Shown here: positions 1 to 64,000 of the stretch, piece after piece
Layout: each line of letters starts with the position of its first letter
Numbering within the stretch: the first letter of the stretch is position 1
NCBI RefSeq assembly: GCF_009859475.1
Contig: NZ_CP044549.1
Span: 4,526,001-4,590,000 of the forward strand
Length of the DNA stretch: 64,000 bases
Source of the DNA: Hydrogenophaga sp. BPS33
GTDB taxonomy: Bacteria; Pseudomonadota; Gammaproteobacteria; Burkholderiales; Burkholderiaceae_C
Direction: 5' to 3'
Program-made: the position numbers and the translations under genes
The notes under the pieces: generated by a model
What the model saw: the letters and a program-made list of their open reading frames with translations, nothing else
Database searches by the model: none
Told to the model about the DNA's origin: nothing

Positions 1-1
1 T

Positions 2-1123
2 TCATTGCAATACGAGCGCGCCAGTCGGGATTTCTCGCCTTTCGGCGAAGCGCTCCTGACCTCGGCACACACGGCCGACGTTCTGGGGCAGCGGCCACGG
101 GAGACGCTCTTTCTGGGGGTCGGCGGGACGCTGCAAGGAAAGCTCAGTGGCGGCTTGAACTACGTGCAGAGACTGCGCTGGAGTGGTGAGACCGTCGAAG
201 CGGTCGGCGCTTCGTTGAGTTGGTCCGCCTGGCAACGAGCGAGATTTCACCTGTCCCTGAATAAGCGGCTGGACAACGATCGCGAATGGCGTGCGGCCTT
301 CAGCGTTCACATCCCGTTGGGGAACGGCGTGAGTTCGTCGGCCAGGGTGGAGCGCAATTCCGAAGGCACGACGACGTCGACGGTCACCGCGCAACGCAAC
401 CCTCCTGCTGGACCCGGACTTGGCTGGAACATTGAAGCCTCACAACATGACAGTTCGCAAGCCAGAGCCGGGTTGCAATACAACACCAGCAACGCTGAAT
501 TGTCAGCGGATGCCAGTACGCGAAGAGGTGGTGATTGGGCACTTCGCCTCGGCGGGCGTGGCTCCGTTGGCTGGCTGGCTGGCGTGCCATTTGCCTCTCG
601 ACCAGTGGGCCAAGGTAGCTTTGCAGTCGTCGAGGTGGGTGGTGTGCCGGGGGTACCCGTGAAACGCAGCAACCAGGTCGTCGCCTACACCAACGCAGAT
701 GGCAAGGCGTTCATACCCAGGCTGGTGCCTTGGCTGAACAACCAAATCGAGATAGACCCCATCGACCTGCCGCTGAACGTGGAGGTCCATGAAACGACCA
801 AACCGGTGACACCGTACCCCCGCAGTGGAGCGCTGGTGAAGTTCGACTTGCGGCGCACTCGCCAGGCGCTGCTGACGCTGGTGCAACCGGATGGTGAGGC
901 AGTGCCCGCTGGTGCGCGCGTGCGCTTGCTTCCGGACGGCCCGGAGTTTTTGACAGGACGCAGAGGCAAGGTCTGGCTCACCGATCTGAGCAGTGCACGC
1001 CAACAGATTCAAGTGCGCTGGAACGGCTCGCATGGCTGCTTGTTGATTCTGGATGTCCCCGAGAGCAAAGATGGCTCCCCTGGTTTGCTCGGGCCTTTGA
1101 CGTGTACCAGCCCCAAGCCATGA
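2..1123 (+). CDS. Outer-membrane fimbrial usher, C-terminal part
   Basis: This is the 3' part of a fimbrial usher; the reading frame is open to the left edge, so the N-terminal plug and most of the barrel lie outside. What remains (about 373 residues) shows alternating beta-barrel strands such as QRLRWSGETVEAVGASLSW, then a soluble C-terminal part with the usher signature of a peptide-carrying carboxypeptidase-like domain (GVPGVPVKRSNQVVAYTNADGKAFIP) and a final domain with a Cys pair near the end (HGCLLILDVP ... GPLTC). Ushers form the outer-membrane pore for chaperone-delivered pilus subunits. The next gene overlaps by four bases (ATGA) and encodes a spore-coat-U subunit, which places the usher in the Csu/SCPU family rather than the FimD type. 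Confidence in the family is high; the exact pilus is unknown. Confidence 0.85.
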   Translation, partial: SLQYERASRDFSPFGEALLTSAHTADVLGQRPRETLFLGVGGTLQGKLSGGLNYVQRLRWSGETVEAVGASLSWSAWQRARFHLSLNKRLDNDREWRAAFSVHIPLGNGVSSSARVERNSEGTTTSTVTAQRNPPAGPGLGWNIEASQHDSSQARAGLQYNTSNAELSADASTRRGGDWALRLGGRGSVGWLAGVPFASRPVGQGSFAVVEVGGVPGVPVKRSNQVVAYTNADGKAFIPRLVPWLNNQIEIDPIDLPLNVEVHETTKPVTPYPRSGALVKFDLRRTRQALLTLVQPDGEAVPAGARVRLLPDGPEFLTGRRGKVWLTDLSSARQQIQVRWNGSHGCLLILDVPESKDGSPGLLGPLTCTSPKP

Positions 1124-1674
1124 CCCATCGTTGCCCAACCCGTGTCGACCAAAAGCTCCCTCGAGGCGCCCTGCGCATCGGTCTGAAAGATGCACTCCGC
1201 GCAGCGATCACAGCCGCAATTTGTGTGAGCACGCCGGCTTTATGGGCCGGATCCTGCGAAGTCACCGCAGGTGCCTTGGCCTTTGGGCCGTATCAGCCGC
1301 TGACGTTCCAAAGCAAGTTGATGTCGCTCGACAAGGACAGCACGGCCGATATCACGGTGGATTGCATCGCCATAGACCAAGGCGGCGCCTATTCCATCAG
1401 CCTTGGAGAAATCAACGGAAGCATCGCCAACCGCACCTTGCGGATTCAGAAGCCGGGCTCTCCAGCGATGAACTTCAATATATTCATCAATCCTGATCGC
1501 ACCGTGATCTGGGGTGATGGCACCACAGGTGCGGTGTTATCAGGTTCGATCCCTGCAAACAACAGCACCCAGAGCCACACTGTTTTCGGAAGAATCCCTC
1601 AGGGACAGCACTCGTTGCACGTTGGGGAGGATTACACCGGCCAGGGGACTGTCACGATTACCTATAACCCTTGA
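1120..1674 (+). CDS. Spore coat U (SCPU) domain fimbrial subunit
   Basis: A 184-residue secreted pilus subunit or tip protein. The start is the ATG at 1120, which overlaps the usher stop as ATGA and implies translational coupling; a GTG 18 bases upstream is the only other choice. Residues about 20-45 form a signal peptide ending at a likely cleavage after LWA. The mature part starts with GSCEVTAGALAFGPY, typical of SCPU domains (first Cys, then the FG.Y/YDP motif), has a second Cys in VDCIAIDQGG for a disulfide, and ends with the donor-strand-like GTVTITYNP terminus usual for this family. SCPU proteins are assembled by a dedicated chaperone and usher into thin fimbriae that aid biofilm formation. 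It is the last gene of its operon; no same-operon gene follows within 90 bases. Confidence 0.85.
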   Translation: MTHRCPTRVDQKLPRGALRIGLKDALRAAITAAICVSTPALWAGSCEVTAGALAFGPYQPLTFQSKLMSLDKDSTADITVDCIAIDQGGAYSISLGEINGSIANRTLRIQKPGSPAMNFNIFINPDRTVIWGDGTTGAVLSGSIPANNSTQSHTVFGRIPQGQHSLHVGEDYTGQGTVTITYNP

Positions 1675-1768
1675 TTGGTCGCTCGCGGACAGATCTACTC
1701 AGCCCTTGGACGGCTGGGGTGCTCCGGTTGGAGGACGGTAAAGCCGACTTGAGGAGTGGTGCCTATAC

Positions 1769-3877
1769 ATGGCTCCACTCATCAGATTTCGGGCTACTCC
1801 AATGTTCTCCTTGCTCATCACCATCCTCAGCGTGGCGCTCGTCGGCGCTCTTGCGATGGCTACGCTCTACTACGGTGCGTCCGCCTACACCAAGAGCATG
1901 GCCGAAGCTCAGGCCGCAAAACTCATCAACCAAGGCAACCAGCTCCTGGGCGCGGCAGACATGTACTTCGCGCAAAAAGGGATGTATCCCTCATCCTTGC
2001 AGGAGATGGTTGATACCGACTTCCTCAAATCCATTCCCGTCGCCTCTCGCGAAGGCGACGGCGCGGGCATGTCGAACGCATTCGCCGACGAAGGCGAGTG
2101 GTCCATTGCACCGGGCAAGGCGCTCTTCACCCATGACTCTGCGGCGACCAGGGAAACTTGCGTCTCCTTCAATCAGAAGGTGCCACCTGGCCACGCCGGC
2201 ATTTTGAAGCAAGCGTACGTCGAGCTCAACTCGCAATGCTTTGGTGAGTCCGGCAGCTACACGGTCCTCGTCAAGAGGTCTGAGGCTACGACTTTTGAAA
2301 ATGCACCCTTGAATGTGGCCGCGCTCGCGACAGTACCTTTGAGCGCGGCGCTGGGAGACCCGGAAGCTTGGGACATGGAGCCTGAAGCGGACGAAGCGCA
2401 AGCTCCGGATGACGAGCCGGCGGCTGAAGACTCCATCGTAATTGCTGCCATCGCTCGCGCTCCCGGCGCATCCTTTTCGACACCCATGAATGTGAGCGGC
2501 TCGTCTACGGCTGGCTTTGTAGCCAACTTCCTGGACCCCGGCTCAGCATTTTTGTCCGTTCGCAACATCAGCCCTGAGCCCGTGACCGTCGCGGTACAAG
2601 GTGCCACGGTGGATGGCTCCTACTTCCGCACGGCGGAGGACTACTTCGCGCTGGGCCAAACTGCGGAACAGGTAGAAAGCCTCTTTACGTCCACCGGCGC
2701 AGAGCCTTGCCGGGCTTCCACTCAGCTCGCGCCCAATGAAGCATGCGCCATCCTGGCCAGCATCACCCAGGGACCGCCTGGCACCGCCTATCCCGTTGCA
2801 ACCGTAGGTACGACCAGTCTCCAGATGGGATTTACTCCAGATTGGATGCCTCTTGTGGCCTCCAAGATGTGGGCTTCCATCACCCGCAACATCTACGTGG
2901 CCAGTGGAGACGGCAACTGGGGCGTTGGTAGCGGCTCTGCATCGACCATGGGGGCATTGCCCGTCACGAACGGCTCTATCAAGACATTTACCCAGACGCA
3001 ACACAGCTTTGTCGAAATGATGGAAAACAGTTCGGCGGTGCTCCTGGTTAAAGCTGACGGCTCCCTCTGGGGACGTGGCAATAACGTCTATGGAGGTCTC
3101 GGCACAGGCAATACCAATGCTGTCTCCACACTGACGCAGCTGAGCATCAATGGCGTGAACAAGGTCTACGTGGATGGGTTCAGAACCTATGTCATCAAAT
3201 CAGACGGCACTTTGTGGGGCTCGGGCACTGGCACGGGCGCCGGTCGCACCTCAGCAAACAACAACTGGTTTCATCGGCCTCTCCCAGAGTCCGTGGTGGA
3301 CGGTGCCATCTGGAATAGCGGCATTTTTGCCCGAGCCGCAAACGGCAATCTCTACTATCGAGGGACCGTTTATTACCCAGAGACCCCCAGCGGAACACAG
3401 TACGACACGAACACGCCCTTCATGACCGGTGTCGCAAAGGTCGCCAGCCTCGGACGCCATGCGCTTATTCTCAAAACGGACGGAACGGTATTGAGCGCCG
3501 GTTACAACGAGTACGGGCAACTCGGCATCGGGAGCAAGGTCGAGTACCGATTCGATTTCCAGCCTGTTTTCTCCGGCGCATCAGATGTGTTCGCAACGAG
3601 TCGCCAGAGCTTCGTCATCGGCAATGACGGTCGTCTGTATGCTGCCGGCTCCCCCGGTATCAACACCACGAGCAGCGCACTGGGCTTGGGCGATAGGGAA
3701 GAAGCATTGAGTTTCACCCTGGTTCCGGGTCTGGACAACGTAGTGAGCATCGCCAGCACCGAGCAGACCACGCTGGCCCTTCGCCGGGATGGCACTGTCT
3801 GGCGCACCGGGGCGGGCACCTATCTTCTGCGCAGCTACTACGGCAATACCACCTTCTTCGTTCCCGCGTACTTTTAG
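1769..3877 (+). CDS. Pilin-like N-terminus fused to RCC1-type beta-propeller
   Basis: A 702-residue protein with an unusual architecture. Residues about 12-35 are one hydrophobic helix (MFSLLITILSVALVGALAM), followed by a pilin-like segment (AAKLINQGNQLLGAADMYFAQKGMYP) as in type IV or type IVb minor pilins, although no classical Gly/Phe prepilin cleavage site with Glu5 is visible. A Pro/Ala/Glu-rich linker lies around residues 195-225. The C-terminal half (about 370-702) holds about seven RCC1-like blades, recognised by repeats such as KADGSLWGRGNNVYGGLGTG, KSDGTLWGSGTG, KTDGTVLSAGYNEYGQLGIG and RRDGTVWRTGAG. The best guess is a surface or pilus-tip beta-propeller adhesin. GAGGAG at 1751 lies 12 bases before the ATG, a little far; an internal ATG at 1802 is possible. 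It follows the fimbrial operon by 94 bases and may be separately transcribed. Confidence 0.7.
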   Translation: MAPLIRFRATPMFSLLITILSVALVGALAMATLYYGASAYTKSMAEAQAAKLINQGNQLLGAADMYFAQKGMYPSSLQEMVDTDFLKSIPVASREGDGAGMSNAFADEGEWSIAPGKALFTHDSAATRETCVSFNQKVPPGHAGILKQAYVELNSQCFGESGSYTVLVKRSEATTFENAPLNVAALATVPLSAALGDPEAWDMEPEADEAQAPDDEPAAEDSIVIAAIARAPGASFSTPMNVSGSSTAGFVANFLDPGSAFLSVRNISPEPVTVAVQGATVDGSYFRTAEDYFALGQTAEQVESLFTSTGAEPCRASTQLAPNEACAILASITQGPPGTAYPVATVGTTSLQMGFTPDWMPLVASKMWASITRNIYVASGDGNWGVGSGSASTMGALPVTNGSIKTFTQTQHSFVEMMENSSAVLLVKADGSLWGRGNNVYGGLGTGNTNAVSTLTQLSINGVNKVYVDGFRTYVIKSDGTLWGSGTGTGAGRTSANNNWFHRPLPESVVDGAIWNSGIFARAANGNLYYRGTVYYPETPSGTQYDTNTPFMTGVAKVASLGRHALILKTDGTVLSAGYNEYGQLGIGSKVEYRFDFQPVFSGASDVFATSRQSFVIGNDGRLYAAGSPGINTTSSALGLGDREEALSFTLVPGLDNVVSIASTEQTTLALRRDGTVWRTGAGTYLLRSYYGNTTFFVPAYF

Positions 3878-3931
3878 ACGCCACCACGAACCGCGCTTTC
3901 AGGGCGTCGCGCAAGGAGCGTCATCACAAAA

Positions 3932-5249
3932 CGCCATTCCTCCCGGTCCTTCAGGTCCGGGAGGAATGGCGCGAACTGCTTTCTCAATAGAGGGCTAAAA
4001 GCGGTGCTTAGACACAGGAATGCCCAAACGCTCCTGTCGCCCTTCGCACGAAAGACCGCACGCCACGCGCGTGCTGCACCTTCGGCTCAAGGACAGGCAC
4101 ACCGCCCAACTTCTGAAGATGGCGGCTGACGTGAACTTCGTCTGGAATTACTGCAACGAGCTTTCGTTCAAGGTCTGGGAACGCGAACGCCGCTTCATGA
4201 GCGGCTTCGACTTCAGCCCGTACACCCGAGGCGCCTCCAAGGAGGGCCTGAGCATTGGATCGGCCGTGTTCCAGGAGGTCTCCGAGGAGTTCGCCAAGAA
4301 GCGCCGGGCCGCCAAGCGCGTGAAACTGCGCTGGCGCGTCTCTCGCGGTTCCCGGCGCAGCTTGGGTTGGATTCCATTCAAGGCCCGCTCGCTGAGCTAC
4401 AAGGCCGGCCAGGTGTCCTTCCAGGGGATGAAGCTCTCCCTGTGGGACAGCTACGGCCTGGCCGACTACGAGCTCGGCGCGGGCAACCTCTGCGAAGATA
4501 GTCGCGGTCGCTGGTATCTCAACGTGTGCGTCAAGGTGAAGAAGGAGACGCTGCCTCGCCCTGCGGCTGAGGTCAAGGTCGACGCCGTGGGCATCGACCT
4601 GGGGCTGAAGGACCTGCTGACCACCAGCGAGGGTGAGCGGGTCCCCGCCCAGCGCTTCTACCGCGACCTGGAGCCCCGGCTGGCGGTAGCGCAGCGCGCC
4701 GGCCGCAAGCAACGCGTGAAGGCCATCCACGCCAAGATTGCGAACCGCAGGAGGGACCACCTGCACAAACTCTCGACCGATCTGGTGCGCATGCACCAGG
4801 CGGTCTTCGTGGGCAACGTCAACGCCCAGGCGCTCACCCAGACCAGGATGGCCAAGTCCGTCCTGGACGCCGGGTGGAGTGCGTTTCGAACCATGCTGCA
4901 GTACAAGTGCGATGACGCAGGCGTGTGGTTCAAGGAGGTTGACGAGAAGTTCTCCACGCAGGAGTGCAGCGCCTGTGGCGCGCGCACCGGACCGAAGGGC
5001 CTGGCGGGCCTAAGCGAACGGAGTTGGGCGTGCGGCGCCTGCGGCGCTCACCACCACCGAGACGTGAACAGCGCGCTCGTGATTCGAGCGCGAGGGTTGG
5101 CTTGGCTGGAGAACGAATTTTCCACGGTGGGGGAGGCGAGAGCCGAGGAACCCGTCGTGAATGAGCACGGGCCTTCAGGCCTGTGCGCGGTCGGGCATGA
5201 CCGTCCAGTTGTGGGAATCCCCGTCCTTCAGGGCGGGGAGGATGTCAAC
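3932..5249 (+). mobile_element. IS200/IS605-type TnpB-only element, copy A
   Basis: The left end is a near-perfect hairpin at 3932-3971 with 15-base arms and a TCCTTCAGGT loop. The right end carries the hairpin at 5219-5238 and ends with GGATGTCAA at about 5249. A second full copy lies inverted at 53664-54982, and partial right ends occur at 7190, 7822 and 36561. Subterminal hairpins without terminal inverted repeats or target duplications are the IS200/IS605 arrangement. There is no TnpA_REP tyrosine transposase, so this is an IS1341-like group that needs a transposase in trans. Both full copies are preceded by CAAAA immediately outside the left hairpin. Confidence 0.8.
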
Positions 5250-5261
5250 AAAGTGCAATAG
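4020..5261 (+). CDS. tnpB: TnpB (IS200/IS605 OrfB) RNA-guided nuclease family
   Basis: A 413-residue TnpB. N-terminal recognition-lobe motifs include FVWNYCNELSFKVW. RuvC-I is GIDLGLKDLL with Asp193. The segment where RuvC-II normally has Glu reads VFVGNVN, so Gly265 occupies that place. The zinc finger has Cys316, Cys319, Cys338 and Cys341, and RuvC-III is HHRDVNSA with Asp348. Members of this branch share the MAKSVLDAGWSAFRTML stretch. A conserved Glu next to the zinc finger (VDEKFSTQEC, Glu306 or Glu309) might serve as a relocated catalytic residue, as reported for some TnpB branches; this is untested here. The gene 3' end runs through the right-end hairpin, where the omega/reRNA is expected. 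Unlike copy C it reads through the hairpin loop, because TTTA has become TTCA, and adds 10 residues. Confidence 0.85.
   Translation: MPKRSCRPSHERPHATRVLHLRLKDRHTAQLLKMAADVNFVWNYCNELSFKVWERERRFMSGFDFSPYTRGASKEGLSIGSAVFQEVSEEFAKKRRAAKRVKLRWRVSRGSRRSLGWIPFKARSLSYKAGQVSFQGMKLSLWDSYGLADYELGAGNLCEDSRGRWYLNVCVKVKKETLPRPAAEVKVDAVGIDLGLKDLLTTSEGERVPAQRFYRDLEPRLAVAQRAGRKQRVKAIHAKIANRRRDHLHKLSTDLVRMHQAVFVGNVNAQALTQTRMAKSVLDAGWSAFRTMLQYKCDDAGVWFKEVDEKFSTQECSACGARTGPKGLAGLSERSWACGACGAHHHRDVNSALVIRARGLAWLENEFSTVGEARAEEPVVNEHGPSGLCAVGHDRPVVGIPVLQGGEDVNKVQ
5219..5238 (+). repeat. Right-end hairpin of TnpB element A (reRNA 3' region)
   Basis: CCCCGTCC and GGGCGGGG arms around a TTCA loop, followed by AGGATGTCAA. 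The same block occurs at 7190-7225 (minus), 7830-7863 (degenerate), 36652-36682 and 53664-53700 (minus). In this family the RNA made from this end guides TnpB, with the guide taken from the flank just after GTCAA (here CAAAGTGCAATAGCGC). Confidence 0.6.
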
Positions 5262-5501
5262 CGCTCAGACCAATGCGATCCCACACAGACGGCCACCTCG
5301 AGTGGCCTTCTTCACGTTCGAGCTTAAGCGGGCCGCCGCGTTCACCTTCGGCCCCAATGCCAGATCATGCCTCTCGCTCACTGCATGTGAAAACTGACAA
5401 CTTTTGAGCCAAATTGTCATTTAAAATATCATAAACTATTTTTATCAGTATAAACTGGCGATCAGATTGCAAGCCACAAACCTCACTCAGCACTCTGCGC
5501 C
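5262..5501 (+). promoter_or_regulatory. Intergenic region with sigma-70-like promoter
   Basis: An AT-rich gap after TnpB copy A. TTGTCA at 5414-5419 and TATTTT at 5437-5442 are separated by exactly 17 bases and would start transcription near 5450, ahead of the gene at 5502. TTGTCA also forms an inverted repeat with TGACAA about 13 bases upstream, a possible operator. No gene is seen in the first 130 bases. Confidence 0.4.
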
Positions 5502-5984
5502 ATGCCCATCCAGACTTCTCCCACTGCTAACAACGGCGGCACATTCCGTCTCCCGTCTCTGCCACCGGCGAGGCAAGGCACGCGTGTGCTTGTGGTGTTT
5601 GAAGGCACTGAACACAGCTTGCCGAGCGAAGTGGCGACCACATTGCTCTCAACGCTTCTCCCCAATGTCGCAGTTGACCAAGCATGCATCGCAGCGCCTG
5701 ACGCCTATCTCGACATCCTGTCGTCACAACTGATGACGCTCAATCATTACCGACTCATATTGGTGGCCTCCGAGAGACTCCGAATTGCACTTCGCGCCGC
5801 GCTACCGAGCCTTTCAGACCGAATCTATCGACTTGACCACTTCGGTGACCTCAGTGCCGAGGGCAGCACGGCGAAGGACAAGGACGACGTCTCTCATGAA
5901 CTCTCATTGCAACAGGGCTTGAGTCACTGGTCCGTCTGTTTGTCTCAGTTGCTTAACTCGCCATCCTGGTACAGGTTGAACTGA
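5502..5984 (+). CDS. Degenerate low-molecular-weight phosphotyrosine phosphatase-like protein
   Basis: A 160-residue protein of uncertain nature. Residues about 27-45 (RVLVVFEGTEHSLPSE) align with the LMW-PTP start (ILVVCTGNxCRSPMAE), but the catalytic Cys and Arg of the CX5R loop are absent. The later segment YRLILVASERLRIALRAALP, then DRIYRLDHFGD, follows the family pattern (YDLILVM...H...L...P...KIYLLGEF), and DDVSHELSL stands where the acid motif DIPDP would be. The fold may therefore be kept while catalysis is lost, as in related Rossmann-like pseudo-phosphatases. The similarity is my reading and is weak. The stop lies directly against the helicase remnant, which appears to have been truncated here. 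No Shine-Dalgarno is obvious before the ATG. Confidence 0.4.
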   Translation: MPIQTSPTANNGGTFRLPSLPPARQGTRVLVVFEGTEHSLPSEVATTLLSTLLPNVAVDQACIAAPDAYLDILSSQLMTLNHYRLILVASERLRIALRAALPSLSDRIYRLDHFGDLSAEGSTAKDKDDVSHELSLQQGLSHWSVCLSQLLNSPSWYRLN

Positions 5985-5985
5985 C

Positions 5986-6429
5986 GGTTACGGCAACGTC
6001 GACGAGTGGATGAACCTCAAGCTGCTCGCACAGAACATGAAGGTGCAGACCTCCCGGGTGCTGCGTCGCGATGTGCGAGCCAACCTGGCCAAGGTGATCT
6101 ACACCCCGGATCAAGTATCAACTCGACCCTGCCCACCTGAAGCTGTACCAGCGCATCGCCGAGGAGCGCCTGGTGAGCCTGGGCGACGGGGTGGAGATCG
6201 ACGCCATGCTCGTCGTCAAGGCTCCGACAACGCCGACACTCTTCACGCAAGTGGTGGCGCGGCTCGATCGAGATGGGCAGGAGGACGTTGTGAACTGTCG
6301 AGTCGCGATGGCGCGAGGGACTGCCCAGGTTCGAATGTTCGACGACCTACTGGCCAAGGACGCTCTCGCGCCAACAGCGTTCAGGGCAGTTTCAAAGACC
6401 TGAAGGAGGCCATTTTTGGCGACGAGTAA
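5986..6429 (+). pseudogene. SNF2-family helicase remnant (deleted and frameshifted)
   Basis: Three pieces of one SNF2-type ATPase can be read by changing frame. Frame 1 to about 6112 gives LAQNMKVQTSRVLRRDVRANL. Frame 2 from 6113 gives KYQLDPAHLKLYQRIAEERL, then after an apparent in-frame deletion of the helicase core near 6206 it gives APTTPTLFTQVVARLDRDGQ and NCRVAMARGTAQVRMF, which is the helicase motif V-VI region. After a likely one-base insertion near 6369 frame 1 resumes with the C-terminus ANSVQGSFKDLKEAIFGDE and stop. The N-terminal ATPase lobe is missing. The piece ends overlapping the next gene by 14 bases, so the two were once an operon. SNF2 helicases with small partner genes are common in defence and DNA-repair islands. 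Confidence 0.6.
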
Positions 6430-6919
6430 CACCCGCACTTTCCTTGACGATGCCGAGAGCCACGATGCAATCATCGACACCATGCCCGAGCGCGAACGGC
6501 ACGAATACCGCAGCTACGCAGCACTCAGTCTGGAGGCCGTCTTCCCCAACCGGGTGATGGTGGTCTACGACTTAGTTGGCGGCAGACCTCTCAATCCAGA
6601 ACTGCTCAAGTTCGGAGACATTTCAGTCACGAGGATCCAAGGACCTATCTTCGAATTAGAGTGCGGAGGAAAGCACTTCGATATTGGCCTGACCCCTACC
6701 CGCTGGAAGGGCCGAGACGTCTTCCTGCACGTCCCGCAGAACTTCATTTTCAAATGGAAAGGAAAGAAAACCCCTGATAGAGAGGTTCAGTTTGCGCCAC
6801 ACTATGCGGTCCTGATTAGGACCCGGAGCAAAGAGCACCTCCAGGTCGATCAGCACACGTACTGTGTGACGCTGAATAAATTCAGCGAGCGGTTCCCGGA
6901 GGTCAAACTCCGGTACTGA
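6416..6919 (+). CDS. Hypothetical protein, partner of the lost SNF2 helicase
   Basis: A 167-residue soluble protein that I do not recognise. AAGGAGG at 6402-6408 sits seven bases before a TTG at 6416, which supports that start over the internal ATG at 6482; the 5' end thus overlaps the helicase remnant's stop. Visible features are an acidic N-terminus (FLDDAESHDAIIDTMPERERHEYRSY), then a beta-rich body with VMVVYDLVGGRPLNPELLKFGDISVTRI and FELECGGKHFDIGLTP, and a basic stretch FIFKWKGKKTP. No signal peptide or membrane segment is seen. Overlap with the helicase implies a shared system, now partly destroyed. Confidence 0.6.
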   Translation: MATSNTRTFLDDAESHDAIIDTMPERERHEYRSYAALSLEAVFPNRVMVVYDLVGGRPLNPELLKFGDISVTRIQGPIFELECGGKHFDIGLTPTRWKGRDVFLHVPQNFIFKWKGKKTPDREVQFAPHYAVLIRTRSKEHLQVDQHTYCVTLNKFSERFPEVKLRY

Positions 6920-7189
6920 ATCTCTCGACTGAGCCGTTCAAATTCAATGGACAACTGTTCCATCGACGCCAGCAGAACGGTTGCGCTGACGATTCGGAGG
7001 ACGGGATCTCACCGCACCGGCATCGGTTTGACCTCTTGAGGCGGCACAGGCGGCGTTGACCACCTGTGCAGCTTCAAGGGCTGCGAGTCTTCGCAACCGA
7101 TGCCACCCTGCAAGGGTTCCTTGAACCTTGTAGCGGACTTTTGCCCAGTGCGACCACTCATGCCTCGAACGATTCCTCACGGGTATTCG
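6920..7189. other. Intergenic, no gene seen
   Basis: Short frames here have no recognisable motifs or start signals. The stretch ends at a TnpB-type right end (TTGACATCC at 7190, minus orientation). Confidence 0.5.
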
Positions 7190-7865
7190 TTGACATCCTC
7201 CCCGCCCTAAAGGACGGGGATTCCCACAACTGGACGGTCATGCCCGACCGCGCACAGGCCTGAAGGCCCGCGCTCATTCACGACGGGTTCCTCGGCTCTC
7301 GCCTCCCCCGCCGTGGAAAACTCCTTCTCCAACCAGGCCAGCCCGCGCGCCCGAATCACGAGCGCGCTGTTCACGTCTCGGTGGTGGTGCGCGCCGCAGG
7401 CGCCGCACGCTTCGAAACGCGCTCCACCCGGCGTCCAGGACGGACTTGGCCATCTTGGTCTGGGTGAGCGCCTGGGCGCGGCTTCTCCAAAGCCGATGCC
7501 GCGAAGCGCGATGGCCTTCGCCGCGGCCTGATGTACTGAGACGCCAAGGGGCTTGGCGTACTTCACCCGCCCGATGACGGACGTGTACGCGGGATTCACT
7601 TCGATACTGGGCACCTGCATCAGCAGTGCGTTGCTCTGCAGCGCCTGCACGATGCCAGAGTAGGCGAAGCTCGAGAGCGCCCGCGACTGGCGCGCCTGGT
7701 CGAGCTTGTCCTTGGTGCTGGCCAGCTCCTGCTTGCGCCGGCTGAAGTCCAGCTTCTCCATCACCAGGGGCTTGCCCACCTTCGCGGCGTGCGCTAGCAC
7801 CGCCTTGGCGGCCAGGCAGCAGTGGAAATCCCCGTCCTTTTGGGAGGGAAGGATGTCAACGGGAA
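7190..7865 (-). mobile_element. Recombined TnpB element remnant flanked by inverted right ends
   Basis: A right-end block in minus orientation (TTGACATCCTCCCC with the CCCCGTCC/GGGCGGGG hairpin, 7190-7225) bounds the left side. A degenerate right end in plus orientation (ATCCCCGTCC, then GGGAGGGAAGGATGTCAAC, about 7830-7863) bounds the right side. The interior is a chimeric pseudogene. Opposed ends around a broken gene point to rearrangement between copies rather than a simple insertion. Confidence 0.55.
7207..7800 (-). pseudogene. Chimeric TnpB pseudogene from two TnpB families
   Basis: The open frame joins two unrelated TnpB branches. Residues 1 to about 108 (VMEKLDFSRRKQEL, ALSSFAYSGIVQAL, VPSIEVNPAYTSVIGRVKYAK, LGVSVHQAAAKAI) come from a family with the canonical RuvC-II Glu (MEKLDFS) and lack its N-terminus. 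After a junction near 7480 the DNA matches the local TnpB family (DAGW region), first in the wrong frame and then, after a deletion that removes the first zinc-finger Cys pair, in frame as ACGACGAHHHRDVNSALV and the usual C-terminus ending VGIPVL. It cannot give an active nuclease. It lies just downstream of the adhesin locus. Confidence 0.65.
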
Positions 7866-7878
7866 GCTCACGGAGATG

Positions 7879-8697
7879 TCAATCCACCTTGGCACTCTCT
7901 CGCAGTGCCCTGAGCTGAGCTTGCAGCGTTTTTTTGGCAAGGGCTTGGAGCAGCTGGGGTTTGACCTTGTCTATCGCGGGCGCGACGAAGGCGCGCCGCT
8001 CTTCCAGACGCAGCACCTGCCAGCCAGCGGCAGTTTCCACGGGCCCGGCGGCAAGTTGCCCTTTCTCCAGTCCCTGTAGCACCTTCACCACCGCCGGAGA
8101 GAGCACGCCCATCGGTATCCATTCGGTCAGACCGCCCGACTCGCGCGTAGCTGCATCGCTGGAAAACTGCGCAACCACCGGCGCGAACGGGGCGCCACCC
8201 TTAATCTGCGCATACACCTCCTGCGCCTGCTTTTCGTCGGCTACCAGCACATGGCGCAGCCGCACTTCCTCGGTGCCCAGGGCCAGAACCTGGCGTTGAT
8301 ATTCAGCCTGCAGCTCGGCGTCCGAGGGCTGAACGCCTTGCAGGGTCTGCTGTTGCCACGCTTGTGCCAGGGCATTTTGACGCGCCAGATCGAGCCTGGC
8401 CCGGACCTGCGGCTGCTGGTCCAGGCCAGCCTTCACCGCCGCCTGCGCCATCACGGTCTGATTAATCAGCGTCTCGCGCAGCACGGACTGAAGTTGCGGC
8501 GTGTTGGCGGCCCCCCGGGCGATCTGCTCCTGCAGCAGCAGCTGACCACGTTCGGGGGGCTGTGCCTCACCGTTGATGTTGACCGCGAACGCGGTGGTCG
8601 GCTGCGCCAGACCATGGCTGACAGGCGCCAGACCGGCCACGAGTGCGACGGCCAAGGTGAGCATGGATCGGGTAAAGGAAACAGGTACGGTGTTCAT
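7879..8697 (-). CDS. Periplasmic parvulin-type peptidyl-prolyl isomerase
   Basis: A 272-residue exported PpiC/SurA-like foldase; the ATG at 8697 is chosen over a TTG 15 bases upstream. It has a signal peptide (SMLTLAVALVAGLAPVSHGLAQ), an N-terminal helical chaperone segment (about 30-125, Ala/Gln/Leu-rich), and a rotamase domain (about 130-235). The domain carries parvulin hallmarks: VRLRHVLVADEKQAQEVYAQIKGGAPF, AQFSSDAATRESGGLTEWIPMG, and GPVETAAGWQVLRLEERR. Such enzymes assist folding of outer-membrane and secreted beta-rich proteins. It starts 51 bases after the giant exoprotein stop, so it is probably the last gene of that operon and may serve the exoprotein or its TpsB pore. Its 3' end abuts the TnpB remnant. 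Confidence 0.85.
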   Translation of the reverse strand: MNTVPVSFTRSMLTLAVALVAGLAPVSHGLAQPTTAFAVNINGEAQPPERGQLLLQEQIARGAANTPQLQSVLRETLINQTVMAQAAVKAGLDQQPQVRARLDLARQNALAQAWQQQTLQGVQPSDAELQAEYQRQVLALGTEEVRLRHVLVADEKQAQEVYAQIKGGAPFAPVVAQFSSDAATRESGGLTEWIPMGVLSPAVVKVLQGLEKGQLAAGPVETAAGWQVLRLEERRAFVAPAIDKVKPQLLQALAKKTLQAQLRALRESAKVD

Positions 8698-8748
8698 CAA
8701 AAAGTTAATCAATGTTCAGTTTGAAAAAGTGAAACGAGTCACCCTGTT

Positions 8749-11700
8749 TCAGTAGCCCTTCGGCACGGTCTTGGTTCCGCCAGCCACCTCGACAAGGAGT
8801 TGGTTCTGGTTCGGAGCCAGTCCAGTGATTTGACTCACTCGGACTGAACCGGCTTGGGTTGTCAGCTTGCTGATTCCGACAGGTCTCGTGACCGACAGGG
8901 TGCCGATGTTGATGTCGCCAAATCTTGCAAGCACGTCCACCAGACCGTTGCCCACATACAAGCCGCTGCCCGAAATGGCATTGCCGCCCGACCAGGAAGT
9001 TGCGGCATCAAGCGTGATACCGGTGCCGGCCCTGAGGGTTCCGAAAGCCAGCCCTCCGTCGGTGGAGGTTGCGCTGATCTTGCCGCCTGACGAGGTCGTC
9101 AGGTTACCCAGCGATGCATGGCCGCCGCTGGTGATCGTGATGTCACCACTTGTCTGGCCGGTGCTCAGCAGCGTGGCTCCGCCCGATTGCAGCACGGCAT
9201 TGCCGGCCGTCACGTTGAAGCTTCGAATGGTCAGCGCATCGTCGCTGCGGGCGCTGAACGAAGTCTTGGCGGTGGCACCATTGACGGTGACTGAACCAGC
9301 GATTGATTCCACATCGACGCTTGAGGTGGTGCTGGTCAGCGAACCGGCTGTCAGCCCGGTGCCGGCCGTCAAGTCCAGCGCGGTGTGCGCCTTGAGGGTG
9401 TTGGCCGTCATCGTGCCTGCGGCTTCTGCCGTGATGCTGCCGGCGGTCGAGGTCAGAGTGGCAAAGAGCGCGTCTCCCTCGCTGCGCAGGTCCATGGCCC
9501 CGGTGGTCGCGCCGGTGCCGGCAACGGTCAGGCTGGTGCCCGCCTGCAAGCTGGCCGTGGCCGCGTTGAAAGCCTTGACGGTCAGCGAATCGCCGCTGGA
9601 GGCATTGAACGCTGTTTTGGCGATGGCGCCGTTGATCAGCATGGAACCACTGTCCGTGGACACATCCACGCTGGACAGCACGCTGGTCAGTGAACCAGCG
9701 GTGAGCCCGGTGCCGGCCGACAGGTCCAGCGCGGTTTGCGCCTTGAGGGTGTTGGCCGTCACTGTGCCGGCGGCTTCTGCGGTGATGCTGCCGGTTGTCG
9801 AGCTCAGGGTGGCCAGGACGGCATCGCCCTCGCTGCGCAGGTCCATGGCCCCGGTGGTCGCGCCGGTCCCGGCCACGGTCAGGCCGCCGGTGCCCGCCTG
9901 CAAGCTGGCCGTGGCCGCGTTGAAAGCTTTGACGGTCAGCGAATCGCCGCTGGTAGCGTTGAACGCGGTCTTGGCGACGACGCTGTTGATCAGCATGGAG
10001 CCACTGTCCGTGGACACATCCACGCTGGATAGCACGCTGGTCAGCGTGCCGGCGCTCAGCCCGGTGCCGGCCGACACGGCCAGCGCGTTCTGCGCCCTGA
10101 GCGCATTGGCTGTCACCGCGCCTGCGGCTTCTGCCGTGATGCTGCCGGCGGTCGAGGTCAGGTTGCCCAGAAGCGCATCCCCGTTGCTGCGCAGGTCCAT
10201 GGTCCCGCTGGTCGCAGCAGTGCCCGCAACGGTGAGGCTGGTGCCCGCCTGCAAGCTGGCGGTGGCGGCATTGAAGGAGCCCACCGTCATCGCACCCTGC
10301 AGCGCCTGCGCGCCGAACATGGTTTTGGCGATGACCGCACCGGCACTGAGAGACACGCCGGTGGATGCCAGCTCAACCCGCCCTGCGGTCGAGGTCAGCT
10401 TGCCGAAATCGGCATTGCCGCCTGCCAGCGCGGTGATGTTGCCTGGCAGGGTTGCCGACGCCACCGCCATGCTGCCGGCTGCCATGAGTGCGAGATCGCC
10501 ACGCGTAGTGCTCACCGCGCCCGCGCTCAGGTCGCCCGTGGTGGCGGTCAGGGTGACATCCTCGGCGGCGGAGACCTTCTGGATGTCCAGGTTGCCCGCA
10601 GCGGTGGTGGCGTCGACGGAAGACGTGGCACTGGTCAGCATGGAAGCTTGCAGACCGGTTCCCGCCGTGACAGTCACCGCTCCCCTGGCCGATCCAGCCA
10701 GCAGAGATGCCGCCTGGCCGGCGCTCACGGACAGCAGCCCGTTGCTGCTGGTGGCATTGGTCAGGCTGACGTTGCGCGCGGCATTCAGCGCCACGTTGCC
10801 CAGCGCGGTGGTGAAGTCCACCGACAGATCCGCCCCACTGGACATCGTGACGGCTCCGGTGTTGGCGAGCACGCTGGTGGCACCGATGTTGCCCGTTGCC
10901 GCTACGTCAATGCCGTTGGCAGCCCGCCAGGACACACCTTGCACGCCGCCGCCCAGCGCGGTCAGGTTCAGTGCGCGACCGGCTGTTGCGGAGGTCAGGC
11001 TCATCGAGCCGCCCGCCGTCACGGTCACGTCCTGGTTGGACAACGCGCTGGCCAGGTCGATGTCGTCGCCGGCGGTCAGGCGGATGCTGCCCGTGTTGGC
11101 CGTTGCGTTGCTGCCGCTGATGCTGCCGCCCGCCCCGATCACGATCTGGCCGCCCGCGGTATACATCAAGCCAGTGACGTCGCCGTCAATTTCGGCAAAG
11201 ATGCTGCCACGCGCCTTGACCGAGCCGACGTTGTGCAGATCGCCCGTCGCCGTCGCAAAGAAGTCGAGGCCGGAGTTGACCGCATTGACGGTCAGGCCAG
11301 AACCGGCTGCGCCCTGCAGGAAGACCGAATAGCCGAGCGCGGACGTGGCATTGACACCGCCCGAGCCGACCTTGACCACCAACGGATTGCCGCTTTCGCC
11401 GACAGCTCCCCCCTGCGCGGTCAGCGTGAGTTCGTTGGCCTCGATCGAGCGAACGGCGCGGTCGCCAGCGGCCGGGTAGTTAGTCACGGCACGGGCATCG
11501 TGAATGGCACCCGTGGCTGACAGCGTCGCGCTGCCCGGCGTGTAGATGTCGGCGGCCCGCATGTCGCCGATTTCATGGATCCAGATGCCGTCGTTGGCCC
11601 GCGCCACCAGTGTGCCCGTGGCATTGTTGGCCAGGGTGATCTGCAGCGGTTTGGCGGCCGAGCCGATGCTGCCCTGGGCCGCTTCCAGCACGGCCTTCTG

Positions 11701-14700
11701 GGCTTGGATAACCGAGACGCCGGCGTTGGCGACGCTCAGGATGGAGTCCGTCACCTTGATGCGAACCTCACCGGGTGCCTTGATCAACTCGACATTGGCG
11801 GTACCGCCGTTGGTGTAGGTGTCGGTGGTATCGGCGCCCAGGTAGACGAAGCCGTTGGACTCCACGTTCAGGCGGTTCGACAGCACGTTGAAGGTGTCCT
11901 TTTTGACCACCGTGAGCGTCCAGTTGTCCCGGTCCAGGACCATGTCGTCGCTCTCGGCTGACATGATGGCCAGGCGCTCGTCGGCCGTCAGCTCAGGCGC
12001 CAGACCCTGGGCAATGCGGTCTTCACGCTTGAGCGAAATCACCACCTGCCCGTCGTCGTTGCCGATCTGTCCGCCGGAGCGCAACACCACGCGGTTGCCG
12101 ACCACGTTGGGCTCTTCGATGCGGGTCTGCGTGTCGGTGCTGCTCTTGCTGAACACCGCGCTGGGCAACGGGCTGTAGAGCTCCGCGTCGGTCCATTCCG
12201 CCAGCGCACCGACCTCCGATTTTCCGTTCGCCGCGTTGGCGACGTTGATGGCCGTGATGATGCGGTCGTTGTCGGTCTGGTAGTCGGTGTCGCCGAACTG
12301 CGCGTGCAGCGCCTTCATCTCCGTCGTGCGCGCCGCCTCGATCGCCTCGATCTGCGTTTCGCTGAGGCCGCCGTTGAGGTATTGCTCACGCTCTTCGGTG
12401 CCGAAGCGGAAGACGTAGGTCGACGGGTCGATGGCATCGGCGTCGTAGCTGGTCACGTTGCCGTTGCCGTCCGTAACCACGTTGCGCACATCGCGCAGGC
12501 TCCAGTAGCGGCGGAACTGCGACCGGGTCGTGGTCATCGTCAACTGCCGGCTGTCCTCGGCCGAGCTGCCCTGCAGCGCGGCCTGGTCCCACAGCGCCAG
12601 CAACTGGGCTTCGGTGCGCTCGTCGCGCGACTCGTTGCGGTTGTTGTCGATCAGGTCCCCGGCCGTCTCGAGGTACACGTCGCCACCACTGACGACCTGG
12701 TTGACCCACAGGTTGCCGGTGCCCTGCTTGATCGCAATGCCGTTGCGAGCCTGCGCCGTAAGGCCGCCGTTGGGCGCGTCCAAGGTCTGGATGTTCAGCG
12801 TGGACTTGACGCTGCCGTCGACATTGAATTCACCGATGCCGCCGCGCGGCGCCGACAGGAAGATGCGGTTGCCGATGACATGGACCTTACTGGGATCGAG
12901 CCCGACGATGCTGCCATCGCCATCGAGCCAGACATCGCCCTGGGTCGACACCTGGTTGATGCGAAGCGCGCCGCTCATGCCCTTGAAGCTGATCGGACCC
13001 GTGTCGGAGACGGCCGTGAACGACCCAGCCCCCGTGATCAGGTTGACCGGTGCGGCCTCTCCCCCAATCCCGGTCTTTGCCCGGAAGTTCAGGTCCACAC
13101 CCTCCACCACCGCGCCGTTGTTGAGCTGGCTGATGGACCCCTGGGTCGAGGTCAGTGACACCGTGCCGCTGTCGTTGGTGATGTTGCCACCCAGACGGAT
13201 GTCACCCACGCTGCTGACGTTGAGCACGCCGCTGTCATAACCCACCAACTCGATGTTGATTGGGTGATCGGCCTTGACGCGCTGCGTGAAGACGTCCTTC
13301 ATGCCGACCTCGGTGCGCCGGTCCACGTAGTAGGTCTTCTTGATGCACAGGAAGCCACACTTCTTCCAGGAGCGGTAGTAGATTTCCTTTTCGACGTCGG
13401 TGATGAACCGGTTGGACTGGATGGAGAACGATCCGCCGCCCACGGGCGTGATGGTGCTCACGTAGACATCTTCGGCCAGGGCATTGGCCGTCTTGACGTA
13501 GGTGTCGACGCTGTCCCAGTTGGTCGTACCGCCGGGGATGAAGCCGAGCCAGGACGAGGTTTTCAGGTAGTAGCGTTTTTCCGTCGAATAGTCGTAGCCC
13601 GCTGACCACGAGTAGGTGCTATTTTCCGCCGGGTTGTAGGTGAAGCGAGCTTTGACGCCGTCAGCCAGGCTGGCCGACGAGGAACCGGTGGTAGAGAGGA
13701 TCGCGGCACCCACACCCCGCCCAGCCGTCACGGTGGCGCGGAAGACGCCGTCGGCGTCGCGCTGGTAGGTGGTGACCTCAAAAGCCCCGTTGCTGTTGGC
13801 CACCGGTTTGCTCATGTCGGTGATGCGGATGACGCCAGCGTCGCCGCCAGTGTCAAGTCCCATCAAATCCAGCCCGTAGCCGGTCTGGTTGTCGATGTTG
13901 ATGCGCGCATAACCGTCGAGCGCGCGCACCACGCCACCACCGGTGTTGATGATCGAGCCGACGAGTTCGACCAGACCACCCTGGACGTTGGTGGCCGCGA
14001 CCTGCAGCCGGTTGGTCTGTGCATCGAAATAGACGATGGGTTGCAGCCGCCGCGTCGCCATGGCCTGCAGCATCGTGGTGCGCTGGCTGGCCGAGATCGT
14101 GCCGTTGGCAAATTGCTTGTTGACTTCGGCCTCGCTGTCGGTCGGCAGCGCACCCGTCAACTGGACCAGAGACGATTTTCCTTGCGAGAGGTAGAGCCCG
14201 CCCTTGTTCTTCCACTCGTTGGCCCAGGCGGTGATCTTGCTGCCCACCGTGCTGTCGCTCAGCACCACGTTGTAGTCGGCCTGGCCGGACTGCACCGTGC
14301 CGTTGATGTTCAGGTAGCGGGCACCGATGAAGATGCCACCACTGGCGTACACCCCGCCGGCCCCATTGACCACGCAGTTGGCGTTGTAGGTGGTCTCGGA
14401 GGTTCCTGGCCGAGCCGAGCCGCAGGCTGTCACGCCCAGGTTGTCCAGAATCTGTTCCTGGTCGTCGTTGTAATGCACCGCATACAGCGACTCCGGCGAG
14501 CCGCCGACCGACTGGCTGATGGTGGGCGAGGACAGCACAAAGTTCTTGCCCGCCGACACCTGGATTTCTTTGCCGTCCAGGCGCGGCGTGTAGCCCGGGT
14601 TCTCGGCATAGACCGAGATGCTGCCAGCCGTGTTGATCAGGTCGATTGTTCCCAGCTTGTTGTAGAGCCACCCGTTGACGCGCATCTCGGGCGCGCGCAT

Positions 14701-17700
14701 CTGATCCTCGCGCAGGTCGGCCCAGGTGCCGTCGGCCGCGCTGGCGATCACGGCGATGTCGGGGTTCCACGCCGCTCCGGGCATGTATGTGTTCTTGATC
14801 GTCAGCTTCGGTAGTTCCTGCGACGCACCACCGCCGCGCGTGTCGATGCTGTCCACGCTGAGTCCCGTGGTTTTGGCCGTGGTATTGAGCGCGCCAATGT
14901 CGGCGGCGCTCATCAGGTAGGTGCCGTTGTACTTGGCAAAGCCGCCGTTGGCGTCGACCACCATGTCGTACACCCGCAGGTTCAGCGGGCTCTGGTTGTC
15001 GATGTAGATCTCGGAGTCGGCGCGCGCCATGAGCGACGCAGAGCCGGTCACGTTGTCGCCGAACAGTTCGATGTTGCCGCTGCCCGCGCGCAGGTCTAGT
15101 ATGTTCAGGAAGTTGGCGGCAACGCCACTGGAGGCCACGATGACCTTGCTGCCATCTTCCATTGTCATCTCTTCGGCCAGCCCTTCGTTGAGCAGCGTGG
15201 CGAAATAGAAGGCCAGTTCGGCTTCGACAAAGGCCCTTACCTCGGGCACATCGCCGTAGCGCGCCAGCTGCGCGTACAGCCGGTCGATGTAGGCGCCGGC
15301 CGAAGCCGACAGGTCTTCGTTGGTGATGGTGTAGCGAACGTCGCCTTCGCTCTCCAGAATCTGGCCATTGAGGCCGATCACCAGCCGCTGCTTGTTGCCA
15401 AAGCCGGCTTCGAACTCGCCGTTGAGGACGGCGGTGTTACTCAGGTTTTTGTTTGAGCTGCCATAGTCGCTGCTGATGCCCATCAGCTCGCCCAGCTCGC
15501 GGGTCCAGTCACTGACCTTGCCCTTGCCTTCGACCACCAGGGTGCCTTCGACGCCACCCAGCTTGATGGTGCCGCCGGAGCGGACCGCGTCGGCGTTGAC
15601 CGTCACCGCGTTATTCAGGTTGAGGGTGGCGTCCGCATCGGGGTTGATCGACACCGGAATCGCAGAGTGGTTGAACAGGTCGGCGCGGGCCGTGACGAAA
15701 TGTTTGTTGCGGTTGAAATTGCGGTCCTGCCCGGCCAGCAGGCTGAGGTCTTCGGTGCTGCGCAGTTCGCTGCCGGTGCCAAGGGTGACCCGGTTGTTGA
15801 CGTTGGCCGTGGCGTAGGCATTGCCCTGCGCCGCCGCCGCGAGACCATAGGTCTTGGACACCGAGTTGGCCTCGATGTCGATGTATGACAGCGCGTTGAC
15901 CGCCGCTTCGCCGTACACGTTGATATCGGTGTTCTGCCCGATGGTGGCATCGGCGTTGGCGTTGGTGCTGATGCGCGTGTTAACCAGCGCAATCGGCACT
16001 GCGCCGCCAACGTCCATCTGAGCGCGCGATGAGCCGCGCACTTCGTTGTACGCGCGAAGCTCCAGCAGGTCTTCCAGCAGGATGCTGGCGTTGCTGCCGA
16101 TGCTTGCCGTGGCATTGCCGTTGAGTTGGGTGACCACGTCGGCGCCGGCGCCGCTGAACACACCGCCGCCGCCACCCACGGCGCTCTGGCCCGTGAGGTT
16201 GGTGCGGGCCAGGTCGTTGGTGGCAAGCACACGCAGGCTGCCGCTGTCCAGCGTCGAGCCGTCGAGCAATCGGGCCGTCGCCGAGCCATCGAGCGTGGCC
16301 CGCGTGACTGCTCCGGAAGCGCCCACGGCCGCCGCGTTCACGGCTGTCGTCGTGCTGTCGTAGCGCACCTGGCGGCTGGCTTCTACGGTGGTCATGCCAC
16401 CGACCAGGAGCGCGCTGCCGGCCGTGACGCCGAGGTCGGCCACGACGGACTGGTCGTGGTTGACCGAGGCCTCGGCTCCCGCGCCTGCTACCACACCACC
16501 CGAACCGGCCACGGCGTCGCTGTCGATGGACTCGCTGCCGCTGGCCTTGACTTGCAGGCTGCCACCCACCACGCCCCGGATGCCCGCCGCATCGACGGCG
16601 ACCAAGGTGTCGCTGACGGCACTGGAGAAGGCCATGCCCAGGCCCACGAAGCCGGCGCCGATGCCGACCGCACTGGATTCGATGCGCATCGAATCGGTCG
16701 CCGTGATGCCGGCGTCCCCGGTGGTGACGAGCACCGCGCCCTGCGCGAGTTCCACTCTGGAGAGGCCTGTGTTGGTCGCGGTGGCCGAGGCGCCCGTGGC
16801 ACCGAGCAGCAGCGCGCCCGCGCCGGCCGAGGCCTGGCTGGTGACGGACGAGTCGCCCGATCCCAGCACCGACGAGACGTTCACCGTGTCGCCCTTGAGC
16901 GTCAACGCGCCCAGGCTGGTGACCGACACGTCCGAATCGACGTGGGCTTCGGCGACCGAAATGCCCACCGCAGCGCCGCCGGCCACGGCCACACCCACGG
17001 CATCGGCTTCGGCATGCGGATTGGAACGGGCCGAAATGGCCAACGCGCCCTGCCCCGCGTCGAGCGCGGCACCGCTGGCCAGCGTGACACGCACCGTGCC
17101 GCTGTCGCTGGCGGTCGCGCCGGCACCGCTGCCGGCAAACACGCCGGCCACGCCTCCCACCGCAAGCGCCGACACGCCGCCTTCGCGCCCCGCCGTGATG
17201 GCAATCCCGTCACCATTGATGCTGCCACCCACCTGCGTGGCGACACTGCCAGTCTGCTCGGCCGTGGCGACGACCACGCCCACGCTCGCAACGCCGACCG
17301 AGGCGCCGAAGGCCTCGCTCAGCATGGATGCCTGGTCGAGCGAGGTCACGCTCACGGTGCCACCCGCATTGACCTGGCCCGACAGCGTGGCCGAGTTGGC
17401 GGTCCGGTTGCTGGCGACCGAGACCGCCGCGCCCACGCCGACGAAGCCGCCCGAACCGGCGATGGCGCGGCTCGTGATGGCTGGCGAACCTTGCACCGGG
17501 GTGCGGGTGCCCGAAGCGATAGCGATGCCGTCCTGGCTGGTCAACTGGCTGGCACTCACGCTGGCGCTGTTGGCACCGCCCAGAATGGTGACGGCCACAC
17601 CGGCGCTCACGCCGGCGGCAGTGCCGCCGGCGACGGCACCCGCGTTGTTTTCCACCGAGGTGCGGTCCAGGCTGCTGACCGTCACCGCACCGGCCTGGAC

Positions 17701-20700
17701 GCTGTCTGCGCTCAGGTCGGCCGAGGTCGAATGCTGGCCAGCGGCACCACCGAAAGCGCCCGCGGTGTTGTAGCCCGCACTGGCGTTGAGCGCATCGGCC
17801 TCGGCCTGGCTCAGCGAAGAACCGGTGCCCTGCACCTTGTTCGACTCGGTACCGGCGGACACACGGCCGATCGTGCTGCCGCTGCCGCCGTTCAGTTCGG
17901 CCGTGGCGTTGCTGTCGGGCGCGCTGCCGAACAGCAGCACACCGACGGCGCCGCTGATGCCGGTGTTTCCGCCGCCGCCCGCGGTGGCCGTGATCATGTC
18001 GACCTCGGCTTCCCGCAAGGCCGTCACCGCCAGGTTGCCACCCACGGTGATGGCCGATCCGGATGCACGAGCCGCCACCTGGCTGCGCCCGATCACCACG
18101 TTGGCGGCAGACCCCACGCCCGCCACGCCACCGGCACCGATGCCGCCGGCGTTGTGGTTGATGTCCACGGTTTCAAGTGCCGCCACGGACAGCGAATCGA
18201 CGCCCGCAGCCTTGGTGAACAGCGCTCGGCTCGATGGAGAACCAACGACCGGCGCACCGTCGCTCACGTCGGTGTAGACGATCGCGGTCAACTGACCGTC
18301 GCCCAGCGTCGACAGGTCTGCCGAGTAGCTGCCGTCGGCGTTGAGCGTCGCGGTGACTTCCCGGGTGCCGTCGAAGACCTTGACCACCGCCCCCTCGCCC
18401 AGCGACGCAGGCTCCTGCGCCACTTCAAAGGTTCCATCCTCAAGCTCCGTGCTGATCTCTCGCGTGAGCACGAACCGAGCTGTACCTTGTTCATCGGCCG
18501 TGACGACGCCATCGGTCGAGTCGAGCTGCAGCGTCACGTCCGCACCGCCCGCGAAAGCCACGGTCCCGGTGGCCCGGGTGCGCCGCTCCACGCTGGAGTT
18601 GCCGCTCAAGGCGGCTTCGGTGTTGCCTTCGAGCACCGTCACTGCCGCGCCGATGGCCACGCCGGCAATGCCGCCACCGCCCACGGTGGCGGCCACCGCC
18701 AGCTCTTCGGTCACGTTGGTGGCATGGATCTTCACGTCGCCATCGGCCTGCAAAAGACTGTCATCGACCAGCGCGCGGACATTCGAGCCCGAGACGTTGA
18801 CGGTGAAGCTCAAGCCCGCGCCGGTCACACCGCCGCCACCGATCGAACCGGCGATCTGGTTGGTGCGGTTAGCGCCTTCGGCCAGCACGCTCACGTCCCG
18901 CGCGGCGATGCTGGAGCCGTCCACCCACGCCCGCGTGTCACCGGCCAGCAGCACCACATTGCCGCTGCCGGCCACACCGGTCGTGCCACCGCCGGCGGCA
19001 CCGGCGGAGATCTGCGCCACGGTCGCGGTCGACACCGCCTGCACGCTGGCGTCGTTCACGGCCTGGACCGTGGCGCCATCCAGCACCTCGGCATGGCTGC
19101 TGCGCGTCACGGTCTCGGTGCCGACCGCACCGGCCACACCCGTGGCCTCCCCACCGGCCACTGTGGCGACGGTGCTGGCGATCAGCGCATGGTCAGCAGC
19201 CAGCACCGTGACGTCCTGGGCTTGCGCGCCACCGGCCAGCGCGTTGATGCTGGCACCGTCCACATAGGCGCGGGTGCTGCCCTCGATGCTGTCCACGTTC
19301 ACGGCAGCGCCGACACCCACCGTGCCGCCGCTGGCCACCGTCGTGAGCGCCGCGATCTGCTCGATGGAGGTCGCCTGAACGGCAACGCCGCGCCGCATGT
19401 CCGTGGCAAATACGGGGCGTGACAAGGCCGCGTCGGTGACGGCCGTGATGTTCATCAGGTCCGGGGCGGAAGCAAGCGCAGCCGTGTTTGCGCGCACACC
19501 GTCCGCGTTGGCCAGGCCACTGACGGCCGTGTCGGCGCCGTCGATGCCGGCAGTGGTGTGGCTGGTGATCATGTTGACCAGCACGCCACCGGCCACGCCG
19601 ACGCCCGCCGCGCCCAATGCACCGGCACCGGCCAGGGCCTTGATGCGGACACTGCTGTCGGCCGTGACGGCCACGCTGTCCCAGGCTTCCACCTGGGCTC
19701 CGCCGTCGATCAGGGCCGAGGTGTTGGCGCTGAGCATGCTGACGGCGACCGAGCCTTGGACGCCCACCGTGCCGGAGGCGCTCATGCCCACGGCCACCGT
19801 GTCGATCTCGGCATCGTTCTGCGCACCGACTTCCACGTCGCCCGTGCGCACATGACCGGCACCCGTGCCCGAGAGCGCGGCGCTGACCTCGGTGGCCACA
19901 CGGTTGACCGCAGAGGCAGCGCCCACTGCAGCCGTGCCGCCCCCGGCAAAGTTGCCCGCCAGCGACTCGATGCTGGTGGCGTCTTGCGCCTGAATCTTCA
20001 GCGACCCGGTGTTCGCGCCGACCAGGCTACTGCCCAACCAGTTCGCGCTGATCGTGTCTTCCAGGATGTTGGTGGTGTTGGAGCCGGTCACCGCGAAGGT
20101 GCCACCGCCGCCCGCCGCGACGCCCATCGACTGGATGGTCGAATCCGAGCGTGCCAGCACGTTCACCGCGCCCGTGACCTGGAGGTCGCTGTCGCTGACC
20201 TCGGCAAGCACCAGCTTGCTTGCCGCCTCATCGGCCGCCGTGCGGCCCAGGAAGTTGAGCGCGAGCGCAGCGCCCACAGCGGCATTGCCGCCGCCGGACA
20301 CCGTGCCGGCCAGCGACCGGATGGTCGACTGGTCTTTGGCCAGCACATCGAATGCACTGGACGCCAGGTGCTGGGTCAAGTCCGTCACACTGGCCTTGAC
20401 GGTCGAGGTCAGGCTGTTGGTCGTGTTTGATCCGTTAACCGCCACCGTGCCGGCACCGCTGCCCGCCGCGGCGATGGACTCGATGGTGCCGGCCATGCCG
20501 GCCTCGACCGTCACCGCACCGCTGGTGCGCAGATTCGAACTGTCGAGTTGCGCCGTCACGGTGCTGGCGATGTCGTTCACGGCGATCGCGCCGCCGACCG
20601 CGTTCGTGCCCGCGCCGTTGACCACGCCGGCCAGCGAAGCGATGCTGGCGGTCTGGTCGGCCAGCACGTCCAGCGTGCCGCCCGTGGCGGTCTGTGTGAC

Positions 20701-23700
20701 GTGGGACACCAGCGCCGAGACCTCGCCCGCGATCACGTTGCGCGTCACGCTGCCGTTGATGGCGTTGGTGCCCGAGCCGCTGCCCGCCACCGCCACGCTG
20801 TCGATGTCTCCGCCGAGCGCGGCCTCCACCCGGACCGAGACCGGGGCGGCAAGCGTGGTGTTGGTCAGACCGGCATGGACACCGAAGTCGTCCGAGCCGT
20901 CGCCCATCAGGTTGACGGCCACCGCGCCGCCAATTGCGCCCGCCGCGCTGCCCGATAGCGTACCGGCCAGCGCGTCGATGTTGCCGGACTGCGCCGCATG
21001 CACCGTCAGCGAAGACGCCGTGCCTTGCAGGGTCACGCCATCGACCAGGGCCGTGGTGCTGCCGTTGAGCCAGTTGACGCTGGACGACCCGGCCATGGCG
21101 TAGCTGGTGCCGGACGCCGCCAGCGTGGCCGACAGCGTCTCGATGCTGCCTTGCGCATCGGCCCGCACCGACACGGCGTCGGACGCGGTGATGGTGGAGG
21201 ACAGGATCTGCGCCGAGCGGCTCGATTCGATGGTGTTGAAACCGAACGCCAGCGCCGCCGAATAGCCGTTCGACGCGGTCAGGCCGCCCGCCAGCGAGCG
21301 AATGCGCGCGCTGCTCGCACCAGTGTCTTCGCCGGCCTGCACATCCACATTGGCAGCGGTCACAGTCGCACCGCTGATGCGCGCATCGGTCACGTCGCCG
21401 ATCTCGTTCCAGGTGAACGCACCGCCAAAGGCCAGGTTGCCGTCGCTGGCAACGCCCGAGGCAGCTGCGGCCATGGTGTCGCTGGTGTTGTTCGCCCGCA
21501 CCTCGACGTCGCCGGAACCCACGTTCACTACGGTGTTGCTGACCGAGGCTTCGTTGCCCGCAGCGCGTGTGCTCACCGCGTCGTCCGCGTCGCTGAAGGT
21601 TCTGGTGCCGGTCTGGTTGTAGGCCACCGCAGCACCGGCTGCCGATCCGCTGCCGCTGCCGACCGCAAAACTCAGGTTGCCGGCGAGGCTGAAGAGGTTG
21701 CCGGTGGTGCCGGATTCGACCCCCAGGGTGGCCGCGTCGACGTTGCCACCGCTCACCCGGGCTTGCGTCTGCTGGCCGATCAGGTTGACCGATGCTGAGC
21801 CCATGCCCGAGAACTTGCCTTTGGTGGCGCCCAGGCCGGCCGAGATGCCGATGATGTCGGCATCGCTCACCGCGTCAACACGCACATGTCCTGCCGCCGT
21901 CACGGTGCCCTCGAGCTCGGCGCGGTAGCTGGTCTGGATGTTGTTCTGAACGTATGACAGGCCGACGCTGTTGGCGTTGTCGCCCAGCGTGACGCTGAGG
22001 GTGCCGGCGACGCCGACAATGCTCTCGCCGCCCACGGCCGACTTGAAGTCGTCGGTGTAGCCGTTGCCGCTGCTCTCCATCTCGTAATCGGTCACATAAG
22101 ACGTGCGAACCTCGCCCATCATGGCGTCCAGGCTGTCGTCCGACGGTGCGCCGCCGGCCTGCAGGTCAAGGTCGCCCGACAGGTTGACCTGCGCGCCGCC
22201 AGTGATGCCTGCAGACACCGTGTTGTTGATCTCATTGAACACGAAGGCGCCCATGAGCTGGCCTTTTGAATCCGAGGCGGTTTGTACGCCGGCCACCGCG
22301 CCGATACCCACCACTTTTTGCGATGACAGGGCGGCCACGGTCAGGTCGTGCACCTGGGTGATAGCGCCGCCAATGACCTTGGCCGAAGTGCTGCCTTGCA
22401 GATCGACCAGCGAAATCGTTGCGCCGATGCCAGCCGAGCCCTTGCCCGTGCTAAAGGACAGCGCGCCGCCGCCAGCGCCGATTCGGCTGCGGTCGTAAGC
22501 CACGACCCGTGCGTCGAGGTTGGCGGGGGTGACCACAGCGCCGGTGAGGGTTGAGCCCTCAATGCTGGCGGCGGTGTCGTCACTGACATGGGTGATGGAC
22601 GCCGAGCCGGCGACAGACACGCTGGTGGTACTGCCCTGGGACAGGTTGAGTGAAATGCCGGTGGCCACGGCGGTGCGCTCGCCGCTCTTGAGCGCCTCGA
22701 CCGTCAGGCTGCTTGCCCGGTCGGCCAGGCCGCTCACGGTGGTGTCGACAATACGCGCCGTGGTGTCGTCGTCCGAGTCCTGGATCGCCACCGCGCCGGC
22801 AATAGCCGCGCTGAAGGTGGTCGAAGAGTTGTTGGCCATGGCCAGTGCGCCGCCGCCGGCCACGCTGACCTGCGTCAGATCGGACAAGGCCCGAACGCCC
22901 ACGCCGGTGGTGCCGCCATCCTGGCCCAGCACAACGGCGCGGTCGATCAGGGCCGAGGTGTCGACGTCACTGAAGTTGGTGACGATGGCGCCAGCACCGG
23001 CGATGGAGAAGGCCGGCGGCTTGCTTTCGCCCTCGCCTTCCTCTTCCCCTTCACCCCCGCCCTCACCTTCACCGGCTGCGCCCTCGGCAGCGAGTGAATC
23101 CCCGACGCCGCTCAGGGCGGCCGTGCCGGAGCCGTCCAGACCGGACTGCGCGCCACCGCCGCCACCACCACTGCTGGCCTTGTCGCCCATGCCCGAGGTG
23201 CTGCTGCCCCCGGCCATGGCGCCGGCCACGCCCACCGCCACGATCAGGCCATCGCTGCGCGCGCCCACGTCGAGTTGCCCGGTCTGGATGGAACCGGCGG
23301 TGCCCTCGGCGGTGTCAGCCCCGCCACCGTCGGTGTCGTTGTCGCCGATGTAGGCCTTGGTGTTGCCGGTGACTTCGTTCATGGCAACACCGATGCCCAC
23401 GCCGGAGTTCTCGCTCTTGGTCACGGCGCCCGTGACCGCGAGCACGCCCAGCGACAGGTCAGCGTTCACATTGACGGACTGTGCGTTGACATACGCCTCG
23501 CGGCTGATCGACGCCAGTGTGGTCTCGTGGAGTTTGTTGTACGACACCATGCCGTTGGCGGCCACGCCTTCGCCGTCGCCCGAGGTCGGCGACAGGGTCA
23601 GCAGCCAGTCGGTTGTGTGCGCCGCCACATCGAGCTGGCGCGTGTTGACCACGGCCGCGTCGGCAATGCCGGCAATGGCCGTGTTGTCCCGGGAGACCAT

Positions 23701-26700
23701 CGAGAAGGTGCCGCCCACTGCGCCGCCATCGCCACCCGCGGTCGAGCCGTCGCCACCAGCCAGGTGCAGCGTCTGCACCAGGTTGCTCGCGCGCACCACG
23801 GTGGAAGCATCGAAGCTGCGCGTGAGGTCGATGGCTTCGTCGGGTTCCACGCCGATGTCGTGGACGCTGTAGCTCCAGGGGGCCGCATCGGCCACGGTGG
23901 TGGTGATCTGCGCGCCGGTGTCGACCCAGGCGCGCGTGTCGTTCTTCAGGTACGACAGGCTGACCGCGCCCGCCAGGGCCAGCGAAGCATCAGAAGCGGC
24001 ACTCGCACCCACGCGCGTGTTGAAGCCGTCGTACAACGGGTCGGTTCCACCCATCAGATTCTCATAAGCGCTGAAGGCGTTGCTCCAGTCCAGGTCCAGC
24101 CCGGCCGAATAGAACTCGGGGATATCGGTGGCGGCGTTGACCGCCACATGACCGGCCATGATCTGCGCGTTGGCACCCACCCGCGCCTGCGTGGTGAAGG
24201 CGTGGTCCGCGTAGTTGAAGGCGACGCTGAGCGCCACGCCCTGCGCCTCCGATTCGGCCGCCGCCTCGGTCACGCTCTGCAGCTGACCGACCAGGGTCTG
24301 GGCGTCGACGACGGCATCGCCCCCCGCCGTGATGTGGGCACCGTCGCCCACGGTGGCCCGCGTGGTGTGCGCGGACTCGGACCAGGTCATCACGCCGGCC
24401 ATGCGCAGGGCCGGCGAGCTCGACTCCCCGCCGGACGCTTCGTCGGACCCCGCGGCCACCTCTTCGGCCATGGCCATGAAGCCTTCAAGCAGCGTCTGCT
24501 TGGCATCCTCGACCGCGTCCTCTTCGGTGTATTCGAGCGAAGCGGGCAGCGGCGACTCGGGCTCTTCCTCCGGTGCAATGGCCGAGCTGGCCGAAATGAC
24601 GTCCTTCGCCGTGGCGTTCAGGGCCAGCACCCGCACGTCGCCACCCGCGTTGACGGTGCCGTCGACCGCCACCGAGGTGTCGGTTTTGTGGAGGGACAAG
24701 GCCCCGACCACACCGGCCGCGCCATCGCCGTACACGGTGACTTCGGCCGCGGTTTCGTAGCTGCCGGCATGAAAGGCCTGCACATGGGTGTCGGCACCGC
24801 TGAAGAGCATCGCGCCCGCGCCGACCTTGACGGCCGTCGTCACGTCGGACTGGGAACCCGCGAACACCACGGAAGCCACATTGGCCTCACCGGACTCCTC
24901 GTCGGTTTCGCCCGCCGCCGCGCTGTTCATCTCGATCGTTGTCTTCGACGCCGCGACCAGCTCGATGTCGCCACCTGCGCTCAACTCCGCACCCGACTGG
25001 ATGTCGACCAGCGTGGTGCCGGTGACGCGTGCAAAGCCCGCGCTGAGGTTCACGCTGGAGGTGCCACCGGTCTGCAGCTCGGCGCCGGCCTCGCGCTCGG
25101 CCAGCGCGATGATGGAAATGTCGTCGGTCGCGTCCAGTACCGCCGTGTCCCGGACCGTCACGGTGGCATCGCCCTTGGCTTCGACGTAGGCCATGCTCAA
25201 GGACAGCGGCAGGTCCAGCCCGGCTTTGCCCAGGGTCAGATCGACCAGAGCTTGCTGCACCGCTCCCGCATCGCCGCCGAACACCGCAGACGAATTGACC
25301 GAGGCTTCGAGCGTGATGTTGCGGCCCAGGAGCAACCCGGCCACATCGATCGACGCATCGGCATCGGCCAGGCCGACGAGGGTCTGCCCGTTGCTGGTGT
25401 TGTGGGCGGTCAGCGTGATGTCGCCGGCGCTGTAGTTGCTGCCGTACTCGTTGACCACCGAGGCGTCCAGCAGGCTGCCCGCCTCCACTGTGATGTGAGG
25501 TGCTGCCAGACGGATGTCGCCACTGTCGCCGACCGACGCCACCCCGGGATCGGTGGCGTCACCGGTGCCCACGTCGCGCGTGTTGATGACGGCGCCCGTC
25601 TTGACCGTCAGTGTGTCGTCGCCCGCATACTCGAAATCGGCGCCCCCGGTCAGGTTTTCACCCTCGACCGTTGCATGTGCGGGATCGACAAACACCAGGC
25701 CCGCCTGCCCCGCATCGCTGCCCGCGTTGAACTTCATGCTGCTCAAAGTCAGATCGCGCAAGCCCGAATACTCGATGGCGCCACCCGCGCCAGCGCCATC
25801 GCCCCGCGCGCGCAGCTCGGCACCTTGTTCGTTGGCGATGTCGCGCTGGGCGAACAGCGTCACCTGGCCGCCGGCCTCGCCGGAGCCTGCTGCGCCCGAG
25901 GCCGATACGCGCGCGTTCGCGCCCACGCCGATGTCGTTGCCCGCGACCACGCGCACCGCTCCAGCACGGCGCCACAGGGAACTGTCGGAGATCAGCACGC
26001 CATCGAGCCGAATGGAGCCCGGCGTCGTGATGTCAATGACACCATCGAGGTCCTGTAGCGGCGCCAGCGATTTCAGATCGCCCAGGTTCACCGCCGAGCC
26101 GGCAGCGCGCCCCTGCACCATCACCTGCCCCGTGATGCTCACCGCGGGGCCCACGCCGCCGCCGGCACCCCCCATCAGGCTCACGCCATCCAACGCCGTG
26201 ATTCGACCCTGGATATCCACCGCGCCGGTGGCCGAGCGTTCGAATTCACCGGCCAGCAGACCGTTGACGGTGGCGCCGGACAACACGCCGCCACCGGCCA
26301 GCAGGCCATCGACAAAGGCGGTGGACGGCGCGGCAAACGACAGCCGGCCAACATTGACCTGGCCCGTTGGTCCGACCGCGAAGCCGTGGCTGTCGATGAA
26401 CATGATGTTGCCGCCGATGCTGCCGTTGGTCAGCCGACTCTCCAGCAGGCCGTTCACGGTCACCCGCGAATCGCGCACGATGTTGACCCACCAGTTCGCG
26501 CCCTGAGGCACCGCCATCGTGACGGTGTTGCCCTGTCCAACCTGGAACGCCGAGTAGGTGCTGAACGCGTTCCCGTCCCGCAGGCTTTGGGTGGAGACCA
26601 CCGTCTGCGCGCCCTGCGTGCTGACCACGGTCGCCGTCTGCCCCGCGCCGGTCAGAGGCGTGATGATGGTTTGCGCATGCACCATCGGCCCGGTCGCGCC

Positions 26701-26811
26701 CAGCGCGACCGCTGCGGCCAGTGCCATGGGTCGTACCCGCACCAGCAGGCGTCGACGGGCAAGGCGGGCCATCCGGGCGCGGGTACGGATCGTCAGTGCG
26801 GAGAGTTTCAT
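8749..26811 (-). CDS. Giant LktA/FHA-like two-partner secretion exoprotein (6,020 aa)
   Basis: One uninterrupted frame of 6,020 residues. Residues 1-47 form an extended, Arg-rich signal peptide ending MVHAQ, as in TpsA proteins. About 48-260 is a haemagglutination/TPS domain with NIMFIDSHGFAVGPTGQVNVGRLSF in place of the usual NPNGI motif, resembling the leukotoxin LktA family. Most of the rest is a beta-helix of degenerate repeats (SLAGxVxGxGxxAVGGAIAVN and the like) rich in Ala, Gly, Ser, Thr, Val. An acidic Glu/Gly linker lies at about 1240-1265, an Ig-like insert at about 2740-2880, two short Cys-containing regions at about 4124-4150 and 4477-4500, and near-identical 117-118-residue repeats at about 5500-5860. 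No toxin-like C-terminus or immunity gene is seen, so an adhesin/biofilm role is favoured over contact-dependent inhibition. SapC and TpsB genes lie upstream. Confidence 0.85.
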   Translation of the reverse strand: MKLSALTIRTRARMARLARRRLLVRVRPMALAAAVALGATGPMVHAQTIITPLTGAGQTATVVSTQGAQTVVSTQSLRDGNAFSTYSAFQVGQGNTVTMAVPQGANWWVNIVRDSRVTVNGLLESRLTNGSIGGNIMFIDSHGFAVGPTGQVNVGRLSFAAPSTAFVDGLLAGGGVLSGATVNGLLAGEFERSATGAVDIQGRITALDGVSLMGGAGGGVGPAVSITGQVMVQGRAAGSAVNLGDLKSLAPLQDLDGVIDITTPGSIRLDGVLISDSSLWRRAGAVRVVAGNDIGVGANARVSASGAAGSGEAGGQVTLFAQRDIANEQGAELRARGDGAGAGGAIEYSGLRDLTLSSMKFNAGSDAGQAGLVFVDPAHATVEGENLTGGADFEYAGDDTLTVKTGAVINTRDVGTGDATDPGVASVGDSGDIRLAAPHITVEAGSLLDASVVNEYGSNYSAGDITLTAHNTSNGQTLVGLADADASIDVAGLLLGRNITLEASVNSSAVFGGDAGAVQQALVDLTLGKAGLDLPLSLSMAYVEAKGDATVTVRDTAVLDATDDISIIALAEREAGAELQTGGTSSVNLSAGFARVTGTTLVDIQSGAELSAGGDIELVAASKTTIEMNSAAAGETDEESGEANVASVVFAGSQSDVTTAVKVGAGAMLFSGADTHVQAFHAGSYETAAEVTVYGDGAAGVVGALSLHKTDTSVAVDGTVNAGGDVRVLALNATAKDVISASSAIAPEEEPESPLPASLEYTEEDAVEDAKQTLLEGFMAMAEEVAAGSDEASGGESSSPALRMAGVMTWSESAHTTRATVGDGAHITAGGDAVVDAQTLVGQLQSVTEAAAESEAQGVALSVAFNYADHAFTTQARVGANAQIMAGHVAVNAATDIPEFYSAGLDLDWSNAFSAYENLMGGTDPLYDGFNTRVGASAASDASLALAGAVSLSYLKNDTRAWVDTGAQITTTVADAAPWSYSVHDIGVEPDEAIDLTRSFDASTVVRASNLVQTLHLAGGDGSTAGGDGGAVGGTFSMVSRDNTAIAGIADAAVVNTRQLDVAAHTTDWLLTLSPTSGDGEGVAANGMVSYNKLHETTLASISREAYVNAQSVNVNADLSLGVLAVTGAVTKSENSGVGIGVAMNEVTGNTKAYIGDNDTDGGGADTAEGTAGSIQTGQLDVGARSDGLIVAVGVAGAMAGGSSTSGMGDKASSGGGGGGAQSGLDGSGTAALSGVGDSLAAEGAAGEGEGGGEGEEEGEGESKPPAFSIAGAGAIVTNFSDVDTSALIDRAVVLGQDGGTTGVGVRALSDLTQVSVAGGGALAMANNSSTTFSAAIAGAVAIQDSDDDTTARIVDTTVSGLADRASSLTVEALKSGERTAVATGISLNLSQGSTTSVSVAGSASITHVSDDTAASIEGSTLTGAVVTPANLDARVVAYDRSRIGAGGGALSFSTGKGSAGIGATISLVDLQGSTSAKVIGGAITQVHDLTVAALSSQKVVGIGAVAGVQTASDSKGQLMGAFVFNEINNTVSAGITGGAQVNLSGDLDLQAGGAPSDDSLDAMMGEVRTSYVTDYEMESSGNGYTDDFKSAVGGESIVGVAGTLSVTLGDNANSVGLSYVQNNIQTSYRAELEGTVTAAGHVRVDAVSDADIIGISAGLGATKGKFSGMGSASVNLIGQQTQARVSGGNVDAATLGVESGTTGNLFSLAGNLSFAVGSGSGSAAGAAVAYNQTGTRTFSDADDAVSTRAAGNEASVSNTVVNVGSGDVEVRANNTSDTMAAAASGVASDGNLAFGGAFTWNEIGDVTDARISGATVTAANVDVQAGEDTGASSARIRSLAGGLTASNGYSAALAFGFNTIESSRSAQILSSTITASDAVSVRADAQGSIETLSATLAASGTSYAMAGSSSVNWLNGSTTALVDGVTLQGTASSLTVHAAQSGNIDALAGTLSGSAAGAIGGAVAVNLMGDGSDDFGVHAGLTNTTLAAPVSVRVEAALGGDIDSVAVAGSGSGTNAINGSVTRNVIAGEVSALVSHVTQTATGGTLDVLADQTASIASLAGVVNGAGTNAVGGAIAVNDIASTVTAQLDSSNLRTSGAVTVEAGMAGTIESIAAAGSGAGTVAVNGSNTTNSLTSTVKASVTDLTQHLASSAFDVLAKDQSTIRSLAGTVSGGGNAAVGAALALNFLGRTAADEAASKLVLAEVSDSDLQVTGAVNVLARSDSTIQSMGVAAGGGGTFAVTGSNTTNILEDTISANWLGSSLVGANTGSLKIQAQDATSIESLAGNFAGGGTAAVGAASAVNRVATEVSAALSGTGAGHVRTGDVEVGAQNDAEIDTVAVGMSASGTVGVQGSVAVSMLSANTSALIDGGAQVEAWDSVAVTADSSVRIKALAGAGALGAAGVGVAGGVLVNMITSHTTAGIDGADTAVSGLANADGVRANTAALASAPDLMNITAVTDAALSRPVFATDMRRGVAVQATSIEQIAALTTVASGGTVGVGAAVNVDSIEGSTRAYVDGASINALAGGAQAQDVTVLAADHALIASTVATVAGGEATGVAGAVGTETVTRSSHAEVLDGATVQAVNDASVQAVSTATVAQISAGAAGGGTTGVAGSGNVVLLAGDTRAWVDGSSIAARDVSVLAEGANRTNQIAGSIGGGGVTGAGLSFTVNVSGSNVRALVDDSLLQADGDVKIHATNVTEELAVAATVGGGGIAGVAIGAAVTVLEGNTEAALSGNSSVERRTRATGTVAFAGGADVTLQLDSTDGVVTADEQGTARFVLTREISTELEDGTFEVAQEPASLGEGAVVKVFDGTREVTATLNADGSYSADLSTLGDGQLTAIVYTDVSDGAPVVGSPSSRALFTKAAGVDSLSVAALETVDINHNAGGIGAGGVAGVGSAANVVIGRSQVAARASGSAITVGGNLAVTALREAEVDMITATAGGGGNTGISGAVGVLLFGSAPDSNATAELNGGSGSTIGRVSAGTESNKVQGTGSSLSQAEADALNASAGYNTAGAFGGAAGQHSTSADLSADSVQAGAVTVSSLDRTSVENNAGAVAGGTAAGVSAGVAVTILGGANSASVSASQLTSQDGIAIASGTRTPVQGSPAITSRAIAGSGGFVGVGAAVSVASNRTANSATLSGQVNAGGTVSVTSLDQASMLSEAFGASVGVASVGVVVATAEQTGSVATQVGGSINGDGIAITAGREGGVSALAVGGVAGVFAGSGAGATASDSGTVRVTLASGAALDAGQGALAISARSNPHAEADAVGVAVAGGAAVGISVAEAHVDSDVSVTSLGALTLKGDTVNVSSVLGSGDSSVTSQASAGAGALLLGATGASATATNTGLSRVELAQGAVLVTTGDAGITATDSMRIESSAVGIGAGFVGLGMAFSSAVSDTLVAVDAAGIRGVVGGSLQVKASGSESIDSDAVAGSGGVVAGAGAEASVNHDQSVVADLGVTAGSALLVGGMTTVEASRQVRYDSTTTAVNAAAVGASGAVTRATLDGSATARLLDGSTLDSGSLRVLATNDLARTNLTGQSAVGGGGGVFSGAGADVVTQLNGNATASIGSNASILLEDLLELRAYNEVRGSSRAQMDVGGAVPIALVNTRISTNANADATIGQNTDINVYGEAAVNALSYIDIEANSVSKTYGLAAAAQGNAYATANVNNRVTLGTGSELRSTEDLSLLAGQDRNFNRNKHFVTARADLFNHSAIPVSINPDADATLNLNNAVTVNADAVRSGGTIKLGGVEGTLVVEGKGKVSDWTRELGELMGISSDYGSSNKNLSNTAVLNGEFEAGFGNKQRLVIGLNGQILESEGDVRYTITNEDLSASAGAYIDRLYAQLARYGDVPEVRAFVEAELAFYFATLLNEGLAEEMTMEDGSKVIVASSGVAANFLNILDLRAGSGNIELFGDNVTGSASLMARADSEIYIDNQSPLNLRVYDMVVDANGGFAKYNGTYLMSAADIGALNTTAKTTGLSVDSIDTRGGGASQELPKLTIKNTYMPGAAWNPDIAVIASAADGTWADLREDQMRAPEMRVNGWLYNKLGTIDLINTAGSISVYAENPGYTPRLDGKEIQVSAGKNFVLSSPTISQSVGGSPESLYAVHYNDDQEQILDNLGVTACGSARPGTSETTYNANCVVNGAGGVYASGGIFIGARYLNINGTVQSGQADYNVVLSDSTVGSKITAWANEWKNKGGLYLSQGKSSLVQLTGALPTDSEAEVNKQFANGTISASQRTTMLQAMATRRLQPIVYFDAQTNRLQVAATNVQGGLVELVGSIINTGGGVVRALDGYARINIDNQTGYGLDLMGLDTGGDAGVIRITDMSKPVANSNGAFEVTTYQRDADGVFRATVTAGRGVGAAILSTTGSSSASLADGVKARFTYNPAENSTYSWSAGYDYSTEKRYYLKTSSWLGFIPGGTTNWDSVDTYVKTANALAEDVYVSTITPVGGGSFSIQSNRFITDVEKEIYYRSWKKCGFLCIKKTYYVDRRTEVGMKDVFTQRVKADHPINIELVGYDSGVLNVSSVGDIRLGGNITNDSGTVSLTSTQGSISQLNNGAVVEGVDLNFRAKTGIGGEAAPVNLITGAGSFTAVSDTGPISFKGMSGALRINQVSTQGDVWLDGDGSIVGLDPSKVHVIGNRIFLSAPRGGIGEFNVDGSVKSTLNIQTLDAPNGGLTAQARNGIAIKQGTGNLWVNQVVSGGDVYLETAGDLIDNNRNESRDERTEAQLLALWDQAALQGSSAEDSRQLTMTTTRSQFRRYWSLRDVRNVVTDGNGNVTSYDADAIDPSTYVFRFGTEEREQYLNGGLSETQIEAIEAARTTEMKALHAQFGDTDYQTDNDRIITAINVANAANGKSEVGALAEWTDAELYSPLPSAVFSKSSTDTQTRIEEPNVVGNRVVLRSGGQIGNDDGQVVISLKREDRIAQGLAPELTADERLAIMSAESDDMVLDRDNWTLTVVKKDTFNVLSNRLNVESNGFVYLGADTTDTYTNGGTANVELIKAPGEVRIKVTDSILSVANAGVSVIQAQKAVLEAAQGSIGSAAKPLQITLANNATGTLVARANDGIWIHEIGDMRAADIYTPGSATLSATGAIHDARAVTNYPAAGDRAVRSIEANELTLTAQGGAVGESGNPLVVKVGSGGVNATSALGYSVFLQGAAGSGLTVNAVNSGLDFFATATGDLHNVGSVKARGSIFAEIDGDVTGLMYTAGGQIVIGAGGSISGSNATANTGSIRLTAGDDIDLASALSNQDVTVTAGGSMSLTSATAGRALNLTALGGGVQGVSWRAANGIDVAATGNIGATSVLANTGAVTMSSGADLSVDFTTALGNVALNAARNVSLTNATSSNGLLSVSAGQAASLLAGSARGAVTVTAGTGLQASMLTSATSSVDATTAAGNLDIQKVSAAEDVTLTATTGDLSAGAVSTTRGDLALMAAGSMAVASATLPGNITALAGGNADFGKLTSTAGRVELASTGVSLSAGAVIAKTMFGAQALQGAMTVGSFNAATASLQAGTSLTVAGTAATSGTMDLRSNGDALLGNLTSTAGSITAEAAGAVTANALRAQNALAVSAGTGLSAGTLTSVLSSVDVSTDSGSMLINSVVAKTAFNATSGDSLTVKAFNAATASLQAGTGGLTVAGTGATTGAMDLRSEGDAVLATLSSTTGSITAEAAGTVTANTLKAQTALDLSAGTGLTAGSLTSVLSSVDVSTDSGSMLINGAIAKTAFNASSGDSLTVKAFNAATASLQAGTSLTVAGTGATTGAMDLRSEGDALFATLTSTAGSITAEAAGTMTANTLKAHTALDLTAGTGLTAGSLTSTTSSVDVESIAGSVTVNGATAKTSFSARSDDALTIRSFNVTAGNAVLQSGGATLLSTGQTSGDITITSGGHASLGNLTTSSGGKISATSTDGGLAFGTLRAGTGITLDAATSWSGGNAISGSGLYVGNGLVDVLARFGDINIGTLSVTRPVGISKLTTQAGSVRVSQITGLAPNQNQLLVEVAGGTKTVPKGY
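9235..10310 (-). repeat. Near-identical 351-354 bp repeats inside the giant exoprotein gene
   Basis: At least three tandem units encode the theme TGAMDLRSEGDALxATLTSTxGSITAEAAGTVTANTLKA. On the plus strand GTCCATGG...CCGGTGGTCG recurs at 9490 and 9841 (351 bp) and a variant at 10195 (354 bp); GTCCAGCGCGGT at 9374 and 9726 has the same period. DNA identity between units is high enough to allow slipped recombination and change in stalk length. Confidence 0.75.
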
Positions 26812-26877
26812 GGCGGTGGTCCTGGTAACCGTCGAGCGAGCGACAGCGTGGCAAAGTGAAAAAGGGGGAAAGACGTG

Positions 26878-27699
26878 TCAGGCCGTCGACGGCTCGGGCT
26901 CGACCGGTGCAACCGCAGTCCCCGGCGCAGAAGGCTCCTGCTGCGCCGCGCGCTCCATCAGCGGGCGGAACCGCCGCAGCGACAGCAGGTGCAGGTAGGC
27001 CAGCGCCAGCGCGCCCTGACCGTGCAGTTCGCCTGCCTGAGCTGCGTCCAGCGCATTCAGCTTGCTCTCGTCGACGCTGAGGAATCCGGTCAACTCCATC
27101 TGGCGTCCGCCGGGCAAGACGACTTGCAGCGTGCGCTCGTGCAACAGCCCGGCGGCATCCAGCGCGGCCACGGTGTCCGAGGTGGTAGAGGCCGCAGCGT
27201 CCAGCGCGACCAACTCCTGCAGCACCGCCTGCAGCCAGGGCATTTCCTTGCCCTGGTCGTCAAACAGCGCCTCGCCTTCGCTCAGGCTCAGCGCGGGCTG
27301 GTGCACGGCCACCGGCCGGGCGTCTTCGTCGTCGTATTCGTTCAGTAGCCGAAACGGCCAGGTGCGCAGGACCGCTGGCAGGTAGTTGCCCGTCCAGCGT
27401 CCCGTGGTTTCGTCCACGTACAGATTGCGCCCGTTCTCCAGACCGGTGATGGCCAGCAGCTTGCCGCCACCGCCGGCCACACGCGTCATGACGCACGGGA
27501 ATTCGACCGCCGCTGCCGGCATCTCTGCTGCGGCGAGCGCCACGGTGATCTGGCTGCCGACCCAGCGCATGTCGCGCTGGTCGCGCTTCAAGCGCTGATG
27601 GCGGTGGGCCTCGCGGTGAAGGATGGTGAACTGGGATGCGGCCGCCGCCCCCGGCGCGGTGGTGAACGCGGGAACAGATGCGCTTTTGGCTTTTTTCAT
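26878..27699 (-). CDS. SapC family protein
   Basis: A 273-residue protein with the complete SapC (PF07277) pattern: FTILHREAHRHQRLKRD near the start, VEFPCVMTRV, GLENGRNLYVDETTGRWTGNYLPAVLRTWPFRL, then EGEALFDDQGKEMPWLQ, HERTLQVVLPGGRQMELTGFLSVDESKLNAL, and the final GQGALALAYLHLLSLRRFRPLM. The biochemical role of SapC proteins is not settled; the family was named from S-layer/surface-protein export loci and often sits next to large secreted proteins. The gene starts 61 bases after tpsB and ends 66 bases before the giant exoprotein, so it is very probably co-transcribed and linked to export or surface retention of that protein. No signal peptide is evident. The C-terminal 25 residues are a low-complexity Pro/Glu/Ala tail. 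Confidence 0.85.
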   Translation of the reverse strand: MKKAKSASVPAFTTAPGAAAASQFTILHREAHRHQRLKRDQRDMRWVGSQITVALAAAEMPAAAVEFPCVMTRVAGGGGKLLAITGLENGRNLYVDETTGRWTGNYLPAVLRTWPFRLLNEYDDEDARPVAVHQPALSLSEGEALFDDQGKEMPWLQAVLQELVALDAAASTTSDTVAALDAAGLLHERTLQVVLPGGRQMELTGFLSVDESKLNALDAAQAGELHGQGALALAYLHLLSLRRFRPLMERAAQQEPSAPGTAVAPVEPEPSTA

Positions 27700-27760
27700 G
27701 AGAAGGTCATTTCGACGGTGAAAAGGTGATGAAGGGGCTTATGGCAAACGCGTCGGGCGG

Positions 27761-29452
27761 CTACCAGCTCGCGCTCGCGCGCAGCGACAGACGCGTACGG
27801 TCGCCCTGGAAACCGGCGGTCTGTTGGGCCAGGGTGGCGTCGACCGCGAGGTGTCGGTTCACCTGAAACTGCACGCCCGCACCGGCCGAGGCGATGCGGC
27901 GCGACCAGCCTTTGCTGTAGACACGGGCGTGGTCGGCAAACACATACAGTTCGGTTGCCTCCAGGCCTGGGACGGTGACGGGCTGGTAGAGCGCCATCTG
28001 CACGGCATAGCCGCGCTCGCCCATCGCGGTGCCGCTGTCGAAGCCGCGCACCGAGTTGCTGCCGCCGGCCAGCCAGGCGTCGATCACGTCCGGCGTGTCG
28101 TGCGCGGTCAGCCGCGCCTGGCCGTTGATGCGGAACAAGGGTCCCGAAGCCCCGAGCCGTTGCGCGAACATGCCTGCCACTTCGGCAAAGCTGTAGGAGT
28201 TCACCGGCCCGCGCGCCGTGGTGACCGAGGCGCGCAGCGACGCGGGCGAAACCTCGCCGGGCTCGCGAGCCGGCCAGTCGGTCGATGCCGTCAGCGTCAG
28301 TTTGTCGACGGTGCGGTCGCTGAGCTCGAAGCCGCTGATGGTCGAGCGGGACTTGATCTGCGTGGCGGAGCCGGAGAGCAGCAGCAACTGGCGCGCGCTG
28401 ACGGGCACATGGCGACCGACCTCCACCGCCACCGAGCTGGACGCCCCGTGGATGACCAGGTCGGGCACGCCGGGCACCGAGGACGCGAAGCTGGTGCGCG
28501 AGCGCGAGCCCGAGGCGCTGGCACCGAGCCGCCAGCCCTGGTGGCCCAGCGGCAGGCTGCCGGACAGACTGAGCGTGGCGGCGTTCGAGCCGGCAATGGC
28601 CATGACATCGAAGCGGCCGCCCCGAAGACCGAGCGGGAGCAGGCGCAAGCCGGCGATCACGCTGGAGCGCGCGGACGAGCCGGTGTCGGGCATATCCACC
28701 AGGCCCCAGAGCTGCTCCTTCGAGCGCTCCGGCACGTGGACCAGCAGATCGCTGCGGCCGAACTCGGCGCCGGGCACATATGCGGCCTGGGCCGCAAAGT
28801 CGCTGGCTACGTTGAACACGCCGAGCCGGCGCTCGAGTTCCTCGGGCCTGATCACGGAGCCGGCGGCCAGGTCGAACCATTGCCCGACCCAGGCCGGGTC
28901 AATGCCGGACGCACCCTCGACCTTGACCGCGCCGAGCCGGCCTTCGACCAGAAGCACCCGCAGGGTGCCGCTGCGCAGATCCTGCTGCGGCAGCACCGGC
29001 ACTGCGGTCGTCACGCCCTTGCTCAGGTACAGCGTCTGGATAGCACGCAGAAACGCGTTGAGGTCCTGGCTGGACACGTCGCGCCCAAGATAAGGCTGGG
29101 CCAGGGCGCGCAGCTCGTCGTCGCCGAGCAGCTCGCTGGGCGAGAACAGCACCTCGTTGAGCAACACGGTGCTCGCGAGGGTCGGCGCCTCGGGCACGGG
29201 CGGGGGCGCCGCTGGCGTGGCGCGGGGCGCCGCCGGCAGCTGCGGCGCAGCGTTGTCGGCGCGGCGCAGCTCGTCCTGCAGGCGCGCGGCCGGGTCGAGC
29301 ACGGGGAGGTCGGCCGCGATAGACCGGCCACACACCAGCGCGAGGATCGCAGCGCCCAGCGCCAGGCGGCGCGCGGCGGCCAGGGGCTTCGAGAAATGGA
29401 GATAAGCCGCTCTGTCCTTGTCGGACCAGCCTGCCGTGCGGAATGCGCTCAT
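27761..29452 (-). CDS. TpsB outer-membrane transporter (FhaC/ShlB/HecB family)
   Basis: A 563-residue two-partner secretion pore. It has a long N-region with a hydrophobic stretch (LALGAAILALVCGRSIAA), a Pro/Ala linker (about 65-95), a POTRA region (about 100-255; FSPSELLGDDELRALAQPYLGRDVSSQDLNAFLRAIQTLY, then GTLRVLLVEGRLGAVKVEG), and a C-terminal 16-strand barrel. The VRGF motif that folds into the pore is present in GGSNSVRGFDSGTAMGERGYAVQ. The protein ends in a beta strand with terminal Trp (LRASASW), suited to BAM recognition. It would export the giant exoprotein encoded two genes downstream. The ATG at 29452 has no strong Shine-Dalgarno. Terminator-like hairpins upstream suggest that a promoter for the tps unit lies within 29455-29525. 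Confidence 0.9.
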   Translation of the reverse strand: MSAFRTAGWSDKDRAAYLHFSKPLAAARRLALGAAILALVCGRSIAADLPVLDPAARLQDELRRADNAAPQLPAAPRATPAAPPPVPEAPTLASTVLLNEVLFSPSELLGDDELRALAQPYLGRDVSSQDLNAFLRAIQTLYLSKGVTTAVPVLPQQDLRSGTLRVLLVEGRLGAVKVEGASGIDPAWVGQWFDLAAGSVIRPEELERRLGVFNVASDFAAQAAYVPGAEFGRSDLLVHVPERSKEQLWGLVDMPDTGSSARSSVIAGLRLLPLGLRGGRFDVMAIAGSNAATLSLSGSLPLGHQGWRLGASASGSRSRTSFASSVPGVPDLVIHGASSSVAVEVGRHVPVSARQLLLLSGSATQIKSRSTISGFELSDRTVDKLTLTASTDWPAREPGEVSPASLRASVTTARGPVNSYSFAEVAGMFAQRLGASGPLFRINGQARLTAHDTPDVIDAWLAGGSNSVRGFDSGTAMGERGYAVQMALYQPVTVPGLEATELYVFADHARVYSKGWSRRIASAGAGVQFQVNRHLAVDATLAQQTAGFQGDRTRLSLRASASW

Positions 29453-29521
29453 GAGTTTCTTTGACCCTTTCGACGGAACCGTTCTTTTTTCGCAGCAGCC
29501 TGCACACCACTAACTGCTCTG

Positions 29522-29554
29522 AAAAAAGACCCGCACGGCAAAAAGAAGTACGGG
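29522..29554 (-). terminator. Rho-independent terminator candidate after the hfaD-like gene
   Basis: Read on the minus strand, CCCGTAC pairs with GTGCGGG (one G-T pair) around an 11-base loop, then TCTTTTTT. It would end the hfa-like transcript before tpsB. Confidence 0.5.
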
Positions 29555-29557
29555 CCG

Positions 29558-29588
29558 AAAACCCAGGCGGGCGGGAAGCCTGCCTGGG
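29558..29588 (-). terminator. Second hairpin downstream of the hfaD-like gene
   Basis: Eleven-base arms (GCCTGCCTGGG against CCCAGGCGGGC, one G-T pair) with a five-base loop, followed on the minus strand by TTTTC. It lies 13 bases past the stop codon; with the hairpin at 29530 it may form a tandem terminator or a partial attenuator. Confidence 0.45.
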
Positions 29589-29600
29589 CCAGGGGGTTGC

Positions 29601-32600
29601 TCAGCGAGGCGCGGCCATGATCGAAGAGGCCACCGAGTTGCCGACGGCTGAGGCCGATATCTGGTTGCCGCTCACGTTCACCGTGCTGCCCGACATCGCG
29701 CCGGAAATGCCGGCACCGAAGTTCACGCTGGTGACCGTGGCGGTGATCGCGCCGCTGTTGCGCTGGTAGTTGGCCACCGCCGAGGTTGGGGTGCCGGTGT
29801 TCAGCGCGTTGAGCGTCAACTGGTTGACCGCGCTGTTGCCGTAGGCTTGCGCTGCCACCTGGTTGCCCGTCACGGCCATGTTGCTGGCAGTAGAACCACC
29901 CGCGTTCAGGGCGACCTGGTAGCTCACCGCCGTGCTAGATGCCGAAACCGCGCCGGTGTTGTGCTGGCTGTTCAGGATGCCGGCGTTGGCGTTGACGGCG
30001 AAGCCCGTGAGAGCATCACCCGCGTTGACCAAACCACCCGTTGCCGGACCATAGTTGGCGCCGGCCAGCGAGTTCAGCACGTTGCTCGCGCTGTTGCCGC
30101 GGGCCAGTGCCGTCGTGCTGTTGCCGTCCAGCGCCACACTGCTGTTGTTGAGCGCGCTCGATGCCAGCGGTGCCAGCGATACACGGGCGGCGCTGGTGGC
30201 GCTAGCCGTCACATTGGCACTGCTGTCCTGCATGTTGCGCAACGCCACGCTGGCCGCCTGGCTGGCCGTGCCGGTGACCGACGCCGAATTGAGCGCCTGG
30301 TTGGCGGTCGCTTCGGCAGCCGTGGTGTTGCCCAGGATGGACAGCGTGCTGCGAACCGCGCTGCCGGTCTCGCTGACCATTGCTTCCTGGTTATTCAGCG
30401 TGGTGGTGGCAGTGCTGGTGACCGCGCTGCTGGCTGCCTGCTGGTTGGCCAGCACGTGTTCGGCCGTCAGTGTGTCGTCGAAGGTCCCGCCGACGCTGAT
30501 GTCTGCGGCCTGGCCGGTTCCGACCTGGCTGCCCTTGACGGTCACGGTGTTCGTGGCGTCGTTCATCACGGCCAGTGCGATGTTGCTGTTGTTGGACAGC
30601 AGCACGCTGGTGTCGGTGACCGCGCCCGGGGCGAACAGGTTGAGGCTGGACGCCGCGCTGACCGCCGAGGAGCTCATCTGTGCGGATTGCAGCGCAGACA
30701 CCGCCGTCACGCCCGTGCCGTCCAACACCAGGCTGCTGGTCCCGGTGTTGGCCCTGGCCTCAGCCATCTGTGTGTTGCCCGACACACTCAACGAGGAACC
30801 GCTGATGGCCGCGCCCGGCTGGGCGTCGATGAAGAAGCTGCCGTAGACGTTGCTTTCAATGGCGGCTCCGGCGGCCTGCTGCAGGTTGGCCAGCGAGTGG
30901 TCGGCCACCGTCTCCAGTCCCTCACCCGTGAAGGATGCACCAGCGCTCGCCACGGTGCTGCTGCTGCCGGAAGCGATTGCGTTGCCCTTGACTTCCGTGC
31001 GGTTGGACGCCACGTTGCCGCGGGCCAGACCGTAGGTGGTGTTGCCGCTGACGGACAGCGCGGACTCGGTGACCATGCCGCCGACAGCCATGTTCACGCC
31101 GCCGAGATGGGGCGTGCCGTCGATGGGCGATGCGACTCCTGACCCGGGCAACGTGCCACCATTCATGAAGTCAAGGTATTCCTGACCAGACATGGCGTAG
31201 CCAACTGCGCTCTTTTCGACCGAATCTGCACCAGCGGAAGTCCAGCCATCTCCCAGCAAATAAGCGCGTTCCGCAGCACTCAGCGCTGTCGTGTCAACGG
31301 TCAGCGTGCCAGCTGTAAGCTGACCCGCACCGTCGCCCAGATCTTGGTGACCAAGACCACTGCCCGTGATGACGAAGTCGAATGGACCGCCAGCCGAAGC
31401 GGCAAGACCCGCCTGTCCGACGAGCGCATTCACGCCTGCGGTAGTCATCTGCACGTTCTGTTGCGCACTGCTGCTGGCCAGTTGGCCGGAGGCATTGATG
31501 GCGAGCGCGTTGGAGGCGTTGTTGCTGGTGGCGGCGGCCCTGGCGGTATTGCCGTCAGCGACCACACTGGAGCGCATCACGTCGCCGACGATGCCGACGC
31601 GCACGTCGGACGCCAGCGAAGCATTGTCTGCGTCCCGCAAGGTGGCGGTCACGCTGCCTTGGCCGGTCTGCACGTTCTGCAGGCTGAACGACGCAGTGGT
31701 GGTCAGTTCGCCGTCCGTGGTGGTCCCGAGCGGCCCTTCAGCCGCTGTTGCGATGTTGGTCGCGCTCACGCCCATTGTGTTGTTCACGCGGCTGCCGGTG
31801 GCCTGTGCGTCGATCCGGTTGCCCGAAGCCGACACGCTGGAGGCGGTGTCGACGGAGCCGACGTTGCCGTTCACGGTGGTCAGTGCGACCGCCCCTGTGA
31901 CGGACTGGGCCGTGATGGCGGCGTCGACCGCTTGCAGACTGGTCAGGTTGGCCACGCTGGAGAAGTCGCCACTGGTCACGTTGGTGGCGTTGAGCGACAG
32001 GCCACTCTGACCATAGTTGCCGTAGGCCTCGGTGGACAGGGTGTTGGCATCGTTGAGCGCGGTACTGTTGTCCAGGGAACCGCTCACCGCGATGTGGGCC
32101 GACGCATCGTTGCTGGTGGCATGAGAACTCACATCAGAAAGCACCGACTGGTCATTGAGCAAGCCGTAAGCGGCTACAACTTGGCCGTCCAGCGCTTTCA
32201 CCGCGTTGTTGTCGATGCTGACGGTGGATGCCACGCCCAGAGTGCCAGGTGCAGCCACCGTGGTGCCCGAAACCACCATGGCATTGTTGCCCAGGTTCCC
32301 ATAACCAATGGCTTCCTGCAGGTTGTCGGTCACGGCCAGCGTGCTGCCCGACACGCCACCGCCTTCGATGAAAGCGCGGGCGCCAACGAGCGAAGCGGAG
32401 ACAGCGGAATTGGGAAGGTCGTCTTCTGGATCAACCCGTTGCTGGTTCAGGATGCCAGCGCCGCTGCCCACCGTGGTGCCAGTGAGCGTGAGCTTGTTCG
32501 AAGCGTTGTTGGACAGTGCCACGGCGTCCTGGATGTTGCCGGTGACCGACAGCGTCGTGCCGGTGACGGCCACGGCGCTTTGGCCGATCAACGATCCGGC

Positions 32601-34271
32601 GTTCAGGGAGGTCACAGGTGCGCCGGTGTTGACCTGGCGGTTGCTGACCGTGGCAGCGCCGGTGGCTTCCAACAGCTCGTCGAGGCTGCTGAGGCTGACC
32701 GTCTCACCCAGCGCAAGCGTGGTGGCATTGAGCGACAGGCTCTGGCCCACCTCGTTGCCGCGCGCGCTGGCGCTGCTCTTGTTGTCGGCCACCGCGACGC
32801 TGCTGTTCTGCACGGCGCCTGCCGTGGCTTCGATACTGGAGCCGAGGTTGCTGGCCGTGACAGACACGTTGGTGTTGTCTTGCTGGTTGGCCAGCGCCGT
32901 GCTACCGGAGAAGGACGCGGCATTGGCGCCGCTGCTCAGGGCGCTGCGGGCGGCGTTGCCGGTGGCGCTGGAGCCGATGCTGTTGGTCGACAGGGCGACC
33001 GCACCGTTCACCAGGGTTTCCACCGCGGCGGCCACAACACCATTGCTGGTGACGGCGTCCACGTCCGACCCCAACAGGCTGGTATTGGTCTGCAGGTTGG
33101 AGATCACCAGGTCGGCATTGACCGCCGTGCCGTCTGCATAGCCGTTGAGGGTGGCGCCAGAGGGCACGATGCTGCCGCTAGGACCCGCAAACGACAGGCC
33201 GTCGGCCAGCAGGATGCGGTTGCCCACCGGCGACGTGCCGCTGCCCAACGCTTCGTTGCCCATAGCGGCGCTGCTGATGCTGTTGCCCGACACGGCCAGC
33301 GAGCCGCCCAATGCGCTGGTGCCCTCAAAGCCTGTCACGGTGGCTTGGACGCTGCCGTTGATGTTGTTGGCCGCTGCGGAGGCGTTCGTGCCGAGCTGGG
33401 TGTTGCTGACCACGGCCGAGCCGGTGAAGGTGGGAGCACCTTCGACCGCCTGAATGTCGATGGTATTGGCGCTGCTGTTGCCCTTCATGCTGGCGACGAT
33501 CTTGTTGCCGGTGACCGCTGCGCCGGCTTCGAGGGCGTCGGCCAGGAGGTCTGCGCTCAAGGTCAGTGCGACGGCATTGTCAGCAGCGCTTGCGCTGGAG
33601 GTCACTCCACTGGTTTGCTGCGCCGTGGTCACGACGATGCTGCCCGCCGATGTGGATTCCATCGGGCCAAAGGTCGAGCTCACACTCGTGGAGCCCGGGG
33701 TGACGGAGGTGTAGCCGACCGGCACGGCACCAGCAATGGAAGAGGTGCCCTGGTTGACGACGGTGCTGGCGGAAATGGTGTTGTCCTTGTTGACCGCACT
33801 GCCACTTTCAAAGCCGGTCAGGACGATGGACAGGCCGTTGTCATCCACCAGGCTGCTCACGACACCCGTATTGGTCGAGTACAGCAGCGAAGCGAGGCCC
33901 GTATTGCCACCGGCGGTGTCGCTGATCAGGGAAAGGTCGATCGACGTGTCGACAGGCTCGGCAAGGTTGCCAACGGCGCTGGCGCCCATGGCGTTGCCCG
34001 TGAGGAAGGTCGAATTGGCGGTCTGGGCGCCATTGGCGCCGATGTTGCCCTGGCCGTTCTGCAGCGTGGCATTGATCAAACCGGAGTTGTTCAACAGCAG
34101 GTTTTGGGTCTGGTGACCATTGGCGACCGCGGTGATACCGTCAAAGACGAAGCTGGTGTCGGCGGCGTGGGCGCCGCTGGCGATCAGGGTGGCAACAACG
34201 GCCACGCCGATGCTGCTGAGGGCCGGCTTGCGGCCGATGTGGTTGCGGTTGCGGTATTGACTGTTTTTCAT
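29601..34271 (-). CDS. Large beta-repeat adhesin in HfaD position (1,556 aa)
   Basis: A secreted 1,556-residue protein with a Sec signal peptide (SIGVAVVATLIASGAHA). The mature part is Cys-free in reading, very rich in Ala, Ser, Asn, Val, Thr, and contains at least fifteen degenerate units with the motif VxGNxxxAxAxGNxAxNxL (for example NTTYGLARGNVASNRT, NSTTALARGNSASNVL, NQVAAQAYGNSAVNQL), separated by strands such as ALANQQDNTNVSVTAS. This suggests a beta-solenoid surface fibre. GAGGAG five bases before the ATG is a strong ribosome site. The preceding two genes resemble HfaB and HfaA, and Caulobacter HfaD is a repeat-rich adhesin in the same order, so an HfaD-like, holdfast- or surface-anchor role is inferred; it is far longer than that protein. 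Homology itself is not shown here. Confidence 0.65.
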   Translation of the reverse strand: MKNSQYRNRNHIGRKPALSSIGVAVVATLIASGAHAADTSFVFDGITAVANGHQTQNLLLNNSGLINATLQNGQGNIGANGAQTANSTFLTGNAMGASAVGNLAEPVDTSIDLSLISDTAGGNTGLASLLYSTNTGVVSSLVDDNGLSIVLTGFESGSAVNKDNTISASTVVNQGTSSIAGAVPVGYTSVTPGSTSVSSTFGPMESTSAGSIVVTTAQQTSGVTSSASAADNAVALTLSADLLADALEAGAAVTGNKIVASMKGNSSANTIDIQAVEGAPTFTGSAVVSNTQLGTNASAAANNINGSVQATVTGFEGTSALGGSLAVSGNSISSAAMGNEALGSGTSPVGNRILLADGLSFAGPSGSIVPSGATLNGYADGTAVNADLVISNLQTNTSLLGSDVDAVTSNGVVAAAVETLVNGAVALSTNSIGSSATGNAARSALSSGANAASFSGSTALANQQDNTNVSVTASNLGSSIEATAGAVQNSSVAVADNKSSASARGNEVGQSLSLNATTLALGETVSLSSLDELLEATGAATVSNRQVNTGAPVTSLNAGSLIGQSAVAVTGTTLSVTGNIQDAVALSNNASNKLTLTGTTVGSGAGILNQQRVDPEDDLPNSAVSASLVGARAFIEGGGVSGSTLAVTDNLQEAIGYGNLGNNAMVVSGTTVAAPGTLGVASTVSIDNNAVKALDGQVVAAYGLLNDQSVLSDVSSHATSNDASAHIAVSGSLDNSTALNDANTLSTEAYGNYGQSGLSLNATNVTSGDFSSVANLTSLQAVDAAITAQSVTGAVALTTVNGNVGSVDTASSVSASGNRIDAQATGSRVNNTMGVSATNIATAAEGPLGTTTDGELTTTASFSLQNVQTGQGSVTATLRDADNASLASDVRVGIVGDVMRSSVVADGNTARAAATSNNASNALAINASGQLASSSAQQNVQMTTAGVNALVGQAGLAASAGGPFDFVITGSGLGHQDLGDGAGQLTAGTLTVDTTALSAAERAYLLGDGWTSAGADSVEKSAVGYAMSGQEYLDFMNGGTLPGSGVASPIDGTPHLGGVNMAVGGMVTESALSVSGNTTYGLARGNVASNRTEVKGNAIASGSSSTVASAGASFTGEGLETVADHSLANLQQAAGAAIESNVYGSFFIDAQPGAAISGSSLSVSGNTQMAEARANTGTSSLVLDGTGVTAVSALQSAQMSSSAVSAASSLNLFAPGAVTDTSVLLSNNSNIALAVMNDATNTVTVKGSQVGTGQAADISVGGTFDDTLTAEHVLANQQAASSAVTSTATTTLNNQEAMVSETGSAVRSTLSILGNTTAAEATANQALNSASVTGTASQAASVALRNMQDSSANVTASATSAARVSLAPLASSALNNSSVALDGNSTTALARGNSASNVLNSLAGANYGPATGGLVNAGDALTGFAVNANAGILNSQHNTGAVSASSTAVSYQVALNAGGSTASNMAVTGNQVAAQAYGNSAVNQLTLNALNTGTPTSAVANYQRNSGAITATVTSVNFGAGISGAMSGSTVNVSGNQISASAVGNSVASSIMAAPR

Positions 34272-34358
34272 AAAAACTCCTCAGGCTATAGGTGCCAGTG
34301 ACGGCGATAAATGACTTAAAACAACGAACGAAAAAACGGAAAACGCGCGAAATCCAGG

Positions 34359-35726
34359 TCAGCCGCCGATGCGCAGCTTGGCGATCTCCTGAAGGCCGGG
34401 ACCGTCCCGGTGGATGGAACTGTCGGCCGCATCGGGCCGCCAGATCACATTGACAGCAGCCGGCGCAACGCCCCGGTTGGCAAGTGCAGATGTGAATGCG
34501 GCAACGCGTTGGTTGATCAGGTCGTCGCGCTTGCCGGCATCCCAGTTCTCGCTGTCGCGCGCCACCAGCATCACGTCGACGGAGCCTTGCTTGGCAGCCG
34601 CCGCGATCTGGTCCACGAGCGCCATCGTCGACCCGCCCAGTTGCGTCGCCCCGAATTCGAACGGCAGCTGCACGACGCTGCCGGTGGGCGCCGCGCCGGT
34701 CTGGCTCGACGCATTGACCGCCGTGCCCCGCTGGCCGGTTTGCACCGGCTCACCGGTCACATCGACCAGGGGGTTCTCCACCTTGCGCAGCATGGCGGCT
34801 GGCGTGGTCTGGATGCTTTTTCCCGCGCCGGGCAGCAACGGCAGGCAGGGCGCGTGGTCGACCTGGGTGACCGCACCAACCAGACGCACCACGCCCTCTT
34901 CGAGCGCCGCGCGCACGCCGAGCTGCACTGGCTCCTGGCCCTTCGCGCCAAAGTCGATGTCGAACAGGTTGCTGTTGAAGAAGCGGAACACATTGAGGCC
35001 CACTTCGTAGCCGGTGAACTGCTTGGTCAGGCTGATGGTGCGCACGACCATCAGGGTCTTGGTGTCGACGATGCGCAGATCTACACCCACCGACTGGCTG
35101 AAGGTGCGGGCCTTGACCGAGACCTGGTCGACGCCGATTTCACCGCCGCCCGAGTTGATGTTGTAGTTCAGCTCGGTGATGCCGCCGACGATGAAGTAGT
35201 CGGACTTGTTGATGGTGCCGCCGAAATACGGCATCCAGGGCACGTTCTGGCCGGCACCGCCATTGGCACCCGCGAGCACATGGTTGCGGCCGTCGCCGAG
35301 TTGTCGGCGGTCGGCGTAGCCCAGCTCGCGCTCCGCAATCATGGGATCGAAGCGTTCGGCGATGCGCACTGCGCCGCTGAGCTTGCCGAGCGCCGAATAC
35401 ACCATGAGCGCGCCGCCCTGAGTGATGGCGTTGCCCTCGTTAATGTTGTATTTGCCGGTGTAGTCCTTGACATCGCCGACAGCCACCACCACGGGCGTGC
35501 GTCCGGTGGCCGCCACACGGTCGGCAAAGCAGGCCATCAAGGGCTCCATCGGCGTGATGTTGTCGCGCACGGAAGGCCCGAGGACGGTCGGCATCTCACC
35601 GGGTGCCATGCGCTGCATGGACGGGGTGGCGCAACCGGCGAGCAGCGCGGCGGCCGAGGCGGCCAGCACCAGCCGCAGTCCGGGCGTGGCGAGGGCAGCA
35701 GCAAAAGAATTCGGTTTGGTGATCAT
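34359..35726 (-). CDS. hfaB: HfaB/CsgG-family outer-membrane lipoprotein
   Basis: A 455-residue lipoprotein with lipobox LLAGC (Cys about 32). The central part matches the CsgG/HfaB family: VAVGDVKDYTGKYNINEG, VYSALGKLSGAVRIAERFDPMIAERELGYADRRQL, SDYFIVGGITELNYNINSGGGEIGV, VDLRIVDTKTLMVVRTISLTKQFTGYEVG, and GVRAALEEGVVRLVGAV. CsgG-type proteins form an oligomeric outer-membrane channel that exports curli subunits, and HfaB is the version needed for holdfast anchoring in Caulobacter. A C-terminal extension of about 100 residues (LPFEFGATQLGGSTMALVDQ ... DSENWDAGKRDDLINQRVAAF) looks OmpA-like and might contact peptidoglycan. It starts 15 bases after the HfaA-like gene and precedes the HfaD-like gene by 87 bases. 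Assignment to HfaB rather than generic CsgG rests on sequence feel and gene order. Confidence 0.8.
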   Translation of the reverse strand: MITKPNSFAAALATPGLRLVLAASAAALLAGCATPSMQRMAPGEMPTVLGPSVRDNITPMEPLMACFADRVAATGRTPVVVAVGDVKDYTGKYNINEGNAITQGGALMVYSALGKLSGAVRIAERFDPMIAERELGYADRRQLGDGRNHVLAGANGGAGQNVPWMPYFGGTINKSDYFIVGGITELNYNINSGGGEIGVDQVSVKARTFSQSVGVDLRIVDTKTLMVVRTISLTKQFTGYEVGLNVFRFFNSNLFDIDFGAKGQEPVQLGVRAALEEGVVRLVGAVTQVDHAPCLPLLPGAGKSIQTTPAAMLRKVENPLVDVTGEPVQTGQRGTAVNASSQTGAAPTGSVVQLPFEFGATQLGGSTMALVDQIAAAAKQGSVDVMLVARDSENWDAGKRDDLINQRVAAFTSALANRGVAPAAVNVIWRPDAADSSIHRDGPGLQEIAKLRIGG

Positions 35727-35741
35727 GTCTGTGTCCGCCGC

Positions 35742-36314
35742 TCAGTTCAGTACGCCGAACGAGCAACCGGTGCTGCCGGCCAGGCTGGCGCTTTGGGTTC
35801 CGCTGTTGCCTTGCTGGTTGTTCAGCGCCTGGTCGGCGGAACCCCTCACTTCGGTCGTGGTGTTGCCGTTGACATTGGAGCCGACGCTGCCGCTGTTGCC
35901 CTGGTCGCTGTTCGAGGTGCCGCCCGCGGCACCACCCGAGTTGTTGTTGGCGTTTCCGGTAGCGTCTGAGGTGGCGCCGCTGTTGGAGGGCGACAGGGCG
36001 GCGGCGCCCTGGCTGCTCTCATTGCCCACGGCGCTGGCGGTCTGGTTGCAGTTGATCTGCCGAGCGATGTTGGTCGTGTAGACCGGCGCCGTGTAGTAAC
36101 CCATGTTCCGCTTCTGGATCATGTCTTGGATCACGGCCTGGTTGACCTTGTCGGCACTGCTCTGGAACTGCCAGGCGGCGTTTTCCCCCGGGCCGTTGGC
36201 CAGCGCGAAAGGGACGGCGATGACAGCGAGCACGACAGCCAGCAGGCCATTTCGGCAGGCAGCGCACCGCAGGGCTGCGAGGCGCGAAGGAGCAGGAAAT
36301 AGTTGGGTTTTCAT
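35742..36314 (-). CDS. Small secreted HfaA/curlin-like protein
   Basis: A 190-residue exported protein; the ATG at 36314 is preferred because a signal peptide follows (NGLLAVVLAVIAVPFALA) whereas the upstream in-frame ATG at 36422 adds a Pro/Arg-rich segment. The mature part opens with GENAAWQFQSSADKVNQAVIQDMIQKRNMGYY, then a Gly/Asn/Ser/Gln-rich low-complexity region (DATGNANNNSGGAAGG, GNTTTEVRGSADQALNNQQGNSGTQ) and two Cys (INCNQ and TGCSF). Size, export and Gln/Asn content fit HfaA- or curlin-type amyloid-prone subunits secreted through the CsgG-like HfaB encoded next. No canonical curli repeats are present. It is the first gene of the adhesion locus. Confidence 0.6.
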   Translation of the reverse strand: MKTQLFPAPSRLAALRCAACRNGLLAVVLAVIAVPFALANGPGENAAWQFQSSADKVNQAVIQDMIQKRNMGYYTAPVYTTNIARQINCNQTASAVGNESSQGAAALSPSNSGATSDATGNANNNSGGAAGGTSNSDQGNSGSVGSNVNGNTTTEVRGSADQALNNQQGNSGTQSASLAGSTGCSFGVLN

Positions 36315-36521
36315 GAAGAAATGAATCCTGGGTTGGGAAGGCCCTGACGGCGTTGGGTCGGGGCGGGCCACGGCTTGAAACTGGAACAAATGGCGTCTGG
36401 GCTTGGCTGGAGATGTTTTCATCTCGGGTAGCCGTCACATTGAGCTCAATTCGAATACTAGCGGTTTTAATGATAAAAACGATATTCAAATGATAGAAAT
36501 GAGATTTTACGGGCCTGCGCG
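36315..36521 (-). promoter_or_regulatory. Probable promoter region of the hfa-like operon
   Basis: An AT-rich block at about 36440-36510 stands out from the GC-rich surroundings and lies upstream of the first adhesion gene, with a terminator sealing its far side. Several TATCAT/TAGTAT-like -10 hexamers are present on the minus strand, but no pair with good spacing decides the start site. Confidence 0.4.
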
Positions 36522-36553
36522 TAAAAAAAGCCACACGCTGAGCGTGTGGCTTT
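36522..36553 (-). terminator. Strong intrinsic terminator upstream of the adhesion locus
   Basis: A 12-base-pair stem (AAAGCCACACGC with GCGTGTGGCTTT) and three-base loop, followed on the minus strand by seven T. It would stop minus-strand transcription entering from the mobile-element region and insulate the hfa-like operon promoter. Confidence 0.75.
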
Positions 36554-36560
36554 GAGTTCA

Positions 36561-36682
36561 ACGGGGGGAGGCGAGCCGTTGAAGCCGTCGTGAATGAGCA
36601 CGGGCCTTCAGGCCTGTGCGGGGTCGGGCATGACCGTCCAGCAGTGTGAATCCCCGCCCTTTAGGGCGGGGAGGATGTCAAC
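36561..36682 (+). mobile_element. Solo right end of a TnpB element
   Basis: About 120 bases match the 3' end of TnpB copies A and C (CGTCGTGAATGAGCACGGG, GACCGTCCAG, then the hairpin CCCCGCCC/GGGCGGGG with TTTA loop at 36652-36671 and GGATGTCAAC). No TnpB body or left end is nearby. It abuts the terminator on one side and an IS3 transposase fragment on the other. Its hairpin is the only fully paired one among the copies. It might still give a guide-RNA-like transcript. Confidence 0.7.
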
Positions 36683-36835
36683 CGTATCGCGCACCTTCCA
36701 GCTCACGATCCTGCGGCTGTACAGGTCCAGGCAGGTGGCGATGGAGTCAGCGGTCGAGTGCTGTGCCGGCAGATAAGTCACCCCGGCCCCCATCTGCAAG
36801 GGCGCGGCTGCAATGTGCATGGTGGGCGGGCGCAC
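36683..36835 (-). pseudogene. IS3-family transposase (orfB) fragment
   Basis: A minus-strand frame gives GAGVTYLPAQHSTADSIATCLDLYSRRIVSWKVRDT, part of an rve/DDE integrase core around the WVTDITYLPT...LAVVLDLYSRRIVGW motif. Both ends are missing; the solo TnpB right end cuts it at 36682. The insertion site and the guide position coincide, as expected for IS605-type insertion into an older IS3 copy. Confidence 0.65.
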
Positions 36836-37198
36836 GGCTCTGGGTGCCTTGACGCCAATCCCTCTTAAGCAGGTCCAGCATCCTTGCTGTAGTTAAACGC
36901 ACTTCAAAATGCTATTGTACTTTTAATGATATTTTTCACATTCAATATGGTATTGTCAGTGTATAACCGAGACATCGACCACGATCTTCTTTGTCGCCAC
37001 TCGAGCGGACAGGATGAGGGCAGGGGTGGATTGCAGCTTGGTGGGTCAACTCGTCCCACAAGCCAGAACTGCTAAGGCGGAGGCTCTGCCCTCCCAAGTC
37101 ACCCCAAAGCCCCCTGTTGTCCCCAGCGACAGAGGAGCACGGGCGATGCGTTTGGCCTTCAACGTGGCCTTCCACATACACCTTCAAAGGAGTTCAAG
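36836..37198 (+). promoter_or_regulatory. Intergenic region before the lipoprotein gene
   Basis: No gene seen. An AT-rich section at about 36893-36965 is a plausible promoter zone for the lipoprotein gene at 37199, though no good -35/-10 pair stands out. AAAGGAG at 37186-37192 lies six bases before the GTG start. Confidence 0.4.
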
Positions 37199-38707
37199 GT
37201 GAGTTTTCAGTATTCAAAATTGACAAAACTACTCGCAGGAGCTGCGACAGCGCTGGTAGTAGCAGGTTGCGGCGGTAGCGGAAGTGGTGGTTTTGCAGAG
37301 ACCCCGCCTTCCCCTGCCGGCGACAAAGTGAGCGGCCTCGCAGCTGTAGGGGCACCCGTTGCCGGTGCACAGGTCATCTTGCGCTGCGCAAACGACGTTA
37401 CCGGTCAAACGACGACGGATAGCGAAGGCCGGTGGACACTTGAACTCAGCAATCCACAGTACCCGTGCTTGGCAACGCTCTCGAATAGCACGTCGCACCC
37501 TGGTGTGACGCTGCGTTCAATCGCGCAGTCGACCGGACATGTGAATATCACGCCTCTGACAGAACTTGTCCTGGCCCGCGCTGCGAAGCAGGCATCTTCA
37601 TCACTGGATGACGTCGACGGCCTTGCCCTTTTGGAACTGGCTTCTTTCCTAGAGGTAGCTCAGTCAGAAGTGATCACCATCTTGGTTGCCCAAGGTTTCC
37701 CTGCCAGCGACCTTGCCGTATTCACGGGACAATTCCAGGCGACCAAGGGCGATAGCTACGACGATTTGCTTGAGCACATTGCGCTGTCGCTGGCCGACGA
37801 CGGAAAAACACTTGATGACCTCATCGAAGTGATTTCTGAGGCGGATCCAGAAGACGTTCCACCATTGCCCAACACCGCAATCCTGAGTGCTGCAGCCGTG
37901 GGCACCATGCCTCAAATCAACAAGGCGTCTTTGAGCATCGAAGAGGGTCTCTTGAAGATGTCTCTTGAGGCAGGTTCGAACACGGTTGGCGGGTTCGTCG
38001 GCGGCGGAGCCGGAAACAAAGCTGTTCTTCAGTTGGCAGGCTTGAACGGCATGAAGTTGCGCGACTTCCACTCGATGACCGTCGAGCTTCAGGGCGATGA
38101 AGCAGGCGTCACGTCTCAACCAGTTTCACCGTATGTAGCCATCAATCTGACGATCGACCCGCAGTGCAGCGCAGACCCTATCCCTAGCGATGCGACGCTG
38201 AATCAACTGCGCGAGCGTCGCCGGATTTTGAGCTTTGACCCCTACTACCACTTCATCCAGCCCGCACCTCACCTCTCCAGCGAAGAGCTTAGGGTGATGA
38301 CCGTCACTCCGGCCACGCCAGGATGGCGCCCTTCGGCAGGGACCGCCATTCTCGGCAAGAGCCAACCGGACTTCAATCCGAATAACCACGCGGGAAGGCT
38401 TGAAGAGTTTGACTTCGAGTCGTACCCAGAGGCCTGCATTGTTGACGGTGCGACGGGCGACGCGGGCATGTACCGCGACGTGACGGACGAGACCTGCGCA
38501 ACAAGCAATGCACTTGACGGGACCGCGTCGGCTCGATGTGGTCTTCCATACAGCGGAGCGCTCCTCTTCCTGGGCAGCAGCTCAGCCACGCAAGTGTCGA
38601 ACTGGCTTGTGAAAGAGATCAAGGTCTTCCGCAAAGAGAACGTCAACGGTGGCGGTACGCCGGACGACTCCGTGGAGCAAGCCATTCGGACCTATCGCTT
38701 CCAGTGA
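37199..38707 (+). CDS. Putative exported lipoprotein with carboxypeptidase-like N-domain
   Basis: A 502-residue lipoprotein of unknown role. The GTG start is fixed by AAAGGAG six bases upstream. The lipobox is LVVAGC (Cys about 24), followed by a Gly/Ser linker. Residues about 42-95 (VSGLAAVGAPVAGAQVILRCANDVTGQTTTDSEGRWTLEL) are a carboxypeptidase-regulatory-like or CnaB-like beta sandwich, common in secreted Proteobacterial lipoproteins. A helical middle (about 105-215) and a beta-rich C-terminal half with several Cys (PQCSAD, EACIVDG, DETCATSN, ARCGLP) follow. It stands alone between an IS3 remnant and a complete IS3 element. Substrate or partner cannot be told from sequence. Confidence 0.65.
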   Translation: MSFQYSKLTKLLAGAATALVVAGCGGSGSGGFAETPPSPAGDKVSGLAAVGAPVAGAQVILRCANDVTGQTTTDSEGRWTLELSNPQYPCLATLSNSTSHPGVTLRSIAQSTGHVNITPLTELVLARAAKQASSSLDDVDGLALLELASFLEVAQSEVITILVAQGFPASDLAVFTGQFQATKGDSYDDLLEHIALSLADDGKTLDDLIEVISEADPEDVPPLPNTAILSAAAVGTMPQINKASLSIEEGLLKMSLEAGSNTVGGFVGGGAGNKAVLQLAGLNGMKLRDFHSMTVELQGDEAGVTSQPVSPYVAINLTIDPQCSADPIPSDATLNQLRERRRILSFDPYYHFIQPAPHLSSEELRVMTVTPATPGWRPSAGTAILGKSQPDFNPNNHAGRLEEFDFESYPEACIVDGATGDAGMYRDVTDETCATSNALDGTASARCGLPYSGALLFLGSSSATQVSNWLVKEIKVFRKENVNGGGTPDDSVEQAIRTYRFQ

Positions 38708-38716
38708 TGGAGCCGT

Positions 38717-38742
38717 TGAGGGGGCGCATGTGCGCCCCCTCA
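38717..38742 (+). terminator. Hairpin terminator after the lipoprotein gene
   Basis: Twelve-base arms (TGAGGGGGCGCA / TGCGCCCCCTCA) with a two-base centre, ten bases after the stop codon. There is no T-run, so it may act as an RNA-end stabiliser or a weak intrinsic terminator. Confidence 0.5.
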
Positions 38743-38843
38743 TCTCTCACACCCCCTTGAGGACCGGCGACCGAACACACCCTGTGAGGGCGATTGCCAA
38801 CGGCTCCGTGGACTGCCCCCGGTCTAGTAGACAAACCGTCGCC

Positions 38844-39698
38844 TCAAGCCGAAGCGCGTTCAAACGCTTCGGGACTGACGCCGCCCAGGTGGCTGTGGCG
38901 GCGGGTTCGGTTGTAGAACGCTTCGATGTAGTCGAAGACATCGGAGCGTGCCAGGTCCCTGGTCTTGTAAATGCGCTTCTGGATGCGCTCTTTCTTCAGG
39001 CTGCTGAAGAAGGACTCGGCAACGGCATTGTCCCAGCAGTTCCCCCGTCTGCTCATGCTCGGCTCGAGGTCGTGGGCTGAACAAAACCGCTTGAAGTCGT
39101 CACTTCCGTACTGGCTGCCCTGGTCGCTGTGCACAATGACCCGCTGTTGGGGCTTTCGACGCCACACGGCCATCAGCACAGCGTCCAACGCGAGCTCTCT
39201 GCTCAACGAGGGCTTCATGGACCAGCCCACTACCTTGCGGGCGTAGAGGTCCAAGACCACCGCCAGATACAGCCAGCCTTGCCAGGTCCGGATGTAGGTG
39301 ATGTCGGTGACCCAGACCTTGTTGGGCGCGTCCACCGTGAATTCGCGTTGCAGGTGGTTTGGCGCAATGAGGGAGGGTCTTCCTGCAATCGATCGAGGCT
39401 TCTTGTAGCCACGCACAGCCTTGATCTTGTGGCGCTGCATGAGGCGCTCCACACGATGCAGGCCGCAGGTTTCACCCGCCTCGCGAAGATCTGCAAACAC
39501 CCGCCGAGCACCATAGACGCCGTGACTTGCTGCGTATGAATTTCGAATCATTTCAAGCAGCCGAGCGTCGTCTTTGGCCCGCTCGGACTGCGGGCATTGC
39601 AGCCATGCATAGAAGCCTGCGCGCGCCACCTGCAGCACCCTGCACATCAGGCTCAGGGCAAATTCATGACGATGTTCGATCATGAAGCGGTACTTCAC
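38844..39698 (-). CDS. IS3-family transposase OrfB (DDE integrase)
   Basis: A 284-residue rve-type transposase. HTH_21-like N-domain (RVLQVARAGFYAWLQ, SYAASHGVYGARRVFADLRE), then the DDE core: first Asp in VWVTDITYIRTWQGWLYLAVVLDLYARKVVGW, second in VIVHSDQGSQY, Glu in DNAVAESFFSSLKKE, and the C-terminal YNRTRRHSHLGGVSPEAFE. The GTG start overlaps the orfA stop as GTGA, but in this family OrfB is normally produced as an OrfAB fusion by -1 frameshifting, and the OrfB frame is open back to the slippery site at 39726. Confidence 0.9.
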   Translation of the reverse strand: MKYRFMIEHRHEFALSLMCRVLQVARAGFYAWLQCPQSERAKDDARLLEMIRNSYAASHGVYGARRVFADLREAGETCGLHRVERLMQRHKIKAVRGYKKPRSIAGRPSLIAPNHLQREFTVDAPNKVWVTDITYIRTWQGWLYLAVVLDLYARKVVGWSMKPSLSRELALDAVLMAVWRRKPQQRVIVHSDQGSQYGSDDFKRFCSAHDLEPSMSRRGNCWDNAVAESFFSSLKKERIQKRIYKTRDLARSDVFDYIEAFYNRTRRHSHLGGVSPEAFERASA

Positions 39699-39979
39699 TC
39701 GGGCTCCCTGGCAAAGTACCGCGCGGCTTTTTTTAGTAGGTCGCGCTCCTCTTCAATGCGGCGCATCTGGGCACGCAGCCGAAGAATTTCGCTCTTGGCC
39801 TCCAGCAACTCCTTGGATTGCTGCTCGGACTTGTCTGGCGCAACGGCCTTGACCCACTTGTACAGACTGTGTGCTGACACGCCTAAACGGGCGGCCACAT
39901 CGGGCACGGTGTAACCGCGTTCGACGACCTGTTTGACTGCCTCTTCCTTGAATTCTGGTGAAAACCTTTGGGTGCTCAT
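39695..39979 (-). CDS. IS3-family OrfA (helix-turn-helix, leucine zipper)
   Basis: A 94-residue DNA-binding subunit. The ATG at 39979 is chosen because AGGAGGAAG lies just upstream. HTH_Tnp_1 motif (FSPEFKEEAVKQVVERGYTVPDVAARLGVSAHSLYKWVK) is followed by a leucine-zipper-like coil (LLEAKSEILRLRAQMRRIEEERDLLKKA) used for OrfA/OrfAB dimerisation. It binds the inverted repeats and regulates transposition. Confidence 0.9.
   Translation of the reverse strand: MSTQRFSPEFKEEAVKQVVERGYTVPDVAARLGVSAHSLYKWVKAVAPDKSEQQSKELLEAKSEILRLRAQMRRIEEERDLLKKAARYFAREPE
39726..39733 (-). other. Programmed -1 frameshift site of the IS3 element
   Basis: On the minus strand CTA AAA AAA GCC holds an A-AAA-AAA heptamer in the orfA frame, about 10 codons before the orfA stop. 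Slipping by -1 enters the orfB frame as SRAVLCQGARVKYRF. This is the usual way of making OrfAB. Confidence 0.6.
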
Positions 39980-40109
39980 CGCACTTCCTCCTATGCTCAA
40001 AGGATAGGCGGGGTTTGTCTACCGGACCAGGGGCAGTCCACCGACCTCCAACAACCGTGTGAACGGTTCAAGGCACCTTCAGGCTAAGCACCCCCAGGCG
40101 GAAGATGAG

Positions 40110-41159
40110 ATGACCTACAAGACTGATCGCATATTCGTCGCGAATCATCAATCGGTAGTCGGCTCCGCAATCGTTCGACGTCTGACGCAACTGGGACACC
40201 GCAGCACCCACATTGTGTCCTGTCCGCCTGGGCAAGTCTGTTGGCAGAACTACTCGTCCATTCGAGCATTCTTCGCCAAGGAGAGGCCAGACCAAGTCTA
40301 TCTCTGGGCGATGAGCGATCTTCTTGCCGCATCAGCACCTGGGACATACGCCGCCCCACGTAGTGAGGGCATCGCACAAGAGCCAGTCGGCACCGCTCAT
40401 ATTGTCGAAGCGGCCTTCCGCTCAGGCATCAAAAGGCTCATCAATGTCGCCACCCATGCGGAGTTGGGTGAGGCCGGTGGCAACAGACTCGGCGCACTCC
40501 AGGTCGAGAATGACGTTGATACCCGATCTTCTTTGCTCGACGGCATGTTGCTGTGCCAAGAGTTGACCATAGCCTACGGTGCGACCCAAGGCGTCGACTA
40601 TCGTGCCGTGCAGGTATGTGAATCCTATGGACCGGGTTGGCCTGCTTCCAAAGACTGGTTGCACAGTCCGGGTGACCCCTCAAACCGCATCATTGCAGAA
40701 CCACTTCATGCCTTCGAGCGAGCGATGGAGACAGCAAGCGGGCGAGCAAGCCTGTCCATAGCCAAATCGGAGCTCTTTGACCTGATGTATAGCGACGATG
40801 TCGCCGATGCGGTGATCTTTCTGAAGGAGCTTGCGCTTCCCAAGTATCTCTCAGGCCTCGGGGCAGAAGGTTCCCACATCTTTGTGAACTCGAGTGCGCG
40901 CATCAACGGTGAGCATCTCGCGCAGGCTCTTTCAACTGCATTAGGGTTCCGGGGACAAGTTGAATTTGAATCCGATCCTCGCGCGCTACGTGGCCTCTCC
41001 ACTCAGATCCCATGGCCAAACGCTCGCGACTTTGGCTGGAGCCCCTCCATCGACGTCAATACAGGACTGGAGCTTACGGCGCTGGCCTACCGCATCTCCC
41101 AAGTCGCACGACGCAAAAGAATCACCGCGCCCCTGGCGCTACGCAGTATCCGGTGTTAG
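40110..41159 (+). CDS. GDP-L-fucose-synthase-like SDR protein with eroded active site
   Basis: A 349-residue extended SDR/epimerase. The start TDRIFVANHQSVVGSAIVRRL, the FFAKERPDQVYLWA strand, the NVxEAAxxSGIKRLINVAT strand and YGPGW pattern all follow GDP-fucose synthase (Fcl/WcaG). Key residues, however, are changed: GHxGMVGS of the NAD(P) loop is NHQSVVGS; the catalytic Ser region SSCIYP is VATHAELGE; the YxxxK pair (PYAIAKIAG) is replaced by DGMLLCQEL. Later conserved parts (LMYSDDVADAVIFL, INVxSGxxxS-like FVNSSARINGEHLAQAL) remain. It is therefore probably a non-catalytic relative or a decaying gene that still keeps its frame. The ATG at 40110 is used; a GTG at 40059 is in frame. The IS3 element ends only 70 bases upstream and may have removed or replaced its promoter. 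Confidence 0.6.
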   Translation: MTYKTDRIFVANHQSVVGSAIVRRLTQLGHRSTHIVSCPPGQVCWQNYSSIRAFFAKERPDQVYLWAMSDLLAASAPGTYAAPRSEGIAQEPVGTAHIVEAAFRSGIKRLINVATHAELGEAGGNRLGALQVENDVDTRSSLLDGMLLCQELTIAYGATQGVDYRAVQVCESYGPGWPASKDWLHSPGDPSNRIIAEPLHAFERAMETASGRASLSIAKSELFDLMYSDDVADAVIFLKELALPKYLSGLGAEGSHIFVNSSARINGEHLAQALSTALGFRGQVEFESDPRALRGLSTQIPWPNARDFGWSPSIDVNTGLELTALAYRISQVARRKRITAPLALRSIRC

Positions 41160-41210
41160 CTAACCGCGCACGGCACGAAAGTGATATTCGATCGTATGAA
41201 TATGGCAATT

Positions 41211-41239
41211 TTGTCAAAGAATATGGCATTTATCATTTT
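41211..41239 (+). promoter_or_regulatory. Sigma-70-like promoter ahead of the candidate small RNA
   Basis: TTGTCA at 41211-41216, 17-base spacer, CATTTT at 41234-41239 (or TATCAT at 41231-41236). The surrounding 80 bases are AT-rich. No plus-strand protein gene follows before the terminator at 41343. It resembles the promoter at 5414. Confidence 0.4.
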
Positions 41240-41243
41240 TGAG

Positions 41244-41343
41244 CTACCATTGCCTCGGCTGGTCGCTTAGCGGTCACCAGCCATCCTCCCCTCCTTGTGT
41301 TGCAAAGACACAGGTTCAGCTCGCGCCTCGCGAGCTTTTTTTT
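41244..41343 (+). ncRNA. Candidate small RNA of about 100 nt
   Basis: Three stem-loops can be drawn in order: GGCTGGT/ACCAGCC (41257-41282), CCT(T)GTGT/ACACAGG (about 41292-41314), and the terminator GCTCGCG/CGCGAGC with eight T (41318-41343). Between the first two lies an unpaired CU-rich stretch, CATCCTCCCCTCCT, which is complementary to a Shine-Dalgarno sequence (AGGAGG). A promoter-like pair stands directly upstream and no reading frame fits. Proteobacterial trans-acting sRNAs with such anti-SD seeds are known. This is a prediction from structure only, and the exact 5' end is not fixed. Confidence 0.5.
41318..41343 (+). terminator. Intrinsic terminator
   Basis: AGCTCGCG / CGCGAGCT stem of eight pairs, CCT loop, and T-run 41336-41343. 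It is well formed, plus orientation, and has no protein gene immediately before it. It terminates the candidate sRNA. Confidence 0.8.
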
Positions 41344-41444
41344 GCCCTCATTGGGAACTAGGCGGTTGAGACGCGTTTACCGATATTCGACTGGAGCCCC
41401 TTCGCTCATATGCGCGGCGCACCTCTAACACCCGACAGGGAGCT

Positions 41445-42287
41445 TCAAAACGAACGACCCGACAGCCGGGTAGTCGCATGGCCAAGTGCTTTTTCGATGA
41501 GCGCCACGCGATGGTGCACCTCGGCTCTTCCGCAGGCCAGGTCGCCTAAAAGACCGTCACAGCAGGCAGCCAGCGACACGGCGCCGATGGTTTGCGCGGA
41601 CGACTGGAGACGGCGCGTCAATTCAGCTAGGGACGCACAGTCGCCGCGGTTGGCCGCGCGGCGCATGTCTTCCATGGAGCTGTAGGCGGAGGTCACGAAC
41701 ATGTTGCGAAAGTCAGCCCGCAGTGTGGCGTCATCACCCGCCAATTGTTCAAGCGCCAGATCGTCATATACATAGTCCAACTCGACGTCCCTGCTAAGCG
41801 GATTCTCCAGGTCCTTTGGATCACTCGGCGCGGTGGCTGATGCCTCGTCGGACGGAAACCAGCGCTCGATCATGTCGCCCAGCTGTTCGGTCCGTACCGG
41901 TTTGGTCAGGAAGTCGTCCATACCGGCAAAGCGATAGCGGTCGATGTCGCCGCGCAGAGCGCTTCCCGACAACGCCACGATCGGGATACGCGCACCGGCC
42001 AGTTCCTCGCTGCGGATAGTGGAAGCCAAGGTGTAGCCATCCATGCCCGGCATGCGCAGGTCGGTGAGTAGCAAGACATACCGCTGAGTGGCCTGCCCAG
42101 CGCGCCAGAGGGCCAACGCCTCGAGTCCGTCGCTAGCCATGTCCACCGACACGCCCAGAGTGCTCAGTTGGTGACCAATGACTTTCTGGTTGATGGCATC
42201 GTCTTCGGCCAGCAGCACCCGGCCGTTGTGCTGGCGCTTCTGTTCGTCGGCCCGATGCCCCTGTCGTGTGCCGTGGTCATTCATCAC
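41445..42287 (-). CDS. Response regulator with REC and degenerate HPt domains
   Basis: A 280-residue signalling protein. The receiver domain (about 22-145) has the acidic pair AEDD, phospho-acceptor Asp in LLLTDLRMPGMDG (about 77), Ser/Thr in IVALSGSAL and Lys in DDFLTKPV. After a linker a four-helix HPt-like domain follows (about 170-275; SLAELTRRLQSSAQTIGAVSLAACCDGLLGDL). Compared with the neighbouring kinase HPt (AHKLKSAARAIGA), the phospho-accepting His is replaced by Arg (about 221). The domain therefore cannot carry phosphate in the usual way and may act as a binding or inhibitory surface. The ATG overlaps the kinase stop by four bases (ATGA), so the two proteins are coupled. No DNA-binding output domain is present. 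Confidence 0.85.
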   Translation of the reverse strand: MMNDHGTRQGHRADEQKRQHNGRVLLAEDDAINQKVIGHQLSTLGVSVDMASDGLEALALWRAGQATQRYVLLLTDLRMPGMDGYTLASTIRSEELAGARIPIVALSGSALRGDIDRYRFAGMDDFLTKPVRTEQLGDMIERWFPSDEASATAPSDPKDLENPLSRDVELDYVYDDLALEQLAGDDATLRADFRNMFVTSAYSSMEDMRRAANRGDCASLAELTRRLQSSAQTIGAVSLAACCDGLLGDLACGRAEVHHRVALIEKALGHATTRLSGRSF

Positions 42288-45200
42288 TGTTCTATACGTC
42301 TATCGAGAAAATGGTGAACCGCGTTCAACTCGGCCTCAAAGACTTCTACCAGAGATTCAAGCGTGGCAGCGGGTGTCTTGCTGGCGGCGGCTTCTTCAAT
42401 GTCGGCGCAGATTTGGCCAAGGCGCACCGCACCGATGGCACGCGCAGCTGATTTCAGCTTGTGAGCGGCATCGGACATCGCCTGGAGCGCACCCCCGGCA
42501 TGGGCATTTTCCATGGCCCGGGCTGAGTCCACCGTGCCAGTGCGAAACGCCATCAGAACGTCCTGTATCACATTTGGGTCCTCTCCGAGGAGATCGACGA
42601 GCATATCGAGGTCGACCGGACTCGGTGCAGTGGATGACAATGGTTCAACCACGGCCACGCTTGGCCGGGTCGGCACCGCCTGCAGCCAAGAAGCGATTGC
42701 GGACTTCAGTTGCGCCAGACGCACGGGTTTCGTCAGATAGGTGTCCATGCCGGCCTCGCGGCAGCGCTGCTCCTCGCCGCGCAAGGCGTTGGCGGTCAGA
42801 GCAATGATGGGCAGGCGCGATCCCACCTCTTCTTCAGCACGCACGGCTGCCGCCAGCATGTAGCCGTCCATGGCAGGCATGTGCAGGTCGGTCAACAGCA
42901 AAGCATGGCCCCCGCGGCGCCAGCTGGCCAGGGCCTCCAGGCCGTTGTTGACCATCTCGGCGCGGTAGCCAAGCAGCGCGAGTTGCTTTGTGAGCACTTG
43001 CTGGTTGACCTTGTTGTCTTCCGCGACAAGGATCAGTGGGCCCGCATCGGTGCCCAGGGCAGACGCCGACACCGCCTTACGTGTCTCGACCGCACCAGGA
43101 ACGTCCACGTTTTCCCCCAGCCCGGCAGCGAATTCCACAGCGCGCAGGAATGTCGCACAGTCCAGGCCGTCGCCGTCCACGTCCACCTGGTCAGATTGCT
43201 GCCGATGGGGCCGGCGTCGCCGGCCGGCCTGCACTACGACGAAGGCCAACACCAGTTCGGTGCGCTCCCGCGCGACAGCACGGCAGGCCGCAAGAACCTC
43301 CTCGATGCCCTCCGCCGGGCCTGCGACCACGACGACACAACGACCCGGGGCGGCAGCTTGCAACCATGCCAAGGCCTCGCCCAACGTCGCCGCGCGTTGC
43401 ACTGCACAGCCTTCGTAGTTGAGGTAGTCAGCCAGGTCGGCGACCACGTCGGCTGCACCCAACATCAGGCAAGGCAGCCCGGACAGCGACTGCGCAACGC
43501 AAGTTACGTCGGTCGATTCCTCCACAGGCAGGCGCACCGTGAAGGTCGAGCCCTGGTCGACAGTACTCGTCACCGTGATCTCGCCGCCCATCAATGCCAC
43601 GAGGCGGTGCGAGATGCTCAGCCCCAGGCCCGTGCCTCCGAAGCGCCGCGTCGTACTGGCATCAGCCTGTGTGAAAGGTAAGAACAGACGGTTCAACGTG
43701 TTGGCGTCCATGCCGACACCGTTGTCGGTCACCTGGAGCACCAGTGTGTCCTTGCCAGCTCCATCGACGAGGCGTTCCGCCCGCAAAGACACTAACCCCG
43801 ATTGTGTCTGGCCACCGCTGAACTTGATCGCGTTGCCCACAAGGTTCATCAGCACCTGACGCAACCGCCCCGCATCCCCGAGCATCCGAGAGGGCAGCCT
43901 TGGATCTGCGTACACGCTCAGCGCAACGCCCTGGTTATCGGCCAGTCTACGCAAGACATCACCAACCCCTGCAACCACTGCGGTCACGTCTGTAGGGAGA
44001 CGATCTATCATGAACTGCCCGGTCTCGATCTTGGAGAAATCGAGTACGTCATCGACGATGGTCAGCAAGGCGAATGCTGACTCTCGCACGGTTTTCACCA
44101 TGTCACGCTGGTCGCGCCGCAAGGGACTCTCCTCCAGCACCTCGATCATGCCGACGACACCGTTCATCGGAGTGCGAATTTCATGGCTCATCGTCGCCAG
44201 GAATGCCGACTTGGCTCGATTGGCCTGCTCCGCGAGTTCACGTGCACGCTCCAGTTCAAGCGTGCGTTGATGCACCCGGTCTTCGAGACCGGCATTGAGC
44301 TCGCGCAACGCCTCTTCGCTCCGGCGCCGTTCGCTAATGTCGCGCATGACGAAGACAAAGTGAGACACTCCTTCGCCGCCAGCGGCAACCGGCGTGAGGT
44401 CGAGCTCTATCGGGTGCTGTCGGCCGTCCTTGGTGTATTGCACCAGCTCGACGAAAACTGGCACGGAACGTTCAACAGCAGAGCGTACGCGGGCCAGCTC
44501 TGCAGCACCCGTTAAAGGCCCGTCTAGCAGCGCGGGTGACTGGCCTATCACTTCATCCCGCTCGTAGCCGCTCAGGCGCACGAAGGCATCGTTGACGAAC
44601 ACGATGCGAAGGCCATGCGGCAACTCAGCTGCCGGCTCGGTAATGACAACGACGTCGTTCAATTGCGCCACGCTGGCCTCGAGCAACTTCAGTTGCAAAC
44701 GCACCGCCCGAGCTTCGGTAACGTCGCGAAAATACACAGCGAGGCCGTCATCCACTGGATGACAGTCAACGCCGAACCACCGCTGCCAAGGCGCGAAAAA
44801 AGCTTCGCGCCCGATGCCCGTCTCGCCATCCATGGCCCGACGGTAAGCGTCTTCGAAGACGGTGCCCACAGCCTCAGGGAAGACCGCCCAGAGGACATGC
44901 CCCAGCATGGTGTCCCGCTCGCGCCCCCACAACCGCTCGGCCTCCAGGTTAATGTAGGTAAAGCGCCAGTCGCTGTCGACGGTGAAGAATCCGTCGGTAA
45001 GACATTCAAGCGTGTTGCTAAGCCGATCTGCCAACTTCTGAGTCTGCAGCGCCGCCTGCTTCCGCTCGGTTATATCTTGCAGCGCGCCCTGGATGCGCAC
45101 GATGCTACCTGCTGTGTCGCGCGCGGCTTCTCCGATGAAGCGCACCCAGTGGCGGCGTCCGGTCGCTGATACTTTCTCGGCCTCTAGGTCAAACGGAATG

Positions 45201-46372
45201 CCTAGCTGGATGCAGCGCTCCAGGGCGTCGCGGACGGCTGTACGGTGCTCGGGGGTGTACGCCGCCAGGATCTGCTCCATCGTGGGCGAGTGGCCTGCCG
45301 GTCCGCCGTTCAGACTGGCGATCATGTCAGACCATATTAGGCGCCGCTCGGTCAGGTCGAAGGTCCAGCCGCCGACCTTGGCGCTCCGACTGGCGAGGTC
45401 GAGCATCGCCTTGCTGTCGCGCAGCGCCTGCTCGGCGTGCCATTCATCGGTTATGTCGCGGCAGATACCGATGACACCAATCACGCCATCATCGCCGTCG
45501 CGATACGGCGTCTGTGTCAAGCGAAAGAGCCGCCGCCCGCTTACTCCCGTTAGCCAGAGCTCAGTGGGGTGACCGGAGCGGGCTTCGTACATGACAGGGT
45601 CATGGTCGCGCAGCGATCCGGCCTCATCCGTGTTGTACAGAGCGAGGTCGTCGCAGCCCAGAATCTGTTCCAAAGGGCGCCCCGTGAATTCAGCTAACGC
45701 CCTATTGCACAGCAGGTAGCGACCATCAAGGTCCTTGATGTAGACGAGGTCTGCAATGCCATTGACGACCGCCTGCAACAGTTCCGAGCTGCGCTGCATA
45801 GCTAGCTCCGCCCGCGCTCTTGCGCTGACGTTGATGTGCATCACCACTGCGCCTGCCTGACGGACCGTCGATAGAGGTGTAGCTTGCATCATGAACCACC
45901 GTTGCTCGTGCGGCGAGTCGCATGAGTACTCGATGGAAAAGCTGCTCCGCTCCCCCGTGAGCACGGCCCGCAAGCCAGCAGCTACAGCCCAAGCACCCGC
46001 CCCAGTCACATCGCTACCCGGGGCTGGCTCGCATGCCTCTAGGTAGTTTCGGCCGACGCTGTAATCTGCATCGCTCAGACCGTTTTCTTCAGCGAAGTCG
46101 CGCCATGCATCATTGACGGTGACAATTACCCCTTCGGGATCAAGCACCGCAATGTGTGCAGGCATCGCGTTAAGCAGCGCAATCTGGTCGCCAACCGCCC
46201 ACCCCCTAGTGGAACCAGACGGAAAAACTTGATGTTTCTCGTCGCCCTTTTCAGAGGTCAGCATCTTCAGTTCTCGCTCGGCCTCGCGCAGGGTTTCAAG
46301 CAGTGCGGCAATGCGTGCTTGGCGTTCCAGTTGTGTGCCTTGTGATTCCGAACTCATAGTTTGCCCTGCCAT
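42284..46372 (-). CDS. Hybrid sensor histidine kinase, five PAS domains, REC and HPt
   Basis: A 1,362-residue soluble BarA/ArcB-like phosphorelay kinase. After an N-terminal coil come about five PAS/PAC units (roughly 60-190, 200-325, 330-455, 465-565, 570-700; for example VYIKDLDGRYLLCNRALAEF, GFFTVDSDWRFTYINLEAERLWG). HisKA has the H-box FLATMSHEIRTPMNGV (His about 729). The HATPase has NLVGNAIKF, DNGVGMD and FGGTGLGLSIS. A pseudo-receiver without the Asp motif (about 945-1060) precedes a true receiver (ILVAEDNKVNQQV, TDLHMPAMDG with Asp about 1157, TYLTKPV). The terminal HPt has AHKLKSAARAIGA (His about 1303). No transmembrane segment is seen, so cytoplasmic (for example redox, light or metabolite) sensing is likely. 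Start: ATG 46372 or the second ATG 46357. The downstream coupled gene supplies an extra REC. Confidence 0.9.
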   Translation of the reverse strand: MAGQTMSSESQGTQLERQARIAALLETLREAERELKMLTSEKGDEKHQVFPSGSTRGWAVGDQIALLNAMPAHIAVLDPEGVIVTVNDAWRDFAEENGLSDADYSVGRNYLEACEPAPGSDVTGAGAWAVAAGLRAVLTGERSSFSIEYSCDSPHEQRWFMMQATPLSTVRQAGAVVMHINVSARARAELAMQRSSELLQAVVNGIADLVYIKDLDGRYLLCNRALAEFTGRPLEQILGCDDLALYNTDEAGSLRDHDPVMYEARSGHPTELWLTGVSGRRLFRLTQTPYRDGDDGVIGVIGICRDITDEWHAEQALRDSKAMLDLASRSAKVGGWTFDLTERRLIWSDMIASLNGGPAGHSPTMEQILAAYTPEHRTAVRDALERCIQLGIPFDLEAEKVSATGRRHWVRFIGEAARDTAGSIVRIQGALQDITERKQAALQTQKLADRLSNTLECLTDGFFTVDSDWRFTYINLEAERLWGRERDTMLGHVLWAVFPEAVGTVFEDAYRRAMDGETGIGREAFFAPWQRWFGVDCHPVDDGLAVYFRDVTEARAVRLQLKLLEASVAQLNDVVVITEPAAELPHGLRIVFVNDAFVRLSGYERDEVIGQSPALLDGPLTGAAELARVRSAVERSVPVFVELVQYTKDGRQHPIELDLTPVAAGGEGVSHFVFVMRDISERRRSEEALRELNAGLEDRVHQRTLELERARELAEQANRAKSAFLATMSHEIRTPMNGVVGMIEVLEESPLRRDQRDMVKTVRESAFALLTIVDDVLDFSKIETGQFMIDRLPTDVTAVVAGVGDVLRRLADNQGVALSVYADPRLPSRMLGDAGRLRQVLMNLVGNAIKFSGGQTQSGLVSLRAERLVDGAGKDTLVLQVTDNGVGMDANTLNRLFLPFTQADASTTRRFGGTGLGLSISHRLVALMGGEITVTSTVDQGSTFTVRLPVEESTDVTCVAQSLSGLPCLMLGAADVVADLADYLNYEGCAVQRAATLGEALAWLQAAAPGRCVVVVAGPAEGIEEVLAACRAVARERTELVLAFVVVQAGRRRRPHRQQSDQVDVDGDGLDCATFLRAVEFAAGLGENVDVPGAVETRKAVSASALGTDAGPLILVAEDNKVNQQVLTKQLALLGYRAEMVNNGLEALASWRRGGHALLLTDLHMPAMDGYMLAAAVRAEEEVGSRLPIIALTANALRGEEQRCREAGMDTYLTKPVRLAQLKSAIASWLQAVPTRPSVAVVEPLSSTAPSPVDLDMLVDLLGEDPNVIQDVLMAFRTGTVDSARAMENAHAGGALQAMSDAAHKLKSAARAIGAVRLGQICADIEEAAASKTPAATLESLVEVFEAELNAVHHFLDRRIEQ

Positions 46373-47277
46373 AGCCTAAAAACTGCGTCTATCCGCTTTC
46401 GGCGCACTTGGGCAGTCGTGGCAAGGAGGCGCCCTTTTCAGAATCCGATTTTGCCAGCTCGCTTGCGAAGTCGCGGGTTTGTACTGAATAACACAGCATC
46501 TGGTCCTAGATAAATTGCAGTGGCAAAAGCGACTCCTGAGGCCTTGCAACACCACGAAGGAGCGCAACTACTCAACCTTGTCGGCATTTCCTGGCCACTC
46601 TCACACCCGAAATTTTGAAGCGTGACAGGCGCGAAACCGGATCAGGGAAAGCGACAAGCCGCCTGCCTCAATGATCCCGCTGCCGCCTTTGCGAGGCTAT
46701 GAAACGCGAATGCGTACCGAGCCATCAGGTACTTGGTAGGCCTCGAGAAATGCTGGCGCGGGCCAGCATAAAAAGCGATCACGTTGGCTGCCGGACGTCT
46801 TCGGGCCATGGGCCAGCTAAACGGCGAGTCGCAAGGCTCGTGAAAGAAGCGGCGGAATGAGGTTGCCTTCAGGCGGCCGCTCCCTCGAAAGAGGCCCTCG
46901 CGATATTCCGAAATGCTTCCCATGTGGAGGCATTTCATTTTCTGGCGCAGCGCCATGTGCAATCCAAGTTGCGTCACCAGCGCACACAGGTTTCGCCCGC
47001 GCGCTGCGGTGACGGTGTATTTACTGCGTGCGCTCGTGCGACTGCGTGAGCTTGCCCTCCGAGCGTCAAGCTCGCCAAGCTGTGAGGGAGAACTCGAGGC
47101 AAATCTTCGATGCATGCGCTAACTCCTGACGCCGCACCATCTTCCCCAAGCAGGCCACCCGTTGCTCAGCAGGTTAAGACCGACTGAAGACGCCTCTGAC
47201 TGCTGTCCGCGGGGAGGCTGCACGTAGTCGTACGCGCGACCCAATGTACTGATGTCTTAGACTGCTCAGTAGACAAG
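46373..47277. other. Long stretch without a convincing gene
   Basis: About 900 bases between the kinase and the cold-shock/zinc-ribbon gene. The longest minus-strand frame (46642-47115) is Arg/Ser-rich, has no recognisable motif and no start signal, and I do not call it. The right end probably holds the promoter of the next gene; an ACTG-CT-CAGT palindrome lies near 47260. Confidence 0.45.
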
Positions 47278-47295
47278 ATGACCAGGAGAAATCAA

Positions 47296-49185
47296 ATGAG
47301 ATCCGAAGTGGCGTTTCGGCAGGCCGGGCTGTTGCGCGGTTACGGTACCGTCAAATGGTTTGGTGGCATAAACAACAAGACTGGCCGGGAGAATCGCTTC
47401 GGATTCATTGAAGATCTCAGCGGCAAGAGCGTTTTCTTGCACACGGGCGAGTGGCGGGGAAAGTCTCAGCCTGCGGAGGGCCAGTTGGTTACGTATCTGG
47501 AAGAAGAACGAGATGGAAAGTCCAGCGCCCGCCAAGCGGAAAGCCTGGACACCTGCGAAATGCGTGCGCCGGAATTGTATTCAGCACTGTGCACGCCGCC
47601 CCTGAATGCGGTCGAGCCGGCCTCCTCAGAGCTCCACAAGGCGATAGAGGAGAAGCTGCGGCGAAGCCTAGCCAACAGCGGATTTTCGGACTTGCGCCAA
47701 GTGCTCGAAGCGTCGCAGCAACCCCAAACCCCCTCGATCTTCCGCCTTGTGGCCACCGGCATAGATGCAGCGAAGAACTACGTTGTTCTGATGGACGCTG
47801 CCGGCCTACGCATCACTGACGCTGCTCCATGGGAAAGCCTATCGCACCCGGTGGCGAGCCATTTCGAGGCCGAGATCGCAACCTACCTAGGTAGTTTAGA
47901 ACCTCAGGTAGCACGAGACAAATGCTCAGATCACCTGACAGTCCTTCCGTTGTCTCTCCTTACATATCTGCTCACGAGAGGAGTCTTCACAACCACCGAC
48001 CAGCTTGAGCCGGCGTGGGTGAAGAATATCTACCGCTATTTGAGTTCGGTGATTGTCCGCGGCACTGCGACTTTCCCGGGCTACTTGCGAACCAGCTTCG
48101 ATGCGAGTCTGGTCGCGCCTGACGGTCTACCTTCCAACCTGATACTCCGCGACATTGTGGACAATCTGCGTTTCAAGAAGAGTCTTTTTGAGAAGAATAC
48201 TGACTTCATCGACATCTACAACGCGTCGGCCCGCCTGCACCGCAACGTCGAGACCTTCATCCTCAACCACCTACTGAGGCTTGTTGTCGCCGGGAATGAT
48301 CATCAAGTGGTGTACAGCACGTTCATGCAGCGCCTTTGGGAGGCCCTGACGTCAAAGGTCCTGCCACTTGAACATCGGAAAGCGCAATTTCAGTCCCTCT
48401 TTCCTTCGTGCACGACGATGGGCCCCAAGCTGTCCTGCGAGGCAGTTCATTGGCCCAAGAAAAACCTCTTCCTGTGCCGAGGCAGGATATGTTCATCCCC
48501 CAAGATTCTGCCGACCCCTGCCCACCACTTCCTAGACTTCAACATATACGATTGGTTGAATCACTACGGCATCACCTACATGGCAAGCGAACGGCCACAG
48601 GCCAAAGATTTTCCGATCAAGCTGGCCAGCTACTTCAACCGTTTACGGGAAATCTTGCCAGTGTTGCACTGCCGCGCTTGCGGCGAACTACTGCTGCCAA
48701 ACATGAAGTACGCTCGGACTCAATACAAGGAACTGGTAAGGGGAGCTATCGAGGTCAAGGAGATGGCTGCGGCCTATCGGCTCACTGTGTTTCACTGCAA
48801 CAGTCAAGACTGCGAAGAGTTCGACATCGGCCACTACATTAGTCATTGCGTCGGATTTGGGTGCTACCACATCATTGATTCGCGCGACATGAAGCAGCGA
48901 TGTAATGAAGGCCGCTATGTCTGCAAGGGCTGTGGAAGTTGCTGCCCGAGGCATGCGCAATCGCATCCCGTGGGGCTCTGCGCCGAGTGCGGTGACGAAC
49001 TCGAGGTCTTCCGCGAGACAGTGCGTGGGAAACACGGGATCTACACAAAAAAACACGCGAAGTGCCAGTCGGCGTCGTGCAGCTTCACGATCGCCGGCGA
49101 CGACTTGCCCCCCAAGTTCAGTCACCTCCCTACGAAGAACGATGCCGACATCACCACGGCCAATGAATTCTTTGATCTTGACTAG
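47296..49185 (+). CDS. Cold-shock-like domain plus multiple zinc-ribbon protein
   Basis: A 629-residue protein I cannot assign to a named family. The start at 47296 is preferred because AGGAG lies seven bases upstream; an ATG at 47278 is in frame. Residues about 14-70 form a cold-shock/OB-like domain: GTVKWFGGINNKTGRENRFGFIEDLSGKSVFLHTGEW keeps the RNP1-like KxWF...FGFI and VFLH motifs. The long middle is helical with no known motif. From about residue 458 there are several Cys/His clusters: CRACGELLLP, FHCNSQDCEE, GHYISHCVGFGCYH, RYVCKGCGSCCPRHA, GLCAECGDEL and KCQSASCSF, implying four or so zinc ribbons. Nucleic-acid binding is likely. An XRE regulator gene follows 109 bases downstream on the same strand. 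The setting among mobile elements suggests horizontal acquisition. Confidence 0.6.
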   Translation: MRSEVAFRQAGLLRGYGTVKWFGGINNKTGRENRFGFIEDLSGKSVFLHTGEWRGKSQPAEGQLVTYLEEERDGKSSARQAESLDTCEMRAPELYSALCTPPLNAVEPASSELHKAIEEKLRRSLANSGFSDLRQVLEASQQPQTPSIFRLVATGIDAAKNYVVLMDAAGLRITDAAPWESLSHPVASHFEAEIATYLGSLEPQVARDKCSDHLTVLPLSLLTYLLTRGVFTTTDQLEPAWVKNIYRYLSSVIVRGTATFPGYLRTSFDASLVAPDGLPSNLILRDIVDNLRFKKSLFEKNTDFIDIYNASARLHRNVETFILNHLLRLVVAGNDHQVVYSTFMQRLWEALTSKVLPLEHRKAQFQSLFPSCTTMGPKLSCEAVHWPKKNLFLCRGRICSSPKILPTPAHHFLDFNIYDWLNHYGITYMASERPQAKDFPIKLASYFNRLREILPVLHCRACGELLLPNMKYARTQYKELVRGAIEVKEMAAAYRLTVFHCNSQDCEEFDIGHYISHCVGFGCYHIIDSRDMKQRCNEGRYVCKGCGSCCPRHAQSHPVGLCAECGDELEVFRETVRGKHGIYTKKHAKCQSASCSFTIAGDDLPPKFSHLPTKNDADITTANEFFDLD

Positions 49186-49260
49186 ACGCGGATAGGTTCC
49201 TCATCTATTTGAAGCGGCTTGTGTAAAGTCTTCGGGTTCAGTGCTCTGCCAAATCGAAAC

Positions 49261-49277
49261 CTATACTACGTGTATAG
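49261..49277 (+). promoter_or_regulatory. Palindrome before the XRE gene, candidate operator
   Basis: CTATAC-TACGT-GTATAG is a perfect six-base inverted repeat with a five-base centre, ending 17 bases before the XRE gene's ATG. A position between promoter and start is usual for autoregulation by XRE-type proteins. Confidence 0.45.
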
Positions 49278-49294
49278 AAAACGAAGGAACTCGA

Positions 49295-49747
49295 ATGACT
49301 ACTTTTGCCGAATCCCTCAAGAAGGAGATGTCTCGCCTCGCGAAGAAGGAGCAGAAGGGAGAACTCACGGCTTTGCGCAAGGCCGTGACTGCTCACCGGT
49401 CCGAGATCGCGGGACTGAAACGACAGGTGAAAGGGCTGCTATCCGCACATAAAGCTCTAGCGAAGGGCCTGTCCAGGCCGGCGGCCTCACCTTCAGGGGA
49501 CAACAAAGAGAACACCGCAAAAAGTCGCCCTGGCCGAAAACGCATCTTCAACGCGGAGGCATTCGCCGCCAAGCGCGCCTCCTTTGGAATCACCCAGGGA
49601 CAGATGGCCAAGTTAGTCGACTCGTCGTCACTCTCTGTCTACAAGTGGGAAAGCGGCCAGGTCACCCCGCGCGCCGCACAGCTCGAGCGCATCTTCGCGG
49701 TGATGCAGATGGGCAAACGTGAAGCAAGGGCCGTACTCGAGCAGTAG
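49295..49747 (+). CDS. XRE-family HTH regulator with coiled-coil N-terminus
   Basis: A 150-residue protein; the ATG at 49295 has AAGGA six bases upstream. The first half is basic and helical (FAESLKKEMSRLAKKEQKGELTALRKAV, then AHRSEIAGLKRQVKGLLSAHKAL), probably a coiled coil. After a Ser/Pro/Lys linker comes a Cro/C1-type HTH: AFAAKRASFGITQGQMAKLVDSSSLSVYKWESGQVTPRAAQLERIF, where QGQMAKLV and SSLSVYKWESG are the two helices. The C-terminus (GKREARAVLEQ) is short. It may repress itself and perhaps the upstream CSD/zinc-ribbon gene through the palindrome at 49261. Such HTH proteins with a long helical lead also act as antitoxin-like or nucleoid regulators; no toxin gene is visible next to it. 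Confidence 0.75.
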   Translation: MTTFAESLKKEMSRLAKKEQKGELTALRKAVTAHRSEIAGLKRQVKGLLSAHKALAKGLSRPAASPSGDNKENTAKSRPGRKRIFNAEAFAAKRASFGITQGQMAKLVDSSSLSVYKWESGQVTPRAAQLERIFAVMQMGKREARAVLEQ

Positions 49748-49825
49748 CGCTTCTGAGGATCACCAACCGCCTGGCAGTGACAGTTGGTCGAGCAGGATGC
49801 TGCCCTGTACGAGCCGTTTTGAACA

Positions 49826-49853
49826 TGAAAAAGGGCCGCAATTGCGGCCCTTC
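49826..49853 (-). terminator. Bidirectional-looking intrinsic terminator
   Basis: A 22-base perfect palindrome at 49831-49852 (AAGGGCCGCA and its complement). On the minus strand it is followed by TTTCATG, with T's making five in a row, 46 bases after the HU-like gene; on the plus strand it is followed by CCTTTG. Confidence 0.65.
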
Positions 49854-49898
49854 CTTTGCACTGTTCGCGTGGGAACCAAACTCCCTAAGGTTGAACCA

Positions 49899-50327
49899 TC
49901 AAAGCGCGGCGTCCTTCACCTTCTTGAAGAAGCGTGCTTTGACTTTGACCGAGGCTGGCTTGGCAGCAAACATGCGCTCCACCTTGGTGAACGGATCAAT
50001 GCCTTTGCGCGCCTTCTTGGCAGGCACCTGAAGGGCAGTGACCTTCACGACGCTGGGCCACGTGAATTCGCCGGCGCCTTTCTTATTGATAGACGCCAAC
50101 AGCGTGGACTCGAGAGCTGCAAGGACGGCTTTCACCACTTTGGGCTCTTGGCCAGACGCCTGGGCAACGTGAGCCAGCAGGGACGTTTTGTTGAAGATCG
50201 TCTTGATGGGCTTGAGGGGAGGGGTCGCAGCCGGAGCAGGCTTCTCAACAGCCGCCTTCGTCAGTACTTTCTTTGCAGCGACCTTCTTGGTTGCAGTCTT
50301 TGCGGATGCCTTCTTTGCAGTTGCCAT
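49899..50327 (-). CDS. HU-family DNA-binding protein with Lys/Ala-rich tail
   Basis: A 142-residue nucleoid protein. The ATG at 50327 starts MATAKKASAKTATKKVAAKKV, an H1/AlgP-like basic tail of about 40 residues that HU proper lacks. The rest is a bac_DNA_binding domain: FNKTSLLAHVAQASGQEPKVVKAVLAALESTLL, GAGEFTWPSVVKVTALQ in place of the usual GxFxxx, and the arm/tail RKGIDPFTKVERMFAAKPASVKVKARFFKKVKDAAL, where the PF...FAAKPA motif is diagnostic. Betaproteobacteria often carry such tailed HU paralogues as accessory nucleoid proteins. Single gene with its own terminator. Confidence 0.9.
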   Translation of the reverse strand: MATAKKASAKTATKKVAAKKVLTKAAVEKPAPAATPPLKPIKTIFNKTSLLAHVAQASGQEPKVVKAVLAALESTLLASINKKGAGEFTWPSVVKVTALQVPAKKARKGIDPFTKVERMFAAKPASVKVKARFFKKVKDAAL

Positions 50328-50595
50328 GAGTGAGATGTTCAGTTGTTGAAGTGGTGGGTCGCATGCAAGCGACGGAGCGGTTTTACGACGCAAGCAGGCC
50401 AGATCGTCTGCAACACGCTTCGGACTGTGTATACCAGCGGTGGCTGAGCAGTTGTTCTGGTCTCCTGATCACGGAGTCCAGTGTTCATTATCAACAGCGG
50501 CTCCTCGAAGTCTGCATTCGTTGCGTGACGGCAAGTGCGTGCGGCGATTACACGTTGCAGACGACGCGTCGCGCACCTCGGTGCGAAGCGATATT

Positions 50596-51318
50596 TCAGC
50601 TGCCAAAGATCGCTGCCAACGCGAAGAGAAGGAGCCAGTATCCGAGCATCGACGAGAATGCGAACCCAAATCTCAACTTGAGTCTTTGCCACCAACTTTG
50701 GTGGTACTTGGCTGAGTTCGCTTGAAAATACTTTGGATAAAGCCAGAACGCAGCGATCCCAACAAGGGGAAAGACTAACAATGCAATGGCCTCAATAAGT
50801 TTCGAGTTGGTCGAGGAGGACTGCTTCACTGCGGAAACGGACTCAGTTTTAGGATTGACCGGCTCGGTAGAGATGAGAGATGTCGAAGCGGGTACTGAGG
50901 TCGTCGAGGCGGTGCTTTCCGAGACTGGAGGCGTGGTAGGTGAAATTTCGCCGGCGATTTGAGGTCGCGAAGTGGCCAGCATCCATCCGTCGAGACTTCC
51001 AGACTTTTTGGCCTCATCAAATTCAACTACTGCCTTCTGCAGTTTGCTGAGTAAATTTCTTTGTGCCTCGTCAAAGGTCGTTGGCTGCGGGGAACCCGCG
51101 TTCTCAAACCAAACAGTAAAACGTTCTTGAAGTTCGTTCACTTGCTTTGGATCATCAACCGAACCCTCTATCTTTCCTTGGATGCGATGAAACTCTGCAC
51201 CCACTTCAGGGGACATTTCAAGCACGGAAGTCGGAAGATGAACCTGAGGTGTCTCTTGCGCATGCAAGCTGAGGTGCAGACAGCAAGCAAGGACACCTGC
51301 AATAAGCTGACGATACAT
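50596..51318 (-). CDS. Hypothetical membrane protein
   Basis: A 240-residue protein not recognised. The N-terminus is a signal peptide (YRQLIAGVLACCLHLSLHAQ). The exported middle has a helical part (VGAEFHRIQGKIEGSVDDPKQVNELQERFTVWF, LLSKLQKAVVEFDEAKKSG) and a Ser/Thr/Pro-rich linker (STASTTSVPASTSLIS). Two membrane helices close the protein: LIEAIALLVFPLVGIAAFWLYP (about 175-197) and FAFSSMLGYWLLLFALAAIF (about 218-238), separated by a basic loop WWQRLKLR. It may anchor a periplasmic domain to the inner membrane. Neighbours give no clue. Confidence 0.6.
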   Translation of the reverse strand: MYRQLIAGVLACCLHLSLHAQETPQVHLPTSVLEMSPEVGAEFHRIQGKIEGSVDDPKQVNELQERFTVWFENAGSPQPTTFDEAQRNLLSKLQKAVVEFDEAKKSGSLDGWMLATSRPQIAGEISPTTPPVSESTASTTSVPASTSLISTEPVNPKTESVSAVKQSSSTNSKLIEAIALLVFPLVGIAAFWLYPKYFQANSAKYHQSWWQRLKLRFGFAFSSMLGYWLLLFALAAIFGS

Positions 51319-51502
51319 ACGAGTGCTTTCAAACTAAGGTAGCTGCAAAATTGGATCAATTGGCGTCTAGGCTGACTTTCCGCTTCCGCCGATAACCGAA
51401 GTCTAGCTGCCTCGCGCGCTGCGGCCAATGTTCAGGAGAAGGATGTTGTGGAGTTGACCCGAGTCCGTGGACACATCATTCTTTGTGTTCAAGGAGTCGC
51501 AA

Positions 51503-51826
51503 ATGTCCAAAGTCAGACCGCCGTACCCGGCGGAGTTCCGTCAGCAAATGGTCGAGCTCGTTCGAGCGGGTCGCTCACCAACGGAGCTCTCGCGCGAGTT
51601 CAATGTCACCGCGCAGTCCATCACCAACTGGGTCGGCCAAGCCGCCATTGACAGCGGCAAGCCGTTGCCCGGCAAGGAGGGCTTGACCAGCGCCGAGCGC
51701 GAGGAGTTGGTACGGCTGCGTCGTCAACTGCGTCAGGTTCAGCAGGAGCGCGACATCCTGGCAAAGGCTACGGCCTGGTTTGCCGGTCGCAGCGATGCGA
51801 CTTCAACGAAGTCTTCGGACTCGTGA
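51503..51826 (+). CDS. IS3-family OrfA
   Basis: A 107-residue HTH_Tnp_1 protein; AAGGAG six bases before the ATG at 51503 decides the start. PPYPAEFRQQMVELVRAGRSPTELSREFNVTAQSITNWV is the HTH; LTSAEREELVRLRRQLRQVQQERDILAKATAWFA is the leucine-zipper segment. Its stop overlaps the OrfB start (GTGATGG). Confidence 0.9.
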   Translation: MSKVRPPYPAEFRQQMVELVRAGRSPTELSREFNVTAQSITNWVGQAAIDSGKPLPGKEGLTSAEREELVRLRRQLRQVQQERDILAKATAWFAGRSDATSTKSSDS

Positions 51827-52725
51827 TGGCGAACCAGGCCGACTTCCCTGTGCGCACCATGTGCCGCGTCCTGGGTGTGTCCGCCAGCGGCTTCTATGCC
51901 TGGCGGGAGCGCGCGCCCTCCCAGCGCAGCATCACCAACGCGGTGATGACCGAACGGATACGCCAGATTCACAAGGACTCCTACGAGTCCTACGGTATGC
52001 CGCGCGTGAGGGCCGAGCTCATCGAGCAAGGTGTGTGCATCAGCCGCCAGCGCGTGGCGCGTCTCATGCGTTTGGCCCACATCCGGGGCATCAGCCGCCG
52101 CCGTGGCTTCACGGTGACCACGCGCCGTGACAAACGCAACTCGCCAGCCAACGACCTGGTCAAGCGTCAGTTCAGGGCCAGCGGCCCCAATCAGCTCTGG
52201 GTGGCCGACATGACCTACGTGCCCACCTGGACAGGGTTCCTGTACCTGGCGGTGGTCATCGATGTGTGGAGTCGTCGTGTGGTGGGTTGGTCCATGGGCG
52301 AGCGCATGACGGCCGACCTGGTGCTCTCGGCACTCAACATGGCGTTGACCCAGCGCAAGCCGCAAGACGTCATCCACCACAGCGACCAGGGCAGCCAGTA
52401 CACCAGCCTGGCCTTCGGCGAGCGATGCAGGCAGATGGGCGTTCGCCCCTCCATGGGAACGGTGGGCGATGCCTACGACAACGCGATGGCCGAGAGCTTC
52501 TTCGCCAGCCTTGAGGTCGAACTCATCGAGCGCCACAGCTTCGAGTCCAAGGCCCAGGCCCGCATGGCTGTCTTCACCTGGATTGAAGGTTGGTACAACC
52601 CCAGGCGCCGCCACAGCGGCCTAGGCTACCTCTCACCCCTGAACTTTGAAAGGAGCCAGCAGTCCCGATTCAATGCCCGCGAGCATGACCAACAACATGC
52701 AGACAAAGCATCCCAGACGGTTTGA
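51823..52725 (+). CDS. IS3-family transposase OrfB
   Basis: A 300-residue DDE transposase. HTH-like part (VRTMCRVLGVSASGFYAW, SYESYGMPRVRAELIEQG), rve core with Asp in LWVADMTYVPTWTGFLYLAVVIDVWSRRVVGW, Asp in VIHHSDQGSQYTSLAF, Glu in DNAMAESFFASLEVE, and the terminal YNPRRRHSGLGYLSPLNFE. All catalytic residues are present. Start is GTG 51823 or ATG 51826; translation may instead follow frameshifting from orfA. Confidence 0.9.
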   Translation: MMANQADFPVRTMCRVLGVSASGFYAWRERAPSQRSITNAVMTERIRQIHKDSYESYGMPRVRAELIEQGVCISRQRVARLMRLAHIRGISRRRGFTVTTRRDKRNSPANDLVKRQFRASGPNQLWVADMTYVPTWTGFLYLAVVIDVWSRRVVGWSMGERMTADLVLSALNMALTQRKPQDVIHHSDQGSQYTSLAFGERCRQMGVRPSMGTVGDAYDNAMAESFFASLEVELIERHSFESKAQARMAVFTWIEGWYNPRRRHSGLGYLSPLNFERSQQSRFNAREHDQQHADKASQTV

Positions 52726-52930
52726 GAATCAAACTGGAAACCGTCCACCGAACCGGGTCAACTCCAGTTGGCAGTGGATGGGCAGGGCTTGATCAAAACG
52801 ATCGGTCTGCCGTGCTGCTTTGAAGCAGGCACCTAGTCATGTCGTACTGGACTAGCCGATCACGAAGGAATACGCACGGGCCCCGACCAACAACTTGGAT
52901 TCGTCGACACAGAAGTCCGATGTCTCTACA

Positions 52931-52958
52931 AAAGAGAAGGCCGCTTTCGCGGCCTTCT
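52931..52958 (-). terminator. Intrinsic terminator after the gene at 53000
   Basis: Ten-base stem (AGAAGGCCGC / GCGGCCTTCT), four-base loop, followed on the minus strand by CTTTTG. It lies about 42 bases past the stop codon. Confidence 0.65.
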
Positions 52959-52999
52959 AAATCAATCAGTCTTGCTGAACTCCCGGCAAGTCCGAGCCC

Positions 53000-53575
53000 T
53001 CAGTGCACATGCTCCAGCGCTGGTTGCGTATGCACCGTCGCCAGGAAGCCAACCTGAACCTCGTAAAAGTTGAGGCCAGTCCGAGAAGCCACCACGGCTT
53101 CCACAACACCAGGCTCAAGAATCTTGTTGAATCGCGTCTGCAGGTCCGTCAGGTAGCCCTTGCGGTCGCTGTCTTCGAAGGCCTGCCTGTAAATCTCGTT
53201 GAGCTGAAACTGGTGGCGCACCAGGCCACACGGTCCTTCGGTCGTTTCCAACCACACTGGCATCACGCCAGTCGCCCCCCAATACCGCATGGCTGCAATT
53301 ACCTTCGGGTCACCGGCGCTTGCGACGTTGCAGAAGTACTTGCCTCCCGCCTGAACATCGAAGAAGAGCATGTCACAGCCGTCGATGGCAGTGATGCCAA
53401 AGTGAGCCGACAGGTCAATGGGTGGGGAGTCGATAGGGATGACCAGAATCGGGCCCTTTGGAAGGGTGTTGGGGCCGACCACTTTGCGTGCGAGCTTGCA
53501 GGAGTCCACCAGCTTTACGCGACTCACGCGGCGCGTGAACGGGATTGCGAATGATGAAGGAGGGTTTTGTGTCAT
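53000..53575 (-). CDS. Hypothetical protein
   Basis: A 191-residue cytoplasmic protein with its own terminator; family not recognised. The N-terminal part has a beta-rich pattern (RVKLVDSCKLARKVVGPNTLPKGPILVIPIDSPPIDLSAHFGITAIDGCDMLFFDVQAGGKYFCNVA), the middle VIAAMRYWGATGVMPVWLETTEGPCGLVRHQF could be an active or binding surface, and the last third is helical (LNEIYRQAFEDSDRKGYLTDLQTRFNKIL). There is no membrane segment. It sits between an IS3 element and TnpB copy C and is probably accessory. Codon use is ordinary for the window, so it is likely a real gene. Confidence 0.6.
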   Translation of the reverse strand: MTQNPPSSFAIPFTRRVSRVKLVDSCKLARKVVGPNTLPKGPILVIPIDSPPIDLSAHFGITAIDGCDMLFFDVQAGGKYFCNVASAGDPKVIAAMRYWGATGVMPVWLETTEGPCGLVRHQFQLNEIYRQAFEDSDRKGYLTDLQTRFNKILEPGVVEAVVASRTGLNFYEVQVGFLATVHTQPALEHVH

Positions 53576-53663
53576 GTAGAGGTCCTAAGAAGAAGGCAGA
53601 TCGCCTGCCTGTCAGGATGTGTAGCAACAGCCTTCCCAAGCGTGCATCAGCGTCTCAACCCGC

Positions 53664-54982
53664 TTGACATCCTCCCCGCCCTAAAGGACGGGGATTCCCA
53701 CAACTGGACGGTCATGCCCGACCGCGCACAGGCCTGAAGGCCCATGCTCATTCACGACGGGTTCCTCGGCTCTCGCCTCCCCCACCGTGGAAAACTCCTT
53801 CTCCAACCAGGCCAGCCCGCGCGCCCGAATCACGAGCGCGCTGTTCACGTCTCGGTGGTGGTGCGCGCCGCAGGCGCCGCACGCCCAACTCCGTTCGCTT
53901 AGGCCGGCCAGGCCCTTCGGTCCGGTGCGCGCGCCACAGGCGCTGCACTCCTGGGTGGAGAACTTCTCGTCAACCTCCTTGAACCACACGCCTGCGTCAT
54001 CGCACTTGTACTGCAGCATGGTTCGAAACGCGCTCCACCCGGCGTCCAGGACGGACTTGGCCATCCTGGTCTGGGTGAGCGCCTGGGCGTTGACGTTGCC
54101 CACGAAGACCGCCTGGTGCATGCGCACCAGGTCGGTCGATAGTTTGTGCAGGTGGTCCTTCCTGCGGTTCGAAATTTTGGCGTGGATAGCTCTCACGCGG
54201 CACTTGCGGCCGGCGCGCTGCGCTACCACCAGCCGGGACTCCAGGTCGCGGTAGAAGCGCTGGGCGGGGACCAGCTCACCCTCGCTGGTGGTTAGCAAAT
54301 CCTTCAGCCCCAGGTCGATGCCCACGGCGTCGACCTTCACCTCAGCTGCAGGGCGAAGGAGTGTTTCTTTCCTCACCTTGACGCAGACGTTGAGATACCA
54401 GCGACCGCGGCTGTCTTCGCAGAGGTTGCCCGCGCCGAGCTCGTAGTCGGCCAGGCCGTAGCTGTCCCACAGGGAGAGCTTCATCCCCTGGAAGGACACC
54501 TGGCCGGCCTTGTAGCTCAGCGAGCGGGCCTTGAATGGAATCCAGCCCAGGCTGCGCCTGGTGCCGCGCGAGACGCGCCAGCGCAGCTTTACGCGCTTGG
54601 CGGCCCGGCGCTTCTTGGCGAACTCCTCGGAGACTTCCTGGAACACGGCCGATCCAATGCTCAGGCCCTCCTTGGAGGCGCCTCGGGTGTACGGGCTGAA
54701 GTCGAAGCCGCTCATGAAGCGGCGTTCGCGTTCCCAGACCTTGAACGAAAGCTCGTTGCAGTAGTTCCAGACGAAGTTCACGTCAGCCGCCATCGTCAAA
54801 AGCGTGGGGGCATGCCTGTCCTTGAGCCGCAGGTGCAGCACGCGCGTGGTGTGCGACGCTTCGGACGAAGGAAGACAGGAACGTTTGGGCATTCCTGTGT
54901 CTAGGCACAGCGTTTAGCCCTCTCCAGAGAAAAGAGTTCACGCCATTCCTCCCGGACCTGAAGGACCGGGTTTCTCCTGGCG
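53664..54982 (-). mobile_element. IS200/IS605-type TnpB-only element, copy C
   Basis: Inverted relative to copy A and nearly identical within the gene. The right end is TTGACATCCTCCCC at 53664 with the CCCCGTCC/GGGCGGGG hairpin; the left end is the imperfect hairpin 54941-54982 (CGCCATTCCTCCCGG with CCGGGTTTCTCCTGGCG). The base run just outside the left end is CCCAAAA, compared with CACAAAA at copy A. The guide flank after GTCAA reads GCGGGTTGAGACGCTG on the minus strand. Confidence 0.8.
53681..54892 (-). CDS. tnpB: TnpB (IS200/IS605 OrfB), copy C
   Basis: A 403-residue copy about 95 percent alike to copy A by eye. RuvC-I (GIDLGLKDLL), the VFVGNVN segment without the expected Glu, four zinc-finger Cys and RuvC-III (HHRDVNSA) are all the same. 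Differences are scattered (for example HTAQLLK to HAPTLLT and RAGRKQRVKA to RAGRKCRVRA). The stop TAG is the loop of the right-end hairpin, giving the C-terminus VGIPVL, which is probably the ancestral end. It lacks a neighbouring TnpA. Confidence 0.85.
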   Translation of the reverse strand: MPKRSCLPSSEASHTTRVLHLRLKDRHAPTLLTMAADVNFVWNYCNELSFKVWERERRFMSGFDFSPYTRGASKEGLSIGSAVFQEVSEEFAKKRRAAKRVKLRWRVSRGTRRSLGWIPFKARSLSYKAGQVSFQGMKLSLWDSYGLADYELGAGNLCEDSRGRWYLNVCVKVRKETLLRPAAEVKVDAVGIDLGLKDLLTTSEGELVPAQRFYRDLESRLVVAQRAGRKCRVRAIHAKISNRRKDHLHKLSTDLVRMHQAVFVGNVNAQALTQTRMAKSVLDAGWSAFRTMLQYKCDDAGVWFKEVDEKFSTQECSACGARTGPKGLAGLSERSWACGACGAHHHRDVNSALVIRARGLAWLEKEFSTVGEARAEEPVVNEHGPSGLCAVGHDRPVVGIPVL

Positions 54983-54994
54983 TTTTGGGATGAC

Positions 54995-55315
54995 TTAAGG
55001 CCGTGCGGCGCCCAGACGGCAAAGACAAACCAGCGCCCCCTCCAACAGAAAGCCGGAGCTCCGCCCTTTCGCTTCCTCAAACCGCTCCTCGCCAACCTCA
55101 CGAACAGCGTTGTAGTGCGGCCCAGTTGTGTCCATCGCGACCTGGCACCCGATAACGTAGCCGTCCAGGTCGTCACCTGTGAGCAGGTGCCGCATGTCCA
55201 CGACCCAATCGCTTCCAATGAAGACGACTCGTACGGTGCTTTGACTCTCAGAAGCTCTGAGGCACTTCGTGTACCACAGGGGTTGAGAACTGGTGCCTAC
55301 ACATTGAACAAACAT
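54995..55315 (-). CDS. Small hypothetical protein
   Basis: About 106 residues (ATG 55315; a TTG six bases upstream is in frame). The body FIGSDWVVDMRHLLTGDDLDGYVIGCQVAMDTTGPHYNAVREVGEERFEEAKGRSSGFLLEG has sensible third-position GC bias and a mixed alpha/beta composition, but no family is recognised. It lies between the left end of TnpB copy C (12 bases from its stop) and an IS607 fragment. It may be truncated or disrupted by either insertion. Confidence 0.4.
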   Translation of the reverse strand: MFVQCVGTSSQPLWYTKCLRASESQSTVRVVFIGSDWVVDMRHLLTGDDLDGYVIGCQVAMDTTGPHYNAVREVGEERFEEAKGRSSGFLLEGALVCLCRLGAARP

Positions 55316-55333
55316 GTTCAACGGTAGGCGTCA

Positions 55334-55498
55334 ATGAAACTCAAAGACTGGGCCAAGCTCAACGGAATCTCGTATAGAACGGCGTGGCGATGGTTCCACC
55401 AAGGAACGCTGCCCGTGGCAGCCCGGCAAATGAGCTCGGGCACTATCCTCGTCGATGCGACGCTCAGCGCCGCGCATGGTGTGGCTCTACTGCTATAG
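55334..55498 (+). pseudogene. IS607-family serine recombinase, N-terminal fragment
   Basis: A 54-residue frame starts MKLKDWAKLNGISYRTAWRW and continues FHQGTLPVAARQMSSGTILV, which is the MerR-like HTH of IS607 TnpA. The catalytic serine-recombinase domain that should follow (VYARVSS...) is missing; the frame instead runs to a stop at 55498, overlapping the end of the convergent STAND gene by six bases. It could still make a small DNA-binding peptide, but a truncated transposase is the simpler reading. Confidence 0.7.
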
Positions 55499-58400
55499 AG
55501 CTGGCTCTCCGTTCTCATCAGAATCGACCACGACGCGCAGAGCATCTTGCGCCATCATGGTGGCTGTGAGCTGCTCCAGCTGCATGACAGCCTCGCTGCG
55601 TTCCCCAGCAAGCACACGGGCTGCATCTGCGGCCATGTTGAGCTCACCATTCAGAATGGCCGCGAAGGTCCGTTCAGCATCCTCCATTACCTCCGGTTGA
55701 ATCGGGAGAGTTCCAAAGTCGGTTCTCTTGTGGTCGACCTCAATCCGCAGCTGATCGTACGCGGTGCGCTCCTGTGCAATGCGACGGCCCCGAAAGCTCC
55801 AGTAGGCATCAACGCCATTGAGTTCAATCAAAGGCCTGGTGACTGCCGTAAATGCATCGACAGTAGGGGTCGGCAACGCCCTTACGCCCGCAACTTCACA
55901 CCACTTCAGAGCCTCGACTTGTGCAGCAAACGGAACTTCATGCCCGGCCACGGCCCACAATGTGAGCCCGTATCCATCCAGAACAGGCAGGATGCATATC
56001 CTGCGCCCCTCGCCAAGCGCTGCTCGAAAATCGGCCCAGCTCGCAGACAAATCAGAAATGCCGTCTGCAGGCAATACCAAAAGGACATCGGCGGGAGGCC
56101 AAGCAAGGGAGTCGGCTTTACTGTCAAGGAGATACAGGCTGCGACCGTTCTCCGCAGAGCAAAGTTGAGATCGCAATGCGGACTCGACCTGTGCAACTCG
56201 GGCTTCCTTAAAGGTCGCTGCCGCCCGGCAGGCCCCATCGAACAAGGCACCCTTCTTTGCGGTGTGGCGAGTATGCGTTCGTATTGGTGACCGCTGACGG
56301 ACTGACGCCTCCCGTGCCAGCGCTTGCATGCCTTCGAGAATGCGGGTCCATTCCATTAATTCTCCGGGAGCCTGAGTGCCAATCAGATCCCATGATTCTT
56401 CCGACACAGCGCTTTTCACATTGTCCAGGATGGAGCCTACCCAGCCAATGTATGACGCACTCTCCTCAGGCAGTCCGGCAAACCGGCGCAGAAGCTCTGC
56501 TGAACAGTCAAACAGAAGAGATTGGAGCGTTGAGTACCGTTGCGAAAGTGTTCCGTCAGCATTGAGCTCCGGAGGGGGCACTGTCTCCAGCGATGCTTCA
56601 TGCACCTTTCCCAGAGTTGCGATCGCACCTGCTTCTTCCCGCCCCCGGAGTGCTGCATCCAAGTAGATTTTCAGGCAGCGATTGACCACTCGTATGTGAT
56701 CTAAGAATTGCGACAAATAGGCGGTCCTGGAGACTGACGACAGGTGAGAGCTCACTGCCTGAAGCCATCTCCGATTGCTACTGACAGCTGCCGACCCTGG
56801 GGAGAAGCGACGCGGGATGCGCTTCTGGGCAGATGGTCGACCAGCGCTCATCATTTGAACTCGGCCGTCTGCTCCCAGAACGTCGCACGCCCCGATGTCG
56901 GCGTCCGGCGCAATTGCAAGCAGGGTCTCTACCGTACGCACAGCAGCGTCGTTGGCGTCCTGGGTGGGCTCCGAGACAACGGCCCAAAAGTTGGCTCGAA
57001 CTTCGATTCCCTCTTCGCAAGGAGACAAAGTTGGCACGGACGTCCACGCAACGGACTCAGCGAACCTTGCAAACAACTCATCCTGGCTCACCCGATCTAC
57101 CCACCTGCGGGCAATTAGCGGGCTCGCTGCGTGAGCCGCTGCAAGCAGCTCCACGACTTCGCCAAAGGCCAATTCTCGCGTAGGCGGGTTAATCTGAGAG
57201 AGCATCTCCACCACGTCATCAGGCAAGGCCTGGTCATTTAGTGATGCCAACATCAGCGTCAGTTCGCCCGTCCCCCCTGCTGCCGCAATGCTGCGTATCC
57301 CGGCGACCCCCAGTAGGGCGATGAGCCTCTGCGTAAGGCTGCTAAGTGCACTGGCATTTCGGAGCTCGGTAAGGCGTCGGCTAGCTGGTGCGAACTCACT
57401 AGACCCGCCTAAGACAGGCGCGTCGACGCCACTTACTCCGAAAATTCCGGCCAAACCCAGGTGCGCCCGGGGGATGCCCGAAGCCTCGGGACTCGCTAGC
57501 CAGTCGCGCACGATGCGGTGCGCTTGAGCGAGGTCCAGTCCTTTCACCACTTGACTAAACATGATGGCACTGGGTTCCGCCATAACTCGCCTGGATACCG
57601 CCTCCAGTAGCGCTTCATCGTAGGACGCGCAGGCCGTCAACGTTCTCTCGAGAAATCGCCCGAGATCTCGCCCTGGTACGACATATACAGCGGCAGCGAC
57701 TGTCGAAGACATCAACGGCGGAGGGAAGCGATGCGACAGCCGCAGGATTTCAGCAGACCTGAGCTCGTGAAGGCCCACCACCTGCCCCTCCTCGGCTCCA
57801 AAAACCATGTGCTCGTCGATGAGTCTAGTCAACGCCAAGGAGACATTCGAGCTCGACTTCCCGAGAACTTCCGGCAGACGAACGACCTCCGCGCTGCATC
57901 CAGTGGCGTTTGCGCATGCAACAACGCGCAAGACATCGAGTTCGTCGTGGCGATTGCGGTCGTTCTGTCTTGCAGACACTTGCTCGTCCAATGTCTCACT
58001 AAGTCGACGGCCCTGGGTCAGTATGTGGGTGTACTCCAGGAGATGGCCGTTTGACATCACCCAAGGCTCTCTCCATCCCTGCCAACTTGTCTGTCCGCGC
58101 TCGCGAAGCTCTTTCCAGATTCGTTCAGCCAAGCCTGCGTCGCTTTCGACCTGCACGTGATGCGCCTGGCCTCTATCCTCAAGCGGGTACCGATCCTCTT
58201 CTCGCACAGAGCCGAGTAAAAGGAGCCCCGGAGTCCTACGGACCTCTTCGGCGAGAGCGGTCCACGCGTCGGAAAAACCGCGGCCGACATCGTCAATGAT
58301 GAAGCCAATCGGAGCATCAAGGGAGGCTCGCCTGGAACGAGCCAACATTGCGATTCGACCTACGTCTTCCAACGTCAGCTGTCTGATTTGGAACCAGCGA

Positions 58401-59290
58401 ACTGAATGTCGGCTGTAGTAGGCGACATCCCAAAGAATCGCGGACTTTCCGGAGCCAGATGGTCCATGAATAAGCACATTCCTGCGGTCGTTCAGACCGT
58501 CCATGGCGGCAGCACGCAACTCGGGGCGTTCGACCACCAAGCCGGCTGCGACGTGCGAAGCCTGCGCATCAACCCCCATGTAGAACAGTCGATCCTCATC
58601 CGCGGTGAGGAAGTCGACAGCTACGCAAAGACCTGTGGTGAGAGCCTCTTCGACCAATGCGGAGGAAAGCAACGGCCGCAAAGAGTCAAAGCGTTGCTGG
58701 ACATCAGACACGGCAAGGCCACGGTAGTCCTCAGGTGCGCGCATCCCGTTGTCATCGGCCGCGGCTCCGACTATGCCGAGCAGATCTGAAAAGTACAGAT
58801 CGGCCTCTTGGAGGGTGCACTGTTGAATTGCCGACACATCCAACAAAGCATCTGTGCGTGGACTGGGGAGCACGTACACCTCCGTCCTCGCCACGTCGGC
58901 CGCCAGACCACGCCGGCCTTTGAGCGCAGCCAAGACTTTTGGATAGTTGTTGAGGTTTTGACGGCTGCTTTGTGTACTGCTGCGCTCATCAACACCACTC
59001 TCAAGAACCAACAGGAAACAGTCCTCTGGCCGGCGGGCCTTGTTGTCCCACATTTTCTTGAGGAAGCCAGCAACGGCACTTGCGTTGAATTGCCCCATGT
59101 GGTCCCGGCGAGACTTTACCTGGCAGAGGGTCCGAAACTCCGGTCCACGAAGCTCCAGGTCGTCGCGTCCTTCGGGAAAGACCATTCCGCCCGGATACCG
59201 ATTCGCCAATCCCATCACGGCTAGATGCGCTGCCACTACATCTTGGTACCTGAATCCTCTTCCTGCGTGCGATCCCGCTCTAGACGACAT
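55493..59290 (-). CDS. PD-(D/E)xK nuclease-STAND NTPase, likely anti-phage protein
   Basis: A 1,265-residue protein. Residues about 8-130 resemble Cap4/DUF4297-like restriction endonuclease domains: RGFRYQDVVAAHLAV, VFPEGRDDLELRG (Glu40, Asp43/44) and TLCQVKSRR (Gln57, Lys59) give the E...D...QxK pattern. The NTPase core has Walker A LIHGPSGSGKSAIL (about 275-285), Walker B PIGFIIDDVGRGF (about 328-340) and LLLLGSVREEDRY. A winged-helix-like part (LDVLRVVACANATGCSAEVVRLPEVLG) and about 700 residues of helical repeats follow, a STAND layout as in Avs-type sensors, where the C-terminal repeats recognise a phage product and the N-terminal nuclease kills or degrades DNA. That role is inferred. 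The ATG is preceded by TGGAGA five bases away. The gene is divergent from a DUF4238 gene and convergent with the IS607 fragment. Confidence 0.7.
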   Translation of the reverse strand: MSSRAGSHAGRGFRYQDVVAAHLAVMGLANRYPGGMVFPEGRDDLELRGPEFRTLCQVKSRRDHMGQFNASAVAGFLKKMWDNKARRPEDCFLLVLESGVDERSSTQSSRQNLNNYPKVLAALKGRRGLAADVARTEVYVLPSPRTDALLDVSAIQQCTLQEADLYFSDLLGIVGAAADDNGMRAPEDYRGLAVSDVQQRFDSLRPLLSSALVEEALTTGLCVAVDFLTADEDRLFYMGVDAQASHVAAGLVVERPELRAAAMDGLNDRRNVLIHGPSGSGKSAILWDVAYYSRHSVRWFQIRQLTLEDVGRIAMLARSRRASLDAPIGFIIDDVGRGFSDAWTALAEEVRRTPGLLLLGSVREEDRYPLEDRGQAHHVQVESDAGLAERIWKELRERGQTSWQGWREPWVMSNGHLLEYTHILTQGRRLSETLDEQVSARQNDRNRHDELDVLRVVACANATGCSAEVVRLPEVLGKSSSNVSLALTRLIDEHMVFGAEEGQVVGLHELRSAEILRLSHRFPPPLMSSTVAAAVYVVPGRDLGRFLERTLTACASYDEALLEAVSRRVMAEPSAIMFSQVVKGLDLAQAHRIVRDWLASPEASGIPRAHLGLAGIFGVSGVDAPVLGGSSEFAPASRRLTELRNASALSSLTQRLIALLGVAGIRSIAAAGGTGELTLMLASLNDQALPDDVVEMLSQINPPTRELAFGEVVELLAAAHAASPLIARRWVDRVSQDELFARFAESVAWTSVPTLSPCEEGIEVRANFWAVVSEPTQDANDAAVRTVETLLAIAPDADIGACDVLGADGRVQMMSAGRPSAQKRIPRRFSPGSAAVSSNRRWLQAVSSHLSSVSRTAYLSQFLDHIRVVNRCLKIYLDAALRGREEAGAIATLGKVHEASLETVPPPELNADGTLSQRYSTLQSLLFDCSAELLRRFAGLPEESASYIGWVGSILDNVKSAVSEESWDLIGTQAPGELMEWTRILEGMQALAREASVRQRSPIRTHTRHTAKKGALFDGACRAAATFKEARVAQVESALRSQLCSAENGRSLYLLDSKADSLAWPPADVLLVLPADGISDLSASWADFRAALGEGRRICILPVLDGYGLTLWAVAGHEVPFAAQVEALKWCEVAGVRALPTPTVDAFTAVTRPLIELNGVDAYWSFRGRRIAQERTAYDQLRIEVDHKRTDFGTLPIQPEVMEDAERTFAAILNGELNMAADAARVLAGERSEAVMQLEQLTATMMAQDALRVVVDSDENGEPAL

Positions 59291-59411
59291 AATTTCTCCA
59301 ACACTCTCTTCTTAGAACATCATTGTTGTTCATGACTCAAGGCAACTGCAATCTTCGGCAGATGCGCGCCAATCCCGCGACCAGAATAGACCCTCTTCCA
59401 GCAGTCAGCTT
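59291..59411. promoter_or_regulatory. Divergent intergenic region between STAND and DUF4238 genes
   Basis: The 121 bases hold both promoters. GAACA-N7-TGTTC (59315-59331) is an inverted repeat that could be an operator. No clear -35/-10 pair is decisive. Confidence 0.3.
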
Positions 59412-60335
59412 GTGGACACCAGATCAGTTGCCCGTAAACATCACTATGTGCCGCAGGGCTACCTTGCGGCATTCACGGACACTGGCGCCAAGGATGGTCA
59501 GTTCCACGTGCTGGACGTGCAGAGTGGTCATGCGTTTCGTACCTCTCCAGGCAACGTGGCTGCGCAGCGAGATTTCAACAGAGTCGACATTGAGGGCCGA
59601 TCTCCGGATGCAGTAGAGAACGCTCTAGCTCCCTTCGAGGGCCAAGCGATTGCAGCCATCAGGCGCGTCATTGAAACTCGATCCTATCCTCGCGACAAGG
59701 ACTGGAATCTGATTGTGAACCTGCTCACTTTGATAGCCGTTCGTAACCCACGACTACGAGAGTCGTTCAATCGTTCGAGGGAGCAAGTTATCCGACGGAC
59801 CAGTGAGCTGCTCGTCTCTGAAAGAAGCCTCTGGGAGCGGCATGCGGAAAAGGCGAAAAAGGCAGGCGAGGAGTTGCCTGACGTTTCTTACGAGAGAGCC
59901 AAGGCCTTCATCGAAGAGGGACAGTACGACATTGTGTTCTCGCCAGAAGGAAACCTGCGCATCGAGTTCGACACATTTGACAAGGTTCTTCCGCTACTGG
60001 GCAGCAGGCACTGGTCGGTGCTCGTTGCCCCAGACGACGGACCTGAGTTCATTTGTTGCGATTATCCCGTGGCGCTCACCTGGAAAGGGGCGCGAAGCGG
60101 CCCCATCGGTTACGGCCTTGAACACACCGAGGTGTTCTTTCCCTTAGGCCGCAGAGTCGGCCTTTATGGCGTCTTCGAGTCACCGATAAATGAGGTGGTC
60201 CACTGCCAGCCAAAGAACGTAGGCATCATGAACCGGCACGTTCTTGAAAGCGCTGAAAGGCATTTGTACTCCGCTCACGACACATTCGTCGTATGGGCAG
60301 AAGGTGACTTGCGCGAAGTCCAGTGCCAATCATGA
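59412..60335 (+). CDS. DUF4238 domain protein
   Basis: A 307-residue soluble protein. The start ARKHHYVPQGYLAAFTDTG is the DUF4238 signature (xxHYVPxxYLxxF), followed by GNVAAQRDFNRVD, ALAPFEGQAIAAIRRVIE, NLLTLIAVRNPRLRESF, a charged helix (SLWERHAEKAKKAGEELPDVSYERAKAFIEEGQYDI) and the late conserved part FICCDYPVALTWKG, GYGLEHTEVFFPLGRRVGLYG and VGIMNRHVLESAERHLYS. The molecular function of the family is unknown; members often occur singly in accessory islands. GTG at 59412 is the only good start; no Shine-Dalgarno is evident. It is transcribed away from the STAND gene, with which it may share control. Confidence 0.75.
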   Translation: MDTRSVARKHHYVPQGYLAAFTDTGAKDGQFHVLDVQSGHAFRTSPGNVAAQRDFNRVDIEGRSPDAVENALAPFEGQAIAAIRRVIETRSYPRDKDWNLIVNLLTLIAVRNPRLRESFNRSREQVIRRTSELLVSERSLWERHAEKAKKAGEELPDVSYERAKAFIEEGQYDIVFSPEGNLRIEFDTFDKVLPLLGSRHWSVLVAPDDGPEFICCDYPVALTWKGARSGPIGYGLEHTEVFFPLGRRVGLYGVFESPINEVVHCQPKNVGIMNRHVLESAERHLYSAHDTFVVWAEGDLREVQCQS

Positions 60336-60359
60336 TTCGAAGCATGCGCGTGCTTCAAC

Positions 60360-60548
60360 TCATGCTTCGCCCGAGCTTGAACTTGAAGGCAACGGCGCCG
60401 ACGCCGGCTCAACACGCTCGCCGTTGACGTAGGCGACACCATCAACGATGTCGATTTTGATCATCCCGAAGCGACTCTGCCACTCGAAGTGAACCGGCAA
60501 TTCGACTTCCTCGAGATCGCGCTCTGTTTGCGGCAATCGAGCGCTCAT
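60360..60548 (-). CDS. Small hypothetical protein coupled to HAD-SAK gene
   Basis: A 62-residue protein: MSARLPQTERDLEEVELPVHFEW, then GMIKIDIVDGVAYVNGERVEP, a small beta hairpin, and a Ser-rich tail. Its ATG lies one base after the stop of the HAD-SAK gene, so translation is probably coupled. No family is recognised. It could be an accessory subunit of the HAD protein. Confidence 0.5.
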   Translation of the reverse strand: MSARLPQTERDLEEVELPVHFEWQSRFGMIKIDIVDGVAYVNGERVEPASAPLPSSSSSGEA

Positions 60549-60549
60549 C

Positions 60550-61041
60550 TCACTTGTCCTTTGGTGGCGCTGTCTTGAGCAGCCAAGTCAAAAGGTCCAG
60601 TTGCTGCGACACAGAGCCAAGCCCCTGGATACCGTTGATGAAAAGTGTGTTGAGCGTCCCCTCAGGGAACTCGTGCGGCGCGTCATCGAGCACAAGGTAG
60701 TCAGTGAACTTCCCCTTGTTCGCCTGCAGCACCATTTGAATCACTTGCTCACGCGGCCCACGCGGCGCACTGCCGACAAAGCGCTCGCCCAGTTCGCCAA
60801 GAAGCTCGCGCAGCTCATTGTCCGTGTGGTCGTAGCGCCATGTGCTGTGAACAACGATCTTCACGTCAGGGAAGTTCGCCAACAGCTTCACCAGCGCTGG
60901 CAGCCAGCGGAAGTACTTGCCGTCGAGCTCAGCGCGGCTTGAGTGGAGGACTCCATCGAAGTCTAGGAAGAGGATGCGCACGATGAGCTTTCGAGAGTGA
61001 AACGAAGGGCAGTCTCCCGCCGATGGATGCTGTACGTTCAT
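60550..61041 (-). CDS. HAD-SAK family phosphatase-like protein (I)
   Basis: A 163-residue HAD domain of the type found in Swiss Army Knife RNA-repair proteins (PF18143-like). Motif I is ILFLDFDGVLHSS (nucleophile Asp27, Asp29), motif II VHSTWRYD, and the late acidic motif YLVLDDAPHEFPEG (Asp119, Asp120). There is no cap domain of note and no signal peptide. HAD-SAK proteins are thought to act as phosphatases on nucleic-acid ends or nucleotides; the substrate here is unknown. The ATG at 61041 has no clear Shine-Dalgarno. It is divergent from a second HAD-SAK gene 53 bases away and is followed by a small coupled gene. Confidence 0.75.
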   Translation of the reverse strand: MNVQHPSAGDCPSFHSRKLIVRILFLDFDGVLHSSRAELDGKYFRWLPALVKLLANFPDVKIVVHSTWRYDHTDNELRELLGELGERFVGSAPRGPREQVIQMVLQANKGKFTDYLVLDDAPHEFPEGTLNTLFINGIQGLGSVSQQLDLLTWLLKTAPPKDK

Positions 61042-61094
61042 ACAGTATAATGAGGCTCATGTCGAAACGCTAGCCCCCTCTTCCATCGAACCCC
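61042..61094. promoter_or_regulatory. Divergent promoter gap between two HAD-SAK genes
   Basis: A 53-base gap. TATAAT occurs on the plus strand at 61045-61050 and TATACT on the minus strand across it, both consensus-like -10 boxes; -35 boxes are not clear. The sequence suggests that the two genes are co-regulated. Confidence 0.4.
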
Positions 61095-61640
61095 ATGACG
61101 AGCACAAGCCACCTTCCGCATTCGCCTCGCTCGGCGACCGTTTTGCCTCGCGGATATGGCGGACTGCTCCTCTACCTCGACTACGATGGAGTACTGCATC
61201 ACCACAATGTGCTGTGGCACCCGGAGAGAGGTCCATACGATGGTCCGCCGGGATTCCAGCTCTTTGAACATGTCGCGTTGCTGGAGCGATTGCTCGAGCC
61301 CCATCCAGATGTCCAGATTGTTCTCAGCACGGCATGGGTGCGCCGATATGGTGTCTACACGACGTCCAAGCGCCTTCCCCCCAAGCTGCGCAGCCGGGTC
61401 ATCGGCGCCACCTATCACAGCAAAATGGACGAGGCTGAGTTCATCGCAAAGCCGCGGGGCGTTCAGGTGCAGGAAGACACCATGCGCCGCCAACCTCTTA
61501 GATGGGTTGCACTGGACGATGTAGATGAGGGATGGCCGGGAGAGCGCTCGCACATCTTCATCGCCGACGAGGCTCTCGGCTTGGGCGCGCCAGGAGCCGC
61601 AGACAGCGTACGCACGCTCCTGCAGAGCGTCTTCGGATAA
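61095..61640 (+). CDS. HAD-SAK family phosphatase-like protein (II)
   Basis: A 181-residue relative of the gene at 60550. Motif I is LLLYLDYDGVLHHH (Asp29, Asp31), with an insertion HNVLWHPERGPYDGPPGFQLFEH before the motif II region PDVQIVLSTAWVRRYG, and the late motif WVALDDVDEGWP (Asp141, Asp142). The His-rich segment after motif I and the VVGATYHSKMDEAEF-like region differ from the first protein, so the two are diverged paralogues rather than a recent duplication. The function is inferred only as a HAD phosphatase. Start: ATG at 61095; a Shine-Dalgarno is not obvious. Paired with an oppositely transcribed sister. Confidence 0.75.
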   Translation: MTSTSHLPHSPRSATVLPRGYGGLLLYLDYDGVLHHHNVLWHPERGPYDGPPGFQLFEHVALLERLLEPHPDVQIVLSTAWVRRYGVYTTSKRLPPKLRSRVIGATYHSKMDEAEFIAKPRGVQVQEDTMRRQPLRWVALDDVDEGWPGERSHIFIADEALGLGAPGAADSVRTLLQSVFG

Positions 61641-61823
61641 AACGCCAATCGCCACTGCCGGGGGGGGCCGAGCAAGAACGGGCATGGCACCCAGCGATAG
61701 GCGGCTTGGATTTCGTGGTCACTTCTAAAAGGTCTGAAGGAGGGATAAATGGCGGGCGCTACACCCTAGATCACGGGAAATGAAGTCGTGGGTCAGATCA
61801 ACGCGCATCACAAGGACCTATCC

Positions 61824-62267
61824 ATGCCAGCCGTCACGCATTTCGAACTGAGCCACGCAATCGGCGAGTCAGTCCCTTTTCTATCGCACTGGCATATCCG
61901 CGCATTCGAGGGCGACGGCCGCACTCTGTACGAGGTCCGGGACTCAAGCGGGACTTTGGTGGCAGGTGACATCACGAGCCTCGAGCACGCACGCCTCTTT
62001 GCATTGGCTCCGCTCGTGTTCCACAACTTCAAACTGCTAGAGGTAGAAGCAGTACGGGCGCTTTGGCATATGGTCGACTCCAACCAAGGCACAGTTGACG
62101 TTAAGGATGTCGCAGAAGACTTCGAAGGCGAGTTCGAGAAGGCAAGTCCCGGTGCACCTGAGCATGCGCAATGGTTGATGGAGGTCAGCGCTCTTCGCGA
62201 AGCCGTCGGTGAACAGGATTTCCCCCCGACAGGCATTCCCCGGCAGCAAGGTCTCTTTGTCAATTGA
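61824..62267 (+). CDS. Hypothetical protein
   Basis: A 147-residue cytoplasmic protein. AAGGA at 61812 lies seven bases before the ATG at 61824, which I prefer to a GTG at 61788. The N-terminal half is beta-rich (WHIRAFEGDGRTLYEVRDSSGTLVAGDITSLEHARLFALAPLVFHNF), the second half helical and acidic (VKDVAEDFEGEFEKASPGAPEHAQWLMEVSALREAVGEQDF). No known motif is seen. It lies between the HAD-SAK pair and the Dam-like methylase and may belong to the same accessory island. Confidence 0.6.
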   Translation: MPAVTHFELSHAIGESVPFLSHWHIRAFEGDGRTLYEVRDSSGTLVAGDITSLEHARLFALAPLVFHNFKLLEVEAVRALWHMVDSNQGTVDVKDVAEDFEGEFEKASPGAPEHAQWLMEVSALREAVGEQDFPPTGIPRQQGLFVN

Positions 62268-62358
62268 AGATGGCAGGTCAACTGCCCGCGTACCCTGCGA
62301 GGCCTAGAGAGCTCACATTTGCTCGTGGCCCGATCTGTCAGAGGTCAGATTGGGCCAC

Positions 62359-63195
62359 TTATCCAAGGCAAGCCACGAGTTCCCCGGCGATGCCTCGTGC
62401 GCCGGCATCTGCTGAAACACTGCGCCGCACTCTGACCTCACGGATGTCCCAACCGGCATAGAGCGCGCGCGTGGTTGCCGTGTCGTGGTTCGAGATGAGC
62501 ACTGTCGCTCCGCGCTCCACCGCGGCTTCGCACGCTTGCACCAGCTCATACTGCTGGTCGATACCGAAGCGTGCCGAGGTGTACTGCGTGAAACTGGGCG
62601 CCGAGTCATCTACATACGGCGGGTCGCAATACACCACGTCCCCCTCCTCGGCCATCTCGATGGCAGCCCGAAACCCGCCGTTCAGAATCAAGCAGCGCTC
62701 GAGCTTTCGAGAAGCGGCTTCCATCTGGTTCCATGGGAAATTCGGAAGGACCTTGGGCTGCCCGTATGGAACGTTGAACGCACCCTTCGCGTTGACCCGG
62801 AAGAGACCGTTGAAGCCAAATCGGTTGAGATAGGGCAGTAGAACCGCGCGCTCAAACGAGTCGACCTCTGCATTGAAGCGTGCGCGGATTGAAGCGTAGG
62901 CATCCGGAGATTGGTTCTCATCCACGAAGAGTTCGGCCGCGCGCTCCATGTACTCACGCGGACGAGCCTGGAGCGCGGACCACGTTGCCACGAGGTCTGG
63001 ATTCGCGTCGTTGATGACGCTGCAGTCGTAGCCGGTGGCGAGGAAGATGGAGCCAGCACCCACGAATGGCTCGATAAGCCGATGCTTTCCAACGGGAAGA
63101 AGTGGAAGCAGTTGGGAGAGGAGACGCTGCTTGCCTCCGGTCCACTTGAGAAAGGGCTTGGATGCGGCGGCTGTCGTGGCTAGATGTGTGTACAT
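62359..63195 (-). CDS. dam: Dam-family DNA adenine-N6 methyltransferase
   Basis: A 278-residue class alpha (D12) methylase, the usual Dam length. The start KPFLKWTGGKQRLLSQLL is the X motif, IEPFVGAGSIFLA (residues 44-52) binds AdoMet, FGFNGLFRVNAKGAFNVPYG is the conserved centre, and VVYCDPPYVDD (DPPY at 191-194) is the catalytic motif. The end SADAGARGIAGELVACLG matches the family's SADGxxRxxAxELLxLy. GATC specificity is likely but not provable from sequence. Burkholderiales chromosomes generally lack core Dam, and Dam-type genes in islands usually come from phages or restriction-modification units; no cognate endonuclease is seen next to it. An accessory or orphan methylase is the best guess. 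Confidence 0.9.
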   Translation of the reverse strand: MYTHLATTAAASKPFLKWTGGKQRLLSQLLPLLPVGKHRLIEPFVGAGSIFLATGYDCSVINDANPDLVATWSALQARPREYMERAAELFVDENQSPDAYASIRARFNAEVDSFERAVLLPYLNRFGFNGLFRVNAKGAFNVPYGQPKVLPNFPWNQMEAASRKLERCLILNGGFRAAIEMAEEGDVVYCDPPYVDDSAPSFTQYTSARFGIDQQYELVQACEAAVERGATVLISNHDTATTRALYAGWDIREVRVRRSVSADAGARGIAGELVACLG

Positions 63196-63615
63196 CCAGC
63201 CTGTAGCTAGGCAATTTATTTAGGTCGAGACGCGGACCTTTGGGTGGCAATTTAGATAGCGATGGTCAGTTTGATTTCCGGTGCAAACGTTCGCTTGCAA
63301 ATGCCATAGCGATAGCCAGCAGGTTGAGCAGTTGAACCGCACCCAACACGAATAAGCGGGCGGCATTGCGTATCGGCCGTGTTGGAGCTGCAAGGCAAGA
63401 TCATCTTCTGCCGCCCCGCCAACATGGATCGGCCTTCACTTGCACTCTGCCCCAGTGTGGCGGACCTGCATATCCGCATGCGGTAACGGGCTCACGTCAT
63501 CGACCTGACAGGAATCGACGAGCTAAGCTTGACCGCGGCTGCTGCGATTACCATAGGGGAAACCGGTACGGTGGCGCGACCCCGCGGGCGTTTCCATGGC
63601 AATGCAGGACAAGAA
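63196..63615. other. Stretch without a convincing gene
   Basis: About 420 bases between the methylase and the next gene. The short frames on both strands have no recognisable motif. The right end should hold the promoter of the next gene; AGGA at 63606-63609 is its ribosome site. Confidence 0.5.
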
Positions 63616-64000
63616 ATGGCAAAGGAATGGGCCCCCTCGCGGTGGGGCATGCATCTAACCGGGTCATCGGATTGGCGCTTGCGCCTGAAGGGACTGGATC
63701 TCGCCCTGACGCTGCTGGGCCACTCCCACCGAGTCAACGTTGAGGACGAGACTACCTACCGCGTCCAAGCCGGGACGTTCTGGACGGATATCACGTTCTA
63801 TCCTGGGCAGGAGCGTGAGGTGAAGGCCGATGGGCTGCCTAACGCCCAAGGCGCAACTCTCGTTCAAGCGTTGAATGTCGCCTTGACAGAGCAGCGTCTG
63901 CGCAGAGATCTATGGTTTCTCCAGGGCGAGCAGCAAAAAATTGACCGCTGGCTGGAGCAAAAGGCCGATCAGGAACGGGCCTGCGCAGAGCAGCGGCGCT
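63616..64000 (+). CDS. N-terminal part of a possible UvrD/HelD-like helicase
   Basis: The frame opens with ATG at 63616 (AGGA six bases upstream) and is still open at the window edge (128 codons). It reads MAKEWAPSRWGMHLTGSSDWRLRL, then LALTLLGHSHRVNVEDETTYRVQAGTFWTDITFYPGQE and ADGLPNAQGATLVQALNVAL, and a charged helix LRRDLWFLQGEQQKIDRWLEQKADQERACAEQRR. A small beta-rich N-domain followed by a long helix resembles the lead of DNA helicase IV (HelD) and related UvrD-like helicases, but no ATPase motif is inside the window. The assignment is tentative. Confidence 0.5.
   Translation, partial: MAKEWAPSRWGMHLTGSSDWRLRLKGLDLALTLLGHSHRVNVEDETTYRVQAGTFWTDITFYPGQEREVKADGLPNAQGATLVQALNVALTEQRLRRDLWFLQGEQQKIDRWLEQKADQERACAEQRR

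Follow-up and report, generated by a model that had tools for sequence, protein, structure and literature searches.

A seven-gene cluster in Hydrogenophaga sp. BPS33 that links an Hfa-like triad to a two-partner secretion module

Organisation of the locus

The window, a stretch of 64,000 nucleotides from Hydrogenophaga sp. BPS33, contains a block of seven consecutive ORFs (positions 7879-36422), all on the minus strand and separated by gaps of 15-148 bp. In order of transcription these encode an HfaA-like protein, a CsgG/HfaB-like protein, an HfaD-like protein, the two-partner secretion (TPS) transporter TpsB, a SapC-family protein, TpsA and a parvulin, so the run of closely spaced minus-strand genes described in the initial annotation is confirmed. 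The individual gaps are 15 bp (hfaA-hfaB), 87 bp (hfaB-hfaD), 148 bp (hfaD-tpsB), 61 bp (tpsB-sapC), 66 bp (sapC-tpsA) and 36 bp (tpsA-parvulin). That annotation placed the start of hfaA at 36314, where an ATG does precede a signal-peptide-like stretch, the ORF itself reaching 36422. The features are as follows.

7189..7309, no strand assigned: IS605/TnpB-type element, end repeat to the left of the seven genes (91% identical to its inverted counterpart at 36564-36682)
7879..8712, minus strand: peptidyl-prolyl isomerase of the parvulin type, its start resembling a signal peptide (PF00639; translation)
8749..26811, minus strand: TpsA, LktA-family filamentous adhesin with tandem repeats, 6,020 aa (NF012204, NF012206)
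26878..27699, minus strand: SapC-family protein (PF07277)
27761..29452, minus strand: TpsB two-partner secretion transporter (POTRA_2, ShlB)
29601..34271, minus strand: HfaD-like repeat protein, 1,556 aa (position, signal peptide by eye, repeat style; C-terminal part predicted to be all-beta)
34359..35726, minus strand: HfaB/CsgG-type outer-membrane lipoprotein channel, 455 aa (CsgG PF03783; NF037935; alignment of 24)
35742..36422, minus strand: small secreted protein of HfaA-like type, probably starting at 36314 (named from position, signal peptide by eye and repeat style)
36564..36682, no strand assigned: inverted copy of the IS605/TnpB-type element end, upstream of hfaA (sequence comparison, 91% identity)

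A scan of positions 26500-36900 for promoters and terminators gave nothing above shuffled sequence (promoters, 0 against 0.8; terminators, 6 against 7.7). One of these six terminator-like sites, at 29565-29551, lies between hfaD and tpsB.

The TPS module

TpsB matches the POTRA_2 (67.3 bits, cut-off 24) and ShlB (40.3 bits, cut-off 22.7) families. Its putative partner TpsA contains an LktA-type TPS domain (NF012204, 117.9 bits, cut-off 60) and matches NF012206 with 331.1 bits (cut-off 50) spread over 22 stretches; the classical TPS domain PF05860 scores 28.5 bits, under its cut-off of 33.5. The FxxPxG domain and 53-residue tandem repeats of TpsA are both features of the LktA family. The parvulin contains a rotamase domain (PF00639, 55.3 bits, cut-off 21.7), and its ORF begins with TTG, the first ATG being at 8697.

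SapC is a clear match to PF07277 (174.5 bits, cut-off 28.9), a family present in 122 of 299 genomes of the bacterial family. Its predicted model has a mean pLDDT of 90.7; no solved relative was found at E<=1, fold comparison gave no match, and a search of the open-licence literature gave no papers on the protein family. The initial annotation suggested SapC as an export or retention factor. No signal peptide is apparent by eye, however, which makes retention at the surface less likely and favours a role in the cytoplasm.

The Hfa-like triad

The second gene product belongs to the CsgG family (PF03783, 64 bits, cut-off 20.8). It scores 193.8-195.3 bits with the HfaB model NF037935, under the equivalog cut-off of 300 that a Caulobacter vibrioides control exceeds, and 35.4 bits with the CsgG model NF011731 against 193.8 for HfaB, and so stands nearer to HfaB than to CsgG. 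The lipoprotein Cys32 is invariant in an alignment of 24 HfaB sequences, and the C-terminal part weakly resembles OmpA (PF00691, E=0.056, 14.2 bits, below the cut-off of 27.2).

The order hfaA-hfaB-hfaD is present in the window and its relatives, with the A and D genes named by position, which supports the triad as a conserved cassette. Neither the HfaA-like nor the HfaD-like protein matches a Pfam or NCBIfam family over cut-off, and curlin repeats were not found in either at Pfam's sensitivity (no Pfam family at E<=0.1). A consensus was built from 70 of 84 collected HfaA candidates, the other 14 being dropped for want of a GE[NS]xxWxF match. It has an N-terminal stretch GENxxWQF...RQYNC, a C-terminal stretch QALNSxQxNxGxQxASVxGSxACxFGxLN, and two conserved cysteines. 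The widely conserved part of the HfaD-like protein is its last 499 aa, for which 57 stretches, a few of them the same place fetched twice, align over more than 400 residues. AlphaFold predicts this part to be all-beta (mean pLDDT 91.9, pTM 0.90), and its profile resembles that of HfaA (hhalign P=3e-4 with a probability of 39.7%; score 36.0, reversed control 13.9).

In Caulobacter, HfaABD serves as an anchor in the outer membrane, with HfaA and HfaD both dependent on HfaB (PMC6707917). The Hfa-like proteins might likewise anchor a secreted polysaccharide, with TpsA as a polysaccharide-binding or cross-linking partner; this precedent and the higher score of the channel with the HfaB than with the CsgG model both point this way. 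The likeness of the other two proteins to holdfast-anchor proteins, however, is not significant by tblastn or hhalign. A tblastn search with the HfaA-like protein yielded nothing at E<=1 in loci whose HfaB exceeds the cut-off. With a comparison set of nine HfaA sequences, two of them from loci with HfaB below the cut-off, hhalign aligned 20 columns at E=0.0038 and a probability of 8.8%; the score was 24.1, where 20 column shuffles reached at most 16.3. For HfaD the values were E=0.16 and a score of 19.9 against <=16.3 in 20 shuffles. Further, none of the seven genes, the part of the locus searched for this, has a polysaccharide-family match in Pfam or NCBIfam. We consider a polysaccharide anchor very unlikely.

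Recurrence of the cluster in other genomes

The seven-gene order recurs complete in four further genomes (G299, G300, G303 and G305, the last two with one extra gene ahead of tpsB) and runs from hfaA to tpsA in G733, where the contig stops inside tpsA. This conservation indicates that the arrangement of the block is more than chance. Across these relatives identity falls to 43-44% for HfaB and to about 50% for TpsB. In G302, one contig carries tpsB, sapC and the start of tpsA, and a second carries the end of tpsA, the parvulin gene, hfaA and hfaB, which suggests the same gene set in permuted order if the contigs hold the two ends of one tpsA. The initial annotation knew of no system with exactly this set, and we likewise found no description of one in the open-licence literature, searched mostly without opening full texts.

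Counted from HfaB, the association is rare: TpsB follows HfaD in four of 68 readable loci, and one more locus has a TPS gene upstream. HfaB itself occurs in four of the 299 family genomes; the three congeners searched lack it. Three of the four HfaB-bearing genomes have no TPS match within the 20 kb read around HfaB. Since 64 of the 68 loci lack TpsB after HfaD, as these three genomes lack a nearby TPS match, the triad appears to work without TPS. In the HfaB tree the G302 locus adjoins L009, a locus that carries the triad in a genome with no SapC match at E<=1e-8. SapC-TpsA is also found without the triad. In favour of a joint adhesion cluster, the TPS-free triad of L075 has a gene for a giant DUF4347/cadherin adhesin behind it.

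Seen from TPS, the association is closer than seen from HfaB. SapC was searched in 90 genomes of one genus, picked because G303 was known. All three genomes with a SapC of 65-66% identity carry the triad beside TPS, G303 and G305 being known already from HfaB and G733 being new. In three genomes with the next SapC type (49-51%), sapC-tpsA and tpsB flank an MSHA-type pilus cluster on its two sides, the cluster having been Pfam-checked in one of the three. TPS-linked HfaB sequences lie in two places in the HfaB tree, where the starred branches force three changes, a number as low being reached in none of 500 shuffles. Hfa-linked SapC and TpsA each form one clade (94/99 and 80/84, respectively), neither reaching the starred support level. 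The initial annotation held that near-absence of such adjacency elsewhere would count against a joint system; adjacency is indeed rare counted from HfaB, so that the objection half applies, but it recurs in two HfaB lineages.

Mobile elements could have gathered adhesin genes into an island in which adjacency has no functional meaning. The GC content per 2 kb is 0.629-0.714 in the block against 0.552-0.633 around it, inverted IS605-type ends bracket the block, and HfaB occurs in few family genomes, as given above. A further copy of the end repeat lies at 5129-5249, and the six near-full copies of the genome all fall within 90 kb, at 4.490-4.580 Mb. However, chance neighbours would hardly be expected to keep the same order in four more genomes, and the greater part of it in one other, at such divergence of HfaB and TpsB, and this makes the explanation improbable.

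A weightier alternative is that the block encodes two separate adhesins under common control that never touch, its conservation reflecting co-regulation or co-transfer. Each part does occur alone, and in L007, L008, L009, L074 and L075 the triad has histidine kinase genes upstream of it, joined in all of these except L007 by a gene for a LuxR-type response regulator, making shared regulation plausible. Against this, sister groups of the TPS module are combined with two fibre machines unrelated to each other, and G302, despite its seemingly different order, has still kept the genes together. Both observations fit a joint structure, yet are compatible with common control alone, and we regard separate adhesins as a real possibility that falls somewhat short of an even chance.

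Proposed joint structure

The linkage of triad and TPS is well supported, in part support of the initial annotation; the cooperation of the two export routes in one adhesion structure, which that annotation proposed, we infer. Some relatives keep both parts together, so the parts may build one sticking structure. Given the gene content, order, recurrence and module swapping described above, we propose, with the chances evenly balanced, a single adhesion cluster of two exchangeable modules, hfaA-hfaB-hfaD and tpsB-sapC-tpsA-parvulin, in which an Hfa layer tethers a TPS filament. The export routes of both modules are those known for their families. The HfaB-like lipoprotein would form a CsgG-type pore for the export of two repeat proteins, HfaA-like and HfaD-like, and these may assemble at the cell surface into a curli-like beta-solenoid layer. 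SapC may act on the giant TpsA in the cytoplasm before Sec export, the parvulin, a predicted isomerase, may assist TpsA in the periplasm, and TpsB would then export it as a long filament. Tethering of this filament by the layer would give an anchored protein adhesive.

A more specific version is a composite protein holdfast, in which an Hfa-type beta-solenoid plinth catches the ~6,000-residue TPS filament. TPS-SapC adhesins would then be plug-in cargo on different fibre machines, namely the Hfa layer in one clade and, in the sister group, the MSHA-type pilus; SapC would be cytoplasmic. We put this forward tentatively, as possible but somewhat doubtful.

Comparison with known systems

The block resembles HfaABD of Caulobacter crescentus (PMC6707917) in its A-B-D order, CsgG-type HfaB and repeat-rich surface partners. 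It differs in an HfaB under the equivalog cut-off (193.8 against 300) with an extra weakly OmpA-like end, in an HfaD-like protein of 1,556 aa, where nine comparison loci (eight over the HfaB cut-off) have one of 316-485 aa, and in the attached TPS module. With curli it shares a CsgG-family pore and repeat proteins predicted to be beta-rich; unlike curli, its HfaA and HfaD have no curlin-repeat match. CsgE gave no match at E<=0.001 in the BPS33 genome, an E. coli control being positive.

TpsB and the giant TpsA recall FhaB/FhaC with Par27, a parvulin shown in vitro to bind FHA and keep it from aggregating (PMC8151025). Unlike FhaB/FhaC, the block has an LktA-type TPS domain, SapC between tpsB and tpsA, a parvulin gene within the cluster, and the Hfa triad. 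In HMW1ABC-type TPS systems a third, cytoplasmic protein is encoded with tpsA and tpsB, and this protein, HMW1C, is a glycosyltransferase, whereas SapC of the block matched only PF07277. The Campylobacter fetus S-layer locus sapCDEF shares the SapC name and a link to surface proteins, and uses type I secretion where the block has TPS.

As a rule, TPS adhesins and curli-type exporters are regarded as distinct systems. If the proposal is correct, the joined TPS and Hfa cluster, together with its sister arrangement of TPS and MSHA-type pilus, would imply that the assembly of surface adhesives draws on two export routes at once. The cluster also provides a testable setting for the function of SapC, a widespread family.

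Gene content and families of the block

The initial annotation had described seven successive minus-strand genes with short gaps, and the ORF listing bears this out: the block contains seven minus-strand ORFs in the order hfaA, hfaB, hfaD, tpsB, sapC, tpsA and parvulin, spaced 15 to 148 bp apart. Searches of family models matched the parvulin to PF00639, SapC to PF07277 and the HfaB-like protein to CsgG (PF03783), and found POTRA_2 and ShlB in TpsB. The HfaB-like protein scores 193.8 bits against the HfaB model NF037935 (cut-off 300), versus 35.4 bits against the CsgG equivalog. The 1,556-residue HfaD-like and 226-residue HfaA-like proteins, named by position, matched no family above cut-off in these searches. 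TpsA carries an LktA-type secretion domain (NF012204) and a 53-residue repeat (NF012206) in 22 stretches; it scores 28.5 against the classical TPS profile, under the cut-off of 33.5, which that profile exceeds at four other places in the genome. A promoter and terminator scan of window positions 26500-36900 gave nothing beyond shuffles. The C-terminal part of the HfaB-like protein (window 34437-34661) bears a weak OmpA-type resemblance (E = 0.056, below cut-off). PF00691 is carried by 2 of the best 120 HfaB relatives, and an OmpA-like end might possibly provide a tie to peptidoglycan. An RCC1-repeat protein is encoded at window 1769-3874.

The Hfa triad in relatives

Among 8,000 proteins scored, 1,280 are HfaB relatives at E ≤ 0.001, the best 120 of which include proteins from Variovorax, Ramlibacter, Croceicoccus and Sphingomonadaceae. 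Of 398 phylum genomes, 18 have a match to the HfaB model at E ≤ 1e-15, and 11 score above its cut-off. Two adjoining HfaB-type genes, each above that cut-off, are present at G612:C22:117529-119315. A contig scan gave 395 HfaB-encoding stretches, the best 80 of which were kept as loci. By tblastn, HfaA was found in 78 of these (missing in L079 and L086) and HfaD in 70, with no match in L023, L039, L042, L044, L057, L070, L071, L072, L079 and L085, several of which are incomplete at their ends.

Both ends of HfaA are conserved, with two cysteines (70 sequences). The widely conserved part of HfaD is its last ~500 residues (57 stretches, a few fetched twice, match over more than 400 residues), predicted by AlphaFold to be all-beta (mean pLDDT 91.9, 48-row alignment). 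Window-type HfaA and HfaD show some profile likeness to each other (hhalign P = 3e-4, probability 39.7%). Against nine HfaA and nine HfaD from comparison loci, whose HfaB exceeds the cut-off except in L148 and, for HfaA, L157, profile scores lie above 20 column shuffles, yet are not significant.

Joining of the triad and the TPS module

Sixty-eight of the 80 loci are readable: HfaD is matched and 1.5 kb or more of sequence follows. All 80 were searched with a TpsB profile, which hit in four, all readable: L007, L008, L074 and L078. The full order through parvulin is present in their genomes, G299 (L007, L115), G300 (L008, L117), G303 (L074, L119, L120) and G305 (L078, L121, L122). A pentapeptide-repeat gene lies between hfaD and tpsB in G303 (Pfam-checked) and G733, and a 440-residue ORF in G305. 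In L070 the TPS genes are upstream, not downstream. In the fragmented genome G302, one contig carries tpsB, sapC and the tpsA start, and another the tpsA end, parvulin, hfaA and hfaB. A SapC-first search of 90 genomes of G303's genus, picked because G303 was already known, found SapC at E ≤ 1e-40 in six. The triad adjoins the TPS module in G303, G305 and G733 (SapC 65-66% identity), G733 alone being newly found. Gene content, order, recurrence and modularity of the triad and TPS module are established.

For the HfaB tree, 76 of the 80 loci were combined with the window, L149 and L150 to give 79 rows; the duplicate L034 and partial L057, L071 and L085 were left out, and partial L070 retained. 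TPS-linked rows fall in two places, one with the window, L007, L008 and L070, among which sits the TPS-less L009, and one with L074 and L078. TPS linkage requires at least three changes, a number as low in 0 of 500 shuffles. Hfa-linked rows form one clade, below the starred level, in two further trees: that of TpsA N-termini, with 14 rows (80/84; 78% of 200 bootstrap trees), and that of SapC, with 20 rows (94/99; 96% of 200). This clade adjoins a group of G048 and three MSHA-linked genomes. The trees would fit either an old triad-TPS pair, with the triad spreading further without TPS, or a TPS clade that swapped its Hfa triad; under either history, the pair was therefore kept or rebuilt more than once.

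The TPS module on its own

The window's SapC has matches in 122 of 299 family genomes at E ≤ 1e-8. Among the same 299, 14 genomes carry the LktA-type domain above cut-off, at 15 places in all; at six or more of these places, SapC lies at most 0.5 kb upstream in the same orientation (G000, the window's own genome, G048, G062, G109, G240 and G252). SapC-TpsA is a module in its own right, because HfaB is present in 4 of the 299 genomes and, among those six, in G000 only. A second SapC in G000 (L114, G000:C1:4490001-4502000) has on one side an ORF of 1,692 residues or more, with no match in Pfam, and on the other a Mur-ligase/ATP-grasp protein; the same 12 kb also contains an OrfB_IS605 gene.

In G734, G708 and G705 (SapC 49-51%), no HfaA, HfaB or HfaD match was found within the 38.8-40 kb read. 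In these loci (L170, L172 and L174), an MSHA-type pilus cluster runs into tpsB, with sapC-tpsA on its opposite side. By Pfam, L172 encodes an MshEN-T2SSE ATPase, T2SSF, secretin, AAA and TPR proteins, two N_methyl pilin-like proteins and TpsB; the G734 and G705 clusters were matched by eye. The MSHA-type cluster is a second fibre machine paired with this giant adhesin, here that of the sister group. The G048 contig (SapC 50%) starts 220 bp ahead of SapC, and this genome, 86% complete, gave no match to HfaB. In L075, a triad without TPS is followed by a DUF4347/cadherin-repeat giant adhesin (L075:17572-21309), which suggests a further case of giant adhesins paired with anchor or fibre exporters.

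Origin and surroundings of the block

GC content in 2-kb steps is 0.629-0.714 within window 8001-36000 and 0.552-0.633 outside. A 121-bp IS605/TnpB-type element end is found at 7189-7309, with an inverted copy at 36564-36682. Further such ends are at 5129-5249 and 53664-53783, and the window also contains:

4020-5258, TnpB gene

In the assembly, six near-full copies of the end were found, every one within the 90 kb around the block (4.490-4.580 Mb). The block looks acquired or rearranged. A histidine kinase is encoded upstream of the triad in L007, L008, L009, L074 and L075, with a LuxR-type response regulator also in four. Upstream of the window hfaA are element remnants, and a hybrid kinase is encoded at 42287-46372.

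Proposed mechanism

As is known of the two families, HfaB-type pores export surface partners, and TpsA is exported by TpsB. We propose that an HfaA/HfaD layer would tether the TpsA filament, with SapC and the parvulin acting around TpsA. The AlphaFold model of SapC (mean pLDDT 90.7) gave no fold match in structure comparison; SapC has no PDB sequence relative at E ≤ 1, and no signal peptide was seen by eye. SapC may be a cytoplasmic chaperone or modifier. A functional linkage of the Hfa triad and the TPS module is very probable, and the chance that their products form one joint structure is roughly even.
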